This document shows positions 1-64,000 of a stretch of 64,000 nt of DNA, piece after piece (position 1 is the first letter of the stretch; every line of letters starts with the position of its first letter). Source of the DNA: Achromobacter sp. Marseille-Q4962 (GTDB lineage: Bacteria > Pseudomonadota > Gammaproteobacteria > Burkholderiales > Burkholderiaceae_B); the NCBI RefSeq assembly GCF_943737005.1, contig NZ_CALSFU010000024.1:1-64000 (forward strand), in the 5' to 3' direction. The notes under the pieces were generated by a model, which was not told where the DNA came from, did not search any database, and was given only the letters and a program-made list of their open reading frames with translations. A program made the translations under genes and the position numbers.

Positions 1-66
1 ATCCATGCCCGCCGGCCGTCCGTGGCGGTGTTTACAAGCAGCCGGTAAGAATTGCCCAGGCGGGGC

Positions 67-1074
67 TCAGCCGCGCGGCGCGCCCGGGTCGCCTTTTTCG
101 TAGACGTCCAGACGGTTGTAGAGCGTTTTCAGGCTTACGCCCAGCGATTCGGCCGCCAGGCGCTTGTCGCCGGCATAGTGGGCCAGCGTGGCCAGGATGA
201 ATTCGCGCTGCGCGTCTCCCAGCGGCGTGCCCAGCGGCAGGCTGAGCTGGCCGTCGCGCACTTCCGCCTGGCGGGCGGCGCGCGGGCGCGCGGCCAGTTC
301 CAGGTTGAGTTCCGCGTCGGCCAGGATGTAGGCGCGCTGCACGGCGTTGCGCAGTTCGCGCACGTTGCCGGGCCAGTCATAGCGCGCCATCGCGTCCAGC
401 ATGCGGCGCGAAAACACCTTGCGGGTCTGGTGGCGTTCGTTCAGGGCGTCGAGAAAGCGCTGGGCCAGGATCACCGCGTCTGCCTCGCGCTCGCGCAGGG
501 GCGGCACGCGCAGGGGGATCACCAGCAGGCGGTGCAGGAAGTCCTGCCGCAGCCTGCCGTCGGCCACCGAGGCGGCGGGGTCGCGGTTGCTCGCACAGAT
601 GATGCGCGCGTTGGCCCGCAGCAGGTCGGAGCCGCCCACGCGCTGGTAGGTGCCGGTTTCGAGCACGCGCAGGAAATGCACCTGCATGTCGGGCGGCATT
701 TCCGTGACCTCGTCCAGGAAGAGGGTGCCACCGCTGGCCGATTCGAAATAGCCGGCGCTTTGCGTCACGGCGCCCGTGAAGCTGCCTTTCTCGTGTCCGA
801 ACAGTTCGGCATGCGCGAGCGAGCCGCTGATGGCGCCGCAGTTCACCGCCACGAAGGGCTGGTCTTTGCGGTCGCTCGCCGCGTGGATGGCGCGGGCCAC
901 CAGCTCTTTGCCGGCGCCGCTTTCGCCCACCACGAAAACGCTGGCGTCGGTGGCGGCTGCGAGCTGGATCTGGCTGGCCAGTTTGCGCATGACGGGGGAC
1001 ATGCCCGCCGTCTCCAGAATGCCTTCGGTGCAGGCAAGCGTGTCCCCACGCTGCGCCATGGTGCGGTTTGGCAT
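67..1074 (-). CDS. sigma-54 enhancer-binding protein without receiver domain
   Basis: A 335-aa sigma-54-dependent transcription activator. The AAA+ domain starts almost at once: Walker A GESGAGKE at residues 50-57, the sigma-54-contacting loop as GSFTGA (97-102, instead of the usual GAFTGA) and Walker B TLFLDE (117-122). A Fis-type helix-turn-helix closes the protein (GVSLKTLYNRL). Only about 24 residues precede the AAA+ core, so there is no receiver, PAS or GAF sensing domain, as in PspF or HrpR/S. The start at 1074 is chosen because GAGGAAA lies just upstream. It is divergent from the response regulator at 1328, whose AAA+ and HTH parts are very similar. It may act constitutively or as a partner of that protein (inference). 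Confidence 0.9.
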   Translation of the reverse strand: MPNRTMAQRGDTLACTEGILETAGMSPVMRKLASQIQLAAATDASVFVVGESGAGKELVARAIHAASDRKDQPFVAVNCGAISGSLAHAELFGHEKGSFTGAVTQSAGYFESASGGTLFLDEVTEMPPDMQVHFLRVLETGTYQRVGGSDLLRANARIICASNRDPAASVADGRLRQDFLHRLLVIPLRVPPLREREADAVILAQRFLDALNERHQTRKVFSRRMLDAMARYDWPGNVRELRNAVQRAYILADAELNLELAARPRAARQAEVRDGQLSLPLGTPLGDAQREFILATLAHYAGDKRLAAESLGVSLKTLYNRLDVYEKGDPGAPRG

Positions 1075-1327
1075 GGGAGATTTCCTCGATATTCGTTTAA
1101 TGTTAGAGACGCGGCGCAGGGGTATCTGCGACCAGATGCAAGGAATCGAAAACGTTATTGCAATGTGGCAAATCGGCGCGCCGGCCGGCGCTAGAGTCGG
1201 TATTGTGCCGATCGGAGCTTGTCCGATTCCTGGGCGGGGCAGGGTTCCCGCCTCGGGCAGAACGTTGAACGCGGCCGGCCGGAGGCCCGGGCGCGCCCAA
1301 CCCTTTCGCATGTCGAGCGGAGTCGCT
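1075..1327. promoter_or_regulatory. divergent regulatory gap between the two EBP genes
   Basis: This 253-bp gap separates two divergently transcribed regulator genes. It has a locally AT-richer part (about 1090-1180) with TTGC/GCAA inverted half-sites around 1158-1174 and a short CCGATCGG palindrome near 1210. No clear -24/-12 sigma-54 element is visible here, so neither regulator gene is obviously sigma-54 controlled. Exact promoters cannot be assigned by eye. Confidence 0.4.
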
Positions 1328-2695
1328 ATGCCTCACCTGCTTATCGTGGACGATGACGAAGCCATCAGGGAGACCTTGGCCGAGATCGGCCGGGACAGCG
1401 GTTTTTCGGTGGCGGTGGCCGCTTCCATCAAGGACGCCATGATCCAGCTCGACCGCCAGGCGCCGGATCTCGTGCTCACCGACGTGCGCCTGCCGGAAGG
1501 CAGCGGCATGGACATTTTCAAGAACGTGGCCGTCGCCAGCGCCGAGGTCGTGGTCATGACCGGCCACGGGACCGTGGACAATGCCGTGCAGGCGCTGCGG
1601 CTGGGCGCCACCGACTACCTGGTCAAGCCGATCAGCATGGACCGGCTCAATCTCATCCTTTCGCGCATCCTGGCCAACTCGGGCGAGGTGCCGCCCGGCA
1701 CGCCTTTCGAGGAAGAAGGTCGCTTCGGCAAGATGTACGGCGCTTCGCCGCCCATGCGCGAGCTGTACCGGCAGATCGCCCGGGTGGCGCCCACCGACGT
1801 CACCACGCTGCTGATCGGCGAGAGCGGCACGGGCAAGGAGCTGGCCGCGCATGCCATCCACGAACTGAGCGGGCGGCGCCAACGCCCGTTCGTCGCGGTC
1901 AACTGCGGCGCGATATCGCCCAATCTCATCGAAAGCGAGATGTTCGGCCACGAGCGCGGCAGCTTCACGGGCGCCGACCGCCAGCACAAGGGATATTTCG
2001 AGCGGGCCGACGGCGGCACGCTGTTCCTCGACGAAGTCACGGAGATGCCGCCGGACCTGCAGGTGAAGCTGCTGCGCGTGCTGGAAACCGGCCAGTTCAT
2101 GCGCGTGGGCACCAATCGCGAGATTTCCTGCGACATCCGCATCGTGGCCGCCACCAACCGCAACCCCGAGCAGGCGGTGCAGGAAGGCAAGCTGCGCGAA
2201 GACCTGTATTACCGCCTGAGCGTGTTTCCGCTGGAACTGCCGCCGCTGCGCGAACGCGGCGAGGACATCGTCTACCTGGCCGAGCGTTTCCTCGAAGCGC
2301 AGAACCGCGAGACGGGGCGCAACAAAGCGTTCTCCGCGCATGCGCTGGAAGTGCTGCGCCAGTACGAATGGCCGGGCAACGTGCGCGAGCTCAAGAACTT
2401 CGTGCGGCGCGCCTTCATCATGGCCGAGGGCGACGAGCTCGACGTGGACATGCTGGCGCCCCAGGTGTCCCCGGGCGGCGAGCCGGCCGTGGAGCACGTG
2501 ACGGTGCCGGTGGGCGAAACCCTGGCCGACGCCGACCGCAGGCTGATTCTCGCCACCCTGGAACGGTGCAAGGGCGTGAAGAAACAGACCGCCGCCGTGC
2601 TGGGCATCAGCCCCAAGACGCTCTACAACCGCCTCGAAGAGTACGCCGCGGCGGGCTATCACGTCCCCGGCGACGACGGCGAGGCCAAGGGCTGA
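1328..2695 (+). CDS. NtrC-family sigma-54 response regulator
   Basis: A 455-aa response regulator with three domains. The receiver (1-115) has acidic pocket D8-D10, phospho-acceptor D52 in LTDVRLP, T78 and K100. The AAA+ domain has Walker A GESGTGKE at 164-171, GSFTGA at 211-216 and Walker B TLFLDE at 231-236. The C-terminal Fis-type HTH ends [14 protein letters not shown]. On phosphorylation such proteins remodel sigma-54 RNA polymerase at -24/-12 promoters. No cognate histidine kinase is adjacent. Its recognition helix nearly matches that of the divergent receiver-less EBP, so both may bind the same upstream sites. The ATG at 1328 has GGAG six bases upstream; an in-frame ATG at 1310 is possible. 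It sits at the edge of an island rich in sigma-54-type promoters. Confidence 0.93.
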
Positions 2696-2849
2696 CTCCG
2701 CGGCCCGCCCGCGCCCGGACCGGCGCTGCGGGCATTTCGGATCCCCCGCGAAAGCGCATCGCATTTTTCTCTCTCCGGACCTTGCTGCCGGCGTTCCTGG
2801 CGCCAGCGTCTTTCTCGTCTCCGGCCGCGTTGCGCGGCGCAGCCCTGGG

Positions 2850-2866
2850 CAGCAATTGCCATGCCC
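2850..2866 (-). promoter_or_regulatory. sigma-54-type -24/-12 element pointing at EBP 3' end
   Basis: The minus strand reads GGGCATGGCAATTGCTG, with GG-N10-GC spacing. It lies back to back with the plus-strand element at 2872. The predicted start (about 2840) would transcribe antisense into the 3' end of the response regulator gene, where I see no convincing minus-strand gene. Confidence 0.5.
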
Positions 2867-2871
2867 GGCGC

Positions 2872-2888
2872 GGGCACGCGGCTTGCGC
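2872..2888 (+). promoter_or_regulatory. sigma-54-type promoter for the 81-aa protein gene
   Basis: Plus strand GGGCACGCGGCTTGCGC has GG at 2873-2874, GC at 2885-2886 and N10 between. The predicted transcript start is about 2898, 48 bases before the ATG at 2946. Confidence 0.75.
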
Positions 2889-2945
2889 CGCGCGATCCAC
2901 GGACGCACGGTCCGCGACCGGACCGACCCTGCAAGGAGAATCCTC

Positions 2946-3191
2946 ATGAGCCAGCACAAGCAACCTCCCGCCGCCGGAACGCCGGGGCCGGAGCGCGACG
3001 CGCCCAAGGCCAACCGGCCGCGCGAAGAGGGCGAGGCCGCCCGGCGGAGCGGGCAATTCGGCGCGGACAAGCCGGGCTTCGGCAAAGCGCCGCCGCCCGT
3101 GCGGCGCGAGGCCGACAAGACGCCGCACCGCAAGGGACCGGAATACGAGGAAGGCGGGCCGTATCCCGGCAAGCAGCCGGGCGATGCCTGA
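2946..3191 (+). CDS. small hydrophilic Pro/Gly-rich protein
   Basis: An 81-aa protein of unknown family. It is dominated by Pro, Gly, Glu, Lys and Arg (12 Gly in 81), with no Cys and no hydrophobic segment, so it should be soluble and intrinsically disordered. The end reads GPEYEEGGPYPGKQPGDA. Composition resembles hydrophilins and desiccation-related small proteins (resemblance in composition only). The ATG is preceded by AAGGAG. It is a single gene downstream of a sigma-54-type element at 2872-2888 and convergent with another small protein gene at 3300. Confidence 0.75.
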   Translation: MSQHKQPPAAGTPGPERDAPKANRPREEGEAARRSGQFGADKPGFGKAPPPVRREADKTPHRKGPEYEEGGPYPGKQPGDA

Positions 3192-3299
3192 CGGCCCGCA
3201 CGTGCGCCGAAAAACCGCCTCCCGAGGCTGACGCAACCCGCCCGGACGCGCCTGTGCAAGGGCGCGCCTTGCGCAGGGCGCGGGCGCGTCCGCTGCGGG

Positions 3300-3545
3300 T
3301 CAGCGCCGGCGGCGCGAGACGCCGGCCTCGTCCGCGTCGGCGACGCGGTCGGGCGCGATGTCCAGGCCGTCCCGCGTGTCGTCGTCCGGATCCACGCTTT
3401 CGCGTTCCCCGGTGGACTGCGCGTCGCTGTCGGTGCCGGCCATGCCGGGCGGCAGGTCGCTGGCGGAGTCGGAGGAATCGCTCGGCCCGAGATCGGGCCG
3501 GCCGCTGTCATCGGTGTCGGGCAGGGGCAAGGGTTTGCGGGGCAT
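3300..3545 (-). CDS. small acidic Asp/Ser/Pro-rich protein
   Basis: An 81-aa protein beginning MPRKPLPLPDTDDSGRPD, rich in Asp, Ser and Pro, with an arginine-rich C-terminus (SRRRR). There is no hydrophobic segment or Cys and no family I recognise; it is probably disordered. The start at 3545 has GGGAGA upstream. It lies behind the sigma-54-type element at 3712-3728, giving a leader of roughly 157 nt that includes the 15-bp repeats at 3591-3650. It converges with the 81-aa protein gene at 2946. Confidence 0.65.
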   Translation of the reverse strand: MPRKPLPLPDTDDSGRPDLGPSDSSDSASDLPPGMAGTDSDAQSTGERESVDPDDDTRDGLDIAPDRVADADEAGVSRRRR

Positions 3546-3590
3546 GGCTGTCTCCCATGGCAGGCGTTGCCGTCGGTGCGCGCCAAGGCC

Positions 3591-3650
3591 GGCGCGGGGC
3601 ATCCCGGCGAGGTGCAGACCGGCGCGGTGCAGATCGGCGCGGGGCGTCGC
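3591..3650. repeat. four imperfect 15-bp tandem repeats
   Basis: Four consecutive 15-bp units (GGCGCGGGGCATCCC, GGCGAGGTGCAGACC, GGCGCGGTGCAGATC, GGCGCGGGGCGTCGC) sit in the leader between the minus-strand sigma-54-type element at 3712 and the start codon at 3545. They could be regulatory or merely slippage products. Confidence 0.7.
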
Positions 3651-3711
3651 GGTGCCGGCCTCCGCCGCGCGCATGAGGCATGCCGGAAAGCGGCAGGCCA
3701 GCAATCGGCGG

Positions 3712-3728
3712 TGCAGCAAGCGCCGTGC
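3712..3728 (-). promoter_or_regulatory. sigma-54-type promoter, minus strand
   Basis: The minus strand reads CGGCACGGCGCTTGCTG with exact GG-N10-GC spacing (GC complement at 3714-3715). The predicted start is near 3702, driving the acidic 81-aa protein gene (start 3545). Confidence 0.75.
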
Positions 3729-3747
3729 CGGCCGACGCCGGCGGCGT

Positions 3748-3764
3748 CCGGGCATGGAAGTTGC
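3748..3764 (+). promoter_or_regulatory. sigma-54-type promoter, plus strand
   Basis: Plus strand GGGCATGGAAGTTGCTG has GG 3749-3750 and GC 3761-3762. The predicted start is about 3774, 27 nt before the ATG at 3801. Only about 20 bp separate it from the divergent element at 3712-3728. Confidence 0.8.
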
Positions 3765-3800
3765 TGTCCCGGGGAGCATTCATTCCGCGAGGAGGCCGCC

Positions 3801-4388
3801 ATGTCCCTGATTGTTGCGGCGCGCCTGGAAACTTTCGACCAGGCCAGCGCGGTTGCCGCGCGCCTGCATGCCGAAGGCTTTCCGGAGGACGCCATCCATA
3901 CCTTCTACATCAACACGGCGGGCGAGCATGCCCGCTACCCCATCGGCGGCGACCGCGCCGCCGATCCGGACGCGCGTGGCGCGCATTTCGGCGCGGTGGC
4001 CGGCGCGGCGGCGCTGGGGCTGGTGTTTGCGGTGATCGGCGGCGCGCTGGCCTCGCGCATGGCGGGCTCGACGCTGCTCGTCATCATCGCGGCCGGCGTG
4101 GGCGCCTATCTGGGCGCGCTGGCGGGCGCGCTGTGGATCACAGGACGGGTGCGGCGGCCCGCGGCGGGACAGCCGCTACCGCATCCGCCCCTGCGGCAGG
4201 CCGGCGTGATGCTGGCGCTGCATGTGACCCCGGCCCAGGAAGGGCTGGCCCGGCGCGTGCTGCGCGAGGGCGGCGGCCACGACATCGAGCGCGCCCGGGG
4301 CCGCTGGGCGCAGGGGCGCTGGGAGGACTTCGACCCGCTCAAGCCGCCGCAGCAGGCGGAGCCCACATCGACGACCGCGCAACAATGA
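3801..4388 (+). CDS. membrane protein, stress-island hypothetical
   Basis: A 195-aa protein. Residues 1-60 form a small soluble domain (MSLIVAARLETFDQASAVAA) that resembles the N-terminus of general-stress YflT/GsiB-type proteins, in that it looks made to sense or bind rather than catalyse. Two Ala/Gly-rich transmembrane segments follow (about 62-115, with FGAVAGAAALGLVFAVIGGA). The cytoplasmic tail repeats a similar fold (about 135-170) and ends in a low-complexity Gln/Thr stretch. The ATG has GAGGAGG upstream. The gene is led by the sigma-54-type element at 3748. No catalytic motif is seen; the function is unknown. Confidence 0.8.
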   Translation: MSLIVAARLETFDQASAVAARLHAEGFPEDAIHTFYINTAGEHARYPIGGDRAADPDARGAHFGAVAGAAALGLVFAVIGGALASRMAGSTLLVIIAAGVGAYLGALAGALWITGRVRRPAAGQPLPHPPLRQAGVMLALHVTPAQEGLARRVLREGGGHDIERARGRWAQGRWEDFDPLKPPQQAEPTSTTAQQ

Positions 4389-4519
4389 GGCGAGCCGTGG
4401 CCACGTCCGCCAGGCTATCCGCCGCGCCGGGGTGGCGGCGCGCCAGCGCGGCCGCGCTGGCCGTGCTGCTCTGGGCTGCGCTGCCGGCGGCGCGCTGCCC
4501 ATGCTGGCCGATCAGCTAA
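4385..4519 (+). CDS. possible 44-aa translationally coupled peptide
   Basis: A 44-codon frame whose ATG overlaps the stop of the preceding membrane protein gene (ATGA). It encodes an Arg-rich start, a hydrophobic Ala/Leu stretch (ALAVLLWAALPAA) and a Cys-containing end (ARCPCWPIS), much like a secreted or lipoprotein-like peptide. A different frame across the same bases continues past the stop, so a frameshift in a longer gene is possible. I cannot tell which is real. Confidence 0.3.
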   Translation: MRRAVATSARLSAAPGWRRASAAALAVLLWAALPAARCPCWPIS

Positions 4520-4613
4520 AAGAAGGCGCGGGCATTGCGGCAGGCGCCGGCGACGCCGCGGCAAATCCTGCCCGGCGGCGCGGCCGGCGAGCCGCCCGCC
4601 GTGTCGCCGGCCG

Positions 4614-7148
4614 CTAATGCGATCCGGGTGCGTCGTTCCCCCACATGCCGAGCTTTTTCAGCATGCGCGGCCCCAGGGTGCGGCGCGACGCCTCGTAGTC
4701 TTTCCAGGCGTCGCCGTACTCGCGCGCCAGCGCCAGCGCATTGCGGATGTTGCAGGCGTCGCCACGCAGATCCCGCGCCTCGTCCAGGGCCTCCCACGGT
4801 AGCGGCATGGATACCGGCGCGCCGTCGCGGGCGCGCGCGGAATAGGCGGCGATGGCCGTCGCGCCGTTGCCGTTGCGCAGATAGTCCACGAATATCCGTC
4901 CGCGCCGCCGCGCTTTGGACATACTGGCGATGAATCTTTCGGGAATCACCCGTTCCAGCTCGCTGGCCAGGGCGTGGCTGAAGTCTTTCACCGTGTCCCA
5001 GTCCTGGGTGGGACGCAGCGGGGCCACCAGGTGCAGCCCCTTGCCGCCCGTGGTCTTGAGAAAGGGCGCCAGCCCCACTTCGCGCATCAGCCCCTGGACG
5101 AGCCTGGCTCCCTCGGCCACGGCGCGCCAGTCCACGCCTTCGCCGGGGTCGAGGTCGATGGTGATGCGGTCCGGATTGTCGCCGCGAGGGTCGCGCGACC
5201 CCCAGGTGTGGAACTCGATGACCCCGATCTGCGCCAGTTCGAGCAGGCCGCGCGGCTCGCGGATGACGAGGTCCTGGCCTTGCCGTTCCAGGCCGGGAGG
5301 CAGGGCGCCGCTGATGTGCTTCTGGAAAAAGCACTCGCCGTCCACGCCTTCGGGGCAGCGCAGCAGCGCGACACGGCGTCCTCGCAGATGCGGCATCATC
5401 AGCCCGGCGGCCGACTCGTAGTACTGCACGAGGTCGAGCTTGCGAGTGTCGGGCTTGCGCAGCACGATGCGGTCGGGATGGGTGACGCGCACCCCGTCCG
5501 GCGCTGCCCCGCGGGACGGGTCGGCGGCGGGCGGGTCGGCCGGGGTTTCGCCGCTTACCTGCGAGGCAGGCTTGTCTTCGCGCAGGCCCGCGAACGAGGC
5601 CTGGCGCAGCAGGCCGTCGTCGGTAATGCCGGCGTAGTTCACTTCGGCAACCAGTTCCGGCCGCACCCATTGCACGCTGCCTGGGCGGCCGCTGCCGTAG
5701 CGGCCGGAACCGGGCAGGGGCGCCGAGAAGGGACTGCGGCCGGTGTGCAGGGCCCGCAGCCTGCGGTGCAGCGATGCCAGGACCTCGGCGGTGTAGCCGG
5801 TGCCGACCCGGCCGGCATACTGCAGCGCGCCGCCTTTGCGCAGCCCCACCAGCAGCGCGCCGAAATGGCGGCGCGACCCGGACGGCGCGGTATACCCGCC
5901 GATCACGAACTCCTGGCGCGGGCGGCATTTGAGCTTGAGCCAGTCCTTGCCGCGCCCGGCCGAGTAGGGCGCGTCCAGCCGCTTGCAGATCAGGCCCTCC
6001 AGTCCGAGCCGGCAGGCTTCTCCCCAGGCGGCGCGTCCCTGCTTTCCGTCGTTCACTTCGAGGCGCTGCGTCATGCGCAGCGGGGCGTCGGCGGGCAGAT
6101 CCGCAAGCAGCGCCTGCAGGCGCGCCTGGCGTTCGGACAGCGGCAGCGCGCGCAGGTCGCGCCCGTTCCAGTAGGGCAGGTCGAAGGCGACGAAGACCAG
6201 CCCTTGCTGTTCGCCGTCCAGCGCGTTCTGCAGCCGCTGGAAATCGGACAGCCCGCGCTCGTCCAGGCTGACGACTTCGCCGTCTATCCAGCCCGCGCCC
6301 AGGTCCAGCCGGGCCAGGGCGTCGGCCAGCGGCCGCATGCGTGCCGTCCAGTCGCCGCCGTTTCGGCTGCGGAAGTCCACGCCGCGCCTGCCCTTGCCGA
6401 TGCGGCAGAGCACCCGGTAGCCGTCGTATTTCACTTCATAGGACCAGCCCGGGCCGTCGGGCGGGCGGTCGACCAGGGTGGCGAGCTGAGGCTCGATGGA
6501 CGCGGGCATGGCGGCCTTGCGTCCGGCCCGCGCCGCCCCGGCGGCGGCCTTGCGCCGGCGGGCGGCGCCGTCTAGCGGGCCGTTATCTTGAGGGTCGTCG
6601 TCTTGCCGCCGGCGAGGCGTCCCGCCGGCCGCGCCTGCCGGATCTTCGGCATCGTCGCCGGGGACGGCGTAGCGGTCGTCCAGCTTGCGCAGCAGCCATT
6701 GCTTGCCGTTGCGGCCCAGGCGCAGCAGCACCCATTCGCCCCGCATGGCGCCGCCCCGCAGCGTGAAATGCAGATGGCCTCGGGCCAGCCCGCGCCCGGG
6801 GTCGCCCTCCGGTATCCAGGTGCCGCTGTCCCAGATGTCGACGTGGCCGGCGCCGTAATGGCCTTCGGGGATGTCGCCCTCGAACTTGCCGTACTCCAGC
6901 GGATGGTCTTCCACCCTCACGGCCAGCCGCTTGACGCCGGGGTCGCGGCTCGGCCCCTTGGGCACGGCCCAGCTCACCAGCACGCCGTCCAGCTCCAGCC
7001 GGAAGTCGTAATGCAGGTGGCTGGCCTGGTGCCGCTGTATGACGTACGACAGTGCGCGGCCCCGCGCCTGGCGGGCTGCGCGGCCGGGGGGCTCGCTGGT
7101 GGCGCGGAAATCGCGCTTCTTGCGGTATTCGCTCAGGGGCTGGTCCAA
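4614..7148 (-). CDS. ligD: multifunctional NHEJ DNA ligase LigD
   Basis: An 844-aa ATP-dependent ligase of bacterial non-homologous end joining. Domain order is phosphoesterase, ligase, polymerase, as in Pseudomonas LigD. The 3'-phosphoesterase (about 1-165) has HLHYDFRLE (44-52) and GHYGAG (97-102). A charged linker (165-215) leads to the nucleotidyltransferase, with catalytic Lys240 in EVKYDGYR. The OB fold follows, then the polymerase/primase domain from about 555 to the end, with metal-binding DLDPGEG. The start is TTG at 7148, with GAGGAG six bases upstream; the stop is TAG. It lies 10 bp after ku, so ku-ligD form an operon behind the sigma-54-type element at 8154-8170. Confidence 0.96.
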   Translation of the reverse strand: MDQPLSEYRKKRDFRATSEPPGRAARQARGRALSYVIQRHQASHLHYDFRLELDGVLVSWAVPKGPSRDPGVKRLAVRVEDHPLEYGKFEGDIPEGHYGAGHVDIWDSGTWIPEGDPGRGLARGHLHFTLRGGAMRGEWVLLRLGRNGKQWLLRKLDDRYAVPGDDAEDPAGAAGGTPRRRQDDDPQDNGPLDGAARRRKAAAGAARAGRKAAMPASIEPQLATLVDRPPDGPGWSYEVKYDGYRVLCRIGKGRRGVDFRSRNGGDWTARMRPLADALARLDLGAGWIDGEVVSLDERGLSDFQRLQNALDGEQQGLVFVAFDLPYWNGRDLRALPLSERQARLQALLADLPADAPLRMTQRLEVNDGKQGRAAWGEACRLGLEGLICKRLDAPYSAGRGKDWLKLKCRPRQEFVIGGYTAPSGSRRHFGALLVGLRKGGALQYAGRVGTGYTAEVLASLHRRLRALHTGRSPFSAPLPGSGRYGSGRPGSVQWVRPELVAEVNYAGITDDGLLRQASFAGLREDKPASQVSGETPADPPAADPSRGAAPDGVRVTHPDRIVLRKPDTRKLDLVQYYESAAGLMMPHLRGRRVALLRCPEGVDGECFFQKHISGALPPGLERQGQDLVIREPRGLLELAQIGVIEFHTWGSRDPRGDNPDRITIDLDPGEGVDWRAVAEGARLVQGLMREVGLAPFLKTTGGKGLHLVAPLRPTQDWDTVKDFSHALASELERVIPERFIASMSKARRRGRIFVDYLRNGNGATAIAAYSARARDGAPVSMPLPWEALDEARDLRGDACNIRNALALAREYGDAWKDYEASRRTLGPRMLKKLGMWGNDAPGSH

Positions 7149-7158
7149 TGGGGACTCC

Positions 7159-8085
7159 TCAGGCCGCTTTGCGCCGCGAGGGCGCGCTGCGGGCGCCGGT
7201 CTTGCGCGCGCCGGCCTTGGCGGCGGCCTTGGCGGCCCCGGCGCCCGCGGAAGCGGCGGAGGCCGCCTTCTTGCGCGCGGCGGACGGCTTGCCGCCGCGG
7301 CTTTCTATGCTCTGCTTCAGCATGGCCATGAGGTCGATCACCTTGGCCGACCGGCGCGCGGGGGCCTCGCCGGCTTCGGTGAGCACGTGGGTCTTGCCCG
7401 CCTTGATCTTCCGGTCGATGGCGTCGAGCAGGTCTTCGCGGTATTCGTCGCGGAAGGCGTCCGGATCCCATTCCATGGCCATGTCCTGCACCAGCCGCAG
7501 CGCCATTTCCTTCTCGCGCGGCGTAGGCGCGTCGGCCGGGCGCGGCGCGGGCAGCTCCAGTTCGCCGGCGGGCAGGATCTCGTCGGCATAGCGCAGGGTG
7601 ATGAGCATGAGCGCCTCCGCCTGGGGCAGCAGCGCGCACAGGTGCTCGCGGGTGTGCAGCACCACGCGGGCCAGGCCGAGCCTGCCGCTCTTGCGCAGCA
7701 CGTCGCGCAGCAGCGCATAGCCCTTGGCGCCGCGCCGGTCGGGCGCAAGGTAGTAGGGCGTGTCGTAGTAGAAGATGGGGATCTCGGCGGCGTCCACGAA
7801 TCCCTGCACGTCCACGGTCTGCGTGGCGGCGACGTTGGCGCGCCGGAAATCCTCGTCGCTGAGATAGACGTACTCGCCTTTCTCGTACTCGTAGCCCTTG
7901 ACGATGTCTTCGGCCGCGATGGACTTGCCCGTGCGCTTGTTGATGCGCTGGTAGCCGACGGGGGAGTCGTCGCGCCGGTCTATCCAGTCGAAATCGAGGC
8001 GGTGCGGCCGGGTAGCGGCGTACACCACGATAGGTATGTGCACCAGGCCGAAGGCGATGGCGCCTTTCCAGATAGTTCTGGGCAT
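7159..8085 (-). CDS. ku: Ku DNA end-binding protein
   Basis: A 308-aa bacterial Ku that encircles broken DNA ends and recruits LigD. The core starts MPRTIWKGAIAFGLVHIPI and carries the usual VKGYEYEKGEYV and YYLAPDRRGAKGYALL signatures. After about residue 262 there is a Lys/Ala/Arg-rich tail (AARKKAASAAS onward) of the type that threads along DNA and binds LigD. The start at 8085 is preceded by AGGAG; an upstream in-frame ATG at 8145 would lie in the hairpin leader. It is the first gene of ku-ligD. A sigma-54-type element at 8154-8170 predicts a leader of about 59 nt carrying a 34-bp perfect palindrome. Confidence 0.96.
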   Translation of the reverse strand: MPRTIWKGAIAFGLVHIPIVVYAATRPHRLDFDWIDRRDDSPVGYQRINKRTGKSIAAEDIVKGYEYEKGEYVYLSDEDFRRANVAATQTVDVQGFVDAAEIPIFYYDTPYYLAPDRRGAKGYALLRDVLRKSGRLGLARVVLHTREHLCALLPQAEALMLITLRYADEILPAGELELPAPRPADAPTPREKEMALRLVQDMAMEWDPDAFRDEYREDLLDAIDRKIKAGKTHVLTEAGEAPARRSAKVIDLMAMLKQSIESRGGKPSAARKKAASAASAGAGAAKAAAKAGARKTGARSAPSRRKAA

Positions 8086-8107
8086 GTCCGGCTCCTGAAA
8101 GGGAGAA

Positions 8108-8141
8108 CGCGCGGCCCGCCCCCGCGGGGGCGGGCCGCGCG
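8108..8141. repeat. 34-bp perfect GC palindrome in ku leader
   Basis: The sequence is a perfect inverted repeat centred between 8124 and 8125 (GCGGCCCGCCCCCG and its complement, extended by CGC/GCG at the outer ends). It lies just downstream of the predicted sigma-54 start at about 8144 and so would fold at the extreme 5' end of the ku transcript. It lacks a T-run in either direction. It may stabilise the mRNA or end readthrough from the gene at 8229. Confidence 0.85.
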
Positions 8142-8153
8142 GCACGCATGCGT

Positions 8154-8170
8154 CAGCAACCGCCGTGCCC
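8154..8170 (-). promoter_or_regulatory. sigma-54-type promoter of ku-ligD
   Basis: The minus strand reads GGGCACGGCGGTTGCTG, with GC complement at 8156-8157 and GG complement at 8168-8169. The predicted transcript start is about 8144; the ku ATG is at 8085. Confidence 0.85.
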
Positions 8171-8228
8171 GGGGCTCCGGACGCGGCGGCTGCCGCGGTT
8201 TTCCGCCTGCGCGCCCGCCGCCGCGGGC

Positions 8229-8570
8229 TTACTGGCGGCCCACCAGCACGCCGAACAGAAAGGCGGCGCCCGCCACCAGCCCCACGGCCTGCCAGGGGCG
8301 GGCCTGGATATATTCCTCGGTGCAGTCCAGCGTTTCCCTGACCAGGTCGTTGGCGGTTTCCGACGCCGCGCGCAGGCTCTGGCGGGTGGCCTGGAGCTGG
8401 TCGGACAGGCGGGCCTTGAGCGCGTCGATGTCCGCGTTGGCAGGGTCGCGCAGCGTCTCCTCCAGATCGTCGATCCAGCTTTCCGGACTGCGGGCGCGCC
8501 GGCGCGCGACGCCGTCGTCCGGTCCGTTCTCGGGAAAATCGGAGGGCGCGGGATTATGGGTAGAGGCCAT
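8229..8570 (-). CDS. DUF883/ElaB-YqjD-like membrane-anchored protein
   Basis: A 113-aa protein with a charged N-terminus, a long amphipathic helix (about 35-85, SWIDDLEETLRDPANADIDA) and a C-terminal transmembrane anchor (PWQAVGLVAGAAFLFGVLVG). This is the layout of the ElaB/YqjD/YgaM family, which anchors ribosomes or other partners to the inner membrane in stationary phase in E. coli. The start at 8570 has GGAGC upstream. It follows the Cys-rich protein gene (8631) by 60 bp on the same strand and is probably cotranscribed. A second family member lies at 35672. Confidence 0.85.
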   Translation of the reverse strand: MASTHNPAPSDFPENGPDDGVARRRARSPESWIDDLEETLRDPANADIDALKARLSDQLQATRQSLRAASETANDLVRETLDCTEEYIQARPWQAVGLVAGAAFLFGVLVGRQ

Positions 8571-8630
8571 CGGATGCTCCTGTGGTCGGGCAGACAAAGC
8601 GGCGCGCGGGCCGGCCCGGTCGGCGCCGCG

Positions 8631-8960
8631 CTAGGCGGGGTCCATGTGGCGGCACGCCTGGGCGCATGCCAGGCAGGCGTTGGCGCAGGACTGGCAGTGC
8701 TGCGCCGCGAACGAGGCGCACTCGCGGGCGCAGGCGTCGCACGCCAACGCGCACAATCTGCATGCGGCAATGGAAAACATTCCGCCGCGGGCGACGAGCC
8801 GCGCCGCGGTGCGGCACACGGCCGCGCATTCCAGGTCGAACCGGATGCAGGATTGCATGGACTGCGGGTTGTCGGCAAGACACATCGCAGCGCAGTGGTC
8901 GCAGGCGGCGGCGCATTCCTCACAGGCTTGCACAGATTTGCGGAATTGTGGGCTTTGCAT
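8631..8960 (-). CDS. Cys-rich four-helix-bundle copper-storage-like protein
   Basis: A 109-aa protein with 18 cysteines, spaced as CxxC and CxxxC along predicted helices (ACEECAAACDHCAAMC and later ACLACAQACRHMD). This matches the four-helix-bundle copper storage proteins (DUF326/Csp3 type), which hold many Cu(I) ions inside the bundle. No signal peptide is seen, so it should be cytosolic. The start at 8960 has AAGGAG upstream. A weaker sigma-54-type element lies at 9003-9019. The next gene on the strand is the DUF883 protein. Copper binding is inferred from the cysteine pattern. Confidence 0.88.
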   Translation of the reverse strand: MQSPQFRKSVQACEECAAACDHCAAMCLADNPQSMQSCIRFDLECAAVCRTAARLVARGGMFSIAACRLCALACDACARECASFAAQHCQSCANACLACAQACRHMDPA

Positions 8961-8982
8961 TGCATCTCCTTGTATTCCAGGC

Positions 8983-8998
8983 TTGCCGCAGGGCAAGC
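8983..8998. repeat. short inverted repeat upstream of Cys-rich gene
   Basis: CTTGCC-GCAG-GGCAAG forms a 6-bp stem in the leader of the Cys-rich protein gene. It could be a small hairpin or an operator. Confidence 0.45.
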
Positions 8999-9002
8999 GC
9001 CC

Positions 9003-9019
9003 CAGCAAACGGCGCGCCC
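9003..9019 (-). promoter_or_regulatory. weaker sigma-54-type element for Cys-rich gene
   Basis: The minus strand reads GGGCGCGCCGTTTGCTG. The GG-N10-GC spacing and the TTTGCTG half are intact, but the -24 half has GGCGC instead of GGCAC. The predicted start is about 8993, 33 nt before the ATG at 8960. Confidence 0.45.
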
Positions 9020-9111
9020 GCCGACCGGCCACATCCGCTTGCAATTTCGCCGGCCCCCCTCCGGCGCCTGCCCGCAGTAGCATGGAGACATCGCCACCGC
9101 AGGAGCCAGGC

Positions 9112-9348
9112 ATGAAATCCGGAGAGAAATCCGCCGGCCGCGCAGCGCGGGTGTCGCTGCAGGCCAAGGTGCTGCCGCCCGATTCGCCCGTGGAAGTCCC
9201 CAATCTGCCGCCCGTGCCCGACAAGAACACGCCCGACGAAGCGGCGCGCGACGCGCGCGTGCGCGTGGACGAGCAGACCGAATCCAACTGGGCCGACGGC
9301 AGCGCCCCGCAGCCCCGCGCCAGGAACGCGCGCTCGTCCCTGCTCTGA
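9112..9348 (+). CDS. small hydrophilic protein
   Basis: A 78-aa protein with no recognised family. A basic start (MKSGEKSAGRAARVS) precedes a Pro/Val stretch (KVLPPDSPVEVPNLPPVPDK) and then a charged tail. There is no Cys and no transmembrane segment, so it is probably disordered. The start is supported by AGGAGCCAGGC before the ATG. It ends 61 bp before the sigma-54-type element at 9409, and no such element precedes it. Confidence 0.65.
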   Translation: MKSGEKSAGRAARVSLQAKVLPPDSPVEVPNLPPVPDKNTPDEAARDARVRVDEQTESNWADGSAPQPRARNARSSLL

Positions 9349-9408
9349 AACCCCGGGGCGCTCCCCGCCTTCCGCAACGGCGGGCGCAACGGGGCAGCCG
9401 GGCGTCCC

Positions 9409-9425
9409 GGGCACGCCAATTGCTG
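9409..9425 (+). promoter_or_regulatory. sigma-54-type promoter of the PfpI operon
   Basis: Plus strand GGGCACGCCAATTGCTG has GG 9410-9411 and GC 9422-9423. The predicted start is about 9435, 41 nt before the ATG at 9476. CGCAACGG direct repeats lie just upstream (about 9373-9392). Confidence 0.85.
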
Positions 9426-9475
9426 CGGGCGTGGCCTCAACCGGCAATCGGTATCCGGGCACATGGGAGCCACGC

Positions 9476-10024
9476 ATGGACAAGGAATTGCAGGACGCCA
9501 ACATCGCCATTCTCGTGGTGGACGGCTTTGAGCAGATCGAGCTGACCAGCCCGCGCGATGCGCTGCAGGCGCAGGGCGCGCGCACGGTGGTCGTTTCCGC
9601 ACGGCGCGAGCCGGTGCAGGGCATGAATCACCACGAAAAGGCAGACAGCGTCGAGGCCGAACTGATCTTCGCCGAGGCCGATCCGGAGCATTTCGACGCG
9701 GTGCTGCTGCCCGGCGGCGTCATCAACGCCGACGAGATCCGTATGCACGCCAAGGCCCGGGAATTCGTGCGCGCCATGCACGAGGCCGGCAAGCCCATCG
9801 CCGTCATCTGCCATGGCGGCTGGCTGCTCATCTCCGCCGGCCTGGTCAAGGGCCGCAGGATGACGAGCTGGCCGTCTCTGGCCGACGACCTGAAGAACGC
9901 CGGCGCCCACTGGGTGGACGAGGAAGTGGTGGTGGACGGGCGCTGGGTCAGCAGCCGCAGGCCCGGCGACCTGCCGGCATTCAACCGTGAAATGCTGCGC
10001 GTATTCGCGCTGGCCCGGCGCTGA
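9476..10024 (+). CDS. PfpI/DJ-1 family protein (YhbO-like)
   Basis: A 182-aa member of the DJ-1/PfpI class I glutamine-amidotransferase-like superfamily, of the PfpI/YhbO branch. YhbO-type proteins are stress-protective and have been linked to repair of glyoxal-damaged biomolecules. The nucleophile elbow reads AVICHGGWLL, with Cys followed by His. The acidic partner sits in the N-terminal ILVVDGFEQIELTSP segment, and LLPGGVINADEIR is typical. ATG 9476 follows GGGAGCC. It is the first gene of a likely four-gene transcript (9476-11535) behind the sigma-54-type element at 9409. Confidence 0.92.
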   Translation: MDKELQDANIAILVVDGFEQIELTSPRDALQAQGARTVVVSARREPVQGMNHHEKADSVEAELIFAEADPEHFDAVLLPGGVINADEIRMHAKAREFVRAMHEAGKPIAVICHGGWLLISAGLVKGRRMTSWPSLADDLKNAGAHWVDEEVVVDGRWVSSRRPGDLPAFNREMLRVFALARR

Positions 10025-10069
10025 AGCCGCGCCGCCGGCTGCCGCATCAACGCAAAGGAGGTACCCGCC

Positions 10070-10234
10070 ATGCCCGCGTTCCATCGCATGCACGTCCCGC
10101 CCAAGCCCGAGCCGATCCCGCCGGGGTCGCCGCCCGGAGACTTGCCGGTCGACCCCGATACCGACGAGCCCGACGTGGACCTGCCTCCGAGCGAGGCGCC
10201 GGACAAGCAGAAGACCGCGCCCGCGCCGCATTGA
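10070..10234 (+). CDS. 54-aa Pro/Asp-rich protein
   Basis: A 54-aa proline- and aspartate-rich protein starting MPAFHRMHVPPKPEPIPPGS and containing PVDPDTDEPDVDLPP. No family is recognised and it is probably disordered. A very strong ribosome site, AAAGGAGG, lies eight bases before the ATG, which argues that it is translated. It is the second gene after the PfpI-family gene, 45 bp downstream. Confidence 0.7.
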   Translation: MPAFHRMHVPPKPEPIPPGSPPGDLPVDPDTDEPDVDLPPSEAPDKQKTAPAPH

Positions 10235-10252
10235 AGGGTCGCCGCCAGGGGG

Positions 10253-10293
10253 CGCGCCGCCATAGGGCGCGCCGCCACAGGGCGCGCCGCCAT
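10253..10293. repeat. 15-bp tandem repeats (2.7 copies)
   Basis: Units CGCGCCGCCATAGGG and CGCGCCGCCACAGGG, plus a partial third, lie between two small genes. Each unit spans a GGCGCGCC palindrome. Confidence 0.85.
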
Positions 10294-10319
10294 TTCCACC
10301 AAGAAGAAAAGGAGTCGCC

Positions 10320-10472
10320 ATGTCGACCATACTGCTGATTATTCTCATCCTGCTGCTCATCGGGGCGGTGCCGGCCTGGCCGTACAGCCGCAACTGGGGG
10401 TATTACCCGAGCGGGCTGCTGGGCATCGTGGTCATCGTGCTGATCGTGCTGCTGCTCATGGGACGGCTATAG
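10320..10472 (+). CDS. DUF3309 small membrane protein
   Basis: A 50-aa protein with two hydrophobic segments: MSTILLIILILLLIGAVPAW at the N-terminus and LLGIVVIVLIVLLLMGRL at the C-terminus. They are joined by a polar turn with WPYSRNWGYYPSG. The WGYYPSG motif and size match the DUF3309 family of tiny inner-membrane proteins of unknown function. The ATG has AAAAGGAG upstream. It is third in the PfpI operon. Confidence 0.88.
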   Translation: MSTILLIILILLLIGAVPAWPYSRNWGYYPSGLLGIVVIVLIVLLLMGRL

Positions 10473-10581
10473 CGCCTTTTCGCGCGTCCTCCACCGCGCG
10501 GCGCGCCGCCTGGCGGAGGGCGCGGGGCCGGCGTAACATCGCGGGGTTTCCGACTCCCCCGGGCACGCCGTGCCGCGTTGT

Positions 10582-11535
10582 ATGCGCATTCCCCTGCTGA
10601 TCCTCATCGAGAGCGTCAAAGACTACCTGCCGCGCTTCGAACAATCCGGTTTCGCCCCCGTCTGGGCGCCCACGGCCGAGGCGCGCGCCCGGACCATCGC
10701 CGAGCGCGGGCAGGACATCCGCATCGTGCTCACGCGGGGCGCCACGGGCCTGCGCGGCGACGAAATGCAGGCCATGCCCCGCCTCGAAATCGTGTGTTCG
10801 CTGGGCGTGGGCTATGAAAACATCGACCTGGACGCGGCCCGCCGGCGCGGGATCGTCGTCACGCACGGGCCCGGCACCAATGCGGTGTCCGTGGCCGATC
10901 ACGCCATGGCCCTGCTATTGGGCGCGGCGCGCCGCCTGCCGCAGGCGGACGCCGCCGTGCGGCGGGGCGGCTGGAGCGGCTTCATGGGGCCGCAGGTCGC
11001 GGGCAAGCGCCTGGGGCTGATCGGGCTGGGGCACATCGGCCGGGAAATCGCCCGGCGCGGGGCGCTGGGTTTCGGCATGCGGGTGGGCTATTGCACGCGC
11101 CGTCCCCGGCCGGAAAGCGGCTATGCGCATTACGCGGACGTGCGCGCGCTGGCCCGAGACTCGGATTTCCTGGTGGTGGCCGCGCCGGGCGGGGCCGCCA
11201 CGCACCACCTGGTCGACGAGACGGTGCTCGACGCGCTGGGGCCGCAAGGCTACCTGGTGAATGTGGCGCGCGGCAGCGTGGTGGATACGCAGGCGCTCAT
11301 CGCCGCCCTGGAGCAAGGCCGCATCGCCGGCGCGGGCCTGGACGTCGTGGAGGGCGAGCCCGACGTGCCCGAGGCGCTCAAGCGCCTGGACAACGTGGTG
11401 CTCACGCCGCACAGCGCCGGCCGTTCGCCCGAGGCGGTGGAGAACACCGTCAGTCTCTTCCTGCAGAACGCCGCCGCCCACTTCGCGGGCCGCCCCGTGC
11501 TCACCCCCGTGCCCGATGCGGGACACCGCGGATAG
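10582..11535 (+). CDS. D-2-hydroxyacid dehydrogenase (glyoxylate/hydroxypyruvate reductase-like)
   Basis: A 317-aa NAD(P)-dependent D-isomer 2-hydroxyacid dehydrogenase. The Rossmann motif GLIGLGHIGREIARR sits near residue 148. The substrate loop is LGVGYENID, the catalytic Arg is in NVARGSVVD, the Glu in VVEGEPDVP, and the His in VLTPHSAG. The order and the GHIGREIA signature fit the glyoxylate/hydroxypyruvate reductase branch; the exact substrate is unknown. ATG 10582 is preferred over a GTG a few codons upstream, though neither has a strong ribosome site. It is the last gene of the PfpI transcript, 109 bp after the DUF3309 gene. Confidence 0.9.
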   Translation: MRIPLLILIESVKDYLPRFEQSGFAPVWAPTAEARARTIAERGQDIRIVLTRGATGLRGDEMQAMPRLEIVCSLGVGYENIDLDAARRRGIVVTHGPGTNAVSVADHAMALLLGAARRLPQADAAVRRGGWSGFMGPQVAGKRLGLIGLGHIGREIARRGALGFGMRVGYCTRRPRPESGYAHYADVRALARDSDFLVVAAPGGAATHHLVDETVLDALGPQGYLVNVARGSVVDTQALIAALEQGRIAGAGLDVVEGEPDVPEALKRLDNVVLTPHSAGRSPEAVENTVSLFLQNAAAHFAGRPVLTPVPDAGHRG

Positions 11536-11574
11536 CAGCGTCCGCCGCGCTGGCGGGCAGGGAGCCTGCCGCCC

Positions 11575-12414
11575 TCAGTGCGAGAACAGCACCGGCACCG
11601 TCATGCTCTTGAGCACCGAGGCGGTGGCGCCGCCCATGGCCCATTCGCGCAGCTTGCTGTGGCCGTAGGCGCCCATCACGATGAGGTCGGCGCTGTGGTC
11701 GGCGGCCGTGTTGAGGATAGTGGCGCCGACGCCCACGCCGCGGATGTCGCGCCTGACGTGCCGCGGCTCGGGAACGCCATGCAGCTCGAAATACGTGGCT
11801 AGCTCGGCGAAGGGAATGGCGGGCTCGCGCGTCGTCGTGGATTCGCCCTCGTCCATGGTGAGCACCACGATCTCGCCGGCGTGCTTGAGCAGGGGCATGG
11901 CGTCGGCCAGCGCGCGCGCCGCCTCTCGGCTGCGGTCCCAGCAGTAGACGATGCGCTCGCCCACGCCCGTGAACGTGCCGCTGGAGGGCACCACGAGCAC
12001 CGGCCGTCCGGCGGACAGCAGCGTCTGTTCCACGAATTCGATTTCATGGGCCGCGTCGGTGTCGCGAGGGTTTTCCTGGCTCAGCACGATGAGGTCGGCG
12101 GTGCGGCCGTACAGCGCCATGCACGCGCTGGGCGAGCTTTCGGCGCTGCGCACCGAAGCCGCCACGTCGGCCGCCGAAGCGGAGGCCAGGAAGCCGTTCT
12201 GCACCGCGGCGCGGTCTTCGGCCAGCACCTGCTTCATGACGTCGAGCGCGCGGGAAAGCAGCACGGATTCCCCGTAGTAATACTGCGGCGGGGCGGAACT
12301 GGCGTAGATGCCGAGCACCTCCGCCTTGTGGCGCCGGGCCAGCGCCAGGGCGACGGTGGTGCGGCGTTGGCAATCGTAACCCTGGTCCAGGTGCAAAGCG
12401 ATGCGGCGGTACAT
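11575..12414 (-). CDS. universal stress protein, tandem UspA
   Basis: A 279-aa protein with two UspA-like halves. The C-terminal half carries the nucleotide-binding signature GAYGHSKLREWAMGGATASV followed by the buried strand MTVPVLFSH. The N-terminal half (MYRRIALHLDQGYDC) is more divergent, ending in ADLIVLSQ and RPVLVVPSSG. Usp proteins bind ATP or act as stress-induced signalling proteins. The start at 12414 has AAGGAGG upstream. A TTGAC-N4-ATCAA-type box lies 59 bp before the start, so anaerobic (ANR/FNR) control is likely, in contrast to its sigma-54-led neighbours. Confidence 0.9.
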   Translation of the reverse strand: MYRRIALHLDQGYDCQRRTTVALALARRHKAEVLGIYASSAPPQYYYGESVLLSRALDVMKQVLAEDRAAVQNGFLASASAADVAASVRSAESSPSACMALYGRTADLIVLSQENPRDTDAAHEIEFVEQTLLSAGRPVLVVPSSGTFTGVGERIVYCWDRSREAARALADAMPLLKHAGEIVVLTMDEGESTTTREPAIPFAELATYFELHGVPEPRHVRRDIRGVGVGATILNTAADHSADLIVMGAYGHSKLREWAMGGATASVLKSMTVPVLFSH

Positions 12415-12472
12415 GGCGGCCTCCTTGTCAGCGTCCATGCCCAAATGGTCGGACAGACCGGCGCCCGGCTTC

Positions 12473-12486
12473 TTGACCTGGATCAA
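12473..12486 (-). promoter_or_regulatory. ANR/FNR-type box upstream of usp gene
   Basis: Plus strand TTGACCTGGATCAA (minus TTGATCCAGGTCAA) matches the FNR/ANR consensus TTGAY-N4-RTCAA. It lies 59 bp upstream of the usp start codon, a distance that suits a class II activated promoter with a short leader. Confidence 0.75.
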
Positions 12487-12611
12487 GCGGCGGCGGCCCG
12501 AGGCGGGCGGGCGCATCCGGCCGCCCGCGCGTTGCGCAATCCGGCAATTTGTCCTGGGGACGGTCCGGCGGCGCGGGGAGGCTGCCCGTGCGCTCCGGGC
12601 GGCCCGCCGGC

Positions 12612-14789
12612 TCACGCCCGCTGGGCGCGTTCGCGCAACTGCCGGATCTGGCGCGCCTGCTGGCCGATGCGCGCCAGCGGCCCGGACAGGGCGGCATCCG
12701 CCGCGAGGGGCGGGGGCGGGCTCAGGCGCGGAGCCTGGCCGGCCTCGCGTCCCGAGAGCGCCGCGGCCAGGATCTGGCCGTATGCCCGCAGGGCAGCGGC
12801 CGCTTCCGAGCCCTCGGGCGGGCCGGGCTGCAGTTCCAGCACGGTGCCGGCCGCGGTCACGCGGCGCATCGCATTGAGCAGGCCCACCGCCGTTTCCACA
12901 TTGCGCTCGCGGTGCACGGGATTCTGCTGCAGGCGCTGCAAGGCGGCCTCGGCGTTGTCGGCGGCCAGGCAGGCCGCCCGCCGCAGCGCCTCGACCTGTG
13001 GCCGGGCCGCGTCAGGCCGGGCCGCGCCAGGCCGGGCCGCGCCAGGCCGGGCCGCGTCGGACCCCGCGGCGTCAGGCGGGGCGGCGCCCGGGCCGGCCTT
13101 GGCGTCGGCCAGCGCCCGCACGTAGTCCGCGTGCCGCTGCAAGGCGTCGGCCAGCGCGCCCGCCAGCTGGCGCGGCGCTTTCTCGGGCCAGGCCAGGAAC
13201 CCGACCAGCAGCGCCAGCACCCCGCCCAGGACGCTGTTGAAGGCGCGCAGCGCGGCCAGGGTGGGCTCATAGATCTCGGGCTGCTGGATGTGGCTCACCA
13301 GCACGAACTGGGAGGTGAGAAAGAAGGTGAAAAGCGCGTAGTGGACGGTGCGGGCGGCGAAGGTGCCCAAGGCGATGGGCAGCACCGCCAGCGCCACGGA
13401 CAGCGGGCTGCCGAGCAGCAAACCCAGCAGGGAGGCGCCGATCGCGCCGGCCACGCTGCCCGCCACGCGCTCCAGGGTGCGCTGCCACGTGGTGGCGAAA
13501 TACGGCTGCAGAATGAACACCAGGGTGAGCGACATCCAGTAGCCGTGGTTGACGGCGAAGGTGCGCGACAGCGCCACGGCGATGGTGGCGCCCAGGCCCA
13601 CGCGCAGCGCGTGGCGGAAGGCGTCGGAATCCCGCCGCATGTTCTGGCGCAGGGCGCGCCATGCCCGGCGCGCCGGATCGCGCGCGTGCGCCGGCAGCGA
13701 CGGCGCGGCCGCGGCCGCGCCCTGGTCGAACAGCGATTGCGCCACCGATGCGGCGTTGCGCAGCAGGCGGTCGAGCACGGGCAGGATGGCGGACAGATCC
13801 GGCGCATAGGCGGCCGGGGCGCCGCGCAGTTCGCGCAGGCCCGCGCGGCAATGCTCCAGCCGGTCGCGCAGGCGCTGCGCCTGCCTGGGGTCGGCCACGT
13901 CGGACACGCCGGCAATGGCGTTGGCCACGCTGGCGTAACGGTGCAGCGCGTGCGCGAGGTGGGCGCCGGCGCTGCGTCCCAGCCAGCGCGGGGTGTGCGA
14001 CTCGAGCAGGTCGGCGGCGGCCACGAGGGCGATGAAGCTGTCTTCGGCGTTGCCGAGCAGGAAGAAGAGCTGCTGCGCGCGGGCGCGGCGCGAGGGCCGG
14101 GCGTCCTGCACTTCGCCGATGCGGCCGCGCGCGGCTTCGAGCAGGGCGCGCAAGGCGCTGCGCTGCGGCCGGGTGACGGCGCTCCATGCCTGGGGACGGT
14201 CGGCATCAGGCACCAGGCCGGAATACATGCGCGCCAGCGCGTCGGCGAAGTCGGCCAGCCCCTGGTAGCAATGCGCCACGCTGCGCGTGGCGTCTTTCCA
14301 GGGCCGCCTGCGCCAGACCAGGGCCGACATCAGCATGGCCCAGACCGCGCCGGCCAGGAAGAACAGCGTGTACCCGAGGCAATCGGCCAGGGTGGGGGCC
14401 GGCAGTTCGGCGGCGACCACGAAGCCCGCGGAGAGCAGGGTGCCGATAATGGCCGCCGCCGGGCCCAGCACCCGCAGCAGGCCGCCGAAGGTGCAGCACA
14501 GAAAGGTGAGCGGCAGCAGCAGCCAGAGGTGCGGCGACGATGCCGTGGCCAGCAGGCAATAGAGTCCGCCGATCAGGCCCAGCGCCAGCATGGCGCCGGC
14601 GCGCTGGCGCAACGGCCCGCCCGGATCGCCGAAACACGCCCAGAACGCGGCGATGGCGCTCCATCCCAACCGGGGTTCGCCGGCCAGCACGGCGAGCACG
14701 ACCGGCGCGGCGCTGATGGCGGCCGCCTGCAGCGCGTCCAGCCACAGGATATTGCGCGCCGACGCGCGCCACGAAGACAACAGGCTCAT
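12612..14789 (-). CDS. FUSC-family inner-membrane protein (YccS/AaeB-like)
   Basis: A 725-aa integral membrane protein of the fusaric-acid-resistance/YccS/AaeB superfamily. It has two blocks of transmembrane helices (about 15-170, with WAMLMSALVW, and about 375-530, with GYWMSLTLVFILQPYFATTW), each followed by a soluble helical domain. The signature GYWMSLTLVFILQP in the second block is diagnostic of the family. Members are efflux pumps for aromatic acids or are uncharacterised. The ATG at 14789 gives a sensible N-terminus but has no good ribosome site; 14828 is possible. The C-terminal cytoplasmic region contains a low-complexity ARPGA repeat encoded by 13001-13060. Confidence 0.88.
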   Translation of the reverse strand: MSLLSSWRASARNILWLDALQAAAISAAPVVLAVLAGEPRLGWSAIAAFWACFGDPGGPLRQRAGAMLALGLIGGLYCLLATASSPHLWLLLPLTFLCCTFGGLLRVLGPAAAIIGTLLSAGFVVAAELPAPTLADCLGYTLFFLAGAVWAMLMSALVWRRRPWKDATRSVAHCYQGLADFADALARMYSGLVPDADRPQAWSAVTRPQRSALRALLEAARGRIGEVQDARPSRRARAQQLFFLLGNAEDSFIALVAAADLLESHTPRWLGRSAGAHLAHALHRYASVANAIAGVSDVADPRQAQRLRDRLEHCRAGLRELRGAPAAYAPDLSAILPVLDRLLRNAASVAQSLFDQGAAAAAPSLPAHARDPARRAWRALRQNMRRDSDAFRHALRVGLGATIAVALSRTFAVNHGYWMSLTLVFILQPYFATTWQRTLERVAGSVAGAIGASLLGLLLGSPLSVALAVLPIALGTFAARTVHYALFTFFLTSQFVLVSHIQQPEIYEPTLAALRAFNSVLGGVLALLVGFLAWPEKAPRQLAGALADALQRHADYVRALADAKAGPGAAPPDAAGSDAARPGAARPGAARPDAARPQVEALRRAACLAADNAEAALQRLQQNPVHRERNVETAVGLLNAMRRVTAAGTVLELQPGPPEGSEAAAALRAYGQILAAALSGREAGQAPRLSPPPPLAADAALSGPLARIGQQARQIRQLRERAQRA
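13001..13060. repeat. four 15-bp tandem repeats inside FUSC gene
   Basis: Four copies of GCCGGGCCGCGCCAG (variants GTCAG/GTCGG) encode a DAARPGAARPGAARPDAARP-like stretch in the FUSC protein. The 15-bp length preserves frame, so copy number can vary without breaking the gene. Confidence 0.95.
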
Positions 14790-14960
14790 CGAGCAAACGG
14801 GGACTGCGGAAAGCGCCAACCCTACCATGTGCGCAAGACCGCCGCGCCGGCGGCGGCCATTCCGTGTACGCATGGTTACAACTGATCGGCATCCGGCGCC
14901 GCGCGGCGCGCCGATTTGCTGGAATAAAGCCCGGAAATCGCCTACAAAAACGAGTGAGAC

Positions 14961-14979
14961 AGGCGGGCCTCTCCCGCCT
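14961..14979. repeat. hairpin upstream of EAL gene
   Basis: AGGCGGG-CCTCT-CCCGCCT forms a 7-bp stem ending 34 bp before the ATG at 15014. It is followed by TCGTCTTCC rather than a T-run, so it is a leader hairpin or a weak terminator. Confidence 0.6.
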
Positions 14980-15013
14980 TCGTCTTCCCCGAACAGCCTA
15001 CGAGGAGCAGTGC

Positions 15014-15931
15014 ATGGCTCTCCCTGCAGCGGCTGGATCCGATCAGGCGGCCAGCGATCATGAGATCGCGGCCATGGTGCTGGGCGACGGCGGGCAGCGC
15101 AACGACGGCCTGCGCGTGCTGGTGCAGCCGCAGTTGGACTTGCTCACCGGCCGGATCGCGTCGGCGGAAGCGCTGTCGCGGTGGCAGCATCCCCGGCTGG
15201 GGATGCTGATGCCCGCGCAGTTCGTGCCCGCCATCAACCGGCTGGGCCTGGACGCCGCGTTTTTCCAGAAGGTGGCGCTGCGCGTGCTGGACGTACTGGC
15301 CGCCATGCGGCGCGCGGGCGTCACGGTGCCGGTGGCCATCAATGCGCCGGCCTCCACGCTGTCGGACATGCGCTGCGTGGATTTCCTGCTCGGCGAGGTG
15401 CGGCGCGCCGAGCTGCCGCCGACCATGCTGCGCGTCGAACTCACCGAAGACCAGCCCATGCGCGACGTGGACGTGCTGCGCGCGTCCCTGCTGAAGCTGG
15501 CGCAGGCCGGCTGCGAGGCCAGCCTGGATGACTTCGGCACCGGTTATGCGTCGATGAAACTGCTGTGCGCGCTGCCGCTGGCCGAGGTGAAGATCGACCA
15601 GTATTTCGTCACGCGCATGCGCCACAGCGCGGCCACCTTCGAAGTGCTGCGCGCGGCGTCGGAACTCGCGGCGCGGCTGGGGTGGCGCGTGGTCGCCGAA
15701 GGCGTCGAGAACCTGGGCGACATTCCCGTGCTGCGCGCGGCGGGGTGCCGCTATGGCCAGGGCTACGCGCTGGGCCGGCCCATGCCGGCGGACGAGCTCA
15801 TCGCGCGCCTGCGCGAACAGCAGAGGAACGGCACGCCGCTGCGCGCTTCGGCCGATTACGCGTCCTCGTGGCTGGAGGCTTACGGCGAGGCGGCCGTCTT
15901 GCGCCGCCGGACCTGTAGCGCCACCGAGTAA
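15014..15931 (+). CDS. EAL-domain cyclic-di-GMP phosphodiesterase
   Basis: A 305-aa stand-alone EAL protein without sensor or membrane segment. Most catalytic positions are present: E52 in the EAL motif (SAEALSRWQ), Asn in VAINAP (less standard than VNLS), Glu in RVELTED, DD in DDFGTGYASMKLL, Lys in VKIDQYFV, Glu in VAEGVEN and Gln in YGQGYALGRPM. This supports hydrolysis of c-di-GMP to pGpG, though the missing sensor leaves its regulation open. GAGGAG lies ahead of ATG 15014. It is convergent with the treY end at 15960. Confidence 0.9.
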   Translation: MALPAAAGSDQAASDHEIAAMVLGDGGQRNDGLRVLVQPQLDLLTGRIASAEALSRWQHPRLGMLMPAQFVPAINRLGLDAAFFQKVALRVLDVLAAMRRAGVTVPVAINAPASTLSDMRCVDFLLGEVRRAELPPTMLRVELTEDQPMRDVDVLRASLLKLAQAGCEASLDDFGTGYASMKLLCALPLAEVKIDQYFVTRMRHSAATFEVLRAASELAARLGWRVVAEGVENLGDIPVLRAAGCRYGQGYALGRPMPADELIARLREQQRNGTPLRASADYASSWLEAYGEAAVLRRRTCSATE

Positions 15932-15959
15932 AAGCGGCAGGCCCGCGGGCCGGGCGCGG

Positions 15960-18653
15960 CTATGCTGCAGGCGGAATGGCAAGCAGCAGGGCCACCGGCC
16001 AGTCGGCGAGCACCTCGTCCAGCGCCAGTTCGGCCGCGCCCGCGCTGCCGGCCAGTCCCGTGCCCTGGATGGCGTCGTAGAGCGCGGTCCGGGAAGCCGC
16101 CGCGCCCAGGCGCACGCGGGTGCCGGCCCAGAATGCCCGGGCGCCCGCGGCATCGCCCCGCGCGTAGCCGCGCAGCGCCCAGGCGCAAAGGCGCGGCGCG
16201 ATCATGATCGCCGTGCCGTGCGCGCTGCGCCGCGCGCAGGCGTACACGTGGGCCGCCCGGGGTCCGGCGGTTTCCAGGCGTTCGCAATCGCCGTGGGCAT
16301 AGAGCCCGGGCACCCGCCGGCGCGCCGCCAGCAGCCGCTGGATCAGCGCCTGCTTGACCGCGCCGCTGGTCCAGGCCGCCGGCGAGGTGTCGGGATGGGG
16401 CCGCGCCAGCGCGGCGTCCAGCAGGCGCGCGCGCAGGGCGTAGTCCACCGGACGGCGGTTGTCGGGGTCGACCATGCTGAAGTCCCAGAGCTCGGCGCCC
16501 TGGTAGAGATCCGGCACGCCGGGCAGGGTGTTGCGCAGCAGCGTCTGGGCCAGCCCGTTGATGAAGCCGGCGGGTTCGAGTTCGGCGGCATAGCCGGCCA
16601 CTTCCTCGAGCACGGGCAGATTGGCGCCGAGCAGGCTCTGCACGAGGTCGGCGGCGGCCTTCTCGTAGCCGGCGTCCGGATCGGTCCAACTGGTGCGCAG
16701 CTTGGCCTCGCGCAGCGCCTTGACCTGCCATTGCGCGATGCGCTTGAGCCATGCGGCCGTTTCCCCGGGCCGCTCGCGCGGGTGCGCGGCCGTCCAGCCC
16801 GCCGGCCAGGCGCCCACCAGGGTCTGCAGCAGCATGTACACATCGGTCGCGGCCGGCGCCGGGCCGTGCGCCAGCGCGCCGACCCAGGCCCGCGCCTGCG
16901 CGGCCCATTGCGCCGGCCGTTCGCTGAGCACCGCCAGCCGGGCGCGGGCGTCTTCGCCGCGCTTGTGGTCGTGGGTGGCGGTGGCGAGCATGGCGCGGGG
17001 ATGGCGGCGGCCGCGCTCCCGGCACAGGGCCGCGAATTCGCCCGGCTCCAGCGCGAAACGCCCGGGCGCCGCGCCCACTTCGTTGCGCGAGAGCAGCGGA
17101 CCGTGCCGGTAGAAAAGCGTGTCTTCCAGCGCCTTGGCGGCCAGCGGCGGGGTCAGTTGCTGAAACCGACGCAGCGCCGCCGCGCGGGCGCGCGCCGCGG
17201 CCTCGTCCGGCGCGCCGCGGCCGTCCAGCCATTCGTCCAGCGCGCCCAGCAGGCGGGCATCGGCCATGCCGGGCCGCAGCGCCAGCAATTGCGCGGCGCG
17301 CCGCCATGCCTGGCGGCAACAGGCCAGGTCGGCCGGGCTGCGTCCGCCGTTTTCCGCGTAGCTGCGATAGACGGGAAAAGCCGTCAGCACGGCTTCGAGC
17401 ACGCGGCCGATGGCGGGCGCGGTCCAGTCGCGGGTGCGCGTGTCCTGGCCCGCGGCGGCGGCCAGCGCGCGCGCCAGCGCGAGGCGTTCGGCGACGAAAT
17501 GCCGCTCCAGCATGCGCCGCCGCGCGTCCTCCAGTTGCAGGGAGGCGGGACGGGCGTCGCCGCCCAGGGCGCGCCAGCATGCTTCCAGCACCGGGAGGGC
17601 GGCGGGATCGTGCAGCAGGGCGCCGACCTGGTCGAGGAAGTCGTAGCCCGTGGTGCCGTCGGCCTCCCAGCGCGGGTCCAGCGTCTCGCCCGGCGCGAGG
17701 ATTTTCTCGACCACGATATAGGGCTGGCCGCAGCCGGCGGGCCGCGCCGCGCCGGCTGCGGCCAGGGCGCGGCGCAGCCGGTCCAGGTATTGCTGCGGCG
17801 AGGCGAGCCCGTCGACGTGATCGACCCGCACGCCGTCCAGGACGCTTTGCGCATACAGGCGCAGCACCAGCGCATGCACGTCGCGGAACACCGCGGGATC
17901 CTCCACCCGCACGCCCGCCAGCTCGCTGATCTCGAAAAAGCGTCGCCAGTTGATCTGGTCGGCCGCCGTGCGCCACCAGGCGAGGCGGTAGTGCTGGCGC
18001 TCCAGCACGGCATGCAGCGCCCGGCGTCCGTCGGCCCGGGCCGGGTCGTGGCGCCGCAGTACGTCGTCGGCAGCCGCGTCCTGGTCCAGCGAGCGCGCCG
18101 CCAGCGGCAGTAGCTGGCCCGCGGTTTCCACGGCGTAGCGGCCGTCCACGCGCCGCAGGCGGATGGCGCCGGCTTCCAGCGCCTCGCCGTAGGGCTCGCC
18201 CAGCACGGGCAGCAGCACCTTGCCCGCCAGCGCGGGATCGGGCGCATCCCAATCTATGTCGAAGTGGCCGGCGTAGGCGCTGGCGCGGCCTTCCTCCAGC
18301 ACGGCGCGCCACCAGGGGTTGTCGACATGCGCGGCCATGTGGTTGGGAACGATGTCGGCGATCAGCCCCAGGCCCCGGGCGTGGGCGGCGTCGGCCAGCT
18401 CGAGCAGCGCGGCTTCGCCGCCCAGGTCATCGCTGACGCGGCCATGGTCGCAGACGTCGTAGCCATGGGCGGACCCCGGCCGCGCCTGGGTGATCGGCGA
18501 CAGGTACAGATGGCTTGCCCCCAGCCGCGCGTAGTAGTCCACCTGCCGGCAGGCATCGCGCAGGGTGTAGCCGGCATGCAACTGGAGGCGGACGGTGGCG
18601 CGGGGCGGACTCGCGCTGCGGCCGGCGTATGCGGACGGGTCCGGCAGGCTCAT
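15960..18653 (-). CDS. treY: maltooligosyl trehalose synthase
   Basis: An 897-aa GH13 enzyme that isomerises the reducing-end alpha-1,4 bond of maltooligosaccharides to an alpha,alpha-1,1 trehalosyl bond. The N-terminal barrel reads TVRLQLHAGYTLRDA and SHLYLSPITQARPGSAHGYD. The nucleophile region is GVRVDHVDGLASP and the acid region YIVVEKILAPGE. The C-terminus includes the typical DLYQGAELWDFSMVDPDNRR. The start at 18653 overlaps the malQ stop (ATGA). It is the last gene of the eight-gene GlgE-trehalose operon and works with TreZ, which releases trehalose. Confidence 0.96.
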   Translation of the reverse strand: MSLPDPSAYAGRSASPPRATVRLQLHAGYTLRDACRQVDYYARLGASHLYLSPITQARPGSAHGYDVCDHGRVSDDLGGEAALLELADAAHARGLGLIADIVPNHMAAHVDNPWWRAVLEEGRASAYAGHFDIDWDAPDPALAGKVLLPVLGEPYGEALEAGAIRLRRVDGRYAVETAGQLLPLAARSLDQDAAADDVLRRHDPARADGRRALHAVLERQHYRLAWWRTAADQINWRRFFEISELAGVRVEDPAVFRDVHALVLRLYAQSVLDGVRVDHVDGLASPQQYLDRLRRALAAAGAARPAGCGQPYIVVEKILAPGETLDPRWEADGTTGYDFLDQVGALLHDPAALPVLEACWRALGGDARPASLQLEDARRRMLERHFVAERLALARALAAAAGQDTRTRDWTAPAIGRVLEAVLTAFPVYRSYAENGGRSPADLACCRQAWRRAAQLLALRPGMADARLLGALDEWLDGRGAPDEAAARARAAALRRFQQLTPPLAAKALEDTLFYRHGPLLSRNEVGAAPGRFALEPGEFAALCRERGRRHPRAMLATATHDHKRGEDARARLAVLSERPAQWAAQARAWVGALAHGPAPAATDVYMLLQTLVGAWPAGWTAAHPRERPGETAAWLKRIAQWQVKALREAKLRTSWTDPDAGYEKAAADLVQSLLGANLPVLEEVAGYAAELEPAGFINGLAQTLLRNTLPGVPDLYQGAELWDFSMVDPDNRRPVDYALRARLLDAALARPHPDTSPAAWTSGAVKQALIQRLLAARRRVPGLYAHGDCERLETAGPRAAHVYACARRSAHGTAIMIAPRLCAWALRGYARGDAAGARAFWAGTRVRLGAAASRTALYDAIQGTGLAGSAGAAELALDEVLADWPVALLLAIPPAA

Positions 18654-20830
18654 GGAGGCGGCCTCCTGCCGCGCACGGCGGTGTCTGCCCCGGCGGCGGG
18701 CCGGGGGGGCGGCCTGGCGTCGCGGCCCTGGCGGACCGCGTCGAGGCGCCTGAGATTGTCCGGGCTGGCGAAACACTCGCATGCTTGCTGCGGCAGCCGG
18801 CGGCGCCAGTTGGGATGCCGCGCAACCGTGCCGGGCAGGTTGGGCTGCTCCAGCATGCCCGCCAGGTCTTCCATGGGCAGCAGCACCAGCGGGCAGGGGC
18901 TGGCGGAAACATAGCGCAGCAACGTGTCGTCGGGCACGGCCTCGGGCGGCCCGCCCGCCGCGCCGGCTGCGGCGGCCCGCCACAGCAGGGCGCGGTCCTG
19001 CGCCCGTTCGGCGCGCAGCGCCGTTTCATCGTCCGATTCGCCCAGCAAGCCGAGCCGGGCGCGCCAGTCGATGTCGCGCCCGGCCCACCAGCCGCGCAGC
19101 GTGGGCAGGTCGTGCGTGGTGCTCATGGCCGCCGCGCCGGCCGGCCAGCGCGGCGGCGGCAGAAACGGCGCGGGCGCGCCGGGCGCGGAGGGCGGACCGC
19201 GCATGAACCACAGCACGTCCATGCCCAGCAGTCCGTGGTCGGCCAGGCGCTCGTCGAACCCTTCCGGCACCGTGCCCAGGTTTTCGCCGATGGCAATGGC
19301 GCGGCGCCGCCACGCTTCCAGCGCGACCAGGTTGAGCAGGGTGTCCAGGGGCAGGCGCAGGTAGGCGCCCTCGCGGGCCGCCGCGCCCTCGGGAATCAGC
19401 CACAGCCGCGCCATGCCCAGGATGTGGTCGATGCGCACGCCGCCCGCATGCGCGAGGCTGGCGCGCAGCATGGCGAGAAACGCCGCATAGCCGCCCAGGC
19501 GCAGGGCGCGCGGCGAGAACGCTGTCAGGCCCCAGTTCTGGCCCAGCGTGTTGTGCAGGTCGGGCGGCGCGCCGATGGACAGGCCGCGCAGCAGCTCGGC
19601 CTGCCGGCCCCAGGCCATGCTGCCGTCGGGGCTGTCGCCCACGGCCAGGTCGGCCAGCAGCCCGATGCGCATGCCCGCGCCGCGCGCGGCCCGCTGCGCG
19701 CGCTCCAGGCTGTCGGCTGCCAGCCACTGCGTGAATTCGTGGAAGTCGACCTCGCGCGCGTGCGCGGCCGCGTATTCGCCCACGGCGGCGGAACCGGGGT
19801 CGCGCAGCGCCTGCGGCCATTGCGTCCAGGGCAGAGGGCTGCCACCGCCATCGCGCTGCGCGGCATGCAGGGCCTCGAATACCGCGTGATCGCGCAGAGG
19901 GCGGCCCTGGGCCTCGCGGTAGCGCCGGTACCGCTGGCGCAAGACGGCAGGCGCGGCGTCCACGAAACGCCGGTGGAGCGCGCGCAGCAACTGCTGCCGC
20001 CAGCGGCCCGCGGTTTCCCAGTCGATCAGCTCGCCGGCTTCCAGCGCCCGCAGCGAGGACAGTGCGCCGTCGGGCAGGCCGGCCATGGCCGCGCGCAGGG
20101 CGGATCCGCCCAGCACGCAGCCGGGTTCGGCGTACAGGGTATTGAGGAACAGACGGCTCGACGGCGAATACGGGCTGTCGCGCCCGGGTTCGGCGGCGAA
20201 CATCGCATGCACCGGGCTGATGGCGAGCACGTCGGCGCCCTGCGCCGCCGCGGCCTCGGCCAGGGCGCGCAGCGCGCCGAAATGACCGTAGCCTTGCGTG
20301 CCGCCGGGGTCGCCGGGCGGCGCGTGGCGCAGGCTGTAGACCTGCGCGCTCAGGCCCCAGCAGCGCGCGGCCGCGCCCGCGAGCATGTCCAGCGCGGGCG
20401 CGCGGGGCGGCGCCACGGCCAGCGTCGTTTCGCCCGCGGGCGTGGACAGGGCGTGGTAGCCCGGTTCGTCCGGAACGCGCAGCGCTTCGTCCGGCCGCAG
20501 CGTGCCTTCCTCGGCGCGCCCCGATTCGCAGCGGATGCGGTAGCGGCCCGCCGGTCCGGGCACTTCCACCATGCCGCCCGCGCGCGCGACCAGCAGCGGC
20601 GGCAGCGAGCGCGCGTCTTCGGCGGCCAGCCGGCGGCGGCTGTCGCGGATCTGCCTCGGGGAACCCGCCGGCAGTTCCAGCGCGGCCAGGATGGCGCGCA
20701 GGGTATCGGGCGCCACCCGGCGCGGCTGCCGGCGCGCGTCGGTCCAGTGCTCGGCGATGCCGGCCTGCGCCGCCAGCGCCGACAGCGCCTGGACTTCGGC
20801 GCGGGCGTCTTCGGGACCGCGGGCGCTCAT
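18650..20830 (-). CDS. malQ: 4-alpha-glucanotransferase
   Basis: A 726-aa GH77 amylomaltase that transfers alpha-1,4-glucan segments between malto-oligosaccharides. It has a long N-terminal beta-rich region (about 1-150) before the catalytic barrel, as in the larger proteobacterial MalQ. The nucleophile motif is GVRIDHILGMARLW, the acid AIAIGENLGTVPEGF, and the late motif STTHDLPTLRGWW. Start and stop overlap treZ and treY by ATGA, so translation is coupled. It probably trims and lengthens maltooligosaccharides freed by GlgX for TreY. Confidence 0.95.
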   Translation of the reverse strand: MSARGPEDARAEVQALSALAAQAGIAEHWTDARRQPRRVAPDTLRAILAALELPAGSPRQIRDSRRRLAAEDARSLPPLLVARAGGMVEVPGPAGRYRIRCESGRAEEGTLRPDEALRVPDEPGYHALSTPAGETTLAVAPPRAPALDMLAGAAARCWGLSAQVYSLRHAPPGDPGGTQGYGHFGALRALAEAAAAQGADVLAISPVHAMFAAEPGRDSPYSPSSRLFLNTLYAEPGCVLGGSALRAAMAGLPDGALSSLRALEAGELIDWETAGRWRQQLLRALHRRFVDAAPAVLRQRYRRYREAQGRPLRDHAVFEALHAAQRDGGGSPLPWTQWPQALRDPGSAAVGEYAAAHAREVDFHEFTQWLAADSLERAQRAARGAGMRIGLLADLAVGDSPDGSMAWGRQAELLRGLSIGAPPDLHNTLGQNWGLTAFSPRALRLGGYAAFLAMLRASLAHAGGVRIDHILGMARLWLIPEGAAAREGAYLRLPLDTLLNLVALEAWRRRAIAIGENLGTVPEGFDERLADHGLLGMDVLWFMRGPPSAPGAPAPFLPPPRWPAGAAAMSTTHDLPTLRGWWAGRDIDWRARLGLLGESDDETALRAERAQDRALLWRAAAAGAAGGPPEAVPDDTLLRYVSASPCPLVLLPMEDLAGMLEQPNLPGTVARHPNWRRRLPQQACECFASPDNLRRLDAVRQGRDARPPPRPAAGADTAVRGRRPPP

Positions 20831-22631
20831 GCCTCGGGCTCCCGCAGCAGCCAGACGGCGCTGTCGCCCGGCAGGCTGCCCGTGGCCAGGGCATCGCGAA
20901 CGCCGGCCAGCGACTCGAAGAGCAGGGCGTCGCCGGACTCGGGCCGGGGCGCCTCCTGCGCTTGTCCGCCCAGATTGGCGTAGAGGGTGAGCACGGCGCC
21001 ATCGCCCAGCCGCCAGCGGGCCCGCACGGCGTGCCGGCCCAGCGCCTGCGCGCCCAGGCTGGAGGCGCCCGCCAGGCGCGGCACCACGCGCGCCGCCCGC
21101 AGCCGCAGCAGCGACTGGTAATAGGCCCGCCAGATCTGCTGGTCGGGCTCGGGCGTCCAGGGATTGCTGGCCTCATAGGTGGCCGGCGCATTCGGGTCCG
21201 GCAGCGCGGCGGCCGCGCCCGGCGCGGCGAACTCGGGAAAGCGCGCGAATTCGCGCCGCCGTCCCTCCCGCACCGCGTCGGCCAGGGCGGGATCGGGGTG
21301 GCTGGTGAAATACAGGAAGGGCGCGCGCGAACCGTTCTCCTCGCCCATGAAGACGAGGGGAATCTGCGGCGACAGCAATTGCAGCGCCACCGCCGCGCGC
21401 AGACGTTCGGGGCTGGCGGCCAGCGCCGTCAGCCGCTCGCCACGGGCGCGGTTGCCGGTCTGATCGTGGTTCTGCAGAAAGAGCACGAAGGCCGTGGGCG
21501 GCAGACCGCCGCTAGGCTCGCCGCGCGGCTGGCCGCCGCGGTAGGCCGAGGGCTGTCCCTGGTAGAGCCAGCCTTCGGCCAGGCAGCGCGCCAGCGCCTG
21601 CGCCGGTTCGGCGCTGTAATCGGCGTAGTAGCCTCGGCTTTCGCCGGTGAGCAGATGGTGCAGCACGTGGTGGGCGTCGTCGTTCCATTGCGCGCGGTAG
21701 TCGCGCCGCAGCAGCGAGGCGCGGTTGTCGTCGTTTTCCAGCACGAGATGCGTGCGGCGCGAGGGCGGCAGGCGCTCGCGCAGGAACTGCGCCAGCTCGT
21801 GCAGCCATTCGTGGCCGGCGATGGCGTGCACGGCATCCAGGCGCAGGCCGTCGAAGCGGAATTCGTCCAGCCAGTACAGCGCATTTTCCTTGAAGAAAAG
21901 ACTGACGGCAGGCTGGCGGAAGTCGATCGCGTCGCCCCAGGGCGTGGGCACGTCGTGGCGGAAGAACGGCGCGGCGTAGGCGGAAAGATAGTTGCCATCG
22001 GGTCCGAAATGGTTGTAGACCACGTCCAGCATCATGCCCAGACCCAGTCCATGCGCGGCGTCCACCAGCCGCTTGAGTTCGTCCGGCGTGCCGTAGGCCG
22101 CGTCGGGCGCATAGGGCAGCACGCCGTCGTAGCCCCAGTTGCGCGGGCCGGGGAAATCGGCGATAGGCATGAGTTCCACCATGGTGATGCCTAGCTGCGC
22201 CAGCTCGGGCAGGCGCGCTTGCACGCCCGTGAAACCGCCGGCCAGACCCGGGTGCACTTCGTAGATCACCGTTTCTTCCCAGGGCCGGCCGGTCCAGGAC
22301 GGATGCCGCCAGCGGTAGCCGGCGGGGTCGACCACCACGCTGGCGCCGTGCACGTCGCCGTCCTGCAGGCGCGAGGCAGGGTCCGGCGCCAGCGTGGCGG
22401 CGTCCAGGCGGTAGCGGTAACGCGTGCCCGGCCCGCATCGCACGTCGGCCTGCACGTAGCCTTGGGCGTCGCGGCGCAGCGCGATGGGCGGACGGCCTTC
22501 GATCTCCAGGGCCAGGCCCGGCGGGGCGGTGGGCGCCCACAGGCGGAACCGCGTCGTCCCGCCGCCCAGCGGCAGCGCGCCATGGGCATACGAATAGGCG
22601 GGCGGAGCCGCCGCGCCGGCGGAACGCATGC

Positions 22632-22635
<4 letters not shown>
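20827..22635 (-). CDS. treZ: maltooligosyltrehalose trehalohydrolase
   Basis: A 602-aa GH13 enzyme cleaving the alpha-1,4 bond next to the trehalosyl end to release trehalose. An N-terminal E-set domain (RFRLWAPTAPPGLALEIEG) precedes the barrel. The nucleophile is in [12 protein letters not shown], the acid in THLVLENDDNRASL, and the late motif is LQNHDQTGNR. The MGEENGSRAPFLYFTSH stretch is characteristic of TreZ. The start at 22635 overlaps the glgX stop; an ATG two codons later is also possible. Confidence 0.95.
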
Positions 22636-24743
<2,108 letters not shown>

Positions 24744-24757
24744 GGGAATTCAGCCTG

Positions 24758-26950
24758 TCAAGAGTCGCCCTGGCCTAGGTGGAGCAGGAAAAGGGCCGAG
24801 AGCGGCGGCAGGGTCAGCGAAAGCGCCTGCGGGTGCCCGTGAGCGTGCGTGTCGCGGGTGTTCGCGCCGCCCTGGTTGCCCATGCCCGAGCCGCCGTAGC
24901 AGACGGCGTCGGTATTGATGCGCTCCACCCAGCGCCCGTGGCGCGGCACGCCGACGCGGTAATCGTGGCGCGCCACGGGCGTGAAATTGCAGACGGCGAG
25001 CAGCTGCTGGGCGCCGTCGGTGCGCACGAAAGCCAGCACGCTGTTGTCGTGGTCGTCCATCACGGCCCACGAGAAGCCGGCCGGGTCGGCGTCCAGGCGG
25101 TGCAGGGCGGGCAGTTCCGCATAGAGGGCGTTGAGATCGGCCACCAGCCGCTGCATGCCGCGGTGGCCGGGCGCGTCCAGCAGGTTCCAGTCGAGGTGGG
25201 CGTCGTGGTTCCATTCGGCGGGCTGCGCCAGCTCGCCGCCCATGAACAGCAGCTTCTTGCCCGGATGCGCCCACATGAAGCCCAGGTAGGCCCGCAGATT
25301 GGCCAGGCGCTGCCACGCGTCGCCGGGCATCTTGCCCAGCAGCGACCCCTTGCCGTGCACCACCTCGTCGTGCGAGAGCGGCAGGATGAAGCGCTCGCTG
25401 TAGGCATAGACCATGCCGAACGTGACGTCGTGATGGCGGTACTTGCGGTGAATGGGGTCGTGCGCCATGTAGTGCAGCGTGTCGTGCATCCAGCCCATGT
25501 TCCATTTGTAGTGAAAGCCCAGCCCGCCCTGATCCGCCGGCGCGGTCACGCCGGGCCAGGCGGTGGATTCCTCGGCCACCATGATGGCGTCGGGGTGCTC
25601 CGCGCGCACGGCGCTGTTGAGCTCCTGCAGGAACTGCACGGCCTCCAGGTTTTCGCGGCCGCCGTAGCGGTTGGGAATCCACTGGCCCGGCGCGCGGCTG
25701 TAGTCGCGGTAGAGCATGGACGCCACGGCGTCCACCCGCAGGCCGTCCACGTGGAAACGCTCCAGCCAATGCATGGCGCTGGCGATCATGAAGGCCTTCA
25801 CCTCCGTGCGGCCGAGGTTGTAGACCATGGTGTGCCAGTCGGGGTGGTAGCCTTCGCGCGGGTCTTCGTACTCATAGAGCGCGCTGCCGTCGAAACGCGC
25901 CATGCCGTGGGGATCGTCCGGAAAGTGGGCGGGCACCCAGTCGAGAATGACGCCGATGCCGGCGGCATGGCAGGCGTCGACGAAGCGCGCGAAGGCGGCC
26001 GGCGGCCCCAGCCGGGCGGACGGCGCGAACATGCCCAGCGGCTGGTAGCCCCAGGAGCCGCCGAAAGGGTGCTCCATGACGGGCATGAGCTCCACATGCG
26101 TGAAACCGAGCGACTTGGCGTAGGCGGGCAGCCGGGCGGCGAGCCGGTCCCAGGCGCATTCCCCGCCGTCGGACGGGGCCCAGGAGGCGGCGTGCACTTC
26201 GTAGATGGAAATGGGCGCCTCGGGCGCCTGCCTGACGCCGCGTTCCTGCATCCATGTGTCGTCGCGCCAGGCGTAGGGCGCGGGGTCGTCCACCACCGAG
26301 GCGGTGGCCGGCGGCGCCTCGCTGCGCCGCGCCATGGGGTCCGCCTTGAGTAGCTGGACGCCGTCGCGCGTGGTCAGCGCGTACTTGTAGCGGGCGCCGG
26401 GCGCCACGCCCGGAATGAAAATCTCCCATACCCCGGCCGCGTGGCGCAGGCGCATCGCGTGGCGGCGCGCGTCCCAGCCGTTGAAGTCGCCCACCACGGC
26501 CACGCGGGCGGCATTCGGCGCCCACACCGCGCAGCGCAGCCCGTCCACGCCGTCCACCCGGGCCAGACGCGCGCCCAGCTCGCCCGCGGCGCGGCGCCAC
26601 GAGCCCTGCGCCAGCTCGCGCAGCGCCGCGTCATCCAGCAGCGGGCCGAAGGCATAGGGGTCCGCGGTGATCTGCTCCGCGTCGGGCCAGCGGATGGCAA
26701 GGCGGTACGAGCTGCCGTCGCCCGGCCGCGCCCAGGGCGCCGGGCCGGCATACAGCCCCGGATCCTGCGCGGCGAGCGGGTGCCGCGCGCCGGTTTCGTC
26801 CAGCACGTCCACGCCCAGCGCGCCGGGCGCGAAAACCCGCACCTGGCCGCCGTGCGGGCCCAGCACGGAAAAGGGATCGTTGTGCGCGCCGCAGGCCAGG
26901 GCGGCCAGCGCGCCGGGTTCGAGGTCGGTAAAGGCTGCGGCTGACGTCAT
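24758..26950 (-). CDS. glgB: 1,4-alpha-glucan branching enzyme
   Basis: A 730-aa GH13_9 enzyme forming alpha-1,6 branches. Two N-terminal beta-sandwich domains are present (N1 about 15-110, CBM48 about 120-225, with [20 protein letters not shown]). In the barrel the nucleophile is in [18 protein letters not shown], the acid in [14 protein letters not shown], and [14 protein letters not shown] is typical. In the GlgE pathway it branches the linear glucan made by GlgE. The start overlaps the treS stop by ATGA. Confidence 0.96.
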
Positions 26951-29900
26951 TGGGCGTTTCCTTGCGCGTCGATGGCGGCCGACATCAGGGTGTCGCGGGC
27001 AAGCTCGGTCAGCGCGCAGAGCGGGATCGAGATCCAGTCGGGACGGTGGCGGGCTTCATAGCTGACCTCATACGCCGCTTTCTCGATCTGCGCCAGCCGC
27101 AGCATGGCGGACTCCTGCTCGCCGTCCAGGGCGAGAGAGCTCGCCCGCGCGCCGCGATAGCCTTCCAGGAAGGCTTCGCTGGCGCGGCGGCGAAAGCGCG
27201 CCAGCAGCGCATCGCGCAGCTCCGCCGGCGCATTGGGCGCGCCCGGCGTGTCGGGCGCGCCGGCGGCCGCGTCCAGCGGCGCGCCGCCCACGGTTTCGCT
27301 GCGGGCCGCGGCCGCGGCGGCGTAGTCCAGCGAGCGCAGCATGCCCGCCACGTCCTTGCAGGGCGAGGCCAGGGCGCGCCGCGATTCCAGGTTGTTGATG
27401 GGCTCGCCTTCGAAGTCGATGAGATAGGCGTCGGTCTGCGCCACCAGCACCTGCCCCAGGTGGAAGTCGCCATGCACGCGCACGCGCAGCGTGCCGGCCT
27501 CGGCGCGCGCCAGCCGCGCCACCCGTTCGGCCAGGCGCTCGCGGTGCTCGAAGAACCACTCGGCGCATGCCTGCGAGGGCGTCTCCAGCCGGCCGAGCGC
27601 CTGGCGCAGGTCTTGCGCGGCCTGCTCCAGCAGGCCCTGCACCTGGGCCGCGTGCGCGGCCGCGTCGTCGGGCGTGCAGGCGTGCGGACGGAACGCCGGG
27701 TCGTCGGTGGGCGTGGCCAGCACGTTGTGCAGCTCGGCCAGGCGCTGGCCGATGGTGGCGGCCATGACCGCATAGCCCTCCATGCCGGCCTCGAATTCGT
27801 CGGCGCTCTGGCCCACGAGCAAGGCGTTGGCCAGCGTGCGCTTGAGGTAGTCCAGCGTCCAGCCCCAGGCGTCGCCTTCGTTGACCACGTACTGATGGGC
27901 CACCGCCAGCGTGTAGGGTACGCCGTCCGCGTCCACGCGCTGCACTTCGCCCAGCAGCGCGGGCACGTTGGCATAGCCGGCGCGCGTCAGGTGGCGCGTC
28001 ATTTCGGCCTCGGGCGAGACGCCGCCGCGCACGGTGCGGATCAGCTTGAAAATGAGTTTGCCGTCCACGATCACCGAGCTGTTGGTCTGTTCCGCGCTGA
28101 TCCACTGCATCGACGGCGGCTCGTCCAGCTCCACCGATTGCAGGCCGGCCTCCGGCAGGAACCGGATGACGCCGGGCTTGTCGCCCGGCTTGCCGGCGTC
28201 GCGGCCGTCCAGCTCGCGGCCGGCGCGCAGCGCCCGGACGATGTCGAGCACGAACTCCTCCTGCAGGAAGGCGTCGGCCAGCACGCCGACCTCGGCGCCG
28301 CGCCGCACCCGCGCGATGGGGTATTGCACCGCCGCGGCCTCGTCCCACACCAGCATGAAGGGCGCCTGGGCGCGCGCGCCGCCGTCGCCGTCCGCCGGCT
28401 CCAGCTCGGCCCAGTAATACTCGCCCCGGCCCTGGGTGAAGGGCGTGGCGTAGACCAGGCGCGCGCGCCGGGGCGGCGTGCTGGCCGGATACCAGCGCTG
28501 GCGCGCGAGGTACTGCGGCAGCACTTCGGTTTCCAGGGTGTTGCGCGAGCCGTCGGTCAGCACCGCGCCGCCGCGCGAGCGCAGCACCAGCGTGGGCAGC
28601 TCGGGCATCTGCTGCGGCGCGCTGGCGTGCCAGTCCGGCGGCGCGGCGTCCTGGCTCAGGTCCATCCAGTAGAACGCGTAGGGCGGCAGCGTCAGCAGGT
28701 AGGGCAGCTCGCCGATGGCGGGGAAGGGCGTGCCTCCCAGCATTTCCACCGGCACCCGGCCGGCGAATTCCTGCAGGTGCAGCTCCACCGGCTGCGCCGC
28801 GTTGGACAGGTTGGCCACGCACAGAATGGTGGTTTCTCGCCACTGCCGCAGATAGGCCAGGATCTTGCGGTTGCCGGCAAAGATGAAGCGCAGCGCGCCG
28901 CGCCCGAAGGCGTGGCTCTGGCGCCGCTGCGCCAGCAGGCGCCGCGTCCAGTTGAGCAGCGAATGCGGGTCGCGCTGCTGCGCCTCCACGTTGACGGCCT
29001 CATAGCCGTACAGCGGCCCCATCAGCACGGGCAGCGGCAGGCGCTCGGGGTCGGCGCGCGAGAAGCCGCCATTGCGGTCGGGCGACCACTGCATCGGCGT
29101 GCGCACGCCGTCGCGGTCGCCCAGGTGCACGTTGTCGCCCATGCCGAGCTCGTCGCCGTAGTACAGCACCGGCGTGCCGGGCATGGACAGCAGCAGGCTG
29201 TTCATCAGTTCCACCCGCCGCCGGTCGCGCTCGAGCAGGGGCGCGAGGCGGCGCCGTATGCCCAGGTTGATGCGCGCGCGCGGATCGGCGGCGTACACGT
29301 TCCACAGGTAGTCGCGCTCGCGGCTGGTCACCATTTCCAGCGTCAGCTCGTCGTGGTTGCGCAGGAAGATGGCCCATTGGCAGGTTTCCGGGATGTCGGG
29401 CGTCTGCTTGATGATGTCGGTGATGGGAAAGCGGTCTTCCTGCGCGATGGCCATGTACATGCGCGGCATCAGCGGAAAATGGAACGACATATGGCATTCG
29501 TCGCCGGCGCCGAAGTACTCCTGCGCGTCTTCCGGCCACTGGTTCGCCTCGGCCAGCAGCATGCGCCCCGGATACTCGGCGTCGATCACCGCGCGGATCT
29601 GCTTGAGCACCGCGTGCGTCTCGGGCAGGTTCTCGTTGTTGGTGCCTTCGCGCTCCACGAGGTAGGGCACGGCGTCCAGCCGCAGGCCGTCCACTCCCAT
29701 GTCCAGCCAGTAGCGCATGACCGACAGTACTTCCTTGAGCACCTGCGGGTTGTCGTAGTTGAGGTCGGGCTGGTGCGAATAGAAGCGGTGCCAGTAATAG
29801 GCGTTGGCCACCGGGTCCCAGGTCCAGTTCGAGGTCTCGGTGTCGCAGAAGATGATGCGCGTGCCGGCGTAGGCCTTGTCGTTGTCCGACCATACGTAGT

Positions 29901-30303
29901 AGTTGCGCGCGGCCGAGCCCGGCCTGGCGCGGCGCGCGCGCTGGAACCACGGATGCTGGTCGGAGGTGTGGTTGACCACCAGTTCGGTAATCACGCGCAG
30001 CCCGCGCGCGTGCGCCGCGCGGATCAGCTTGCGCACGTCGCCCACCGTGCCGTAGTCGGGGTGCACGCCGCGGTAGTCCGCGATGTCGTAGCCGTCGTCG
30101 CGCCGCGGCGACGGGTAGAACGGCAGCAGCCAGATCGTATTGACGCCCAGCCCGGCGATATAGTCCAGCTTGGAGATCAGGCCGGGCAGGTCGCCCACGC
30201 CGTCGTCGTTGGAATCGAAGAACGATTTCACGTGCAACTGGTAGATGACGGCGTCTTTGTACCAGAGGGCGTCGTCCAGGGGGGCTTGGGTTTCGCTGAT
30301 CAT
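26947..30303 (-). CDS. treS: trehalose synthase-maltokinase fusion
   Basis: An 1118-aa fusion. Residues 1-560 are a GH13_16 trehalose synthase interconverting trehalose and maltose ([19 protein letters not shown], nucleophile [16 protein letters not shown], acid [25 protein letters not shown]-like motif). Residues from about 600 are a maltokinase (Pep2-like) that phosphorylates maltose, with the kinase-like motif [13 protein letters not shown] and metal-binding [10 protein letters not shown]. The two steps turn trehalose into maltose-1-phosphate, the donor for GlgE, so the fusion channels trehalose into glucan. ATG 30303 lies 13 bp after the glgE stop. Confidence 0.96.
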
Positions 30304-30316
30304 GATGCCACGCGGT

Positions 30317-33300
30317 TCAGCCGCCCAGCGACAGGCGCCACAGGCGGTAGGGTTGATCGGGGGAGAGGACGACGCGGCGCGTCTTGCCGCGCCAGGTCTC
30401 GCGCGTTTCGGCCAGCAGGTCTTCCGCGGCCAGTTCGCCGGTGTCGGGCTGGCCGAACAGCCACAGCGGCGCTTCTATCCAGGCTTCCTGCGCGCCGTGC
30501 GGGTCCAGGCTGATGGCGGCCAGCACCACATTCCCCAGGCCCGGCGTGGCCTTGTAGAAAGCCAGCACCCGGCCGTTGCCGCTTTCCGTCGGCGTATAGC
30601 CGCGGTGGGTCTGCAAGGCGGGGTTGGCGCGGCGGATGAGGTTCAGCCGGGTGATTTCGGCGCGGATATTGCCCGGGGCATGCCAGTCGCGCTGGCGCAG
30701 CTCGTACTTCTCTGCGTCGAGGTACTCTTCCTTGCCGGGCAGCGCGGCCGATTCGCACAGCTCGAAACCGCTGTACAGGCCCCACAGGCCCGAGCCGGCC
30801 GCCGCCAGGGCGGCGCGGATGAGAAAGCCGGGCCGCCCCGAGGTCTGCAGGAACACGGGGTTGATGTCCGGCGTGTTCACGAAGAAGTTCGGACGGAAGA
30901 AGTCGGCCGCCGGCGGGGCCGACAGCTCGCGCAGGTAGTCGTCGAGCTCTTCCTTGTCGTTGCGCCACGTGAAGTAGGTGTACGACTGGGTGAAGCCGAT
31001 CTTGGCCAGCCGGTACATCATCTTCGGCCGGGTGAACGCTTCCGACAGGAAGATCACGTCCGGGTGGCGGGCGTGGACCTCGGCGATCATCCATTGCCAG
31101 AACGGCAGGGGTTTGGTGTGCGGATTGTCCACGCGGAAGATGCGCACGCCGTGCTCCACCCAGAACAGCACCACGTCGCGCAGGGCCCGCCACAGCGGCA
31201 GCCGGCGCATGTGCCGGCCGGTGGCGCCGTAGAAGGCCACGTTGACGATGTCCTCGTATTTCTTGGGCGGGTTTTCTGCATAGCGCAGCGAGCCGTCCGG
31301 CCGCCAGGAGAACCAGTCCGGGTGCTGGGCCAGCCAGGGGTGGTCGGGCGAACACTGGATGGCGTAGTCCAGGGCGAGCTCCATGCCGTGGGCCGCGGCG
31401 GCATCCACCAGCCGCAGGAAGTCGTCCAGCGTGCCCAGCGCGGGCTCGATGGCGTCATGCCCGCCATTCGCCGAGCCGATGGCGTAGGGGCTGCCGAGGT
31501 CGCCGGGCTCGGCCCGCAGACTGTTGTTGCGCCCCTTGCGGTTGCGCTCGCCGATGGGATGGATGGGCGGCATGTACAGCACGTCGAATCCCATGTCGCG
31601 GATGTCGGGCAGCCGCGCGATCACGTCGTCGAAGGTGCCGTGGCGGCCGGGTTCGCGCGCCTGCGAACGCGGGAAGAGCTCATACCAGCTGGCAAAGCCC
31701 GCTTCGCGCCGGTCGACCCACAACGGAAAGGGCACGGGGCTTTCCGTCTCGAAGGAGCGTTCGGCCGCTACCCGCATCGCCTGCGCCAGCCCCTCTTCGA
31801 GCAGCGCGGGAATGCGGCTTTCGGCGGAATGCGCGGCGTCGTCCTCGAACATCGCCAGCGTCTCGGCCAGCCGCCGCCGCGCATCGTCGTCGTTCAGGTC
31901 ACCGGCGCGGGCCAGGGCCGCGCGCAGCAGCGCCAGGCCTTCCTGCACTTCCAGGCCGACGTCGGCGCCGGCGCGGTGCTTCACTTCCAGCTCATGGCGG
32001 AAGCTTTCCCACGCATCCAGCCACGCGCAGACGGCGAATTCGTGCGGGCCGACGCGGTGCGGCCGGAAACTCGCCTCCCAGCGGTCGTTGGATTCGTGGC
32101 GCATGGGCTCGGCGCGCCAGCGCGTCTCGTCGACGGCGCGCCAGCGCAGTTCGGCGGCGATCCGGTCATGGCCGTCCATATAGATGTCGGCCTGCACGGT
32201 GACGCGTTCGTGGGCGATGCACTTCACCGCGAAAGCGCCGCCGTCCACCGACGGCGTCACCTGCTCGATGACGATGCGCGCGGCGGCGCCGCCCTCGGTG
32301 CGCGGCCGCGCCCGGGGGCCCGGTTCGTGCACCGGCTCGGCGGGCGCCAGCATGAAAAGCGCGCAGCCGCCCGGGGGCAGCCTGTCGTCCCGCAGGCGGC
32401 GATGGGGCGGCGCGTCGTCGCGGGACACCCGGCCGGCGGGCAGCAGCGGGGCGATGGCGTCCCAGTCGATCGCCGCGGCGTCCGCGCCGCGGGGGTTGAC
32501 GGCCAGCGCCGCCGCGCCGCCGTTGCGCGAGGCCCGCAGCAACACCGTGGCCCGCCCGTCGCGCCCGCCCAGCATGTGCAGCGGGCCGCGCAGGCGGGCC
32601 TGTTCCATCCAGCGCCGGGCCCCGGCCAGCTCTTCCGACGGCTCGCCGCCTTCCTCGAGCAGCAGCGCGTCGCCGGCCAGGGCGGCGCACCACACGGCCC
32701 GCGCGTCGGCCTGCTGCGCCGGCGACAGCGCGGCGATCACCGCCGCCGCGCCGCGCAGCCGCGCGTCCTCGTCGGCGAACCAGGACGATTTGTAATCCCA
32801 CCAGGGCAGGGACGACACCAGGCCGTCGAAACGCGCCTCGCGCAGCGCCGTCGCCGCCGGGGCCGGCAGGCCCGGCGTCCAGGCCAGCAGCGCCACGTCC
32901 TCGCGCGCATTGCGCAGCGCCGTGTTCAGCGCCAGCCATTGGGCGGCCTCCAGGCTGTCGGGCGCGTGGAACAGGAATCCCGCCACGCCATGGGCCGTCC
33001 ACCCCGCCAGGCGTTCCGCCCACGCTTGCACGAAACCGGGCGGCGCGGGTCCCTGGCGCAGGGCCAGCATGTCCAGGTCTTCGGCCGGCAGGCGTGGGTC
33101 GCGGGCGGGGAATTCCGCGCGCGGCTGATACCAGCCCGGCCCGCGCGTGGCGGCCACGGCCTGCCGCGCCACCCGGTCCAGCCGCAGCTCCACCATCAGC
33201 GCCAGCCCGTGCGCCGAGGCCGCGCGCGCCGCCGCGGCGAACCACTGCGCAATGGGCGCGGGGGCGCCCTCGAGCAGGGCCGTGTCGGCGTCCGCCGGTG

Positions 33301-33481
33301 CGCTCGCGGCGGCGCCCGAGGCTCCGATCCAGGGCGCGGGCAGCATCAGCGCGGTCGCGCCCTGCGCGCGCGCGCGGGCGCACAGCGCGGCGTCCGGCGG
33401 GCCGTCCCGCGCTTCGAGGCGGACGCTGCACGCCGCAGGGGCTGGCACGTTCGGGGCCATCGAGGGCTGGGCGGGAGACAC
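30317..33481 (-). CDS. glgE: alpha-1,4-glucan:maltose-1-phosphate maltosyltransferase
   Basis: A 1054-aa GH13_3 enzyme extending glucans with maltose from maltose-1-phosphate. The GlgE core occupies about residues 395-1054: N-domain, then the barrel with FDVLYMPPIHPIG, the nucleophile in GVRIFRVDNPHTKP and the acid in DVIFLSEAFTRPKM. About 390 extra N-terminal residues resemble a degenerate amylase barrel without the catalytic set; GlgE is otherwise about 660-700 aa. The GTG start at 33481 is chosen because AAGGAG lies seven bases ahead; a TTG at 33499 would place that ribosome site inside the gene. It is the second gene of the operon, 27 bp after glgA. Confidence 0.94.
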   Translation of the reverse strand: MSPAQPSMAPNVPAPAACSVRLEARDGPPDAALCARARAQGATALMLPAPWIGASGAAASAPADADTALLEGAPAPIAQWFAAAARAASAHGLALMVELRLDRVARQAVAATRGPGWYQPRAEFPARDPRLPAEDLDMLALRQGPAPPGFVQAWAERLAGWTAHGVAGFLFHAPDSLEAAQWLALNTALRNAREDVALLAWTPGLPAPAATALREARFDGLVSSLPWWDYKSSWFADEDARLRGAAAVIAALSPAQQADARAVWCAALAGDALLLEEGGEPSEELAGARRWMEQARLRGPLHMLGGRDGRATVLLRASRNGGAAALAVNPRGADAAAIDWDAIAPLLPAGRVSRDDAPPHRRLRDDRLPPGGCALFMLAPAEPVHEPGPRARPRTEGGAAARIVIEQVTPSVDGGAFAVKCIAHERVTVQADIYMDGHDRIAAELRWRAVDETRWRAEPMRHESNDRWEASFRPHRVGPHEFAVCAWLDAWESFRHELEVKHRAGADVGLEVQEGLALLRAALARAGDLNDDDARRRLAETLAMFEDDAAHSAESRIPALLEEGLAQAMRVAAERSFETESPVPFPLWVDRREAGFASWYELFPRSQAREPGRHGTFDDVIARLPDIRDMGFDVLYMPPIHPIGERNRKGRNNSLRAEPGDLGSPYAIGSANGGHDAIEPALGTLDDFLRLVDAAAAHGMELALDYAIQCSPDHPWLAQHPDWFSWRPDGSLRYAENPPKKYEDIVNVAFYGATGRHMRRLPLWRALRDVVLFWVEHGVRIFRVDNPHTKPLPFWQWMIAEVHARHPDVIFLSEAFTRPKMMYRLAKIGFTQSYTYFTWRNDKEELDDYLRELSAPPAADFFRPNFFVNTPDINPVFLQTSGRPGFLIRAALAAAGSGLWGLYSGFELCESAALPGKEEYLDAEKYELRQRDWHAPGNIRAEITRLNLIRRANPALQTHRGYTPTESGNGRVLAFYKATPGLGNVVLAAISLDPHGAQEAWIEAPLWLFGQPDTGELAAEDLLAETRETWRGKTRRVVLSPDQPYRLWRLSLGG

Positions 33482-33508
33482 CGGGCGCTCCTTGTGCAAT
33501 GGCGGTCC

Positions 33509-35092
33509 TTACAACGATGCCGCGGCCGGCCGGGAAGAAGCCGCGTGCCGGCGCGGCGCCAGCACGGACCCGCCGGCCAGCGACGCGGACGCGGCCGGCA
33601 TGGGCAGCAGCTTGGGCCCGGCCGGATGAGATCCGGCCAGGGTGCGGTAGAGATTCGCGTACAGCGTTACCGCGGACCGCCAACTGAAGTCGGCCGTCAT
33701 GGCATTGCGCTGCATGGCGCGCCACAGCACGTGCTGGCCGCGCAGGGCGAGCGCCCGGTCGACGGCGCCGGCCATGGCCTCGGGGCTGTCGCCGTCGAAC
33801 AGAAAGCCGTTGGCGCCGGCCATGGCCGACAGCGGGGCGCGCGGGCCCGGATCCTCGATCGTGTCCGCCATGCCGCCCACGCGCGAGCCGATGGGCAGGG
33901 CGCCGTAGCGCATGGCGTAGAGCGGCGTCAGGCCGAAGGGTTCGAAGCGGCTGCCGTGCAGCAGCAGGTCGGTGCCGGCATGCAGCTGGTGGGCGGTGGC
34001 TTCGTCGTAGCCGATGTGCGCGCCGCAGCGCCCCGGGTAGGCGCGCTCCAGCGCCCGCAGGCGCTGCTCGAAGCGGCGTTCGCCCTGTCCGAGTATGGCG
34101 ACCTGCAGGTCGGGATGGCGATCGAGCGCGGCGGGCAGCACCTGCGCGGCCACGTCGGCCATCTTCTGTTCGGTCAGGCGGCTGCCCATGGCCAGGACGG
34201 TGGCGTCGGGCCGCACGGCCAGCCCGAACGCCTTCTGCAGCGCGGCCTTGCACAGCGCCTTGTTGCCCAGGTCGCGGGGGCCGAAGCGGAGATCGCCGAG
34301 ATGCGGATCGCGCACGGGATTCCACAGCACCGGGTCGATGCCGTTGGGAATCGGCAGCAGGTCCGCCCCGCGGGCGCGCAGCAGGCCGTCCAGTCCGCAG
34401 CCGAAGGCGGGCGTGAGGATTTCCCGCGCATAGGTGCGGCTCACGGTGGTGACGCGGTCGGCGTAGCGGATGCCGGCCTTCATGAAGTTCAGGCGCCCCC
34501 ACGCGACCAGGCCATCTTCGTTGCACCAGGCGGCGTCGATGCCGAACCCGGCCGCGTCTTCGACGGGAAACTGGCCCTGGAACGCCAGGTTGTGGATGGT
34601 GAGTATGCTGCGCACGCCGTTGACGCCCGCCGCGCGCAGCAACAGGGGCACGAGCGCGGCGTGCCAGTCGTGCGCATGCACCAGATCGGGGCGGGGCAGC
34701 CCGCCCGCGCCCTGGGCGATGCGCACCGCCGCGTGCGCCAGCGCCGCATAGCGCAGGCCGTTGTCGGGATATTCCGCGCCGCATTCGTCCGCGTACAGGC
34801 CGGCGCGGTCGTAGAGCGCATCGTTTTCGAGCAGCAGGAACGATATGCCGGAGCGCGGGCACGCGCCCTGGAGCAGCCTGGCCGGCCCGCCGGGCATCGG
34901 CGCGAACTCCGCGGCCACGCGCACCCGCTGCAACTGACGGCGCACGCCCCGATAGGCGGGCAAGAGCACGGTTACCGCGATGTCGGCCTCATCGAGCGCG
35001 CGCGCCATGCCGGTGATGGCATCGCCCAGCCCGCCGGTCTTTGCCAGGGGAAACGCTTCTGCGGCTACTATCAATATCGTGGTCGTCGCCAT
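33509..35092 (-). CDS. glgA: glycogen synthase (ADP-glucose, GT5)
   Basis: A 527-aa GT5 glycogen/starch synthase. The ADP-glucose-binding KTGGLGD is at 18-24 (family consensus KTGGLADV, here Gly at the Ala position). Other landmarks are HDWHAALVPLLLR, the LTIHNLAFQGQFP stretch and the C-terminal SRFEPFGLTPLYAMRYGALPI. It is the first gene of the operon glgA-glgE-treS-glgB-glgX-treZ-malQ-treY. No glgC is present in the window, so the ADP-glucose supply lies elsewhere. The start at 35092 has a weak GGGAG upstream. It lies behind the sigma-54-type element at 35160-35176. Confidence 0.93.
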   Translation of the reverse strand: MATTTILIVAAEAFPLAKTGGLGDAITGMARALDEADIAVTVLLPAYRGVRRQLQRVRVAAEFAPMPGGPARLLQGACPRSGISFLLLENDALYDRAGLYADECGAEYPDNGLRYAALAHAAVRIAQGAGGLPRPDLVHAHDWHAALVPLLLRAAGVNGVRSILTIHNLAFQGQFPVEDAAGFGIDAAWCNEDGLVAWGRLNFMKAGIRYADRVTTVSRTYAREILTPAFGCGLDGLLRARGADLLPIPNGIDPVLWNPVRDPHLGDLRFGPRDLGNKALCKAALQKAFGLAVRPDATVLAMGSRLTEQKMADVAAQVLPAALDRHPDLQVAILGQGERRFEQRLRALERAYPGRCGAHIGYDEATAHQLHAGTDLLLHGSRFEPFGLTPLYAMRYGALPIGSRVGGMADTIEDPGPRAPLSAMAGANGFLFDGDSPEAMAGAVDRALALRGQHVLWRAMQRNAMTADFSWRSAVTLYANLYRTLAGSHPAGPKLLPMPAASASLAGGSVLAPRRHAASSRPAAASL

Positions 35093-35159
35093 GCTTGCTC
35101 CCGGTTGTCGCCGGGCGGCTCGAAAAAAATGGGGGCCGCCCACTGCAGTGCCGCTCCTG

Positions 35160-35176
35160 CAGCAAGCGCCGTGCCC
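35160..35176 (-). promoter_or_regulatory. sigma-54-type promoter of the glg-tre operon
   Basis: The minus strand reads GGGCACGGCGCTTGCTG, identical at all 17 positions to the elements at 39217 and 44171. The predicted start is about 35150, 58 nt ahead of glgA. It would drive 19 kb of glycogen and trehalose genes. Confidence 0.9.
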
Positions 35177-35281
35177 GGAATGTTTCAGCACGGCGCCAAG
35201 CCGGCGCGCGGGCGCGGCAGGGCTGCCGTTGTTGCCGCCGTTGTAATTTTGGGAGCGGCCCGCGCGCCGGCGGACGGTTCC

Positions 35282-35298
35282 GGGCACGCGGATTGCTG
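35282..35298 (+). promoter_or_regulatory. sigma-54-type promoter of the 35348 gene
   Basis: Plus strand GGGCACGCGGATTGCTG has GG 35283-35284 and GC 35295-35296. The predicted start is about 35308, 40 nt ahead of the ATG at 35348. The gap to the divergent glg promoter is 105 bp and contains TGCCGTTGTTGCCG repeats. Confidence 0.85.
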
Positions 35299-35347
35299 GC
35301 GGCGCGGAAAGTTCCCTCCATCGCTCTCGACGGGCAAGGAGTCCATC

Positions 35348-35602
35348 ATGACGAACCGATCCCAACCCCAGACCCAGACGCCCGGCCCGGGCCGGCCGTC
35401 GTCCGTCCCCGACCAGAGCCCTGCGGAAGGGCCCCATCCCAGCGCTACCACGCGCGTGCCGGACTCGAACGGAAGATGGCCGCCCGACAGCCTGCCCAAC
35501 CCCATGCCGGGCCTGGACCCGCAGCAGACCCCGGGCATCGACCGCCTGGGCGAGGCGGGCGAGCGTCAGCGCGCATGGATGCGGGCCGGGCGCGAGCTCT
35601 GA
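35348..35602 (+). CDS. small hydrophilic Pro/Gln-rich protein
   Basis: An 84-aa protein, MTNRSQPQTQTPGPGRPSSV onward, rich in Pro, Gln, Gly and Ser, with a charged C-terminal helix (RLGEAGERQRAWMRAGREL). There is no Cys and no transmembrane segment, so it should be largely disordered. No family is recognised. AAGGAG stands ahead of the ATG. It is the first gene after the divergent sigma-54-type element at 35282, followed by the DUF883 gene. Confidence 0.75.
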   Translation: MTNRSQPQTQTPGPGRPSSVPDQSPAEGPHPSATTRVPDSNGRWPPDSLPNPMPGLDPQQTPGIDRLGEAGERQRAWMRAGREL

Positions 35603-35671
35603 CGGCCCGCCGGCCGCCGCGCCGGCGGCAGCGGATACCCCGATGCACAGATCCCGATTCAAGGAGCAGCC

Positions 35672-36001
35672 ATGGACAGGCATGCATGGACGAACAAATT
35701 GCGCCGCGACGACGACGCCACGCGCGTGCTGCGCGAGCTGGCCTCCAGCGTGGAGGCGCTGCTGCACAGCACGGCCGGCTACGGCGACGACGTGGAGGCC
35801 GCGCGCGGACGGCTGAGGCGACGCCTCGAATCGGCGCGCGAGCACGCGCGGCACTGGGAAGACGCGGCCCTGGAGCGCGCGCGGCGAGTGTCGCGCGCCA
35901 CGGACGGCTATGTGCACGAGAACGCCTGGAAAACCATGGCCGGCGCCGCGCTCATAGGATTGCTGGCGGGCATTTGCCTGGGGTCGGGCGGCCGGCGCTG
36001 A
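35672..36001 (+). CDS. DUF883/ElaB-type membrane-anchored protein
   Basis: A 109-aa protein with a long charged helix (about 15-80: LRELASSVEALLHSTAGYGD, then Arg/Glu-rich) and a C-terminal anchor TMAGAALIGLLAGICLGSGGRR. This is the ElaB/YqjD layout: a cytosolic helix facing ribosomes or DNA and a single inner-membrane segment. It is paralogous in layout to the protein at 8229. It lies 70 bp after the disordered protein gene at 35348 and shares its likely transcript. Confidence 0.88.
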   Translation: MDRHAWTNKLRRDDDATRVLRELASSVEALLHSTAGYGDDVEAARGRLRRRLESAREHARHWEDAALERARRVSRATDGYVHENAWKTMAGAALIGLLAGICLGSGGRR

Positions 36002-36161
36002 CGCCATCCGAGGGAAGGCGCGTGGGGCGCGCGGACGGCCGGCGGGGAGCGGCTCGGAATCGGTCTGCTTCATCCTTCTTGTGCATTGCCGCCCGCCCGG
36101 ATTTACCGCAGCATGTCAGGTTTATGTCCGCAAGAATGCGGGCGCTCTCATACCGACCATC

Positions 36162-37277
36162 ATGGCCGCACACACGCAAGCGCCTTCCGGCAAGGGCTCG
36201 TTCCTGGGTTCGCTGCTCGCCGCCGTTCTCATGCTGGCCGCGATCGCGGCCGTGCTGGCTTTCGCGGCCACCCGCGTGGTGCAGCAGCGCGTGGCCGCTG
36301 CGCTGGGGCCGCGCGCGGCCATCGGCGACATCAGCGTGGGCTGGCGGCGCGTGGAGCTGTCCAACGTGACCATCCAGGGCGCGGCCGGCGAGGCGCCGGT
36401 TCGCGCGCGGCGGGTGGCGCTCACGCCGCGCTGGACGTCGTTTCTCCAGGACGAGGCGGTGTTCGACCACATCCTCATCGAGGGTTTCGAATTCACCGTG
36501 CTGCGCGCGGCGGATGGCGACATGCAGATCGCGCCGGCCTTGCAATCCTCCCTGAAGCTGCGCGCCGGCGGCAGCGAGCCGGGCCGCGGACGCGGCATGC
36601 GGGCGGAGCAGGTGGAGCTGCGCGGCGGCCGGCTCGATTTCCTCGACGCCGTCATTGCGCGGCCTGCCCACCGCATTCCCTTCGAGGCGGTGCAGGCCCG
36701 CCTGGCCCCGCTGGCGCTGCCGGCCGAGGGCCAGCGCGCCCGCATCGAATTCGACGGCGTGGTGTCCGCCGGCCCGGCGGGCAACCGCGGTGGCCCCGCC
36801 AGGGTGCGCGCGCGCGGTTGGGTGGTCCCGGGCGGCTCGGACGCCGACATGCAGGTCGCGGTGCGCAACCTGGACATCCGCCACGCCGCGCCCTATCTGG
36901 CCGAGAACGGCGCCGCCTCGCTGGCGGGCGGGGCCATGGACCTGGACATGAAAACCGTGGTCGACCAGCGCGAGCTGCGCGCCCACGGCGCCGTCACCCT
37001 GCACCGGCTGCAATTCGCGGGCGAGGGTCAGCTGTTCTCGCTGCCGCGCGAGGCGGTGCTCGCCGCCCTCAAAGACCGCCAGGGCGACGTGCGCCTGACG
37101 TTCGCGCTCTCCGGCAACCTGGACAACCCCCGCTTTTCGGTCACGCGCGGATTCTCCGCGCAGATTGCCAGCGGCCTGGGCAGGGCCATCGGCGTGGGAG
37201 CGGAGGGCGCGGCCGAAGGCGTGGGCAGCGCCGTGAAGAACCTGGGCGAGGCCATTTCCGATCTGTTTGGCCAGTAG
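36162..37277 (+). CDS. DUF748/AsmA-like envelope protein
   Basis: A 371-aa protein with one N-terminal membrane anchor (about 14-40: SLLAAVLMLAAIAAVLAFAA) and a periplasmic region of repeating beta strands, including NVTIQG, VFDHILIEGFEF and a DUF748-like LRGGRLDFLDA. The C-terminus is an AsmA-like amphipathic region. DUF748 and AsmA-like proteins are linked to phospholipid transport and envelope stress. ATG 36162 has no clear ribosome site. It lies 160 bp after the DUF883 gene, and a shared transcript is possible but unproven. Confidence 0.8.
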   Translation: MAAHTQAPSGKGSFLGSLLAAVLMLAAIAAVLAFAATRVVQQRVAAALGPRAAIGDISVGWRRVELSNVTIQGAAGEAPVRARRVALTPRWTSFLQDEAVFDHILIEGFEFTVLRAADGDMQIAPALQSSLKLRAGGSEPGRGRGMRAEQVELRGGRLDFLDAVIARPAHRIPFEAVQARLAPLALPAEGQRARIEFDGVVSAGPAGNRGGPARVRARGWVVPGGSDADMQVAVRNLDIRHAAPYLAENGAASLAGGAMDLDMKTVVDQRELRAHGAVTLHRLQFAGEGQLFSLPREAVLAALKDRQGDVRLTFALSGNLDNPRFSVTRGFSAQIASGLGRAIGVGAEGAAEGVGSAVKNLGEAISDLFGQ

Positions 37278-37318
37278 CCCCGCCGGACCCGCGGTTCAGC
37301 GCCGGAGTCAGGCCGGAA

Positions 37319-38077
37319 TCAGGGCACGACGCGCGGAACGCCCATCCGCGCGCCCATCACCATCTCGGTAATCCAGTTCACCAGTATCGACGTGTATGCG
37401 CGCTGCGAGGCCTTGTCGCTCAGCGCGTGGTCGGCCCCGTCCACGATGCGGTGCGTCAGCGAATGCGAGCGGCGAAACGCCGCGCGGTAGCTCATGATGG
37501 TGGAGTGCGGGATATAGGTGTCGTGCTCCGATTCCACGATCAGCACGTCGCCCGGAAAGGTGGCGCAGGCCGCCAGCGCCCGGTTCTCTTCCGGCTCCAC
37601 GCGTCCGCTGCGGTAGGCGCGCAGCGTTTCGCGGTTGAGCTGGTTCTTGGGCAGCAGCCATTCGTCGTCCCGGTAGAGCGCCGGCACGTGCAGCGCCAGC
37701 CAGCGCACCCGGCGCAGGCTGCTCAGGATGGCGGCCAGGTAGCCGCCGTAGCTGCTGCCCACCACCGCCACCGAGCCGGTATCCAGCGAAGGGTGCGCGG
37801 CCAGCCGGTCATAGGCCGCCATGACGTCGCGCAGATTGTCGTCGCGCGACACCTCGCGCTGGCACGCCTGCGTGGCGGCATGGCCGCGCAGGTCGAAGGT
37901 GAGGCAGATGCAGCCCAGGGCCGCGATGCCCTTGGCGCGGGCCAGGTCGAATCGCTGGCTGCCGCCCCAGCCATGGATGAACAGCACGCCCGGCACCTTG
38001 GTGTCCGGCGTGAGAAAGGTGCCGGCCAGCTGCTGCCCGGCCACCTCGATTTCGATGCCTTCACTGAGCGCGGCCAT
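37319..38077 (-). CDS. alpha/beta hydrolase (dienelactone-hydrolase-like)
   Basis: A 252-aa alpha/beta hydrolase. The oxyanion strand is VPGVLFIHGWGGS, the nucleophile elbow VVGSSYGG (Ser in GSSYGG), the acid is in VLIVESEHDTYIP and the His in DGADHALSD. The substrate is unknown. The start at 38077 is preceded by GGAGG and lies inside the last 17 nt of the DUF3182 gene, so the two are coupled. Both lie behind the sigma-54-type element at 39217. Confidence 0.88.
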   Translation of the reverse strand: MAALSEGIEIEVAGQQLAGTFLTPDTKVPGVLFIHGWGGSQRFDLARAKGIAALGCICLTFDLRGHAATQACQREVSRDDNLRDVMAAYDRLAAHPSLDTGSVAVVGSSYGGYLAAILSSLRRVRWLALHVPALYRDDEWLLPKNQLNRETLRAYRSGRVEPEENRALAACATFPGDVLIVESEHDTYIPHSTIMSYRAAFRRSHSLTHRIVDGADHALSDKASQRAYTSILVNWITEMVMGARMGVPRVVP

Positions 38078-39206
38078 GCGTGTCCTCCAGAATGCCGCCA
38101 GACTTGGTAATGAATCCCACCGTGGAATCCTGTCCCCGGTAGATGCGCTGCTGCGCGCTGGGCTCGGGCGCGTCGGGTCCGTAGCGCTCGCAGGTCATGG
38201 CGCGCACCGAGGCGAGCGCGGGCGAGAGCGCGAATGCCTGCATGGCGGCCAGTTCGGCCACGCTGGCGCCGCCCAGGCGCCACGACTGCTCCAGCACGCC
38301 GCAGCGCGCTTGGCCGTCGGCCGAACGGCCCAGCGCCACGTCGTAGTTCCGCCGCGACGCGTAGAACTGCGGGTAAATCGTCGAGACGGCGGTGTCGTAG
38401 CGGCAGGCCAGGGCCAGGACGCGCCGCTCGTTCTCCGACAGGGGCAGGGCGCGCAGATGATCGAAACCGCCGCGCGCGCACAGCAGCGTGGAGCCGCCAT
38501 AGACCTGCGCGCCCTTGTTGTCGCGCGTGAGGCTTTGGGTTCCCACATAGGAAATCTCCAGCCTGCCCACGCGCGCCCAGCCCACGCTGTAGGTTTCGAC
38601 GTCTTCCAGATCCTCCTCCAGCACCAGTCCCAGACGCCGCACCTGCGCGGGCGCCAGCCGCTTGAGCGCGGCTTCCAGTTCCTGCTCGCTGCGCACCACC
38701 TGCTGGCCGCGCCCCGCGTTGGCGTCGGGCGGCTTCAGGCGCACGGCTCCCTGCCGCAGCAGGCGCGAGCCGGCGCGGGCCGCGTCTTCGAGCGTGAAGG
38801 CGGAATAGCCGCGCAGCACCACGTCTTCGAGCTGCGCGGCCAGGTCGCGCGACCAGCCCGCCGGCGCCTTGGCGCGCGCATCCACCAGGCCGTGCGTGAT
38901 GGACTTGCCGGCCAGGTAGGCGTGGGGCGTCACGCCGCCGTACAGGTCGGCGGCGCGCCGGATGCCCAGCCTGGCCGCGCGGGCCAGGCTCGTGATGGTG
39001 CGGTCGGGCACGTAGTACGGAACCGGCAGGTCGCGGTGGCGGCTGGGCCGAAAGCGCGGCAGGAACTCGCAGCCCAGCAGCGCCGCCAGCCGCAGCGCCA
39101 CGGCTTCCTGCGAGGCGATCTCGTGCTCCGAGGCGCCTCGCCGCTGCGGATACGCGACCACCAGGGAGGGCGGCCCGGAAGAATGAGGGGCGGATCGTGG
39201 TTCCAT
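38061..39206 (-). CDS. DUF3182 protein, ATP-grasp-like
   Basis: A 381-aa protein of the DUF3182 family, known mainly from Burkholderiales and Pseudomonas. A basic N-terminus reaches an ATP-grasp-like region with VRLKPPDANAGRGQQVV and RRLGLVLEEDLEDVETYSVGW, suggesting nucleotide-dependent ligase activity, but the function is unknown. ATG 39206 has no ribosome site, and the sigma-54-type element at 39217-39233 predicts a start at about 39207, so the transcript may be leaderless; a GTG about 14 codons in is the alternative. It overlaps the hydrolase gene at its 3' end. Confidence 0.8.
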   Translation of the reverse strand: MEPRSAPHSSGPPSLVVAYPQRRGASEHEIASQEAVALRLAALLGCEFLPRFRPSRHRDLPVPYYVPDRTITSLARAARLGIRRAADLYGGVTPHAYLAGKSITHGLVDARAKAPAGWSRDLAAQLEDVVLRGYSAFTLEDAARAGSRLLRQGAVRLKPPDANAGRGQQVVRSEQELEAALKRLAPAQVRRLGLVLEEDLEDVETYSVGWARVGRLEISYVGTQSLTRDNKGAQVYGGSTLLCARGGFDHLRALPLSENERRVLALACRYDTAVSTIYPQFYASRRNYDVALGRSADGQARCGVLEQSWRLGGASVAELAAMQAFALSPALASVRAMTCERYGPDAPEPSAQQRIYRGQDSTVGFITKSGGILEDTHGRAQ

Positions 39207-39216
39207 GCCGAGCCGG

Positions 39217-39233
39217 CAGCAAGCGCCGTGCCC
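39217..39233 (-). promoter_or_regulatory. sigma-54-type promoter of DUF3182-hydrolase
   Basis: The minus strand reads GGGCACGGCGCTTGCTG, with GC complement at 39219-39220. The predicted start is about 39207, one base before the annotated ATG at 39206. Confidence 0.85.
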
Positions 39234-39343
39234 GCCCGCCTTTTGCCGCGGGCCGGAGGGTGGCGCGGAAAACGGCGCAGACGCCGGGCGGAAAATTCTG
39301 CCGCCCGCGCCGGCCAGGGCCGGCGTTCCCCGGCGGCGGGCCC

Positions 39344-39360
39344 GGGCATGGCGTTTGCTG
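39344..39360 (+). promoter_or_regulatory. sigma-54-type promoter of the PGI-like gene
   Basis: Plus strand GGGCATGGCGTTTGCTG has GG 39345-39346 and GC 39357-39358. The predicted start is about 39370, 41 nt ahead of ATG 39411. The divergent gap (39234-39343) contains two GCGGAAAA motifs. Confidence 0.85.
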
Positions 39361-39410
39361 GGGCGGCGTTCGTCCATCGTTCTCATGCGCCATCGTGCGC
39401 CTTTTCCGCC

Positions 39411-41210
39411 ATGCTCCTGCGCAGTTCCAGCTACTCCCTGCCGCGTCCCTTGCCGCTGGCGCCCCGCGCGCGGCGGACCCGCGGGCGCGCCCGGCTCAAC
39501 GGCTTCCGCTATGCGCTGCCCGAGGCCCTGTCGCGCGCGCTCGACACCCAGCTCGCCATCGCGCGGCGCGACGGGTGGATCCGACGCCTGTGGGCGCGCG
39601 ACGCCTCGCTGTGGACCGGCCGCGACGAGTCCCAATGGCTGGGCTGGCTGGAGCCCGCGGCCCGGCCGCGCAATTGCGCGCGCCTGTCGGCGGCCTGCAT
39701 GCGCCTGCGGGAAGCGGGCTACGCCGACGCGGTGGTGCTGGGCATGGGCGGCGCGAGCCTGGGCTCGGAAGTGCTGGCCGGCATCCTGCGCCCCAGCGCG
39801 CTCGGCCTGAGCGTGCACGTGCTGGATTCCACCGACGTGGAGCAGATCCGCCAGGTCGAAAGCCGCATCGACCCGTTGCGCTGCCTGTTCGTGGTGGCCA
39901 GCAAGTCCGGCGCCACGCTGGAATCGCGCATGCTGGCGTCCTACTTCCACGGCAGGCTGTGCGGCCTGCTCGGACGCCAGGAAGCCGGGCGGCGCTTCAT
40001 CGCCATCACCGATCCCGGCACGCCCCTGCACCGGCAGGCGCTGCAGGACGGCTACGCCGCGGTCTTCGAAGGCGAGCCTTCCGTCGGCGGGCGCTATTCG
40101 GCGCTGTCGGCCTTCGGGCTTGTCACGCTGGCGCTGCTCGGACACGACCCGGGCGCTTTCCTGCGGGACGCGCGGCCCATGCTGCGCGCCTGCTCGGTCC
40201 ATGCGCTGCCGCGGCGCAATCCCGGCCTGGTCCTGGGCGTCTTGCTGGGCGTGGCGGCGCGCGCGGGCCGCGACAAGGCGACCCTGCTGTCATGTCCCGG
40301 GCTGGAGGCCCTGGGCGCCTGGCTCGAACAGCTGCTGGCCGAATCCACCGGCAAGAACGGCGTCGGCATCGTGCCGGTGGACGGCGAGCCGCCGGGCCGG
40401 CCGGCCGATTACGGCCCCGACCGTCTTTTCATCCAACTGCGCCAGCCGCGCGCCCCGTGCGCGGAGCAGGACGCGCTGTGCGAGGCGCTGGAGCGGGCGG
40501 GGCGCCCGGTACTGCGCTTCGACATTGCGGGCCCCGGATCGCTGGGGCAGGAATTCTTCCGGTGGGAGGTAGCCACGGCCATCGCGGGAGCGGTTCTCGG
40601 CGTGAACCCTTTCGACCAGCCCGACGTGGAAGCCAGCAAGCGGCGCGCGGGCGAACTGGCGGCGCGCCGCGCCGGCGGCGTCTGCCCGCAGCCCGGGCCG
40701 GCGATGGAGAGCCCCGGCCTGCGTCTGTACGGCGACGTGCCGGCGGCCGCCTCGGTGGAGGAGGCGCTGGCGCGGCACGTCTCGCTGGCGGGCCCGGGCG
40801 GCTATGTGGCGCTGCTGGCCTATCTGCCCCGCGATGCCCGGCACGGCGAACGGCTGGCGGCATGGCGGCGCCTGCTGCGCAGCCATACCGGCGCGGCCAC
40901 CATGGCGGGCTTCGGACCGCGCTACCTGCATTCCTGCGGCCAATTGCACAAGGGCGGCCCCGGCGGCGGCGTGTTCCTGTTCCTGACGGCCGAGCGCGAG
41001 CGGGAACGGGAGGCCCCCGGGCACGCGCTGGGCTTTGCCGCGACCCAGGCCGCCCAGGCGCTGGGCGACATGGAAGAGCTGCGCGCGCGCGGCCGCCCCT
41101 GCCTGCGCGTGCATCTCAGGGGCGGGTGCGGGGCGGCGGGGCTGGAACCGTTCGATCGCGCGTTGCGCCGGGCGCTCGGGCGGGCCGGGAGCGTGCCCGC
41201 AGTTCGATGA
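39411..41210 (+). CDS. glucose-6-phosphate-isomerase-like SIS protein
   Basis: A 599-aa protein matching the PGI half of the bifunctional transaldolase/PGI enzymes: VVLGMGGASLGSEVL, LFVVASKSGATLES, GKNGVGIVPVDGE and LHKGGPGGGVFLF. No transaldolase half is attached, and the first 40 residues are Arg/Pro-rich. It may interconvert glucose-6-phosphate and fructose-6-phosphate and so feed the glucan/trehalose pathway, but this is inferred from resemblance. No strong ribosome site precedes ATG 39411. Its 3' end overlaps the convergent ybhN by 95 bp. Confidence 0.82.
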   Translation: MLLRSSSYSLPRPLPLAPRARRTRGRARLNGFRYALPEALSRALDTQLAIARRDGWIRRLWARDASLWTGRDESQWLGWLEPAARPRNCARLSAACMRLREAGYADAVVLGMGGASLGSEVLAGILRPSALGLSVHVLDSTDVEQIRQVESRIDPLRCLFVVASKSGATLESRMLASYFHGRLCGLLGRQEAGRRFIAITDPGTPLHRQALQDGYAAVFEGEPSVGGRYSALSAFGLVTLALLGHDPGAFLRDARPMLRACSVHALPRRNPGLVLGVLLGVAARAGRDKATLLSCPGLEALGAWLEQLLAESTGKNGVGIVPVDGEPPGRPADYGPDRLFIQLRQPRAPCAEQDALCEALERAGRPVLRFDIAGPGSLGQEFFRWEVATAIAGAVLGVNPFDQPDVEASKRRAGELAARRAGGVCPQPGPAMESPGLRLYGDVPAAASVEEALARHVSLAGPGGYVALLAYLPRDARHGERLAAWRRLLRSHTGAATMAGFGPRYLHSCGQLHKGGPGGGVFLFLTAEREREREAPGHALGFAATQAAQALGDMEELRARGRPCLRVHLRGGCGAAGLEPFDRALRRALGRAGSVPAVR

Positions 41211-42135
41211 GCGCGAAAGCCGCCAGGGCCAGGCAGAGCGGCGCCAGCGCGTAGACGGCGCGGTACGCCAGCGCGGCGCCCAGCACCTCCGGCGCGGGCA
41301 GGCGCGACGAGAGCCCGGTCACCAGGATGGCCTCCGTCGTGCCCAGTCCGCCGGGCACGCGCGTGATCACCGCCGCGAAGCTCGCGCACAGCAGAATGCC
41401 GAGCACCGCGGCGTAGGGGGCCCGGCCTTGCAACAGCACATAGGCGACGGCGCCCATCGCCGACCACGACAGCACGGCCACCGCGCTTTGCGCCAGGGCC
41501 ATGCGCCAGCCCGGCAGAGCGGCATGCTGCCCCATCCAGGTCCACGACCGTTTGCGCGAAAAAGCGCACACCAGCACATAGGCCAGCGAGGCGGCCAGCA
41601 GTCCGGCGCCCAGCAGGCGCAGCGCGCCCGCGCCGATTTCCCAGCCGCGCGGCGCCGGCACCGCGCCCGCGAGGAACAGGGCGCCCGCCAGCCAGCCGTA
41701 GCCGATCCAGTTGCTGGCGGCGGAAAACAGGGCCACGCGCGTGGCGACCGATTTGCGGGCGCCCAGGCGCGCATACAGCCGCAGGCGCGCGCCCAGCCCG
41801 CCGAGCAGCACGCCCAGGTTCTGGTTGAGCGCGTAGCTCAGCATGGCCACGCCCAGCGTGGCGGGCCAGGGCAGCCCGTGGCCGGTGTAGCGGCGCGCCA
41901 GCAGGTCCATGCCGCCGTAGGCCAGGTAGCCCGCCAGCGAGAGCGCGGCGGCCAGCGCCACGCCCGCGGGCGGAATCGCGCGCATGGCGCGCCACACCTG
42001 CGCCCAGTCGACCGAGCGTCCGAAGTAATAGAGCAGGACGGCGGCCGCCACGAGCACCGCGCAGGGCAACATGCGCTTGATGCGCGGCCAGCGGTGGCGC
42101 AGCGCCCGCATGAAGGACGAGCGGAAGACCCTCAT
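41116..42135 (-). CDS. ybhN: YbhN-like inner-membrane protein (UPF0104)
   Basis: A 339-aa polytopic protein of the lysylphosphatidylglycerol-synthase-TM/UPF0104 family, with about eight transmembrane segments. SYALNQNLGVLLGGLGARLRLY and the late RVPGGLGTTEAIL are family signatures. It is the third gene of ybhP-clsB-ybhN, the same order as in E. coli ybhPON. It starts at 42135, overlapping the clsB stop by ATGA. Its 3' end runs 95 bp into the convergent PGI-like gene. Confidence 0.92.
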   Translation of the reverse strand: MRVFRSSFMRALRHRWPRIKRMLPCAVLVAAAVLLYYFGRSVDWAQVWRAMRAIPPAGVALAAALSLAGYLAYGGMDLLARRYTGHGLPWPATLGVAMLSYALNQNLGVLLGGLGARLRLYARLGARKSVATRVALFSAASNWIGYGWLAGALFLAGAVPAPRGWEIGAGALRLLGAGLLAASLAYVLVCAFSRKRSWTWMGQHAALPGWRMALAQSAVAVLSWSAMGAVAYVLLQGRAPYAAVLGILLCASFAAVITRVPGGLGTTEAILVTGLSSRLPAPEVLGAALAYRAVYALAPLCLALAAFALIELRARSRPARAPGATRDRTVPAPPPRTRP

Positions 42136-43379
42136 GCCGCTTCCTCGCGCGGCGGATCGGCGAACGACTTCAGGCGCGGCTTGTGCGCGGGCAGGCTGCC
42201 GGCCCAGGCCGGAAAGCGGCGCAGAAAGTGGAACACCACCACGCCCACCCACAGGCGCCGCAGGCGGCGGCGCGAGGGCGTGGACAGGGGCACCGGCTTG
42301 CAGTCCTCGGCGATGAGGCGGTCCAGGTTGCCGCGCAGCGCTGCATTGAGCCGGCTGTCGCGCGCGACCACATTGGCCTCGAGGTTCAGCGCCAGGCTGA
42401 AGGGATCCAGATTGCTGGAGCCCACCGTGGACCAGTCGTCGTCCACGCACGCCACCTTGGCGTGCAGCGGCCGGCGGCAGTACTCGTAGATTTCCACGCC
42501 GGCGTCGATGAGGTAGTCGTAAAGCATGCTGGCCGCCAGGCGGGCGATGAGCATGTCGGGTTCGCCCTGCAGCACCAGCCGCACGCGCACGCCGCGCCGC
42601 GCGGCGTTGGCCAGGTCGTGCAACAGCCGCCATCCGGGAAAGAAATAAGCGTTTGCGATCAGCACGTCGCGGCGGGCGGCGCGCACGCCCGCGCGGTAAT
42701 AGCGCTCGATGTCGCTGGTATGCGCCTCGTTGTCGCGCACCACCAGCCGGCCGCCGCCGTCGCCGGCCGGCGTGCCTTCCACCGCGCGGGGCCGGCGCCG
42801 CCGCGGATTGCCGGGCGCGACCGCGGCGCGCGCGAAATCGGCGATGTCCGCGGCCAGCGGGCCCTCCACGCGCACCGCATAGTCCTGCTTGGCCTCGGGG
42901 CCGTGTTCGGGCAGGTGGTCTTCCGCGAAATTGATGCCGCCCACCAGCGCCAGTTCGCCGTCCACGGCCACGATCTTGCGGTGCATGCGGCGAAACAGAT
43001 TGGTGCGCACGCCCAGGAAACGCGGGCGGGGGTCGAACACATGCAGGCGCGCGCCACTGGCGGTCAGCGCTTCCACGAAGGCGGGGCTCAAGCTGTCCGA
43101 ACCGTAGCCGTCCACCGTCAGGTCCACGCTGACGCCGCGCCGGGCCGCGTCGATCAGCGCGCGCTGCAATTCGCGGCCCACCGCGTCCTCGAAGAGAATG
43201 AAGGTTTCGATCAGCACCTCGCGCCGCGCCGCCGCCACGGCCCGCAGCACCTCGGGAAAGAACTCCGTGCCGTTTTCCAGCAGCTCGTAGCGGTTGTTCT
43301 CGCGCCACGGCAGGCTCACGGGCGTGCTTTCGCGCGGCGCGCCGCGGTATTCGACCTGGGGGCGGCCCTGCACGCTCAT
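42132..43379 (-). CDS. clsB: cardiolipin synthase B
   Basis: A 415-aa phospholipase-D-family cardiolipin synthase of the ClsB/YbhO type. Two HKD motifs are intact: HRKIVAVDGELALVGGINF and HAKVACVDDDWSTVGSSNLD. It has no N-terminal transmembrane pair, unlike ClsA, as expected for ClsB. It makes cardiolipin from phosphatidylglycerol and probably a second phospholipid. It starts at 43379, overlapping the ybhP stop by ATGA, and overlaps ybhN in the same way. It lies behind the sigma-54-type element at 44171. Confidence 0.95.
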   Translation of the reverse strand: MSVQGRPQVEYRGAPRESTPVSLPWRENNRYELLENGTEFFPEVLRAVAAARREVLIETFILFEDAVGRELQRALIDAARRGVSVDLTVDGYGSDSLSPAFVEALTASGARLHVFDPRPRFLGVRTNLFRRMHRKIVAVDGELALVGGINFAEDHLPEHGPEAKQDYAVRVEGPLAADIADFARAAVAPGNPRRRRPRAVEGTPAGDGGGRLVVRDNEAHTSDIERYYRAGVRAARRDVLIANAYFFPGWRLLHDLANAARRGVRVRLVLQGEPDMLIARLAASMLYDYLIDAGVEIYEYCRRPLHAKVACVDDDWSTVGSSNLDPFSLALNLEANVVARDSRLNAALRGNLDRLIAEDCKPVPLSTPSRRRLRRLWVGVVVFHFLRRFPAWAGSLPAHKPRLKSFADPPREEAA

Positions 43380-44140
43380 AGCGAAATCTCCGCGCAGATG
43401 GGCACGTGGTCCGAGAGGCGGGACCATACGCGCGATGCCAGGGGCACGGGCCGCCAGTCGCGCACGTCGCGCACGTAGATGCGGTCCAGCCGCAGCAGGG
43501 GCCAGCGCGCCGGAAACGTGCGCGCGGGCCGGCCCGCGCGGCTCGTGAACACTTCGCGCGCGCCGCAGCCGTTCATTACCGCGTCGGCGCGCTGCCGCCA
43601 GTCGTTGAAGTCGCCCGCCACCAGCAGCGGCTCGCCGGGCGGAACCTCGCGGGCCATCAGCTCGCACAGCCGCTCTAGCTGGCGCCGCCGGTGCCGCTCG
43701 CGCAGCCCGAGGTGCACGCAGATGGCGTGCACCGGCGCGGCCGCGTGCGGCGGGCGCAGGACGCAGTGCAGCAGGCCCCGGGCCTCGTGGCCGCTCATGC
43801 TTACGTCGTGGTTCACGTGGGCCTGGATGGGATAGCGGGACAGTACGGCGTTGCCATGGTGGCCTTCGGGATAGACCGCGTTGCGCCCATATGCATAGTC
43901 GGTCCACAGCGTGTCGGCCAGGAACTCGTACTGCGATCCGGGCGGCCAGGTCTTGTGGCGCTCCGCATGGCCCTGGTGCTCGCCCAGCACTTCCTGCAGG
44001 AACACCACGTCGGGCGCGGCGGTGCGCAGCGCCGTGCGCAATTCATGCAGCATGAAGCGGCGGTTGAAGCTCGTGAAGCCTTTGTGCGTATTGACGGTGA
44101 GCACCGTCAGCCTGGGAGCGGCGGAGTCTGCGGCTGGCAT
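43376..44140 (-). CDS. ybhP: YbhP-like endonuclease/exonuclease/phosphatase protein
   Basis: A 254-aa EEP-superfamily protein. The motifs are LTVLTVNTHKGF, DVVFLQEVLGEHQGH (metal-binding Glu), LLVAGDFNDWRQRAD (catalytic Asp/Asn) and SRLSDHVPICAE (late Asp/His). The order with clsB and ybhN repeats E. coli ybhPON, though the role of YbhP is unknown. The start at 44140 has no clear ribosome site; the predicted sigma-54 transcript start (about 44161) leaves a 21-nt leader. Confidence 0.92.
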   Translation of the reverse strand: MPAADSAAPRLTVLTVNTHKGFTSFNRRFMLHELRTALRTAAPDVVFLQEVLGEHQGHAERHKTWPPGSQYEFLADTLWTDYAYGRNAVYPEGHHGNAVLSRYPIQAHVNHDVSMSGHEARGLLHCVLRPPHAAAPVHAICVHLGLRERHRRRQLERLCELMAREVPPGEPLLVAGDFNDWRQRADAVMNGCGAREVFTSRAGRPARTFPARWPLLRLDRIYVRDVRDWRPVPLASRVWSRLSDHVPICAEISL

Positions 44141-44170
44141 GGCGGGTCCGGTGACAGGAAGCGCAGCGTT

Positions 44171-44187
44171 CAGCAAGCGCCGTGCCC
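44171..44187 (-). promoter_or_regulatory. sigma-54-type promoter of ybhP-clsB-ybhN
   Basis: The minus strand reads GGGCACGGCGCTTGCTG, identical to the elements at 35160 and 39217. It lies between the ybhP start (44140) and the mgtC stop (44209). The predicted start is about 44161. Confidence 0.88.
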
Positions 44188-44208
44188 GGCCCGGCGCGCG
44201 GACCCGTC

Positions 44209-44922
44209 TTACACGGTGCGCGCCGCCCAGTGGGCGCTGCGCACGCCCGGCTCGCGCGCGATGCGGGCCGTGACGCGGTCCAGGTCCTGCTCGTCGAAGG
44301 CCGCTTCGCCCAGTTCGGCTTCGATTTCCACTTCGTGCTGGCCGTAGGGGTCGATGCGCAGCGCGGACAGGGGCAGCTGCTCCGCCTCCAGCGCTTCTTC
44401 CAGCGCGGCCAGGGCCGCTTCGCGTCCGGCGGCGGGCGCAAACAGGCTGATCACGGTGGTGGCCTCGGTGGTCTGCGCATCCACCGGCTGGCGGTTCACG
44501 TAGCTCACCAGGGGACGCAGCAGCGTATTGGCGGCCAGCACGAACAGCGTGGCGGCCACGGCTTCCAGCAGCAACGAGGCGCCGGCGCATGCGCCGATCG
44601 CGGCCGATCCCCACAGGGTGGCCGCCGTGTTCAGGCCGCGCACGCTGCCGCCCTCGCGCATGATCGCGCCCGCGCCCAGGAAACCCACGCCCGACACCAC
44701 GTAGGAAATGACGCGGGAGCCGCCGTCGGCCCCTCCGACGCGAAACGCCATGTCCACGAAAATCGCCGCCCCGACCGCCACCAGCGCGTTGGTGCGCAGG
44801 CCGGCGGTGCGCTGGCGGAACTGGCGTTCGAAGCCGACGATGGTGCCCAGTACAAACGCGGTGCACAGGCTGATCAGGGTGTTGGCCAGCGTAAGCAGCT
44901 GGACGTTCTCGAAATTGCGCAT
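44209..44922 (-). CDS. mgtC: MgtC/SapB-family membrane protein
   Basis: A 237-aa protein with about five N-terminal transmembrane segments carrying the family's GFERQFRQRTAGLRTNALVA motif and MREGGSVRGLNTAATLWGSAA. A C-terminal ACT-like cytoplasmic domain (from about 150) is present, as in Salmonella MgtC. Members are linked to magnesium limitation and inhibition of ATP synthase. The start at 44922 has CGGAGG upstream. It is the last minus-strand gene before a 666-bp non-coding stretch. Confidence 0.92.
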   Translation of the reverse strand: MRNFENVQLLTLANTLISLCTAFVLGTIVGFERQFRQRTAGLRTNALVAVGAAIFVDMAFRVGGADGGSRVISYVVSGVGFLGAGAIMREGGSVRGLNTAATLWGSAAIGACAGASLLLEAVAATLFVLAANTLLRPLVSYVNRQPVDAQTTEATTVISLFAPAAGREAALAALEEALEAEQLPLSALRIDPYGQHEVEIEAELGEAAFDEQDLDRVTARIAREPGVRSAHWAARTV

Positions 44923-45588
44923 GGCGCCTCCGTTCTTCAGCGGGTGGGGAACACAGTCCGCATGCGCGCGCCGCCTCCGGCCGCGCGTGCGCAAGGCCGG
45001 GCGGGAGGTAGGGAAGAAGGGGTTCGGGGCCGGGGCCCGCGGCCCGGAAAGGGCGACCTGGAAAGGGCGACCCGGAGGGGAGGGGCGGACACCGGACAGC
45101 CTCGTCCTGCTCTCAGGCAGGAGCCGGCAGCCGGTGCTGCGGATCCTGCGTCAAGCGGCGCGTGCAGTCGTGATCTGACGACATCCGTCGTTATTCACAA
45201 TGATCTCGATTGGTTGCAGGTGGCCGCAGTATAGACGCAACCTAGGGTTAACACCAGGTTCGGCCTGCCGGGGCGGGCCGGCGACCGGGTATTCAGGTAT
45301 TATTCAGGTTTTGGTAAGCCAGCGAGCCAGGCGGCTCCAGCCTGCCGGGCAGTGTCCGGGCAGCGGCGCGCCGCCCTCCATGAACGACGATCCCCCTTGT
45401 AGCAGGCCGCGCCCGACGCGGCTTTCCTTCCGGTTCTCCCGGCGGCCGATCGCGCCGCTTCCGGCGCGCGCGCCGCCGCCCGCCGCGCCCATTCCCTCCC
45501 GCCCCTTCCGCGCGCCATGCCGCGCATGCTTGCGCATGCGCCCGAGCCGGCGGCGCGCCGCATCCCGTCCCCATACTCTGGAATACCC
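44923..45588. other. 666-bp intergenic region, mgtC / TerC
   Basis: No convincing gene. It contains a 13-bp direct repeat (GGAAAGGGCGACC at 45046-45058 and 45060-45072) and a TCCTGC-TCTCAG-GCAGGA hairpin at 45105-45122. A less GC-rich part at about 45175-45260 has ACGAC/GTCGT half-sites and GGTTAAC. A proline/arginine-rich frame, 45379-45592, ends by overlapping the TerC start (ATGA). Both divergent leaders are long, so RNA-based control is possible, but I recognise no known riboswitch. Confidence 0.4.
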
Positions 45589-47184
45589 ATGATCTTCGAC
45601 TGGATCTCCGATCCCACCGCCTGGCTGGGCCTGGCGACCCTGATCGTCCTGGAAATCGTGCTGGGCATCGACAACCTGGTGTTCATCGCCATCCTGGCCG
45701 ACAAGCTTCCCGTCCACCAGCGCAACCGCGCGCGCCTGATCGGCCTCGGCCTGGCCATGGCGATGCGCCTGGGTCTGCTGGCGGGCATCGCCTGGGTGGT
45801 GACGCTGACGCAGCCGCTGTTTACCGTGCTGGACGCGGAAATCTCCGGACGCGACCTCATCCTCATCCTGGGCGGCGCTTTCCTGCTCTTCAAGGGCACG
45901 ATGGAACTGCACGAGCGGGTGGAGGGCCAGGCCCACCAGGGCGCGCAGAAGCCGCAGCATGCCGTGTTCTGGCAGGTGATCCTGCAGATCGTGGTGCTCG
46001 ATGCCGTGTTCTCGCTGGATTCGGTGATTACCGCCGTGGGCATGGTGCAGGATCTGAGCATCATGATGATCGCAGTGGTGGCGGCCATGGCCGTGATGAT
46101 GCTGGCCAGCCGTCCGCTGATGAATTTCGTGGCGCGCCATCCCACCGTGGTCATCCTGTGCCTGGGCCTGCTCCTCATGATCGGCTTCAGCCTGGTGGCC
46201 GAAGGGCTGGGTTTCCACGTGCCCAAGGGGTATCTCTACGCCGCCATCGGCTTTTCCATCCTGATCGAGCTGTTCAACCAGCTTGCGCGGCGCAACCGGG
46301 CCAGGAGCGCCCATGGCCTGAGCCGGCGCCAGCGCACGGCGCAGGCGGTGCTGAAACTGCTGAGCGGCGGCGGGCCGGCGGGCGCGCAGGGAGAAGAGCT
46401 CGCGGCGCTGGTGGAAGGCGAGGGCGCGGCGGAGGAGGGCGCGGCCTTCGCGCCCGAGGAAAGCTCCATCATCGAGCGCGTGCTGGCCGTGGGCGGGCGC
46501 GACGTGCGCAGCATCATGGTGCCGCGCGGCGACATGGTCTGGCTGGACGTGAAAGACACGGCCGAGGACGTGGTGCGCAAATTCGCCTCGGGCCATTCGC
46601 GCCTGCCCCTGTGCGCGGGCGACGCGTCCAACGTGCTGGGCGTCGTGCACTTCCGGCAGGTGCTGCCCCTGCTGCGCCTGCCGGGGCCGCCGGACCTCGT
46701 GGAACTGGCGCGCGAACCGCGCTACGTGCTGGAAACCACGCCCGTGCTGCGGGCCCTGGAAGCGCTGCGGGACGGGCGCGACCACCTGCTGATCGTGGTG
46801 GACGAGCATGGCGTCTGCGAAGGGCTGGTAACGCCTATCGACGTGCTGGAGGCGGTGGCGGGCGATCTGCCCGAGCACCAGGAAGACCGCCCTCCGGCGC
46901 TGCCGCTGCCCGACGGGTCCTGGCTGCTGGACGGACGCCTCACCGTGGACGACGCGGCCCGCGTGCTGGACGCCCCGGCCCTGGGCCAGGCCGGTCCGGA
47001 CGCCACGCTGGCCGGTTTCCTGCTGCGCCTGGCGGGCGCCATCCCCGCCGCCGGACAGGTGCTGGAGTGGGGCGCGTGGCGGTTCGAGATCACGCGCCGC
47101 GCCGGCCTGCGCATCGAGCAGGCGCGGGCGTTCCGGTCTGCACGGGCGGACGGGGACGCGGCGGCGGACGGCCCATTTGTTTGA
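45589..47184 (+). CDS. TerC-CBS-CorC membrane protein
   Basis: A 531-aa protein with three parts. A TerC-family membrane domain (1-235) has [36 protein letters not shown] and [21 protein letters not shown] pair of CBS domains (about 300-430, with [15 protein letters not shown]) follows, then a CorC/HlyC transporter-associated domain (about 445-525). TerC proteins export or insert manganese-related cargo, and the CBS part senses nucleotides. This is the YoaE/YegH-type arrangement. The ribosome site is weak. Confidence 0.92.
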
Positions 47185-47204
47185 AAATTGTGAAAGTGCT
47201 TTAA

Positions 47205-47247
47205 GCCGCCCGCGGGATGGTGAAAAATAGGTTGTCCAGCGGGCGGC
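47205..47247. terminator. 9-bp inverted repeat after TerC gene
   Basis: GCCGCCCGC at 47205-47213 pairs with GCGGGCGGC at 47239-47247 across a 25-base loop. No T-run follows. It may be a terminator of the TerC transcript or a leader structure of chrA. Confidence 0.45.
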
Positions 47248-47281
47248 GACGCGCTGCCCCGCATCCGCCCGTCTCCCGCTC

Positions 47282-48532
47282 ATGCCGCAGCCGCCTTCCT
47301 CCCATGACGAGCACGTTGCCAGCCAGCCGGCCGCCCATGCGCGCGCGCCGGTGTCGCGCGGATCCTGCGGCGAAGTCTTCCTGGCTTTCCTGCGCCTGGG
47401 CCTGACGAGCTTCGGCGGCCCGGCCGCGCACCTGGGATACCTGCGCGCGGAGTTCGTGGACCGCCGGCGCTGGCTGAACGATTACGCCTACTCCGATCTG
47501 GTGGCGCTGTGCCAGTTCCTGCCCGGGCCGGCCAGCAGCCAGCTCGGCATGGCGCTGGGACTGCGCCGCGCCGGCTGGGCCGGCATGCTCGCCGCCTGGC
47601 TGGCCTTCACGCTGCCCAGCGCCTTGCTGATGGCGCTGCTGGGCCTGGGCCTGGCGGGCAACGCCTGGCTGGTCCAGACCGGCGCGGTGCGCGGCCTGCA
47701 GATCGCCGCGCTGGCCGTGCTGGCGCAGGCGCTCTGGGGCATGGGCCGCACGCTCTGCCCGGACCGCCTGCGGGCGGGCCTGGCGATCGCCGCCGCCCTC
47801 ATGTGCCTGGCGCTGCCCGGGCCGGCCTCGCAGCTCTCCGCGCTGCTGCTGGGCGCGATTGCCGGCATGGCGCTGCTCGACGTGGCGCCGCGCCCGCAAT
47901 TCGGCGACACGGCCCCGGTCGTGCCGCGCGCCGCCGCCTTCGCCGCCATGGCGCTCTTTGCCGCGCTTTTCGTCGTCCTGCCCGTTTGGTCGGTGGGGTC
48001 GGGGTCCGCCCTGGCCGCCCAGGTCTGGGGCGTGTACCGCGCCGGCGCGCTGGTGTTCGGCGGCGGCCATGTCGTGCTGCCGCTGCTGGAATCCACCGCA
48101 CAGGCCACGGGCATGCCGTCCGGGCCGGAGTTCCTGGCCGGCTACGGCGCGGCCCAGGCCATGCCCGGGCCGCTCTTCAGCTTCGCGGCCTTCCTGGGTG
48201 CGGCGTCTTCCGGCCCGCTGGGCGCGTTGGCGCTTCTGGCCGCCATCTTTCTGCCCGGCATGCTGCTGCTGGTGGCCGCGCTGCCGTTCTGGGAAAACCT
48301 GCGCCGCCGGCCCGGCGCGCGCAACCTGCTGGCCGGCGTCAACGCCAGCGTGGTGGGGCTGCTGCTGGCCGCGTTGTACGACCCCGTCTGGACGGGTGCC
48401 ATCCACGGCAAAGCCGACTTCGCGCTGGCGCTGGGGCTGTTCTCGCTGCTGGTCTACGCGCGCTGCCCGCCGTTCTGGGTGGCGGTCATGGGCGCGGCCG
48501 GCGGCGCATTGCTCGGCTGGATGCCGTCGTGA
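47282..48532 (+). CDS. chrA: chromate transporter ChrA family
   Basis: A 416-aa CHR-superfamily transporter of the long (two-homologous-half) type. Half one has LRLGLTSFGGPAAHLGYL and CQFLPGPASSQLGMALG; half two has VWGVYRAGALVFGGGHVVLPLL and AAQAMPGPLFSFAAFLGA. Both halves keep the FGGP/FGGG and PGP motifs. About ten transmembrane segments. Family members export chromate, but many genomic copies have no known substrate. No strong ribosome site is visible. Confidence 0.93.
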   Translation: MPQPPSSHDEHVASQPAAHARAPVSRGSCGEVFLAFLRLGLTSFGGPAAHLGYLRAEFVDRRRWLNDYAYSDLVALCQFLPGPASSQLGMALGLRRAGWAGMLAAWLAFTLPSALLMALLGLGLAGNAWLVQTGAVRGLQIAALAVLAQALWGMGRTLCPDRLRAGLAIAAALMCLALPGPASQLSALLLGAIAGMALLDVAPRPQFGDTAPVVPRAAAFAAMALFAALFVVLPVWSVGSGSALAAQVWGVYRAGALVFGGGHVVLPLLESTAQATGMPSGPEFLAGYGAAQAMPGPLFSFAAFLGAASSGPLGALALLAAIFLPGMLLLVAALPFWENLRRRPGARNLLAGVNASVVGLLLAALYDPVWTGAIHGKADFALALGLFSLLVYARCPPFWVAVMGAAGGALLGWMPS

Positions 48533-48560
48533 GGACGGGGCCGGCGGCGGCCCGGGCCGT

Positions 48561-49361
48561 TCAGGCCCGGCGCCAGCGCGGTGGGCGCTTTTCCAGGAAC
48601 GCGTCGATGCCCTCGCGGGCGTCGTCCTCCATCATGTTGTGCGCCATGACGTCCGCCGCGTATTCGTAAGCGTCGCCCAGGGCCATCTGCCGCTGCCGGT
48701 AGAACATGCGCTTGCCGTAGCGGATGGCCGCCGGGCTCTTGGCCAGGATGTCCCGCGCCAGCTCCGCCACGCGGGCGTCCAGCCGCTCGGCGGGCACCGC
48801 ATCGTTGACCAGGCCCCAGTCCAGCGCCTGGGCGGCGTCGATGAACCGGGCGGTGACCAGCATTTCGAAAGCGCGCTTGGCCGACATATTGCGCGACAGC
48901 GCGACCGCGGGCGTGGAGCAGAAGAGCCCGACGTTGATGCCCGACACCGCGAAGCGCGCCGTGTCGGCGCATACGGCCAGATCGCAGCTGGCCACGAGCT
49001 GGCAGCCGGCCGCCGTGGCGATGCCCTGCACCTTGGCGATGACCGGCACCGGCAGGGCCTGCAGGCCCTGCATGACCGCGCTGCATTTGCGGAACAGCGC
49101 GCGGTAGTCATCCAGGTCGGGCTGGCTGCGCATCTCCCGGAGATCGTGGCCGGCGCAGAACGCCTTGCCCGCCGCTTCCAGCACCACGCAACGCACCGAG
49201 GCATCGCGCTCCAGGGCCTGGAGCTCGCGCTGCAGGGCGTCCAGCAGGCCGGCGCAAAGCGCATTGAACCGGGCGGGCCGGTTCAGCCGCAAGGTCGTGA
49301 CGCCGCCGTCGTCGGAACGTTCGAGCATGGGGGCTTCGGCAGCGGTCTGCAAGGCGGGCAT
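48561..49361 (-). CDS. crotonase-fold protein (ECHDC3-like), catalytic glutamates absent
   Basis: A 266-aa enoyl-CoA hydratase/isomerase-fold protein. The oxyanion-hole segment AFCAGHDLREM is intact. At the sites of crotonase Glu144 and Glu164 it has Gln121 (in ATAAGCQLVASC) and Gly141 (in FAVSGINVGLFCST), so hydration of enoyl-CoA by the classical mechanism is unlikely. The GINVGLFCSTPAVALSR segment is typical of ECHDC3-like proteins. The start at 49361 has GAGGAG ahead. Upstream on the strand is an MFS exporter (49453). Confidence 0.88.
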   Translation of the reverse strand: MPALQTAAEAPMLERSDDGGVTTLRLNRPARFNALCAGLLDALQRELQALERDASVRCVVLEAAGKAFCAGHDLREMRSQPDLDDYRALFRKCSAVMQGLQALPVPVIAKVQGIATAAGCQLVASCDLAVCADTARFAVSGINVGLFCSTPAVALSRNMSAKRAFEMLVTARFIDAAQALDWGLVNDAVPAERLDARVAELARDILAKSPAAIRYGKRMFYRQRQMALGDAYEYAADVMAHNMMEDDAREGIDAFLEKRPPRWRRA

Positions 49362-49452
49362 GGCGTTCTCCTCTCATGGTCGGGATTCGGGGCCGGGCCG
49401 GTCTTTGCCGGCGCCGGCACGCGCTGGGGCATGTTAACGCTTCGGCGCCGCC

Positions 49453-50664
49453 TCAGGACCGCGCGGCCGGCGGCGTTTCGCGGTTCATGCGCCCGGCCAG
49501 CAGCCACAGGGGGCCCACGATGGCTCCGCCCGCCAGCGCCATGGCGGCCTGCGGCGCGATGCCGCTTTCCAGCAGCAGCGTGGCGGCCAGCGCCGAGCCG
49601 CTCATTTCCAGCAGCCCGAACACTGCGGCGGCGGTGCCGGCGCGATCCGCGAACGGCTCCAGCGCGAGGCTCAGCGCCGAACCCAGGGCCAGCGAAAAAC
49701 CCACCGTCAGCACGGCGACCGGCGCCATGAAGGCCGCCGCCGACAAAGGCAGCCACAGCCATGCCGCCACGTGCATGGCGCTGGCCGCGAGCAGGGCCGC
49801 CATGCCGGTGCGCACCATGGCGCGGCGCCCGAAACGCCTGATGAACAGGGGCGCAAGAAAGAACGCGCCGATATTGATGGCGGCGTTGCCGCCGAACCAG
49901 GCGGAAAACCCCAGTTCGGAATAGCCGAGCTGCTGCACGAGCACCACGGGCGCGGCCGACACGAACACCAGGATCATGGCCATGCCGGCCAGCGCGAAGG
50001 CCGCGTAGTAGTAAAAGCGCGCGCTCGCCACGATGGGCTTGTAGCGCGCCACGCTGTAGAGCGGCGCGCTGGCGGCCCGCTCGTGCCGCGCATGGGTTTC
50101 CTCGAAGCGCCGGACCAGCAGGACGGCCAGCGCCAGAGCGAACGCCGCCATGAAACCGAAGGTGCTGCGCCAGCCCGCGTGCATGGCGAGCAATCCGCCC
50201 ACCATCGGCGCCAGGGCGGGGACCAGGCACAACGCCCCGTTCAGATAGCTGTAGATGCGCGCGCCTTCCGTGGGGCTGTAGCGGTCGCGCACCGCCGCGA
50301 ACGCCACCAGCGAAGCCGCGCACGCGCCCAGCCCCTGGACCACGCGCGCCGCATAGAACGTCTCGATGGAAGGAGCCAGCGCTCCCAGCGCCGAGCCCGC
50401 CAGGTATGCCGCCACGCCGGCCAGCGCCACGGGCCGGCGGCCGTGCCGGTCCGCAAGCGGCCCGATCAGCACCTGGCCCAGGCCCACGGTGAAAATGAAG
50501 AGCGTGATGCTGGCCTGCAAGCCGCTCATCGGCGCTCCGAACGCCGCCGCCATCGCGGGCAGAGAAGGAAGATAGATATCGATCGCCATGGGCGCCAGCG
50601 TCACCAGCCCCATCAGCAATCCAACCAGCCATGCGCGCCGCGCCGGCGCCTCCGCAAATGCCAT
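49453..50664 (-). CDS. Bcr/CflA-type MFS drug exporter
   Basis: A 403-aa major-facilitator protein of the 12-TM DHA1 group. Motif A between TM2 and TM3 reads GPLADRHGRRPVALAG; N-terminal MAIDIYLPSLPAMAAAF and motif C-like region ALCLVPALAPMVGG are typical of Bcr/CflA exporters. The drug range is unknown. The leader (50665-50750) is AT-rich around TATAGGATAATT, a plausible -10. It is followed on the same strand by the crotonase-fold gene 91 bp on. Confidence 0.9.
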   Translation of the reverse strand: MAFAEAPARRAWLVGLLMGLVTLAPMAIDIYLPSLPAMAAAFGAPMSGLQASITLFIFTVGLGQVLIGPLADRHGRRPVALAGVAAYLAGSALGALAPSIETFYAARVVQGLGACAASLVAFAAVRDRYSPTEGARIYSYLNGALCLVPALAPMVGGLLAMHAGWRSTFGFMAAFALALAVLLVRRFEETHARHERAASAPLYSVARYKPIVASARFYYYAAFALAGMAMILVFVSAAPVVLVQQLGYSELGFSAWFGGNAAINIGAFFLAPLFIRRFGRRAMVRTGMAALLAASAMHVAAWLWLPLSAAAFMAPVAVLTVGFSLALGSALSLALEPFADRAGTAAAVFGLLEMSGSALAATLLLESGIAPQAAMALAGGAIVGPLWLLAGRMNRETPPAARS

Positions 50665-50824
50665 TGTCCCTGCCGGCTGCCGCTCCGGCCCTGAAAAAAC
50701 CTGAAATTATCCTATAGTCCGCGGGGCGGGCCGTTGCGCCGGCGGGGGGCTCTCCGCCGAAGGCCCTGCGGACCTGCCGGAAATTGCGGCCGCCGCGGCG
50801 TGCGATAGATAGAATGGATGGGCC

Positions 50825-51130
50825 ATGGATACGCCCTCGACCCGCCCCCGCATCGTCATTTCCTATTGCACGCAATGCCAATGGCTGTTGCGCGCGGCCT
50901 GGATGGCGCAGGAACTGCTTTCCACGTTTTCCACCGATCTGGGCGAGGTGGCGCTGCAGCCCGGCACCGGCGGCATTTTCCAGATTACCTGCAACGGCGA
51001 TCTCATCTGGGACCGCAAGCGCGACGGCGGTTTCCCCGACGCCAAGACGCTCAAGCAGCGCCTGCGCGACCGGCTGGATCCCGGCCGGTCGCTGGGCCAT
51101 ATTGACGGCCATTCCGCGGAACGTTCCTGA
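50825..51130 (+). CDS. SelW/Rdx-like redox protein
   Basis: A 101-aa SelT/SelW/SelH-family protein with a thioredoxin-like fold. The redox motif CTQC is at residues 15-18 (ISYCTQCQWLLRAAWM); in selenoprotein W the second position is selenocysteine, here Cys. FQITCNGDLIWDRKRDGGFPD is the family's conserved second segment. The function is unclear in bacteria. The start at 50825 lacks a strong ribosome site. Confidence 0.9.
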   Translation: MDTPSTRPRIVISYCTQCQWLLRAAWMAQELLSTFSTDLGEVALQPGTGGIFQITCNGDLIWDRKRDGGFPDAKTLKQRLRDRLDPGRSLGHIDGHSAERS

Positions 51131-51252
51131 AAGTGACAGGATAATTCTGTTATTTCGGCGATTTTTGTGCTAAAATCTTCGAATTGCCGGCCAAGATATG
51201 TCAAATATCAAAAACAACAATAAACGCCGACATCCCTTTCGCGGTGCGCCTG

Positions 51253-51282
51253 AATTGCCGTCCCCCGCCACCACCGGCAATT
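51253..51282. repeat. 8-bp inverted repeat in leader of 49-aa gene
   Basis: AATTGCCG at 51253-51260 pairs with CGGCAATT at 51275-51282. It lies downstream of an AT-rich stretch with TAAAAT (51171-51176), a candidate -10, and 71 bp before ATG 51354. Confidence 0.5.
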
Positions 51283-51353
51283 ATTCGGCGCGCTGAATCC
51301 GGGGCTGCGCACGAGGGCGGGGGAGTCCGGGGCCCGCATACAGGAGAGCGCGC

Positions 51354-51503
51354 ATGTCGCAGAAATTCATTGGCAAGAAATGGAACTTTGAAGTCGCTCC
51401 GCTTAACTGGAAAGCTCCCGGCCAGAAAAAGGAATCCGAATCCAAGCCGGTGAAATCGGCCCAGGACCATTCCGGCGAAGCGGAGCGCCGCCGCGCTGCG
51501 TAA
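51354..51503 (+). CDS. 49-aa hypothetical protein
   Basis: A 49-aa basic protein, MSQKFIGKKWNFEVAPLNWK followed by Lys/Glu/Ser-rich sequence ending ERRRAA. No family is recognised. It has CAGGAG ahead of the ATG, a 223-bp AT-rich leader and a strong hairpin 46 bp after the stop, so it looks like a discrete, well-expressed unit. N-terminal aromatic residues may pack against a partner; the tail is disordered. Confidence 0.7.
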   Translation: MSQKFIGKKWNFEVAPLNWKAPGQKKESESKPVKSAQDHSGEAERRRAA

Positions 51504-51548
51504 TGCGCGCCAGGGCCGGCGCAGGGCGCCGGTCGGCAAGGCTTCCTT

Positions 51549-51582
51549 ACAGGGCGGGCAATCGCAGGATTGCCCGCCCTGT
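51549..51582. terminator. 15-bp-stem hairpin terminator
   Basis: ACAGGGCGGGCAATC, loop GCAG, then the exact complement GATTGCCCGCCCTGT. It lies between the 49-aa gene and the convergent diguanylate cyclase. No T-run follows, but the stem is perfect and could serve both directions. Confidence 0.8.
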
Positions 51583-51736
51583 GCATTGATGCGTTGCGCA
51601 TCCCGATCCCTCCACGGCCTCGGCGCGCCCGCGTTTCGGCGCTCCGCGTTCAGGCGTCCCCCGGGTTGGATGTAGCGGGCTTCGGCGCGGCGGGGTTTCG
51701 GCGCGCCCGGAGGGCCGGGGCGGCCGCGGGCTCCGC

Positions 51737-53551
51737 TCAATGCCCCGCCGTCTGGCCGCGCAGGTTTTGCGCCGCCGGCGCGGCGTCGCTGCTTTCTCCC
51801 CAGGCCTGGTACAGCACGCGATTGCGCCCGCCCGTCTTGGCCTGGTAGAGCATTTCGTCGGCATGGCGAAAGAGCGTGTCGCTGCGCGCGCCCTTGTGCC
51901 AGCGCAGGCACGCCACGCCGAAGCTCGCCGTAATGCGGAAGCGGAAGCCTCCGTCGGCCACCACTTCGGCGCGTTCGATCGCCGAGCGCATGCGCTCGGC
52001 CATTTCCACCACGTGCGCCACGCTTTCGCCCAGGCACAGCGCCGCGAATTCCTCGCCGCCCACTCGCGCCACCACATCCGACTGCCGCCAGGTCTTGCGG
52101 CACAGATCGGCCACCGTGCGCAGCGCCTGGTCGCCGGCCGCATGGCCGCAGGTATCGTTCACGCGCTTGAACTCATCGATGTCGAACAGGATGAACGCCA
52201 GCACGGGCGGGGAGCCGCGCCACTGGCTGCGCAGCGTCTCGAAGTGCGTTTCGAACGCACGGCGGTTGAGCAGGCCCGTCAGGAAATCGGTTTCCGCCAT
52301 ATGGGCAAGGTCTTCGATAAGGCGGTCGCGTTCGCGCTGGAGCTGGCGCTGCGTGGCGGCATTGTCCTTGAGGACATTGAGCGCATGGAACATCCCGTCC
52401 ACCTCGCCGCGGTACTTTCCCACCGGGATTTCGCCCACTGGCCCGCCGTCGGCGATGGCGCCGATCAGCCGGGTGGCCTGCACGAACGGACGGATCACGC
52501 GGCGGCGGAATTGCCCGAGCGACAGCAGCAAGGCCGCGGCCAGCGTGGCGGCCGCCAGCAGGGTAACGGTCAGTAGCCGCAACGATTCGCGGCGCTGGGC
52601 TTCGATGTGCGCCTGCAGGTCCGCGAGCATCACGTCGCGGAACTCCGTGATCGACCGCATCATCGGCACATATCTGGCCGCCAGTTCGGCCGTGGTGACC
52701 GGCGCGGGCTGCCGCGCCGCCTCGTCGCGCACCTTGGCAATATATTGCAGCCCCTCGCCGAAATACCCTTGCAGCAGTCTCCGGTATGCCGCCGAGGGCC
52801 GCGGCTCGGGCAGCGTGTCGATACGCGCGGCGATCAGCGCGCGCAGCGTGTCGATGCGTCCCAGGGTGTGCTCGATGCGGTACTCGTCGTCCTGCGTCAG
52901 CTTTCTCTGCTTGACCAGCGCGGGCGTGAACATCGAACCCAGCAGCCCGGCCTGCTCGCGCAGCTCCGCCGCCAGCAGGGAGAGCGCGAGCAGGCTGGGC
53001 GCGTCCGTGTCGTTGCGCAGCACTCTGGCCACGCCGCCCGCCATGGATGCCTGCAGTTCCGGGATAATCGCCACCATTTTCTCCACGGCCTGGAGAAAGA
53101 CGCGGCCCGACACTTCGGCATGCGGCGTGGCGAAAAGCCGGTCCGCCATTTCGCGCGCTTCGAGAAGAAGATGGCGGATCCGCTGGACATTATTGAACTC
53201 GGGCGCCGAATCCGGATAAAGCGGCGCACGATACAGCGCCAGCAGATCGGCGATTTTGGCTTCGCTCTGTTCGCGCGCGATGCGCACGCGCTCGAGCGCG
53301 GAAGCCGGCACGGGATAATCGAAGCCGAATGCCGCATTCATGGGGCCGCGTTCCGCCGAAACCCGTTCCATCGCCTGGAGCGTGGCGCGGACGATGTCGA
53401 ATCCGCGTTGCGCCTCGCGCGCCGACGAAAATGCCTTCCAGTTATGCATCAGCAGCATGCCGGTCAGTATGGATACCGGAACCAGGACCGCCACTGCGAG
53501 AAGCAGAAAATAGCGTTCCAGGGATTTCACGGAAAAAGCGCTGCGCAGCAT
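51737..53551 (-). CDS. membrane diguanylate cyclase
   Basis: A 604-aa GGDEF protein. TM1 is at about 14-35 (YFLLLAVAVLVPVSILTGML). A long periplasmic helical domain (about 40-325) leads to TM2 (about 330-350, LLTVTLLAAATLAAALLLSL), then a HAMP-like linker and the GGDEF domain (about 430-590). The active site is RVGGEEFAAL (near residue 498), so synthesis of c-di-GMP is expected. The RQSD I-site lies five residues before it, giving product inhibition. The periplasmic domain is not one I can name. The ribosome site is weak. Confidence 0.93.
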   Translation of the reverse strand: MLRSAFSVKSLERYFLLLAVAVLVPVSILTGMLLMHNWKAFSSAREAQRGFDIVRATLQAMERVSAERGPMNAAFGFDYPVPASALERVRIAREQSEAKIADLLALYRAPLYPDSAPEFNNVQRIRHLLLEAREMADRLFATPHAEVSGRVFLQAVEKMVAIIPELQASMAGGVARVLRNDTDAPSLLALSLLAAELREQAGLLGSMFTPALVKQRKLTQDDEYRIEHTLGRIDTLRALIAARIDTLPEPRPSAAYRRLLQGYFGEGLQYIAKVRDEAARQPAPVTTAELAARYVPMMRSITEFRDVMLADLQAHIEAQRRESLRLLTVTLLAAATLAAALLLSLGQFRRRVIRPFVQATRLIGAIADGGPVGEIPVGKYRGEVDGMFHALNVLKDNAATQRQLQRERDRLIEDLAHMAETDFLTGLLNRRAFETHFETLRSQWRGSPPVLAFILFDIDEFKRVNDTCGHAAGDQALRTVADLCRKTWRQSDVVARVGGEEFAALCLGESVAHVVEMAERMRSAIERAEVVADGGFRFRITASFGVACLRWHKGARSDTLFRHADEMLYQAKTGGRNRVLYQAWGESSDAAPAAQNLRGQTAGH

Positions 53552-53775
53552 ATACCGGAGGGGATGCCCGTTCTGTTTGCTGCGGAGAATACTTTAAATA
53601 TGAACGGGCGGCGTCCCTGTGCCACAGAAAATACATTTCTTGATAATTGGCATGAAATAAAACGTTGTGGTCCCGGTTTGAATTTCAATTGGCTGCGGAT
53701 ACCTGCGTTTTATTTCGCCTCGGCGGCAGATTGCGCGCGAACGAAAAAAGCGCGCGCATCGGCGGAAAGGGAAAC

Positions 53776-54924
53776 CTAAGGCCCGGCGCGGTCCGCCGCG
53801 ACGGAGTCCGGGGCGGAACTGCCGGGGGCCGGATCCGCGCGATCGTCTTGCGGCTCCAGCAGGCGGGCGGCGGGAGACTGCGCGGCAGATCCCGCGCGGA
53901 AATACCGCATGACCGTGCTGACGCTGGCATGACCCGTCATGGCCATGGCGTCGCCCAGGGGCACCTGCCGGCGCCCGGCTTCGGTCACGAAGCCCGAGCG
54001 CAGACTGTGCGCGGAGTAGGCGTCTTCCAGACCCGCGAGCCGGCAGCGTTTACGCACGATGTCGCGCACGGCCGCCGGCGCCAGGGGCTCGGCCACCACC
54101 CCGCCGCGGCGTATTCGCCGGAAGAGGGCGCCGTGCCTGATGCCGCTGGCGCGCAGCCACTCGGCCAGCGCCTGGGCGGCCACGCCCACGATGGGCTTGG
54201 CGTCGTCGGCGCGCGGCGCCCCCGAGGGGTTGGTCTTGGAGGCGCCCAGGCGGTACAGGTAGCCGTCGGCCGTGGCCACCGTGTTCTCCACGGTGGCCTG
54301 CGCCACTTCGGAGCGGCGCCGCCCGCCGCTTGCCCAGGCAAACAGCAGCAGCGCCCTGTCGCGCAAACCGCAAAGCGAATCGTCGCAGGTTGCCAGCAAC
54401 GCCTCCAGCGGCTCGCGCGTGAGCGCGGGCTTCTGGCGAGGCCCGGCGCCGCGGCGCGCGTAGGCGCGCCGGGTGCGCGACAAGAGCTCGCGCAGCGCCG
54501 CGCTGCGGCACGGATTGGGGTGGCGCAGGGCATCGTGCGCCTTGGACAGCACCGATATCCGCAGCATCAGCGTATTGAGGCTGGGCGGCCCCAGGCGGGC
54601 CTTGGCGCCCTGGCGCACCAGCGCCTCGTCGATTTCCGCGGGTAATTCGCACACCAGCGCGCGGCCCTCGGCCCGCTGGGCATGGTCCACCACGAACTGC
54701 ATGACGGCGGCCTCCGGCAGCGGCAGGGCAAAAGGGCGTCCATAGCGCAATTCGTACCAGGCCGCCCAGTACCGCAGCGCGCTGCGGTAGCTGGCCAGCG
54801 TGTTGGGGGCGCTGCCTTCGCGCAGCAAGGCGCGGGCGGCGGCTTCGGCCCGCCGGTCCAGCGTGTCCGGATCCAGCCATTTGACGGGCAGGGCGCGCTG
54901 GCCGGGTTTCATGGCGTGCCGCAT
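53776..54924 (-). CDS. tyrosine recombinase/integrase
   Basis: A 382-aa phage-integrase-family recombinase. The N-terminal SAM-like domain (about 25-150, TLASYRSALRYWAAWYELRY) precedes the catalytic domain with Arg in WASGGRRRSEVAQ, HxxR in AHSLRSGFV, His in MTGHASVSTV and nucleophile Tyr in VMRYFRAGS. The C-terminal tail is acidic. The start is uncertain: 54924 or 54912. It is divergent from the KfrA-like gene at 55065 across an AT-rich gap, a pairing that suggests a mobile or formerly mobile unit, but no attachment sites were found. Confidence 0.92.
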   Translation of the reverse strand: MRHAMKPGQRALPVKWLDPDTLDRRAEAAARALLREGSAPNTLASYRSALRYWAAWYELRYGRPFALPLPEAAVMQFVVDHAQRAEGRALVCELPAEIDEALVRQGAKARLGPPSLNTLMLRISVLSKAHDALRHPNPCRSAALRELLSRTRRAYARRGAGPRQKPALTREPLEALLATCDDSLCGLRDRALLLFAWASGGRRRSEVAQATVENTVATADGYLYRLGASKTNPSGAPRADDAKPIVGVAAQALAEWLRASGIRHGALFRRIRRGGVVAEPLAPAAVRDIVRKRCRLAGLEDAYSAHSLRSGFVTEAGRRQVPLGDAMAMTGHASVSTVMRYFRAGSAAQSPAARLLEPQDDRADPAPGSSAPDSVAADRAGP

Positions 54925-54944
54925 CCTGTAGGAAATAATAAATA

Positions 54945-54959
54945 ATACATATGATGTAT
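54945..54959. promoter_or_regulatory. ATACAT-ATG-ATGTAT inverted repeat
   Basis: A 6-bp perfect inverted repeat in the AT-rich gap between the recombinase and KfrA-like genes. It is a candidate operator or recombination site. Confidence 0.5.
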
Positions 54960-54985
54960 GATATCTAACGTATAGAACAGATAAA

Positions 54986-55010
54986 TCACGATAATGTTCT
55001 CTTATCGTGA
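54986..55010. promoter_or_regulatory. TCACGATAA-N7-TTATCGTGA operator-like repeat
   Basis: A 9-bp perfect inverted repeat with a 7-base spacer, 55 bp before the KfrA-like ATG. KfrA proteins bind and repress their own promoter, so this is a good candidate operator. Confidence 0.6.
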
Positions 55011-55064
55011 GTAGTTTGGCCGCAACGCGCCGGGCAATCAAGCCGGGCAGGCAAGGAGGCGAGC

Positions 55065-56078
55065 ATGGCAACGGGCATAGGCGAACAAGACGTATGGGCG
55101 GCGGCCGATGCGCTGCTCATGGAGGGCGCGCGGCCGACCATCGAGCGGGTCAGGCAGAAGATCGGGCGCGGTTCGCCCAATACGGTCAGCCCGCACCTGG
55201 AAAGCTGGTTCCGCGCGCTCGGCGCGCGCATCAAAGACCCCGGCGCATTCGCGGCGGCGCCTGCCGCGCCCGATCCGGTGCGGCAGGCCGCCGCGCAACT
55301 ATGGGAAACGGCCCTGGCCACGGCGCGCCAGGAACAGGCCGAAGCGCACCGCCAGCGCATGGCCGAATGCGACGAACGCCAGGCCGCGCTGGCGACCCGC
55401 GCCGAGGCGCTGCAAGCCCGCGAGCAAGCGCTCCAGCGGCGCGAGCAAGACCTGGCGGCAGCCGTGGAGCTGGCGCGCGCGCAGTTGCGGGACAGCAATG
55501 CGCGCCTGCAGGCCGCCGAGACGCGGCTGGCCCAGCAGGACGCGCAGGTCCAGGCCCTGGCCGCCGAACTGGCCCAGGCCCGGGCGCGCGCCGACGCCGA
55601 GCAGGCCGAGCACCGCCAGGCGCGCATCGCCCACCAGGAGGCGCAGCAGGCGCTGGAAGCCCGGCACGCGGCGCATGAGCGCCGCTGGCTGACCGCGCTG
55701 GACGCCGAGCGCGAAGCGGCGCGGAAACTGCGCGCCCGGCTGGACGAGGCCGCCTCGCGCGAGCAGGGCCTGCAGGCGCGCGTGCGCGAAATGGAAGCGG
55801 CGCTGGCCGAAGCCACGCGCGCCGCCGAACGCAAGGCCCAGACGCTGCAGGCGGAGTCGGCCGCGGCGCTGGCTCGGCAGCGGGCCGCGCTGGAGGGCAG
55901 GGCAAACACGGCCATTCAGGCGCTCAACGCGGCGCGCCAGCAGATCGAGGCGCTCGAATCGCGGCTGGCGCGGGCTGAAGAGGGGCTGCAGGAAGCGCAT
56001 GCGGCCCAGGCCCGCAAGGACGAGCAGCTGGCCGAACTTGCGCGCCACCTCGTCGCCGCCACCCGGCCTGCCGCTTGA
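55065..56078 (+). CDS. KfrA-like DNA-binding coiled-coil protein
   Basis: A 337-aa protein. Residues 1-75 match the KfrA N-terminal DNA-binding domain (VWAAADALLMEGARPTIERV, then a GRGSPNTVSPHLESWF helix-turn-helix). Residues 100-330 form one long Ala/Arg/Glu/Gln-rich coiled coil. Plasmid KfrA proteins autoregulate and aid plasmid stability; chromosomal copies are often next to recombinases. ATG has AAGGAGG upstream. Its stop overlaps the -35 of the copA promoter. Confidence 0.9.
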   Translation: MATGIGEQDVWAAADALLMEGARPTIERVRQKIGRGSPNTVSPHLESWFRALGARIKDPGAFAAAPAAPDPVRQAAAQLWETALATARQEQAEAHRQRMAECDERQAALATRAEALQAREQALQRREQDLAAAVELARAQLRDSNARLQAAETRLAQQDAQVQALAAELAQARARADAEQAEHRQARIAHQEAQQALEARHAAHERRWLTALDAEREAARKLRARLDEAASREQGLQARVREMEAALAEATRAAERKAQTLQAESAAALARQRAALEGRANTAIQALNAARQQIEALESRLARAEEGLQEAHAAQARKDEQLAELARHLVAATRPAA

Positions 56079-56105
56079 CCTTCCCATGGTGGTAATCCTT
56101 AGAGT
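56075..56105 (+). promoter_or_regulatory. MerR-type (CueR/HmrR) promoter of copA
   Basis: TTGACC (56075-56080) and TAGAGT (56100-56105) are separated by exactly 19 bp, the stretched spacing used by MerR-family activators. The CTTGACCTTCCCATGGTGG part matches the first half of copper-regulator sites; the second half is degenerate. Confidence 0.7.
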
Positions 56106-56164
56106 GTGAACCTGGAGTGTGAATCATCGCGGCATTGCCGCGCCCCAGGACACCAGGAGTTGCC

Positions 56165-58633
56165 ATGGAAAGCCTACATCGCGCCGCTGCGCTCGCCCTG
56201 CCCATCGAGGGCATGACCTGCGCTTCCTGCGTGCGCCGCGTCGAGAAAGCCCTGGGCGCGGTGCCCGGCGTGGCCAAGGCCAGCGTCAATCTCGCCACCG
56301 AGCGCGCCGACATCGCTTTCGACGGGGCCCCCGACGCGCAGGCGGTGGTGCAGGCGGTGCGCAAGGCGGGCTACGACGTGCCGACGCACGAGCTGGACCT
56401 CGCCATCGGCGGCATGACCTGCGCCTCATGCGTGGGCCGGGTCGAGAAAGCCCTGAAATCGGTGCCCGGCGTCACGGGCGCCAGCGTCAACCTGGCCAAT
56501 GGCCGGGCCCAGGTCGCGGCCGTGGGCGGCGTGTCGGTAGCGGCGCTGACGGCGGCCGTGGCCAGGGCCGGCTACGAAGCCACGCCCGTGTCGGGCCAGG
56601 AGGCGGAGCCGGATGCGCTGGACGCCCGCCAGGAAGCCGAGCGCCACGCGCTGCTGCGCGATCTCGTCGTGGCGGCCGTGCTCGCGCTGCCTGTATTCGT
56701 GCTCGAAATGGGCGGGCACATGATCCCCGCTTTCCACCACGCGGTTGCCCACAAGCTGGGCACGCAGACGAGCTGGATTATCCAGTTCGCGCTTGCCACC
56801 GCCGTGTTGGCCGGCCCGGGGCGGCGTTTTTTCGCGGCGGGCATTCCGGCCCTGTTCCGGGGCGCGCCCGACATGAATTCGCTCGTGGCGCTGGGCGCGG
56901 GCGCGGCCTATCTCTATTCCGTCGTCGCCACCTTCGCGCCGGGCCTGTTGCCGGCCGGCACGGTCAACGTGTACTTCGAGGCCGCCGCCGTCATCGTGGC
57001 GCTGATCCTGCTGGGGCGCTACCTGGAAGCCAAGGCCAAGGGCAATACCTCGGCCGCGATCCAGCGGCTGGTGGGCCTGCGGCCCAAGACGGCCCGTGTG
57101 CGGCGCGACGGGCAGGCGCGCGAGGTGCCGCTGGCCGAGGTGGCCGTGGGCGATCTTGTCGAGATCCGGCCCGGGGAGCGCGTGCCGGTGGACGGCGACG
57201 TGCAGGAAGGCAGCAGCTTCGTGGACGAGTCCATGATCAGCGGCGAACCCGTGCCGGTCGAGAAAACGCCCGGCGCGCAGGTGGTGGGCGGCACCGTCAA
57301 CCAGAACGGCGCGCTGACGGTGCGGGCCACGCATGTCGGCGGCGACACGGTGCTGGCGCAGATCATCCGCATGGTGGAGCACGCCCAGGGCGCCAAGCTG
57401 CCCATCCAGGCGCTGGTGGACCGCATCACCATGTGGTTCGTGCCCGCGGTCATGGCCGCGGCGGCGCTGACCTTCGCGCTCTGGCTGCTGTTCGGCCCGC
57501 AGCCGGCGCTGACCTATGCGCTGGTCAATGCGGTGGCGGTGCTCATCATCGCGTGCCCCTGCGCCATGGGCCTGGCCACGCCCACCTCCATCATGGTGGG
57601 TACGGGCAGGGCGGCGCAGCTCGGTGTGCTGTTCCGCAAGGGCGAGGCCCTGCAGTCGCTGCGCAACGCGCGGGTGGTGGCGGTGGACAAGACCGGCACG
57701 CTCACCAGGGGCCGGCCCGAGCTTACGGACCTGGTGCTGGCCGAGGGCATGGCGGAAGCGGGCCGCGACGACATCCTGCGCAAGATCGCTGCCGTGGAGG
57801 CGCGATCCGAGCACCCGATCGCGCAGGCCATCGCGCGCGCGGCCCAGGAACGCGGCCTGGCGCCGGGCCAGGCCGGCGGCTTCGAGTCGCTCACGGGCTT
57901 CGGCGTCGCGGCCACGGTCGACGGCGAGCGCGTGCAGATCGGGGCCGACCGCTACATGGCCCGCCTGGGCCTGGACGTCTCGGGCCTGCGTCCGCAGGCC
58001 GAGCGGCTCGGCGAAGAAGGCAAGACGCCGCTCTACGCCGCTATCGGCGGCAGGCTGGCCGCCATGGTGGCCGTGGCCGATCCCGTCAAGGAAAGTTCGG
58101 CCCAAGCCATCCGCAACCTGCATGCGCAAGGGCTGAAAGTGGCGATGGTGACCGGCGACAACCGGCGCACCGGCCAGGCCATCGCGCGCCAGCTCGGCAT
58201 CGACGAGGTGGTGGCCGAGGTGCTGCCCGACGGCAAGGTCGAGGCGGTCAGGCGGCTGCGCGAGCGTTACGGCGCCGTGGCCTATGTCGGCGATGGCATC
58301 AACGACGCGCCCGCGCTGGCGGAGGCGGACGTGGGCGTGGCCATCGGCACCGGCACCGACATCGCCATCGAGGCCGCCGACGTGGTGCTCATGTCGGGCG
58401 ACCTGGGCGGCGTGCCGACCGCGCTGGGCATCTCGCGCGCCACCATGACCAACATCCGCGAGAACCTGTTCTGGGCCTTCGCCTACAACGTGGCGCTGAT
58501 TCCGGTGGCAGCGGGCGCGCTTTACCCGTTCAACGGCGCCTTGCTCTCGCCCATGTTCGCCGCCGGGGCCATGGCCCTGTCCAGCGTGTTCGTGGTGAGC
58601 AATGCCCTGCGCCTGCGGCGTTTCCGGCCGTAG
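56165..58633 (+). CDS. copA: Cu(I)-exporting P1B-type ATPase
   Basis: An 822-aa copper-exporting ATPase. Two N-terminal metal-binding domains carry GMTCASC (near 16-22 and 83-89). Membrane helices follow, with the transport motif CPC in [15 protein letters not shown]. The soluble domains have phosphorylation site DKTGTLT, TGES-equivalent [19 protein letters not shown] and [19 protein letters not shown] 56165 gives the usual short N-terminus. The 19-bp-spacer promoter upstream suggests CueR control, but no cueR gene is near. Confidence 0.97.
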
Positions 58634-58712
58634 CGCGGGCGGGCGCGGCTTGCGCCCGGGCGCTGCCCGGCATACCCTTGCCCGGCCTTGTTTCCATTTC
58701 GTGGGGTAAGTC

Positions 58713-59300
58713 ATGAGCCGTTCCGTCTCCGCCGTCATCGCGTGCGCGCTGTCGGCCTTCGCCATTGCCGCGCCCGCCCAGGCCCGCGACTACCAGATCG
58801 ATCCCGAGCACACGGAAGTGGTGGTGAGCTGGAGCCACTTCGGATTTTCCAGGCCGACCGCGCACGCGGGCGGCATCGAGGGCGTGCTGCGCTACGACGC
58901 GGCGCGCCCGGCCGCTTCCTCGGTCACGCTGCGCGTGCCCGTGGAAAGCCTGACCTCGCACGTGCCCAAGCTGGACGAGATGCTGCGCGGCCCCGAGTTC
59001 TTCGACGCCGCCACGTATCCCTACATCCGTTTCGAAAGCACGTCGGTGCGCGACCAGGGAGACGGCCGGCTGCGCATCGAGGGCGTGTTGCGCATCAAGA
59101 ACCACGAGCAGCCGGTGGTGCTGGAAGCCGTGCGCAACCGCGAAGGCACGCATCCGCGCGCGGGACGGCCGGCGGTGGGGTTCGACGCCACGGCCACGCT
59201 CAAGCGTGGCGACTTCGGCGTGGGCGCCTATGCGCCCGACGTCAGCGACGACGTGGAGCTGCGCATTACCGTCGAGGCGCTGGCCGCCGCCGCGCCCTGA
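58713..59300 (+). CDS. YceI-family periplasmic protein
   Basis: A 195-aa YceI protein: signal peptide about 1-24 ending AQA, then a lipocalin-like barrel that in relatives binds isoprenoid or amide lipids. YQIDPEHTEVVVSWSHFGFS and FFDAATYPYIRFESTSV are family signatures. It is periplasmic and may relate to isoprenoid quinone or acid stress. It follows copA by 79 bp on the same strand, which may be coincidence. Confidence 0.92.
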   Translation: MSRSVSAVIACALSAFAIAAPAQARDYQIDPEHTEVVVSWSHFGFSRPTAHAGGIEGVLRYDAARPAASSVTLRVPVESLTSHVPKLDEMLRGPEFFDAATYPYIRFESTSVRDQGDGRLRIEGVLRIKNHEQPVVLEAVRNREGTHPRAGRPAVGFDATATLKRGDFGVGAYAPDVSDDVELRITVEALAAAAP

Positions 59301-59328
59301 CGCAACCAAGGCGCTCCCAGGGCGCCGC

Positions 59329-60099
59329 TCAGGCGCCGCCCACGCGGAATTCGCGCCAGCGGCGGCCGCCGATCTCGAGCAAGGCGCGCAGGCAGGCCGG
59401 ACTCATGGGCGGCGATAGCATCGCGCCCTGCAGCAGGACGTTGGCGTAAGGCCGCAGCCCCTGCACCTCGGCCGGCGTGTCGGCGTTGCGCACCAGCACG
59501 GGCAGCCGGACCCGCGAGGCCAGATCGATCAGCGAGGCCAGACGGGCCTGCAGCGGCGGCGAGGCGGAAAAACCCGAGGGCAGGCCGATGTGCACTCCCG
59601 TGACGCGCAAGCCGTCGTGGCGGTTGGCGGACTGCAGGCGCGCGCGCAGGCCGACGCTGAATTCGGTGTAGGAAGCGAACAATTCGGCGCGGGGATGCAA
59701 CGGCGCCACCAGGGGGATCAGGAAGGTGACCAGCTCGGCCGGATAACAGGCGGAAACCGGGCCGGCGCGAAAGGCGCCCGGACTCGCGTGCAGCAATCCG
59801 TCCTGCAGGCGCAGGCCGTCGCTTTCCCAGAAGCCGTCGGCGGTCCAGCGCGAATGGGGCGGCAGAGGCAGCCAGTCCAGCAGCACCGGCACCCGCGCCC
59901 GCAGGCCGTCGAGCGACTGCGCCGCCTTGGCCAGCGCGCTTCCCAGGCTTGCCGCCGGGCCCGGGCGCAAGGGCTGCGCGGTGTACTGCACCGCGTATTC
60001 GTGCACGCGGCTGTCGGAGGAGAAGACGGGCCGGAAGTTCAGCGTTTCCGATGGCGCCCGGGACTTGGGCGCGCGTGCCGCGGCGGCGTGTCGATTCAC
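59329..60099 (-). CDS. degenerate EAL-like protein
   Basis: About 256 aa. The C-terminal part (LIDLASRVRLPVLVRNADTP, then LRPYANVLLQGAMLSPPMSP) aligns with the end of EAL domains (AEGVE and QGY-P regions), but the catalytic residues are gone: VRNADTPAE replaces AEGVE. The N-terminal half (VHEYAVQYTAQPL) corresponds to the start of the barrel without the EAL motif. It cannot hydrolyse c-di-GMP but might bind it. The start is unclear: GTG 60099 is used; a longer frame from a GTG at 60324 has an Arg-rich, non-coding-looking N-terminus. Confidence 0.6.
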   Translation of the reverse strand: MNRHAAAARAPKSRAPSETLNFRPVFSSDSRVHEYAVQYTAQPLRPGPAASLGSALAKAAQSLDGLRARVPVLLDWLPLPPHSRWTADGFWESDGLRLQDGLLHASPGAFRAGPVSACYPAELVTFLIPLVAPLHPRAELFASYTEFSVGLRARLQSANRHDGLRVTGVHIGLPSGFSASPPLQARLASLIDLASRVRLPVLVRNADTPAEVQGLRPYANVLLQGAMLSPPMSPACLRALLEIGGRRWREFRVGGA

Positions 60100-60491
60100 G
60101 AGGCAGTCAGTTCCAGGAGCGGCGCTGCGGCGTGGCTGGGGCGAAAGGCGCGCCGCCGGGCAGCGTCGGGGATCGCGGGCGGCGGGGCGTGCGGATCGGC
60201 GCGCCCCGCCATGGCGGCTTCGCTGCGCCGCGCCCGGCCTGAAACGTGATCGCGCAGTCAGGTGCGCGGTTAGGACGGGAAAGGTCGTTGGGTTGTGGGT
60301 TAAGACATCATTGCCTTGTCGCACGCTTGGCAGCCGCCAGGGTGCGTGGGCATATTTAACTTTACATAATACACATTATGCGTAAATTGTAGCCAGCAAG
60401 AGCTGCCCCTGCCCGAGTCCCTGTGCCACGAGCCCGCGGCGGCGCTTTCCCGTCCCTGTCCGTATGGACATGCCTATTCGATGGACGCGTG
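60100..60491. other. 392-bp gap with AT-rich palindromic segment
   Basis: No gene seen. It has an AT-rich part at about 60350-60392 with the palindrome CATAAT-ACAC-ATTATG and flanking TTTAC/GTAAA half-sites, a likely promoter/operator for the minus-strand EAL-like gene. The remainder is GC-rich. Confidence 0.45.
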
Positions 60492-61508
60492 TCAGCCAGC
60501 CGTGTTGGCGCCTGGCGTCGTTGCCGGCGCCAGGCGCTGCGCCATCGGATAGGCGTCGATGTATTCGCGGAAGGCTTTCAGAAACGAGGCTTCGGCCGCG
60601 GTCTGCGGGGCGTCGCGGTGCCACAGCAGGTGCAGGTCCACGGTGCACACGCCTTCGCCGGGCGGCAGCCGCCACAGCAGTCCCTGCTCGACGTCGGCCT
60701 GGACGCTGTGTTCCGGCAGGCAGCCGATGCCGAAGCCGGCGATCAGCAGGCGCTTGACTTCGTCGTGCTGGGTAGAGGTTGCGACGATGCGGCCGGAAAA
60801 GCCGCGCTGGTCGCGGAAGATGGTGAGCGGCGAGAGGCTGTCGCCCAGCGCGTCGCTGGCGAACGACACGAAATTCTCCCCCAGCAGGTCGTCGATGCGG
60901 ATGTCGGTCTTGCCGAACAGCGCATGGTTGCGGCCGCAGAAAAGCGCGTAGCGCTGCTGGAGGAAGATCTTGTGCTCCAGCCGCTTGGGAATCTGGCGGC
61001 ACACGGCGATGCCGGCGCTGGCGCCGCGCTGCTGCATGAGGGCGACGATTTCGCTGCTGGGCAGCACGTCCATCTGGACTTCGATCCGCGGATAGGCGCG
61101 GTGGAAATGCGCCCAGAAGCTGTCGTAGACGCCGGAATGGATGCGGCTCGCGACGAGCAGATGGATCCGGCCCGCGGTTTCGACCTCGGTCTGCGACACC
61201 TCGGTCAGCAGCTGCGCCACGTTGCCGTAAATGGCTTGTGCGGCGCGGCGCACTTCTTCTCCGGCGTTCGTGATGGTGAACGCCGTGTTGTGCCGCTCGA
61301 TCAGGCGGCGCTGGAGCTGCTCTTCGAGGCGCCGCAGCGCCTGGCTGACGGCGGACTGGGTCAGGTGCAGCTTGGCGGCCGCGCCGCTGATGCTGCGCTC
61401 CTGGACGATGACCAGGAACGTGCGCAGCAGGTTCCAGTCGAGGCGATCGCCTGGCCGCAGCGCGGCGGGAGTCGGTTTGGGCTGGGCAGGCATGGTGTCG
61501 GGCGGCAT
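60492..61508 (-). CDS. LysR-family transcriptional regulator
   Basis: A 338-aa LysR regulator. HTH about 24-83 (LDWNLLRTFLVIVQERSISG, SQALRRLEEQLQRRLIER). An effector-binding domain of the periplasmic-binding fold follows (about 110-315). The effector is unknown. It is divergent from the MHS transporter gene at 61676; the 167-bp gap is AT-rich (ATCAATATTAATAC and TTGATTATTAATAA segments at about 61564-61600), where such regulators normally bind. Confidence 0.93.
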   Translation of the reverse strand: MPPDTMPAQPKPTPAALRPGDRLDWNLLRTFLVIVQERSISGAAAKLHLTQSAVSQALRRLEEQLQRRLIERHNTAFTITNAGEEVRRAAQAIYGNVAQLLTEVSQTEVETAGRIHLLVASRIHSGVYDSFWAHFHRAYPRIEVQMDVLPSSEIVALMQQRGASAGIAVCRQIPKRLEHKIFLQQRYALFCGRNHALFGKTDIRIDDLLGENFVSFASDALGDSLSPLTIFRDQRGFSGRIVATSTQHDEVKRLLIAGFGIGCLPEHSVQADVEQGLLWRLPPGEGVCTVDLHLLWHRDAPQTAAEASFLKAFREYIDAYPMAQRLAPATTPGANTAG

Positions 61509-61675
61509 GTCGGGGTTTTTCGGCGGAATTGACGGCGGTGGACGGCGGGATCGCGCCGTATGGCATCAATATTAATACTATTTAAGTTGATTATTAATAA
61601 GCATAAATTGACGTTATATCAGCCCGGAGCGATAAACGCGGCTTCGAATAACGACATGCGTTCGAGGAGACTCTC

Positions 61676-63004
61676 ATGGCTGGTTCCGCCAGTTTTCCCG
61701 TCGCGCGGCAGCCCGTGCGCGCCGCGACCGCCGCCTTTATCGGCACAACCATCGAGTGGTACGACTTCTACATCTACGCCACGGCCGCGGCGCTGGTGTT
61801 CGGCAAGGTATTTTTTCCCACGGCCGATCCGTTCGTCAGCACCATGGCGTCGTTCGGCACCTTCGCCGCGGGGTTTCTGGCGCGGCCGCTGGGCGGCGTG
61901 GTGTTTGGGCACCTGGGCGACCGAGTGGGCCGCAAGAAGGCCTTGATGGCAACCCTGGTCATCATGGGCGTGGCCACGGTCGGCATCGGCCTGCTTCCCA
62001 GCTACGCCATGGCCGGGTTCTGGGCCCCTGCCCTGTTGCTGCTGCTGCGGCTGGCGCAAGGGCTGGCCGTCGGCGGCGAATGGGGCGGCGCGGTGCTGAT
62101 GGCCGGCGAGCACGCGTCGCAGGGGCGGCGCACGTTCGCCGCGTCTTTCGCGCAGCTCGGCAGCCCGGCCGGCCTGATCCTGTCGCTGCTGGCGTTCCGG
62201 CTGCTCACCGGGCTGGACGAAACCGCCTTTGCGGGCTGGGGCTGGCGGATACCGTTCCTCGTCAGCGCGGTCCTGCTGGTCGTGGGCTATTTCATCCGCG
62301 TGGGCGTGAACGAGTCCCCCGACTTCGCCCGGGTGCTGGCGCAGCAGGAACGGGCGGAAGTACCGGCCAAGGAGGTGCTTCGCACCGCATGGCGCACGGT
62401 GCTGCTCTGCATGGGGGTATGCACCGTGGCCATCGGCGGCATCTACTTCACCAACACATTCATGCTGTCGTACACGACGCAGACCATGGGACTGGACCGC
62501 GCGCTGATCCTGGACTGTCTTTTCGTGGTGGCGATCATCCAGTTCTTCGTGCAGCCGCTGGCCGCCTGGCTGGCCGACGCGGCGGGCCCGGCCCGCGTGC
62601 TGATCGGTGCCGCGTTCTGTTCGGTGCTGGCGCCCTACCCTATGTTCATGCTGGTCAACCACGGCAGCGCCTACAGCATCATCGCCGGGATCGCGATCGT
62701 GCTGGTATTCATGGCCACGATCTACTCGGCCATGGCCGGCTACATCAGTTCGGCGTTCCAGACCCACATCCGCTATTCGGGCATCTCGCTGTCATACCAA
62801 TTCTGCGGCGCTATCGCGGGCGGGCTGACGCCGCTGATCGGCACCTGGATCTCGCACCGGTATCCGGGTCAATGGCTGCCGCTGGCGTTTTTTTATTCCG
62901 TGCTTTCCGCCATCACGCTGGTTTCCATCTGGGGCCTGGCCGCGCACAAGCGCCGGCTCGTGCGGTCCGCGCCCAACGCGCGCGCGGCTAAAGCCTCGGC
63001 CTGA
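61676..63004 (+). CDS. MHS-family MFS metabolite:proton symporter
   Basis: A 442-aa metabolite:H+ symporter of the MHS family (ShiA/ProP/KgtP type) with 12 transmembrane segments. TIEWYDFYIYATAAALVFGK, FGHLGDRVGRKKAL and GLAVGGEWGGAVLMAGEHA are diagnostic. It imports an organic acid or amino-acid-like compound. ATG has GAGGAG ahead. It is followed by an M20 peptidase 34 bp on, which suggests the imported substrate is an N-acylated amino acid or similar; the LysR at 60492 would control it. Confidence 0.95.
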   Translation: MAGSASFPVARQPVRAATAAFIGTTIEWYDFYIYATAAALVFGKVFFPTADPFVSTMASFGTFAAGFLARPLGGVVFGHLGDRVGRKKALMATLVIMGVATVGIGLLPSYAMAGFWAPALLLLLRLAQGLAVGGEWGGAVLMAGEHASQGRRTFAASFAQLGSPAGLILSLLAFRLLTGLDETAFAGWGWRIPFLVSAVLLVVGYFIRVGVNESPDFARVLAQQERAEVPAKEVLRTAWRTVLLCMGVCTVAIGGIYFTNTFMLSYTTQTMGLDRALILDCLFVVAIIQFFVQPLAAWLADAAGPARVLIGAAFCSVLAPYPMFMLVNHGSAYSIIAGIAIVLVFMATIYSAMAGYISSAFQTHIRYSGISLSYQFCGAIAGGLTPLIGTWISHRYPGQWLPLAFFYSVLSAITLVSIWGLAAHKRRLVRSAPNARAAKASA

Positions 63005-63038
63005 CCAGGCCCATCACCATCATTTACGAGGAATGAAC

Positions 63039-64000
63039 ATGACGCAGACGCAACCCGCAGCACTGACCGAAGAACAGATCCGCGACATCCTGCGGGCCGT
63101 CGACGACCGCTTCGATGCGCAAGTGGCGTTCACGCAGGATCTCGTGCGCTTTCCGTCGCTGCGGGAGCAGGAGCACACCGCTCAGGATTTTCTGTTCGAG
63201 GCGATGCGCGAACGCGGCTTCGCGATGGACCGCTGGAAAATCGACATCGACGACATCCGGTCGCATCCCGGCTTCGGTCCCGTGACCGTATCGTACGAGA
63301 ATGCCTTCAATGTGGTGGGCACGTACCGGCCCGAGACGCAGGCCGGGCGCTCCCTCATCCTGAACGGCCACATCGACGTGGTGCCCACGGGCCCGCTGGA
63401 TATGTGGAGCCGGTCGCCCTGGGACCCGGCCATCGTCGACGGCTGGATGTACGGCCGGGGCGCCGCCGACATGAAGGCCGGCCTGGCCGCGAACCTGTTC
63501 GCCTACGACGCGGTGCGCGCCGCGGGATACCGGCCGGCCGCGCCCATCTATTTCCAGTCCGTCGTCGAGGAGGAATGCACCGGCAACGGCGCGCTGGCCG
63601 CGCTGTTGCGCGGCTACCAGGCCGATGCCGTGATCATTCCCGAGCCCGAAGAGAACATGCTGGTGCGGGCCAATGTGGGCGTGCTGTGGTTCAAGGTGCG
63701 GGTGCGCGGCCGCCCGAGCCATACGCGCGAGATGGACAGCGGGTTCAACGCCATCGATGCCGCCTACGCCGCGATGCAGGCCCTGCGCAAGCTCGAAGCG
63801 CAATGGAACGGCCAGCATCGTTGCCACCGGCATTTCGAGCACCTCGACCACCCCATCAACTTCAATATCGGCAAGATCGAAGGCGGAGACTGGCCCTCGA
63901 CGGTGCCGCCGTGGTGCGAATTCGATGTGCGCGCGGCCATTTATCCGGGCACGACGGCCGACGAGGCCCGCGAGCAGATCGAGGCCTGCCTGCGCGAGGC
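63039..64000 (+). CDS. ArgE/DapE-type M20 deacetylase or peptidase (partial)
   Basis: Runs off the window end; 320 residues visible. M20 metallopeptidase/deacetylase: metal ligands H111 and D113 in LNGHIDVVP, D144 in GRGAADMKAG, catalytic Glu in VVEEE (176-178) and metal Glu near PEPEEN. The dimerisation domain begins about 215 (WFKVRVRGRPSH). It cleaves an amide bond of an N-acyl amino acid or peptide. ATG 63039 is chosen for GAGGA six bases upstream over an ATG six bases earlier. It is cotranscribed with the MHS transporter. Confidence 0.92.
   Translation, partial: MTQTQPAALTEEQIRDILRAVDDRFDAQVAFTQDLVRFPSLREQEHTAQDFLFEAMRERGFAMDRWKIDIDDIRSHPGFGPVTVSYENAFNVVGTYRPETQAGRSLILNGHIDVVPTGPLDMWSRSPWDPAIVDGWMYGRGAADMKAGLAANLFAYDAVRAAGYRPAAPIYFQSVVEEECTGNGALAALLRGYQADAVIIPEPEENMLVRANVGVLWFKVRVRGRPSHTREMDSGFNAIDAAYAAMQALRKLEAQWNGQHRCHRHFEHLDHPINFNIGKIEGGDWPSTVPPWCEFDVRAAIYPGTTADEAREQIEACLRE

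Follow-up and report, generated by a model that had tools for sequence, protein, structure and literature searches.

Twelve sites resembling the -24/-12 elements of sigma-54 promoters occur in the window (the whole 64,000-nucleotide stretch of DNA that was analysed), and they raise the question of whether a stress regulon is transcribed here by sigma-54. In proteobacteria, general stress responses are known to be governed by either RpoS or the EcfG system, and stress-survival genes of the kind found behind these sites are usually credited to RpoS. The sigma-54 promoter consensus is TGGCACG-N4-TTGCW, in which the GG and GC dinucleotides are 10 bp apart. The initial annotation had claimed that all twelve sites, named below by first position and strand, fit GGGCAYG-N4-TTGCTG with exact GG-N10-GC spacing. 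All twelve exist and the spacing is exact in 12/12, but the full pattern proved too strict: nine sites match it exactly, two carry a single mismatch (C for the first G in 3714-, G for A in 9003-), and 2872+ falls outside it, as it reads GGGCACG-N4-TTGCGC and its -12 element is decayed. Two of the coordinates are corrected by 2, from 3712 to 3714 and from 3748 to 3750. In agreement with the same annotation, 35160-, 39217- and 44171- share an identical 17-bp sequence, and all sites except 2850-, which has no recognised gene ahead of it in the window, face a start codon about 1–159 nt past the transcript start, which is predicted ~12 nt after the GC. In eight of the twelve, the start belongs to a recognised gene, is led by a Shine-Dalgarno sequence and lies at 25–159 nt; the distance to the gene start is ~1 nt for 39217-, ~41 nt for 39344+ and ~21 nt for 44171-. 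Gene models and profile matches also bear out the placement of sites ahead of ku-ligD, the 19-kb glycogen/trehalose run, PfpI, DUF3182, clsB and small disordered proteins (Table 1). A search of the window with Rfam gave nothing over the cut-offs.

Table 1. Putative activator genes and -24/-12 sites of the window, with the genes that follow each site and the number of orthologues in relatives that carry a site.
Feature	Position	Strand	Form	Description or genes behind the site	Orthologues with site
bEBP2	67..1311	-		AAA+ domain and Fis-type HTH, no receiver domain; Pfam PF00158 (1.7e-61), HTH_8
bEBP1	1328..2695	+		NtrC-type response regulator (receiver, AAA+, Fis HTH); Pfam Response_reg, Sigma54_activat (5.3e-71), HTH_8
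-24/-12 site	2850..2866	-	exact	orphan; no recognised gene before bEBP1 stop	equivalent place in L044 and L054: site heads small secreted-type protein
-24/-12 site	2872..2888	+	decayed -12 (TTGCGC)	81-aa disordered protein 2946-3191	5/7
-24/-12 site	3714..3730	-	one mismatch	small acidic protein 3309-3545	2/2
-24/-12 site	3750..3766	+	exact	195-aa protein 3801-4388	8/9
-24/-12 site	8154..8170	-	exact	ku 7159-8085 (TIGR02772), ligD 4614-7148 (profile matches)	1/1
-24/-12 site	9003..9019	-	one mismatch	Cys-rich DUF326 gene 8631-8960, DUF883 gene 8229-8570	1/4
-24/-12 site	9409..9425	+	exact	PfpI gene 9476-10024	3/3
-24/-12 site	35160..35176	-	exact	19-kb glycogen/trehalose run 15960-35092 (glgA, glgE, treS, glgB, glgX, treZ, malQ, treY)	glgA, 1/1
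-24/-12 site	35282..35298	+	exact	disordered protein 35348-35602, DUF883 gene 35672-36001	35348-35602, 0/1
-24/-12 site	39217..39233	-	exact	DUF3182 gene 38061-39206, alpha/beta hydrolase 37319-38077	no orthologue in L044-L054
-24/-12 site	39344..39360	+	exact	glucose-6-phosphate isomerase-like gene 39411-41210
-24/-12 site	44171..44187	-	exact	ORF 43376-44140 (no NCBIfam match), clsB 42132-43379

The simplest explanation, chance occurrence in a window of 71% GC, is already contradicted, and we regard its probability as negligible. With up to one mismatch, the window contains 11 matches where 0.39 are expected, a number reached in none of 100 shuffles, and the core pattern GGCAYR-N4-TTGCW gives 10 matches against 0.42 expected. 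When the genome was scored for the motif inside versus outside the window, as the initial annotation had suggested, nine of the 12 exact matches lay inside (reversed-pattern control, 0). The core pattern occurs 39 times genome-wide against five for its reverse, with 10 occurrences in the window (binomial p = 7e-11). What can be said for chance is that loose matches are very noisy: with two mismatches, 346 are found genome-wide, and the reversed pattern still gives 185. Chance is further opposed by the retention of sites at orthologous genes: orthologues of site-bearing genes kept a site in 21/28 cases, versus 1/47 for genes without a site of their own, the single control match (12612-14789, in L045) being an artefact with its start outside the locus. 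Two genes without their own site, 10320-10472 (site in 3/8 orthologues) and 35672-36001 (1/2), were left out of the 1/47; with both added, the control becomes 5/57 and p = 1e-9.

The same pattern extends to other species. In 80 relative loci, 188 core sites were found, 182 of them outside predicted genes, compared with two for the reversed control, and they precede genes for otsA, csbD, ku, PfpI, glg and DUF892. At four positions tested in loci L065–L104, a core site was present in 28/40, 25/40, 12/40 and 16/40 loci. This bears on a reading in which the motif is no promoter at all, but either a mobile repeat or a sequence bound by some other regulator. The sites are indeed highly alike and several lie back to back; however, they are kept at orthologous genes, they point to starts at short distance, their middle bases are free while GG-N10-GC is exact, and, elsewhere in the genome, targets of sigma-54 type have the same core, so that we consider this reading very improbable. 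Promoter alignments were discarded as evidence of invariant -24/-12 bases, because the sequences had been picked by that very pattern and the argument is circular.

Sigma-54 promoters would require an activator, and the divergent genes at the beginning of the window encode two candidates, bEBP1 and bEBP2. PF00158 and PF02954 exceed the cut-offs in both proteins, and in both the GAFTGA loop reads GSFTGA, one residue off. The genome contains 13 PF00158 matches, nine of them strong, with bEBP1 among the nine. The true start of bEBP2 is probably internal, near residue 79. A bEBP2-like gene divergent from bEBP1 is present in 67 of the 80 relative loci. A shared enhancer was sought by looking for exact dyads and words in the DNA preceding 14 promoters of this genome and 33 of relatives, and no dyad exceeded shuffled controls. 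In four promoter classes from L065–L104, 5-mer dyads stayed below the shuffle maximum; the top 4-mer dyad, CGCG-N17-CGCG, which is present in 4% of class A, had a score of 1.09 where 10 shuffles reached at most 0.995, and nothing convincing emerged.

A check for rpoN, also proposed in the initial annotation, revealed RpoN1 and a second rpoN on contig C46, which has a -24/-12 site of its own. The encoded RpoN2 scores 434 bits against TIGR02395 (cut-off 277), and its activator-interacting (AID), core-binding and DNA-binding domains (PF00309, PF04963 and PF04552) are all over cut-off. Because rpoN2 and the GAF-PAS hybrid kinase gene that adjoins it are on another contig than the island, linkage here rests on relatives, in which the gene order beside the activators matches that around rpoN2 on C46. 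An rpoN gene is present in 41 of the 80 loci, and in 27 of these 41 it has an exact core site upstream. At least two rpoN genes were found in 22/29 genomes with the module versus 3/271 others. In the tree, one edge with a support of 0.974 splits 17 RpoN1s from the 41 locus RpoNs and RpoN2 of this genome, although midpoint rooting places the locus RpoNs of L114, L120, L122 and L123 apart from the main locus clade. The last residue of the RpoN box is Glu in 16/17 RpoN1s and in 0/41 locus RpoNs (Asp in 2/41); that of RpoN2 is ARRTVSKYRG, compared with the reference ARRTVAKYRE. What is conserved is a module that joins a second RpoN with its activators and reaches beyond the island.

The promoters differ as well. 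The ten core sites of the island have G (nine) or C (one) at -26 in place of the consensus T, so T is found in 0/10 of them versus 19/29 other core sites of the genome (p = 4e-4), the 29 including three sites counted to the regulon (C5, C23 and C46) that have G. A strict form lacking T and ending in TTGCTG was rejected as an order-wide trait, since its enrichment is limited to the family to which the window belongs (65 versus 6 reversed in six module genomes; elsewhere 47 versus 30 in 23, by hand sums). The distinct promoter form and RpoN box, together with the site upstream of the locus rpoN genes, argue against a scheme in which the linked activators work with housekeeping RpoN1 and RpoN2 is redundant or has few targets. 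In favour of that scheme, both RpoNs of the genome have the sigma-54 DNA-binding domain, and 7/29 module genomes have a single rpoN. Plasmid-borne rpoN2 of Ralstonia solanacearum is moreover reported to restore C4-dicarboxylate growth in rpoN1 mutants, so overlap between RpoN1 and RpoN2 is possible, but other RpoN1 functions were reportedly not restored (PMC4676750). On balance, transcription by RpoN1 is quite unlikely, and we infer that RpoN2 is used over RpoN1 and that bEBP1/bEBP2 activate it.

The targets across species (ku, otsA-like, csbD, DUF892, poxB-type TPP enzyme, topoisomerase IB, PfpI and clsB) together make up what is usually called a stress gene set. This speaks against a sigma-54 regulon for storage of surplus nitrogen or carbon, which is suggested by the glycogen gene run as the largest target and by the nutritional role of many sigma-54 regulons, and which we consider unlikely. 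The katE-like catalase operon of this genome also has an exact site upstream. As a general marker, a site at katE was rejected: among HPII-type matches, to which the test was confined (13 of 28 places in module genomes, 17 of 31 in 40 non-module genomes hand-picked from the 271), exact sites were found in 1/13 versus 0/17, the one being in a congener, and sites with up to one mismatch in 3/13 versus 1/17 (p = 0.29), with little upstream sequence in two of the 13 (L189, 417 nt; L198, 1 nt).

The initial annotation spoke of a stress module rewired to sigma-54. The first half of this claim, sigma-54 control of the island, is well supported at the level of sequence by enrichment, conservation, the adjacent activators and the second rpoN; rewiring from RpoS is unproven. 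The expected lack of rpoS is supported: nothing scored over the TIGR02394 cut-off, either in this genome or among 36 congeners, of which two are incomplete. More broadly, rpoS is present in 6/29 module genomes versus 123/271 others (Fisher p = 0.01), a comparison in which kinship is uncontrolled, so the rarity of rpoS is no proof of replacement. Because the module also occurs in rpoS-bearing genomes, replacement of RpoS is a possibility and no more.

Taken together, the sites are probably -24/-12 promoters of one general-stress regulon under a dedicated RpoN2/activator module. Stress or starvation would act through a kinase path that phosphorylates bEBP1, which would then, by itself or together with bEBP2, act on RNA polymerase-RpoN2 and remodel it at GGGCAYG-N4-TTGCTG promoters. 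DNA end-joining, glycogen/trehalose, cardiolipin, catalase and small disordered protein genes would be switched on, and RpoN2 itself raised. In this genus, the GAF-PAS hybrid kinase beside rpoN2 probably feeds the activators; it was found in only 9/80 relative loci (Achromobacter/Bordetella) plus one weak match, and is thus not a general partner of the module. A wider proposal is more tentative, and we hold it as somewhat doubtful: Burkholderiales may possess a sigma-54-type general stress response with a paralogous sigma-54, altered -24 recognition (no RpoN-box glutamate, T at -26 unneeded), its own activator pair and an RpoS-like regulon that includes its own production, standing in for RpoS in lineages that, like this genus, have no rpoS. 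A stress regulon on sigma-54 would point to a role for the second RpoN in Burkholderiales, for which tests in Ralstonia reported no growth or virulence phenotype (PMC4676750). It would also put survival genes under an ATP-driven activator, and hence under an explicit signal instead of sigma-factor competition. The two sigma-54 proteins and their promoter forms would make a natural pair in which to map recognition of -26.

The RpoS regulon of enterobacteria and pseudomonads comprises katE, otsA, csbD-like, poxB-like, yciE-like DUF892, glg and ku-ligD genes, and its content overlaps the targets described here. RpoS, however, is a sigma-70 family factor that works without an activator ATPase, and it has no match over the cut-off in this genome or the 36 congeners. 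Among the matches listed in open-licence full texts, the module is not described. A close parallel is Burkholderia pseudomallei, in which a second sigma-54 is likewise tied to a stress gene: katE expression is reported to need RpoN2, nitrogen use is not, and the authors note an earlier report that RpoS possibly controls KatE (PMC4745423). The likeness to the katE-like operon with its island-type site is one of description; that study, in its available text, concerns one target, with neither activators nor a clustered regulon (PMC4745423), and an exact katE site is seen, apart from our genome, in just one congener out of 13 further module genomes. R. solanacearum also has two non-equivalent sigma-54 proteins, compared here by description (PMC4676750, PMC4371752), and in two other Ralstonia loci, L063 and L064, the locus rpoN carries its own site. 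For R. solanacearum, growth of the rpoN2 deletion reportedly matched that of the wild type on every compound tested, and virulence did not depend critically on rpoN2; the available text makes no mention of the word "stress" (PMC4676750). In the related genus Bordetella, BP2158 of B. pertussis is a Fis-type sigma-54 activator, similar by description; its gene is preceded by a reported sigma-54 promoter sequence, and its regulon is given as undefined (PMC11722255). Finally, Rhodobacter sphaeroides RpoN1 and RpoN2 are sigma-54 paralogues with differing promoter preference and cognate activators (PMC3162934), as proposed here. Their promoters reportedly differ from each other at -11 alone (PMC3162934) and RpoN2 serves flagella (PMC12316311), whereas in the present system the difference lies at -26 and the predicted targets are stress genes.

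The initial annotation listed twelve sigma-54 sites fitting GGGCAYG-N4-TTGCTG with exact GG-N10-GC spacing. The spacing was found in all twelve, and nine match the strict pattern exactly; the sites at 3714(-) and 9003(-) carry one mismatch each, and the site at 2872(+) ends in TTGCGC. Ten of the coordinates stand, and two are shifted by two bases. Since the GC content of the window is 71%, chance occurrence had to be tested. With at most one mismatch, the window contains 11 sites (0.39 expected from dinucleotide shuffles, and 0 of 100 shuffles reached 11), and the core pattern GGCAYR-N4-TTGCW occurs ten times (0.42 expected). In a scan of the entire genome (4.89 Mb, 73 contigs), nine of the 12 exact matches were located in the 64-kb window, and the reversed pattern, which served as a control, gave none. 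The other three lie ahead of open frames (C5:185546 and C23:58079) or within a coding frame (C58:5230). The core pattern was found 39 times (reversed, 5), with ten occurrences in the window (binomial p = 7e-11). When two mismatches were allowed, the signal was weak (346 versus 185 reversed), so our assignment of sites is based on close matches only. Excluding the C5, C23:58079 and C46 sites, 26 core sites lie outside the window, seven of them within predicted genes. Some sites outside the island of stress genes head genes for glutamine synthetase, a PII protein, a dicarboxylate carrier and a urea-type transporter (named by eye, without a family scan); these are classical sigma-54 targets and act as positive controls. 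A variant, GGGAACG-N4-TTGCTG, was observed ahead of a small disordered protein on contig C3 (L164, 78500-80500) and in locus L014, and also at genes in Achromobacter loci. Given this variant, exact matching may understate the size of the regulon.

The genes that the sites were said to lead were all identified in the window: ku-ligD, the glycogen/trehalose run (glgA-glgE-treS-glgB-glgX-treZ-malQ-treY), PfpI, DUF3182, clsB and small disordered proteins. DUF326/DUF883 and an isomerase-like gene are further targets. A target set of this kind is usually described as RpoS-type. In line with a lack of rpoS, this genome and 36 congeners (two incomplete) gave no hit above the model cut-off; among the 61 genomes searched, rpoS was above the cut-off in 11, all outside the genus.

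The window begins at the left end of contig C24 with two divergent genes for sigma-54 activators, bEBP1 and bEBP2. PF00158 matches 13 times in the genome, nine times strongly, and both activators are among the nine; each of the two contains GSFTGA in place of the canonical GAFTGA. In addition to housekeeping RpoN1, the genome holds a second rpoN (rpoN2) on contig C46.

Regulatory features in the window and on contig C46
Feature	Location	Strand	Description
bEBP1	1328-2695	+	receiver-AAA+-Fis protein
bEBP2	67-1311	-	AAA+-Fis protein without receiver
rpoN2	C46:14842-16269	-	second rpoN, all three sigma-54 domains
Hybrid kinase	C46		1000 aa, GAF-PAS-kinase-receiver
Core site	C46:16335-16349		directly upstream of rpoN2, near contig end at 16416

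In seven Achromobacter loci (L044-L049 and L054), rpoN is found past bEBP2 and the kinase further out, from which we infer that C46 abuts C24. On C46, a DUF2325 protein (L158:10456-11178) adjoins the kinase, and a similar-looking protein is located beside the kinase in L044. A site, GGGCATGGGCCTTGCGG (L158:14353-14369), precedes a small secreted-type protein beside rpoN2, and core sites precede a similar protein in L044 and L054.

A bEBP1 query of named genomes provided 582 loci, of which the best 80 were kept. The closest of these 80 are from Achromobacter, followed by Bordetella, Pigmentiphaga, Cupriavidus, Ralstonia, Paraburkholderia, Caballeronia and others. Among these best 80 of 582, 67 have, within 4 kb, a bEBP2-like gene transcribed away from bEBP1 (two of the misses have <3 kb upstream), and 41 have an rpoN encoding 380 aa or more within ~10 kb. 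The hybrid kinase was found in nine, each from Achromobacter or Bordetella, with a further weak match; it is thus no general partner of the module formed by the second RpoN and the activators. An exact core site directly precedes the locus rpoN in 27 of 41 cases, compared with a core site within 250 nt of 96 of the 1172 predicted genes of at least 100 aa in the same loci, targets included. The best 80 of 582 loci together contain 188 core sites, 182 of them outside predicted genes (reversed control, 2), and in the 40 loci L065-L104 four positions fixed with respect to bEBP1 carry a core site in 28, 25, 12 and 16 loci. In L104, from an uncultured Caballeronia symbiont, the rpoN matches as two separate pieces (9836-11217), suggesting that it is decayed.

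Genes headed by sites in relatives include rpoN (27, by motif), a small proline-rich protein (27), otsA-like GT20 (26), a CsbD cluster (12, three Achromobacter members being taken without individual check), DUF883 (5), PfpI (4), topoisomerase IB (4), ku (2) and glgA (2), with single cases of glgE-, glgC-, poxB-like and DUF892 genes. Domain assignments cover a single example from each of the GT20, CsbD, topoisomerase IB, TPP enzyme and DUF892 groups; the other targets were identified by inspection or through their resemblance to genes in the window. In loci L044-L054 (site within 300 nt, at most one mismatch), the site is kept in 21 of 28 orthologues of site-bearing window genes, versus 1 of 47 orthologues of genes without their own site, or 5 of 57 with two mixed genes added to the controls. 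In this test, which covered the genes behind the sites from 2872 to 39217, conservation was weakest for DUF326 (1/4) and the 35348 gene (0/1), and the DUF3182 gene has no orthologue in L044-L054. A 50-aa membrane-type protein at 10320-10472(+) has no site, and its orthologues in Bordetella L051 and L052 each have an exact core site. The site at 2850-2866(-) faces only ~155 nt and the bEBP1 tail, where no gene was recognised. At the equivalent place in L044 (11394-11789, minus strand) and L054, a site heads a small secreted-type protein, so the orphan site fits gene loss; it could also make a small RNA.

In an order-wide sample of 300 genomes, 29 contain a near-full-length bEBP1 relative (at least 53% identity; picked by eye, excluding weaker full-length hits of 41-48% and AAA+-only hits) and 25 contain two or more rpoN genes (counted by eye). 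Two or more rpoN genes are present in 22 of the 29 module genomes versus 3 of 271 others (Fisher p = 3e-24, relatedness not corrected), and in those three (G056, G169, G284) the bEBP1 hits cover just the AAA+ part. rpoS is present in 129 of the 300, with mild exclusion: 6/29 module genomes versus 123/271 others (p = 0.01, relatedness not corrected). The module is therefore not simply a substitute for RpoS.

The canonical T at -26 occurs in none of ten window sites, which have G or C there, versus 19 of 29 other core sites in the genome (p = 4e-4). In relatives, where counts are inflated by related sequences, it occurs in 8/51 sites in Achromobacter/Bordetella loci, 6/11 in L055-L064, 17/99 in L065-L104 and 5/27 in L105-L123. 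The strict non-T TTGCTG form is characteristic of this family: it was found 65 times (6 reversed) in six of its module genomes, 3 times (0 reversed) in four members that lack the module and 47 times (30 reversed) in 23 module genomes elsewhere (sums made by hand). In the RpoN tree, one edge (support 0.974) separates 17 RpoN1s (the best rpoN hit of 16 genomes plus this one) from the 41 locus RpoNs and RpoN2. With midpoint rooting, the L120 protein adjoins the RpoN1s and those of L114, L122 and L123 branch close to the root, so "one clade" is valid only for the remaining locus RpoNs. The RpoN box, which is described in passages of PMC3162934 as contacting the -24 element, has as its last residue Glu in 16 and Asp in one of the 17 RpoN1s, compared with Glu in none and Asp in two of the 41 locus RpoNs. 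The -26 and RpoN-box differences suggest altered promoter recognition by RpoN2, as a correlation and not proof.

In the best reading, a dedicated module of RpoN2 and activators would turn on the stress regulon and the transcription of rpoN2 itself. The analysis demonstrates the motif, its conservation, the gene linkage among relatives and the absence of an rpoS match above the cut-off. Which activator acts, its pairing with the kinase, the use of RpoN2 and stress as the signal are points that we infer. Four results count against this reading: seven module genomes have one rpoN, the kinase is confined to two genera, two enhancer searches gave nothing convincing, and an exact katE site is not general. 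On contig C23, an exact island-type site lies ahead of an operon that encodes a 215-aa protein and an HPII-type catalase (L167:468-3520; 794 aa, NF008422 1009.6 bits, below the cut-off of 1102). Among 13 other module genomes, only congener G036 (L186) has an exact site, 714 nt upstream of the catalase; 12 have none, nor do 17 controls.

Among the best matches in open-licence literature, no description of an RpoN2/activator stress module was found, and a term search of the main text of PMC12316311 gave no trehalose, glycogen, catalase or Burkholderia. According to passages of PMC4745423, katE expression in B. pseudomallei requires rpoN2 and nitrogen use does not; its authors mention earlier work in which RpoS was reported as a possible regulator of KatE. 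For R. solanacearum, passages of PMC4676750 describe RpoN2 as standing in for RpoN1 for C4-dicarboxylates only and rpoN2 as not critical for virulence, and an rpoN2 deletion grew like the wild type on the compounds tested. In R. sphaeroides, the promoter preference of RpoN paralogues is said, in part of PMC3162934, to differ at -11, whereas the difference observed here is at -26.
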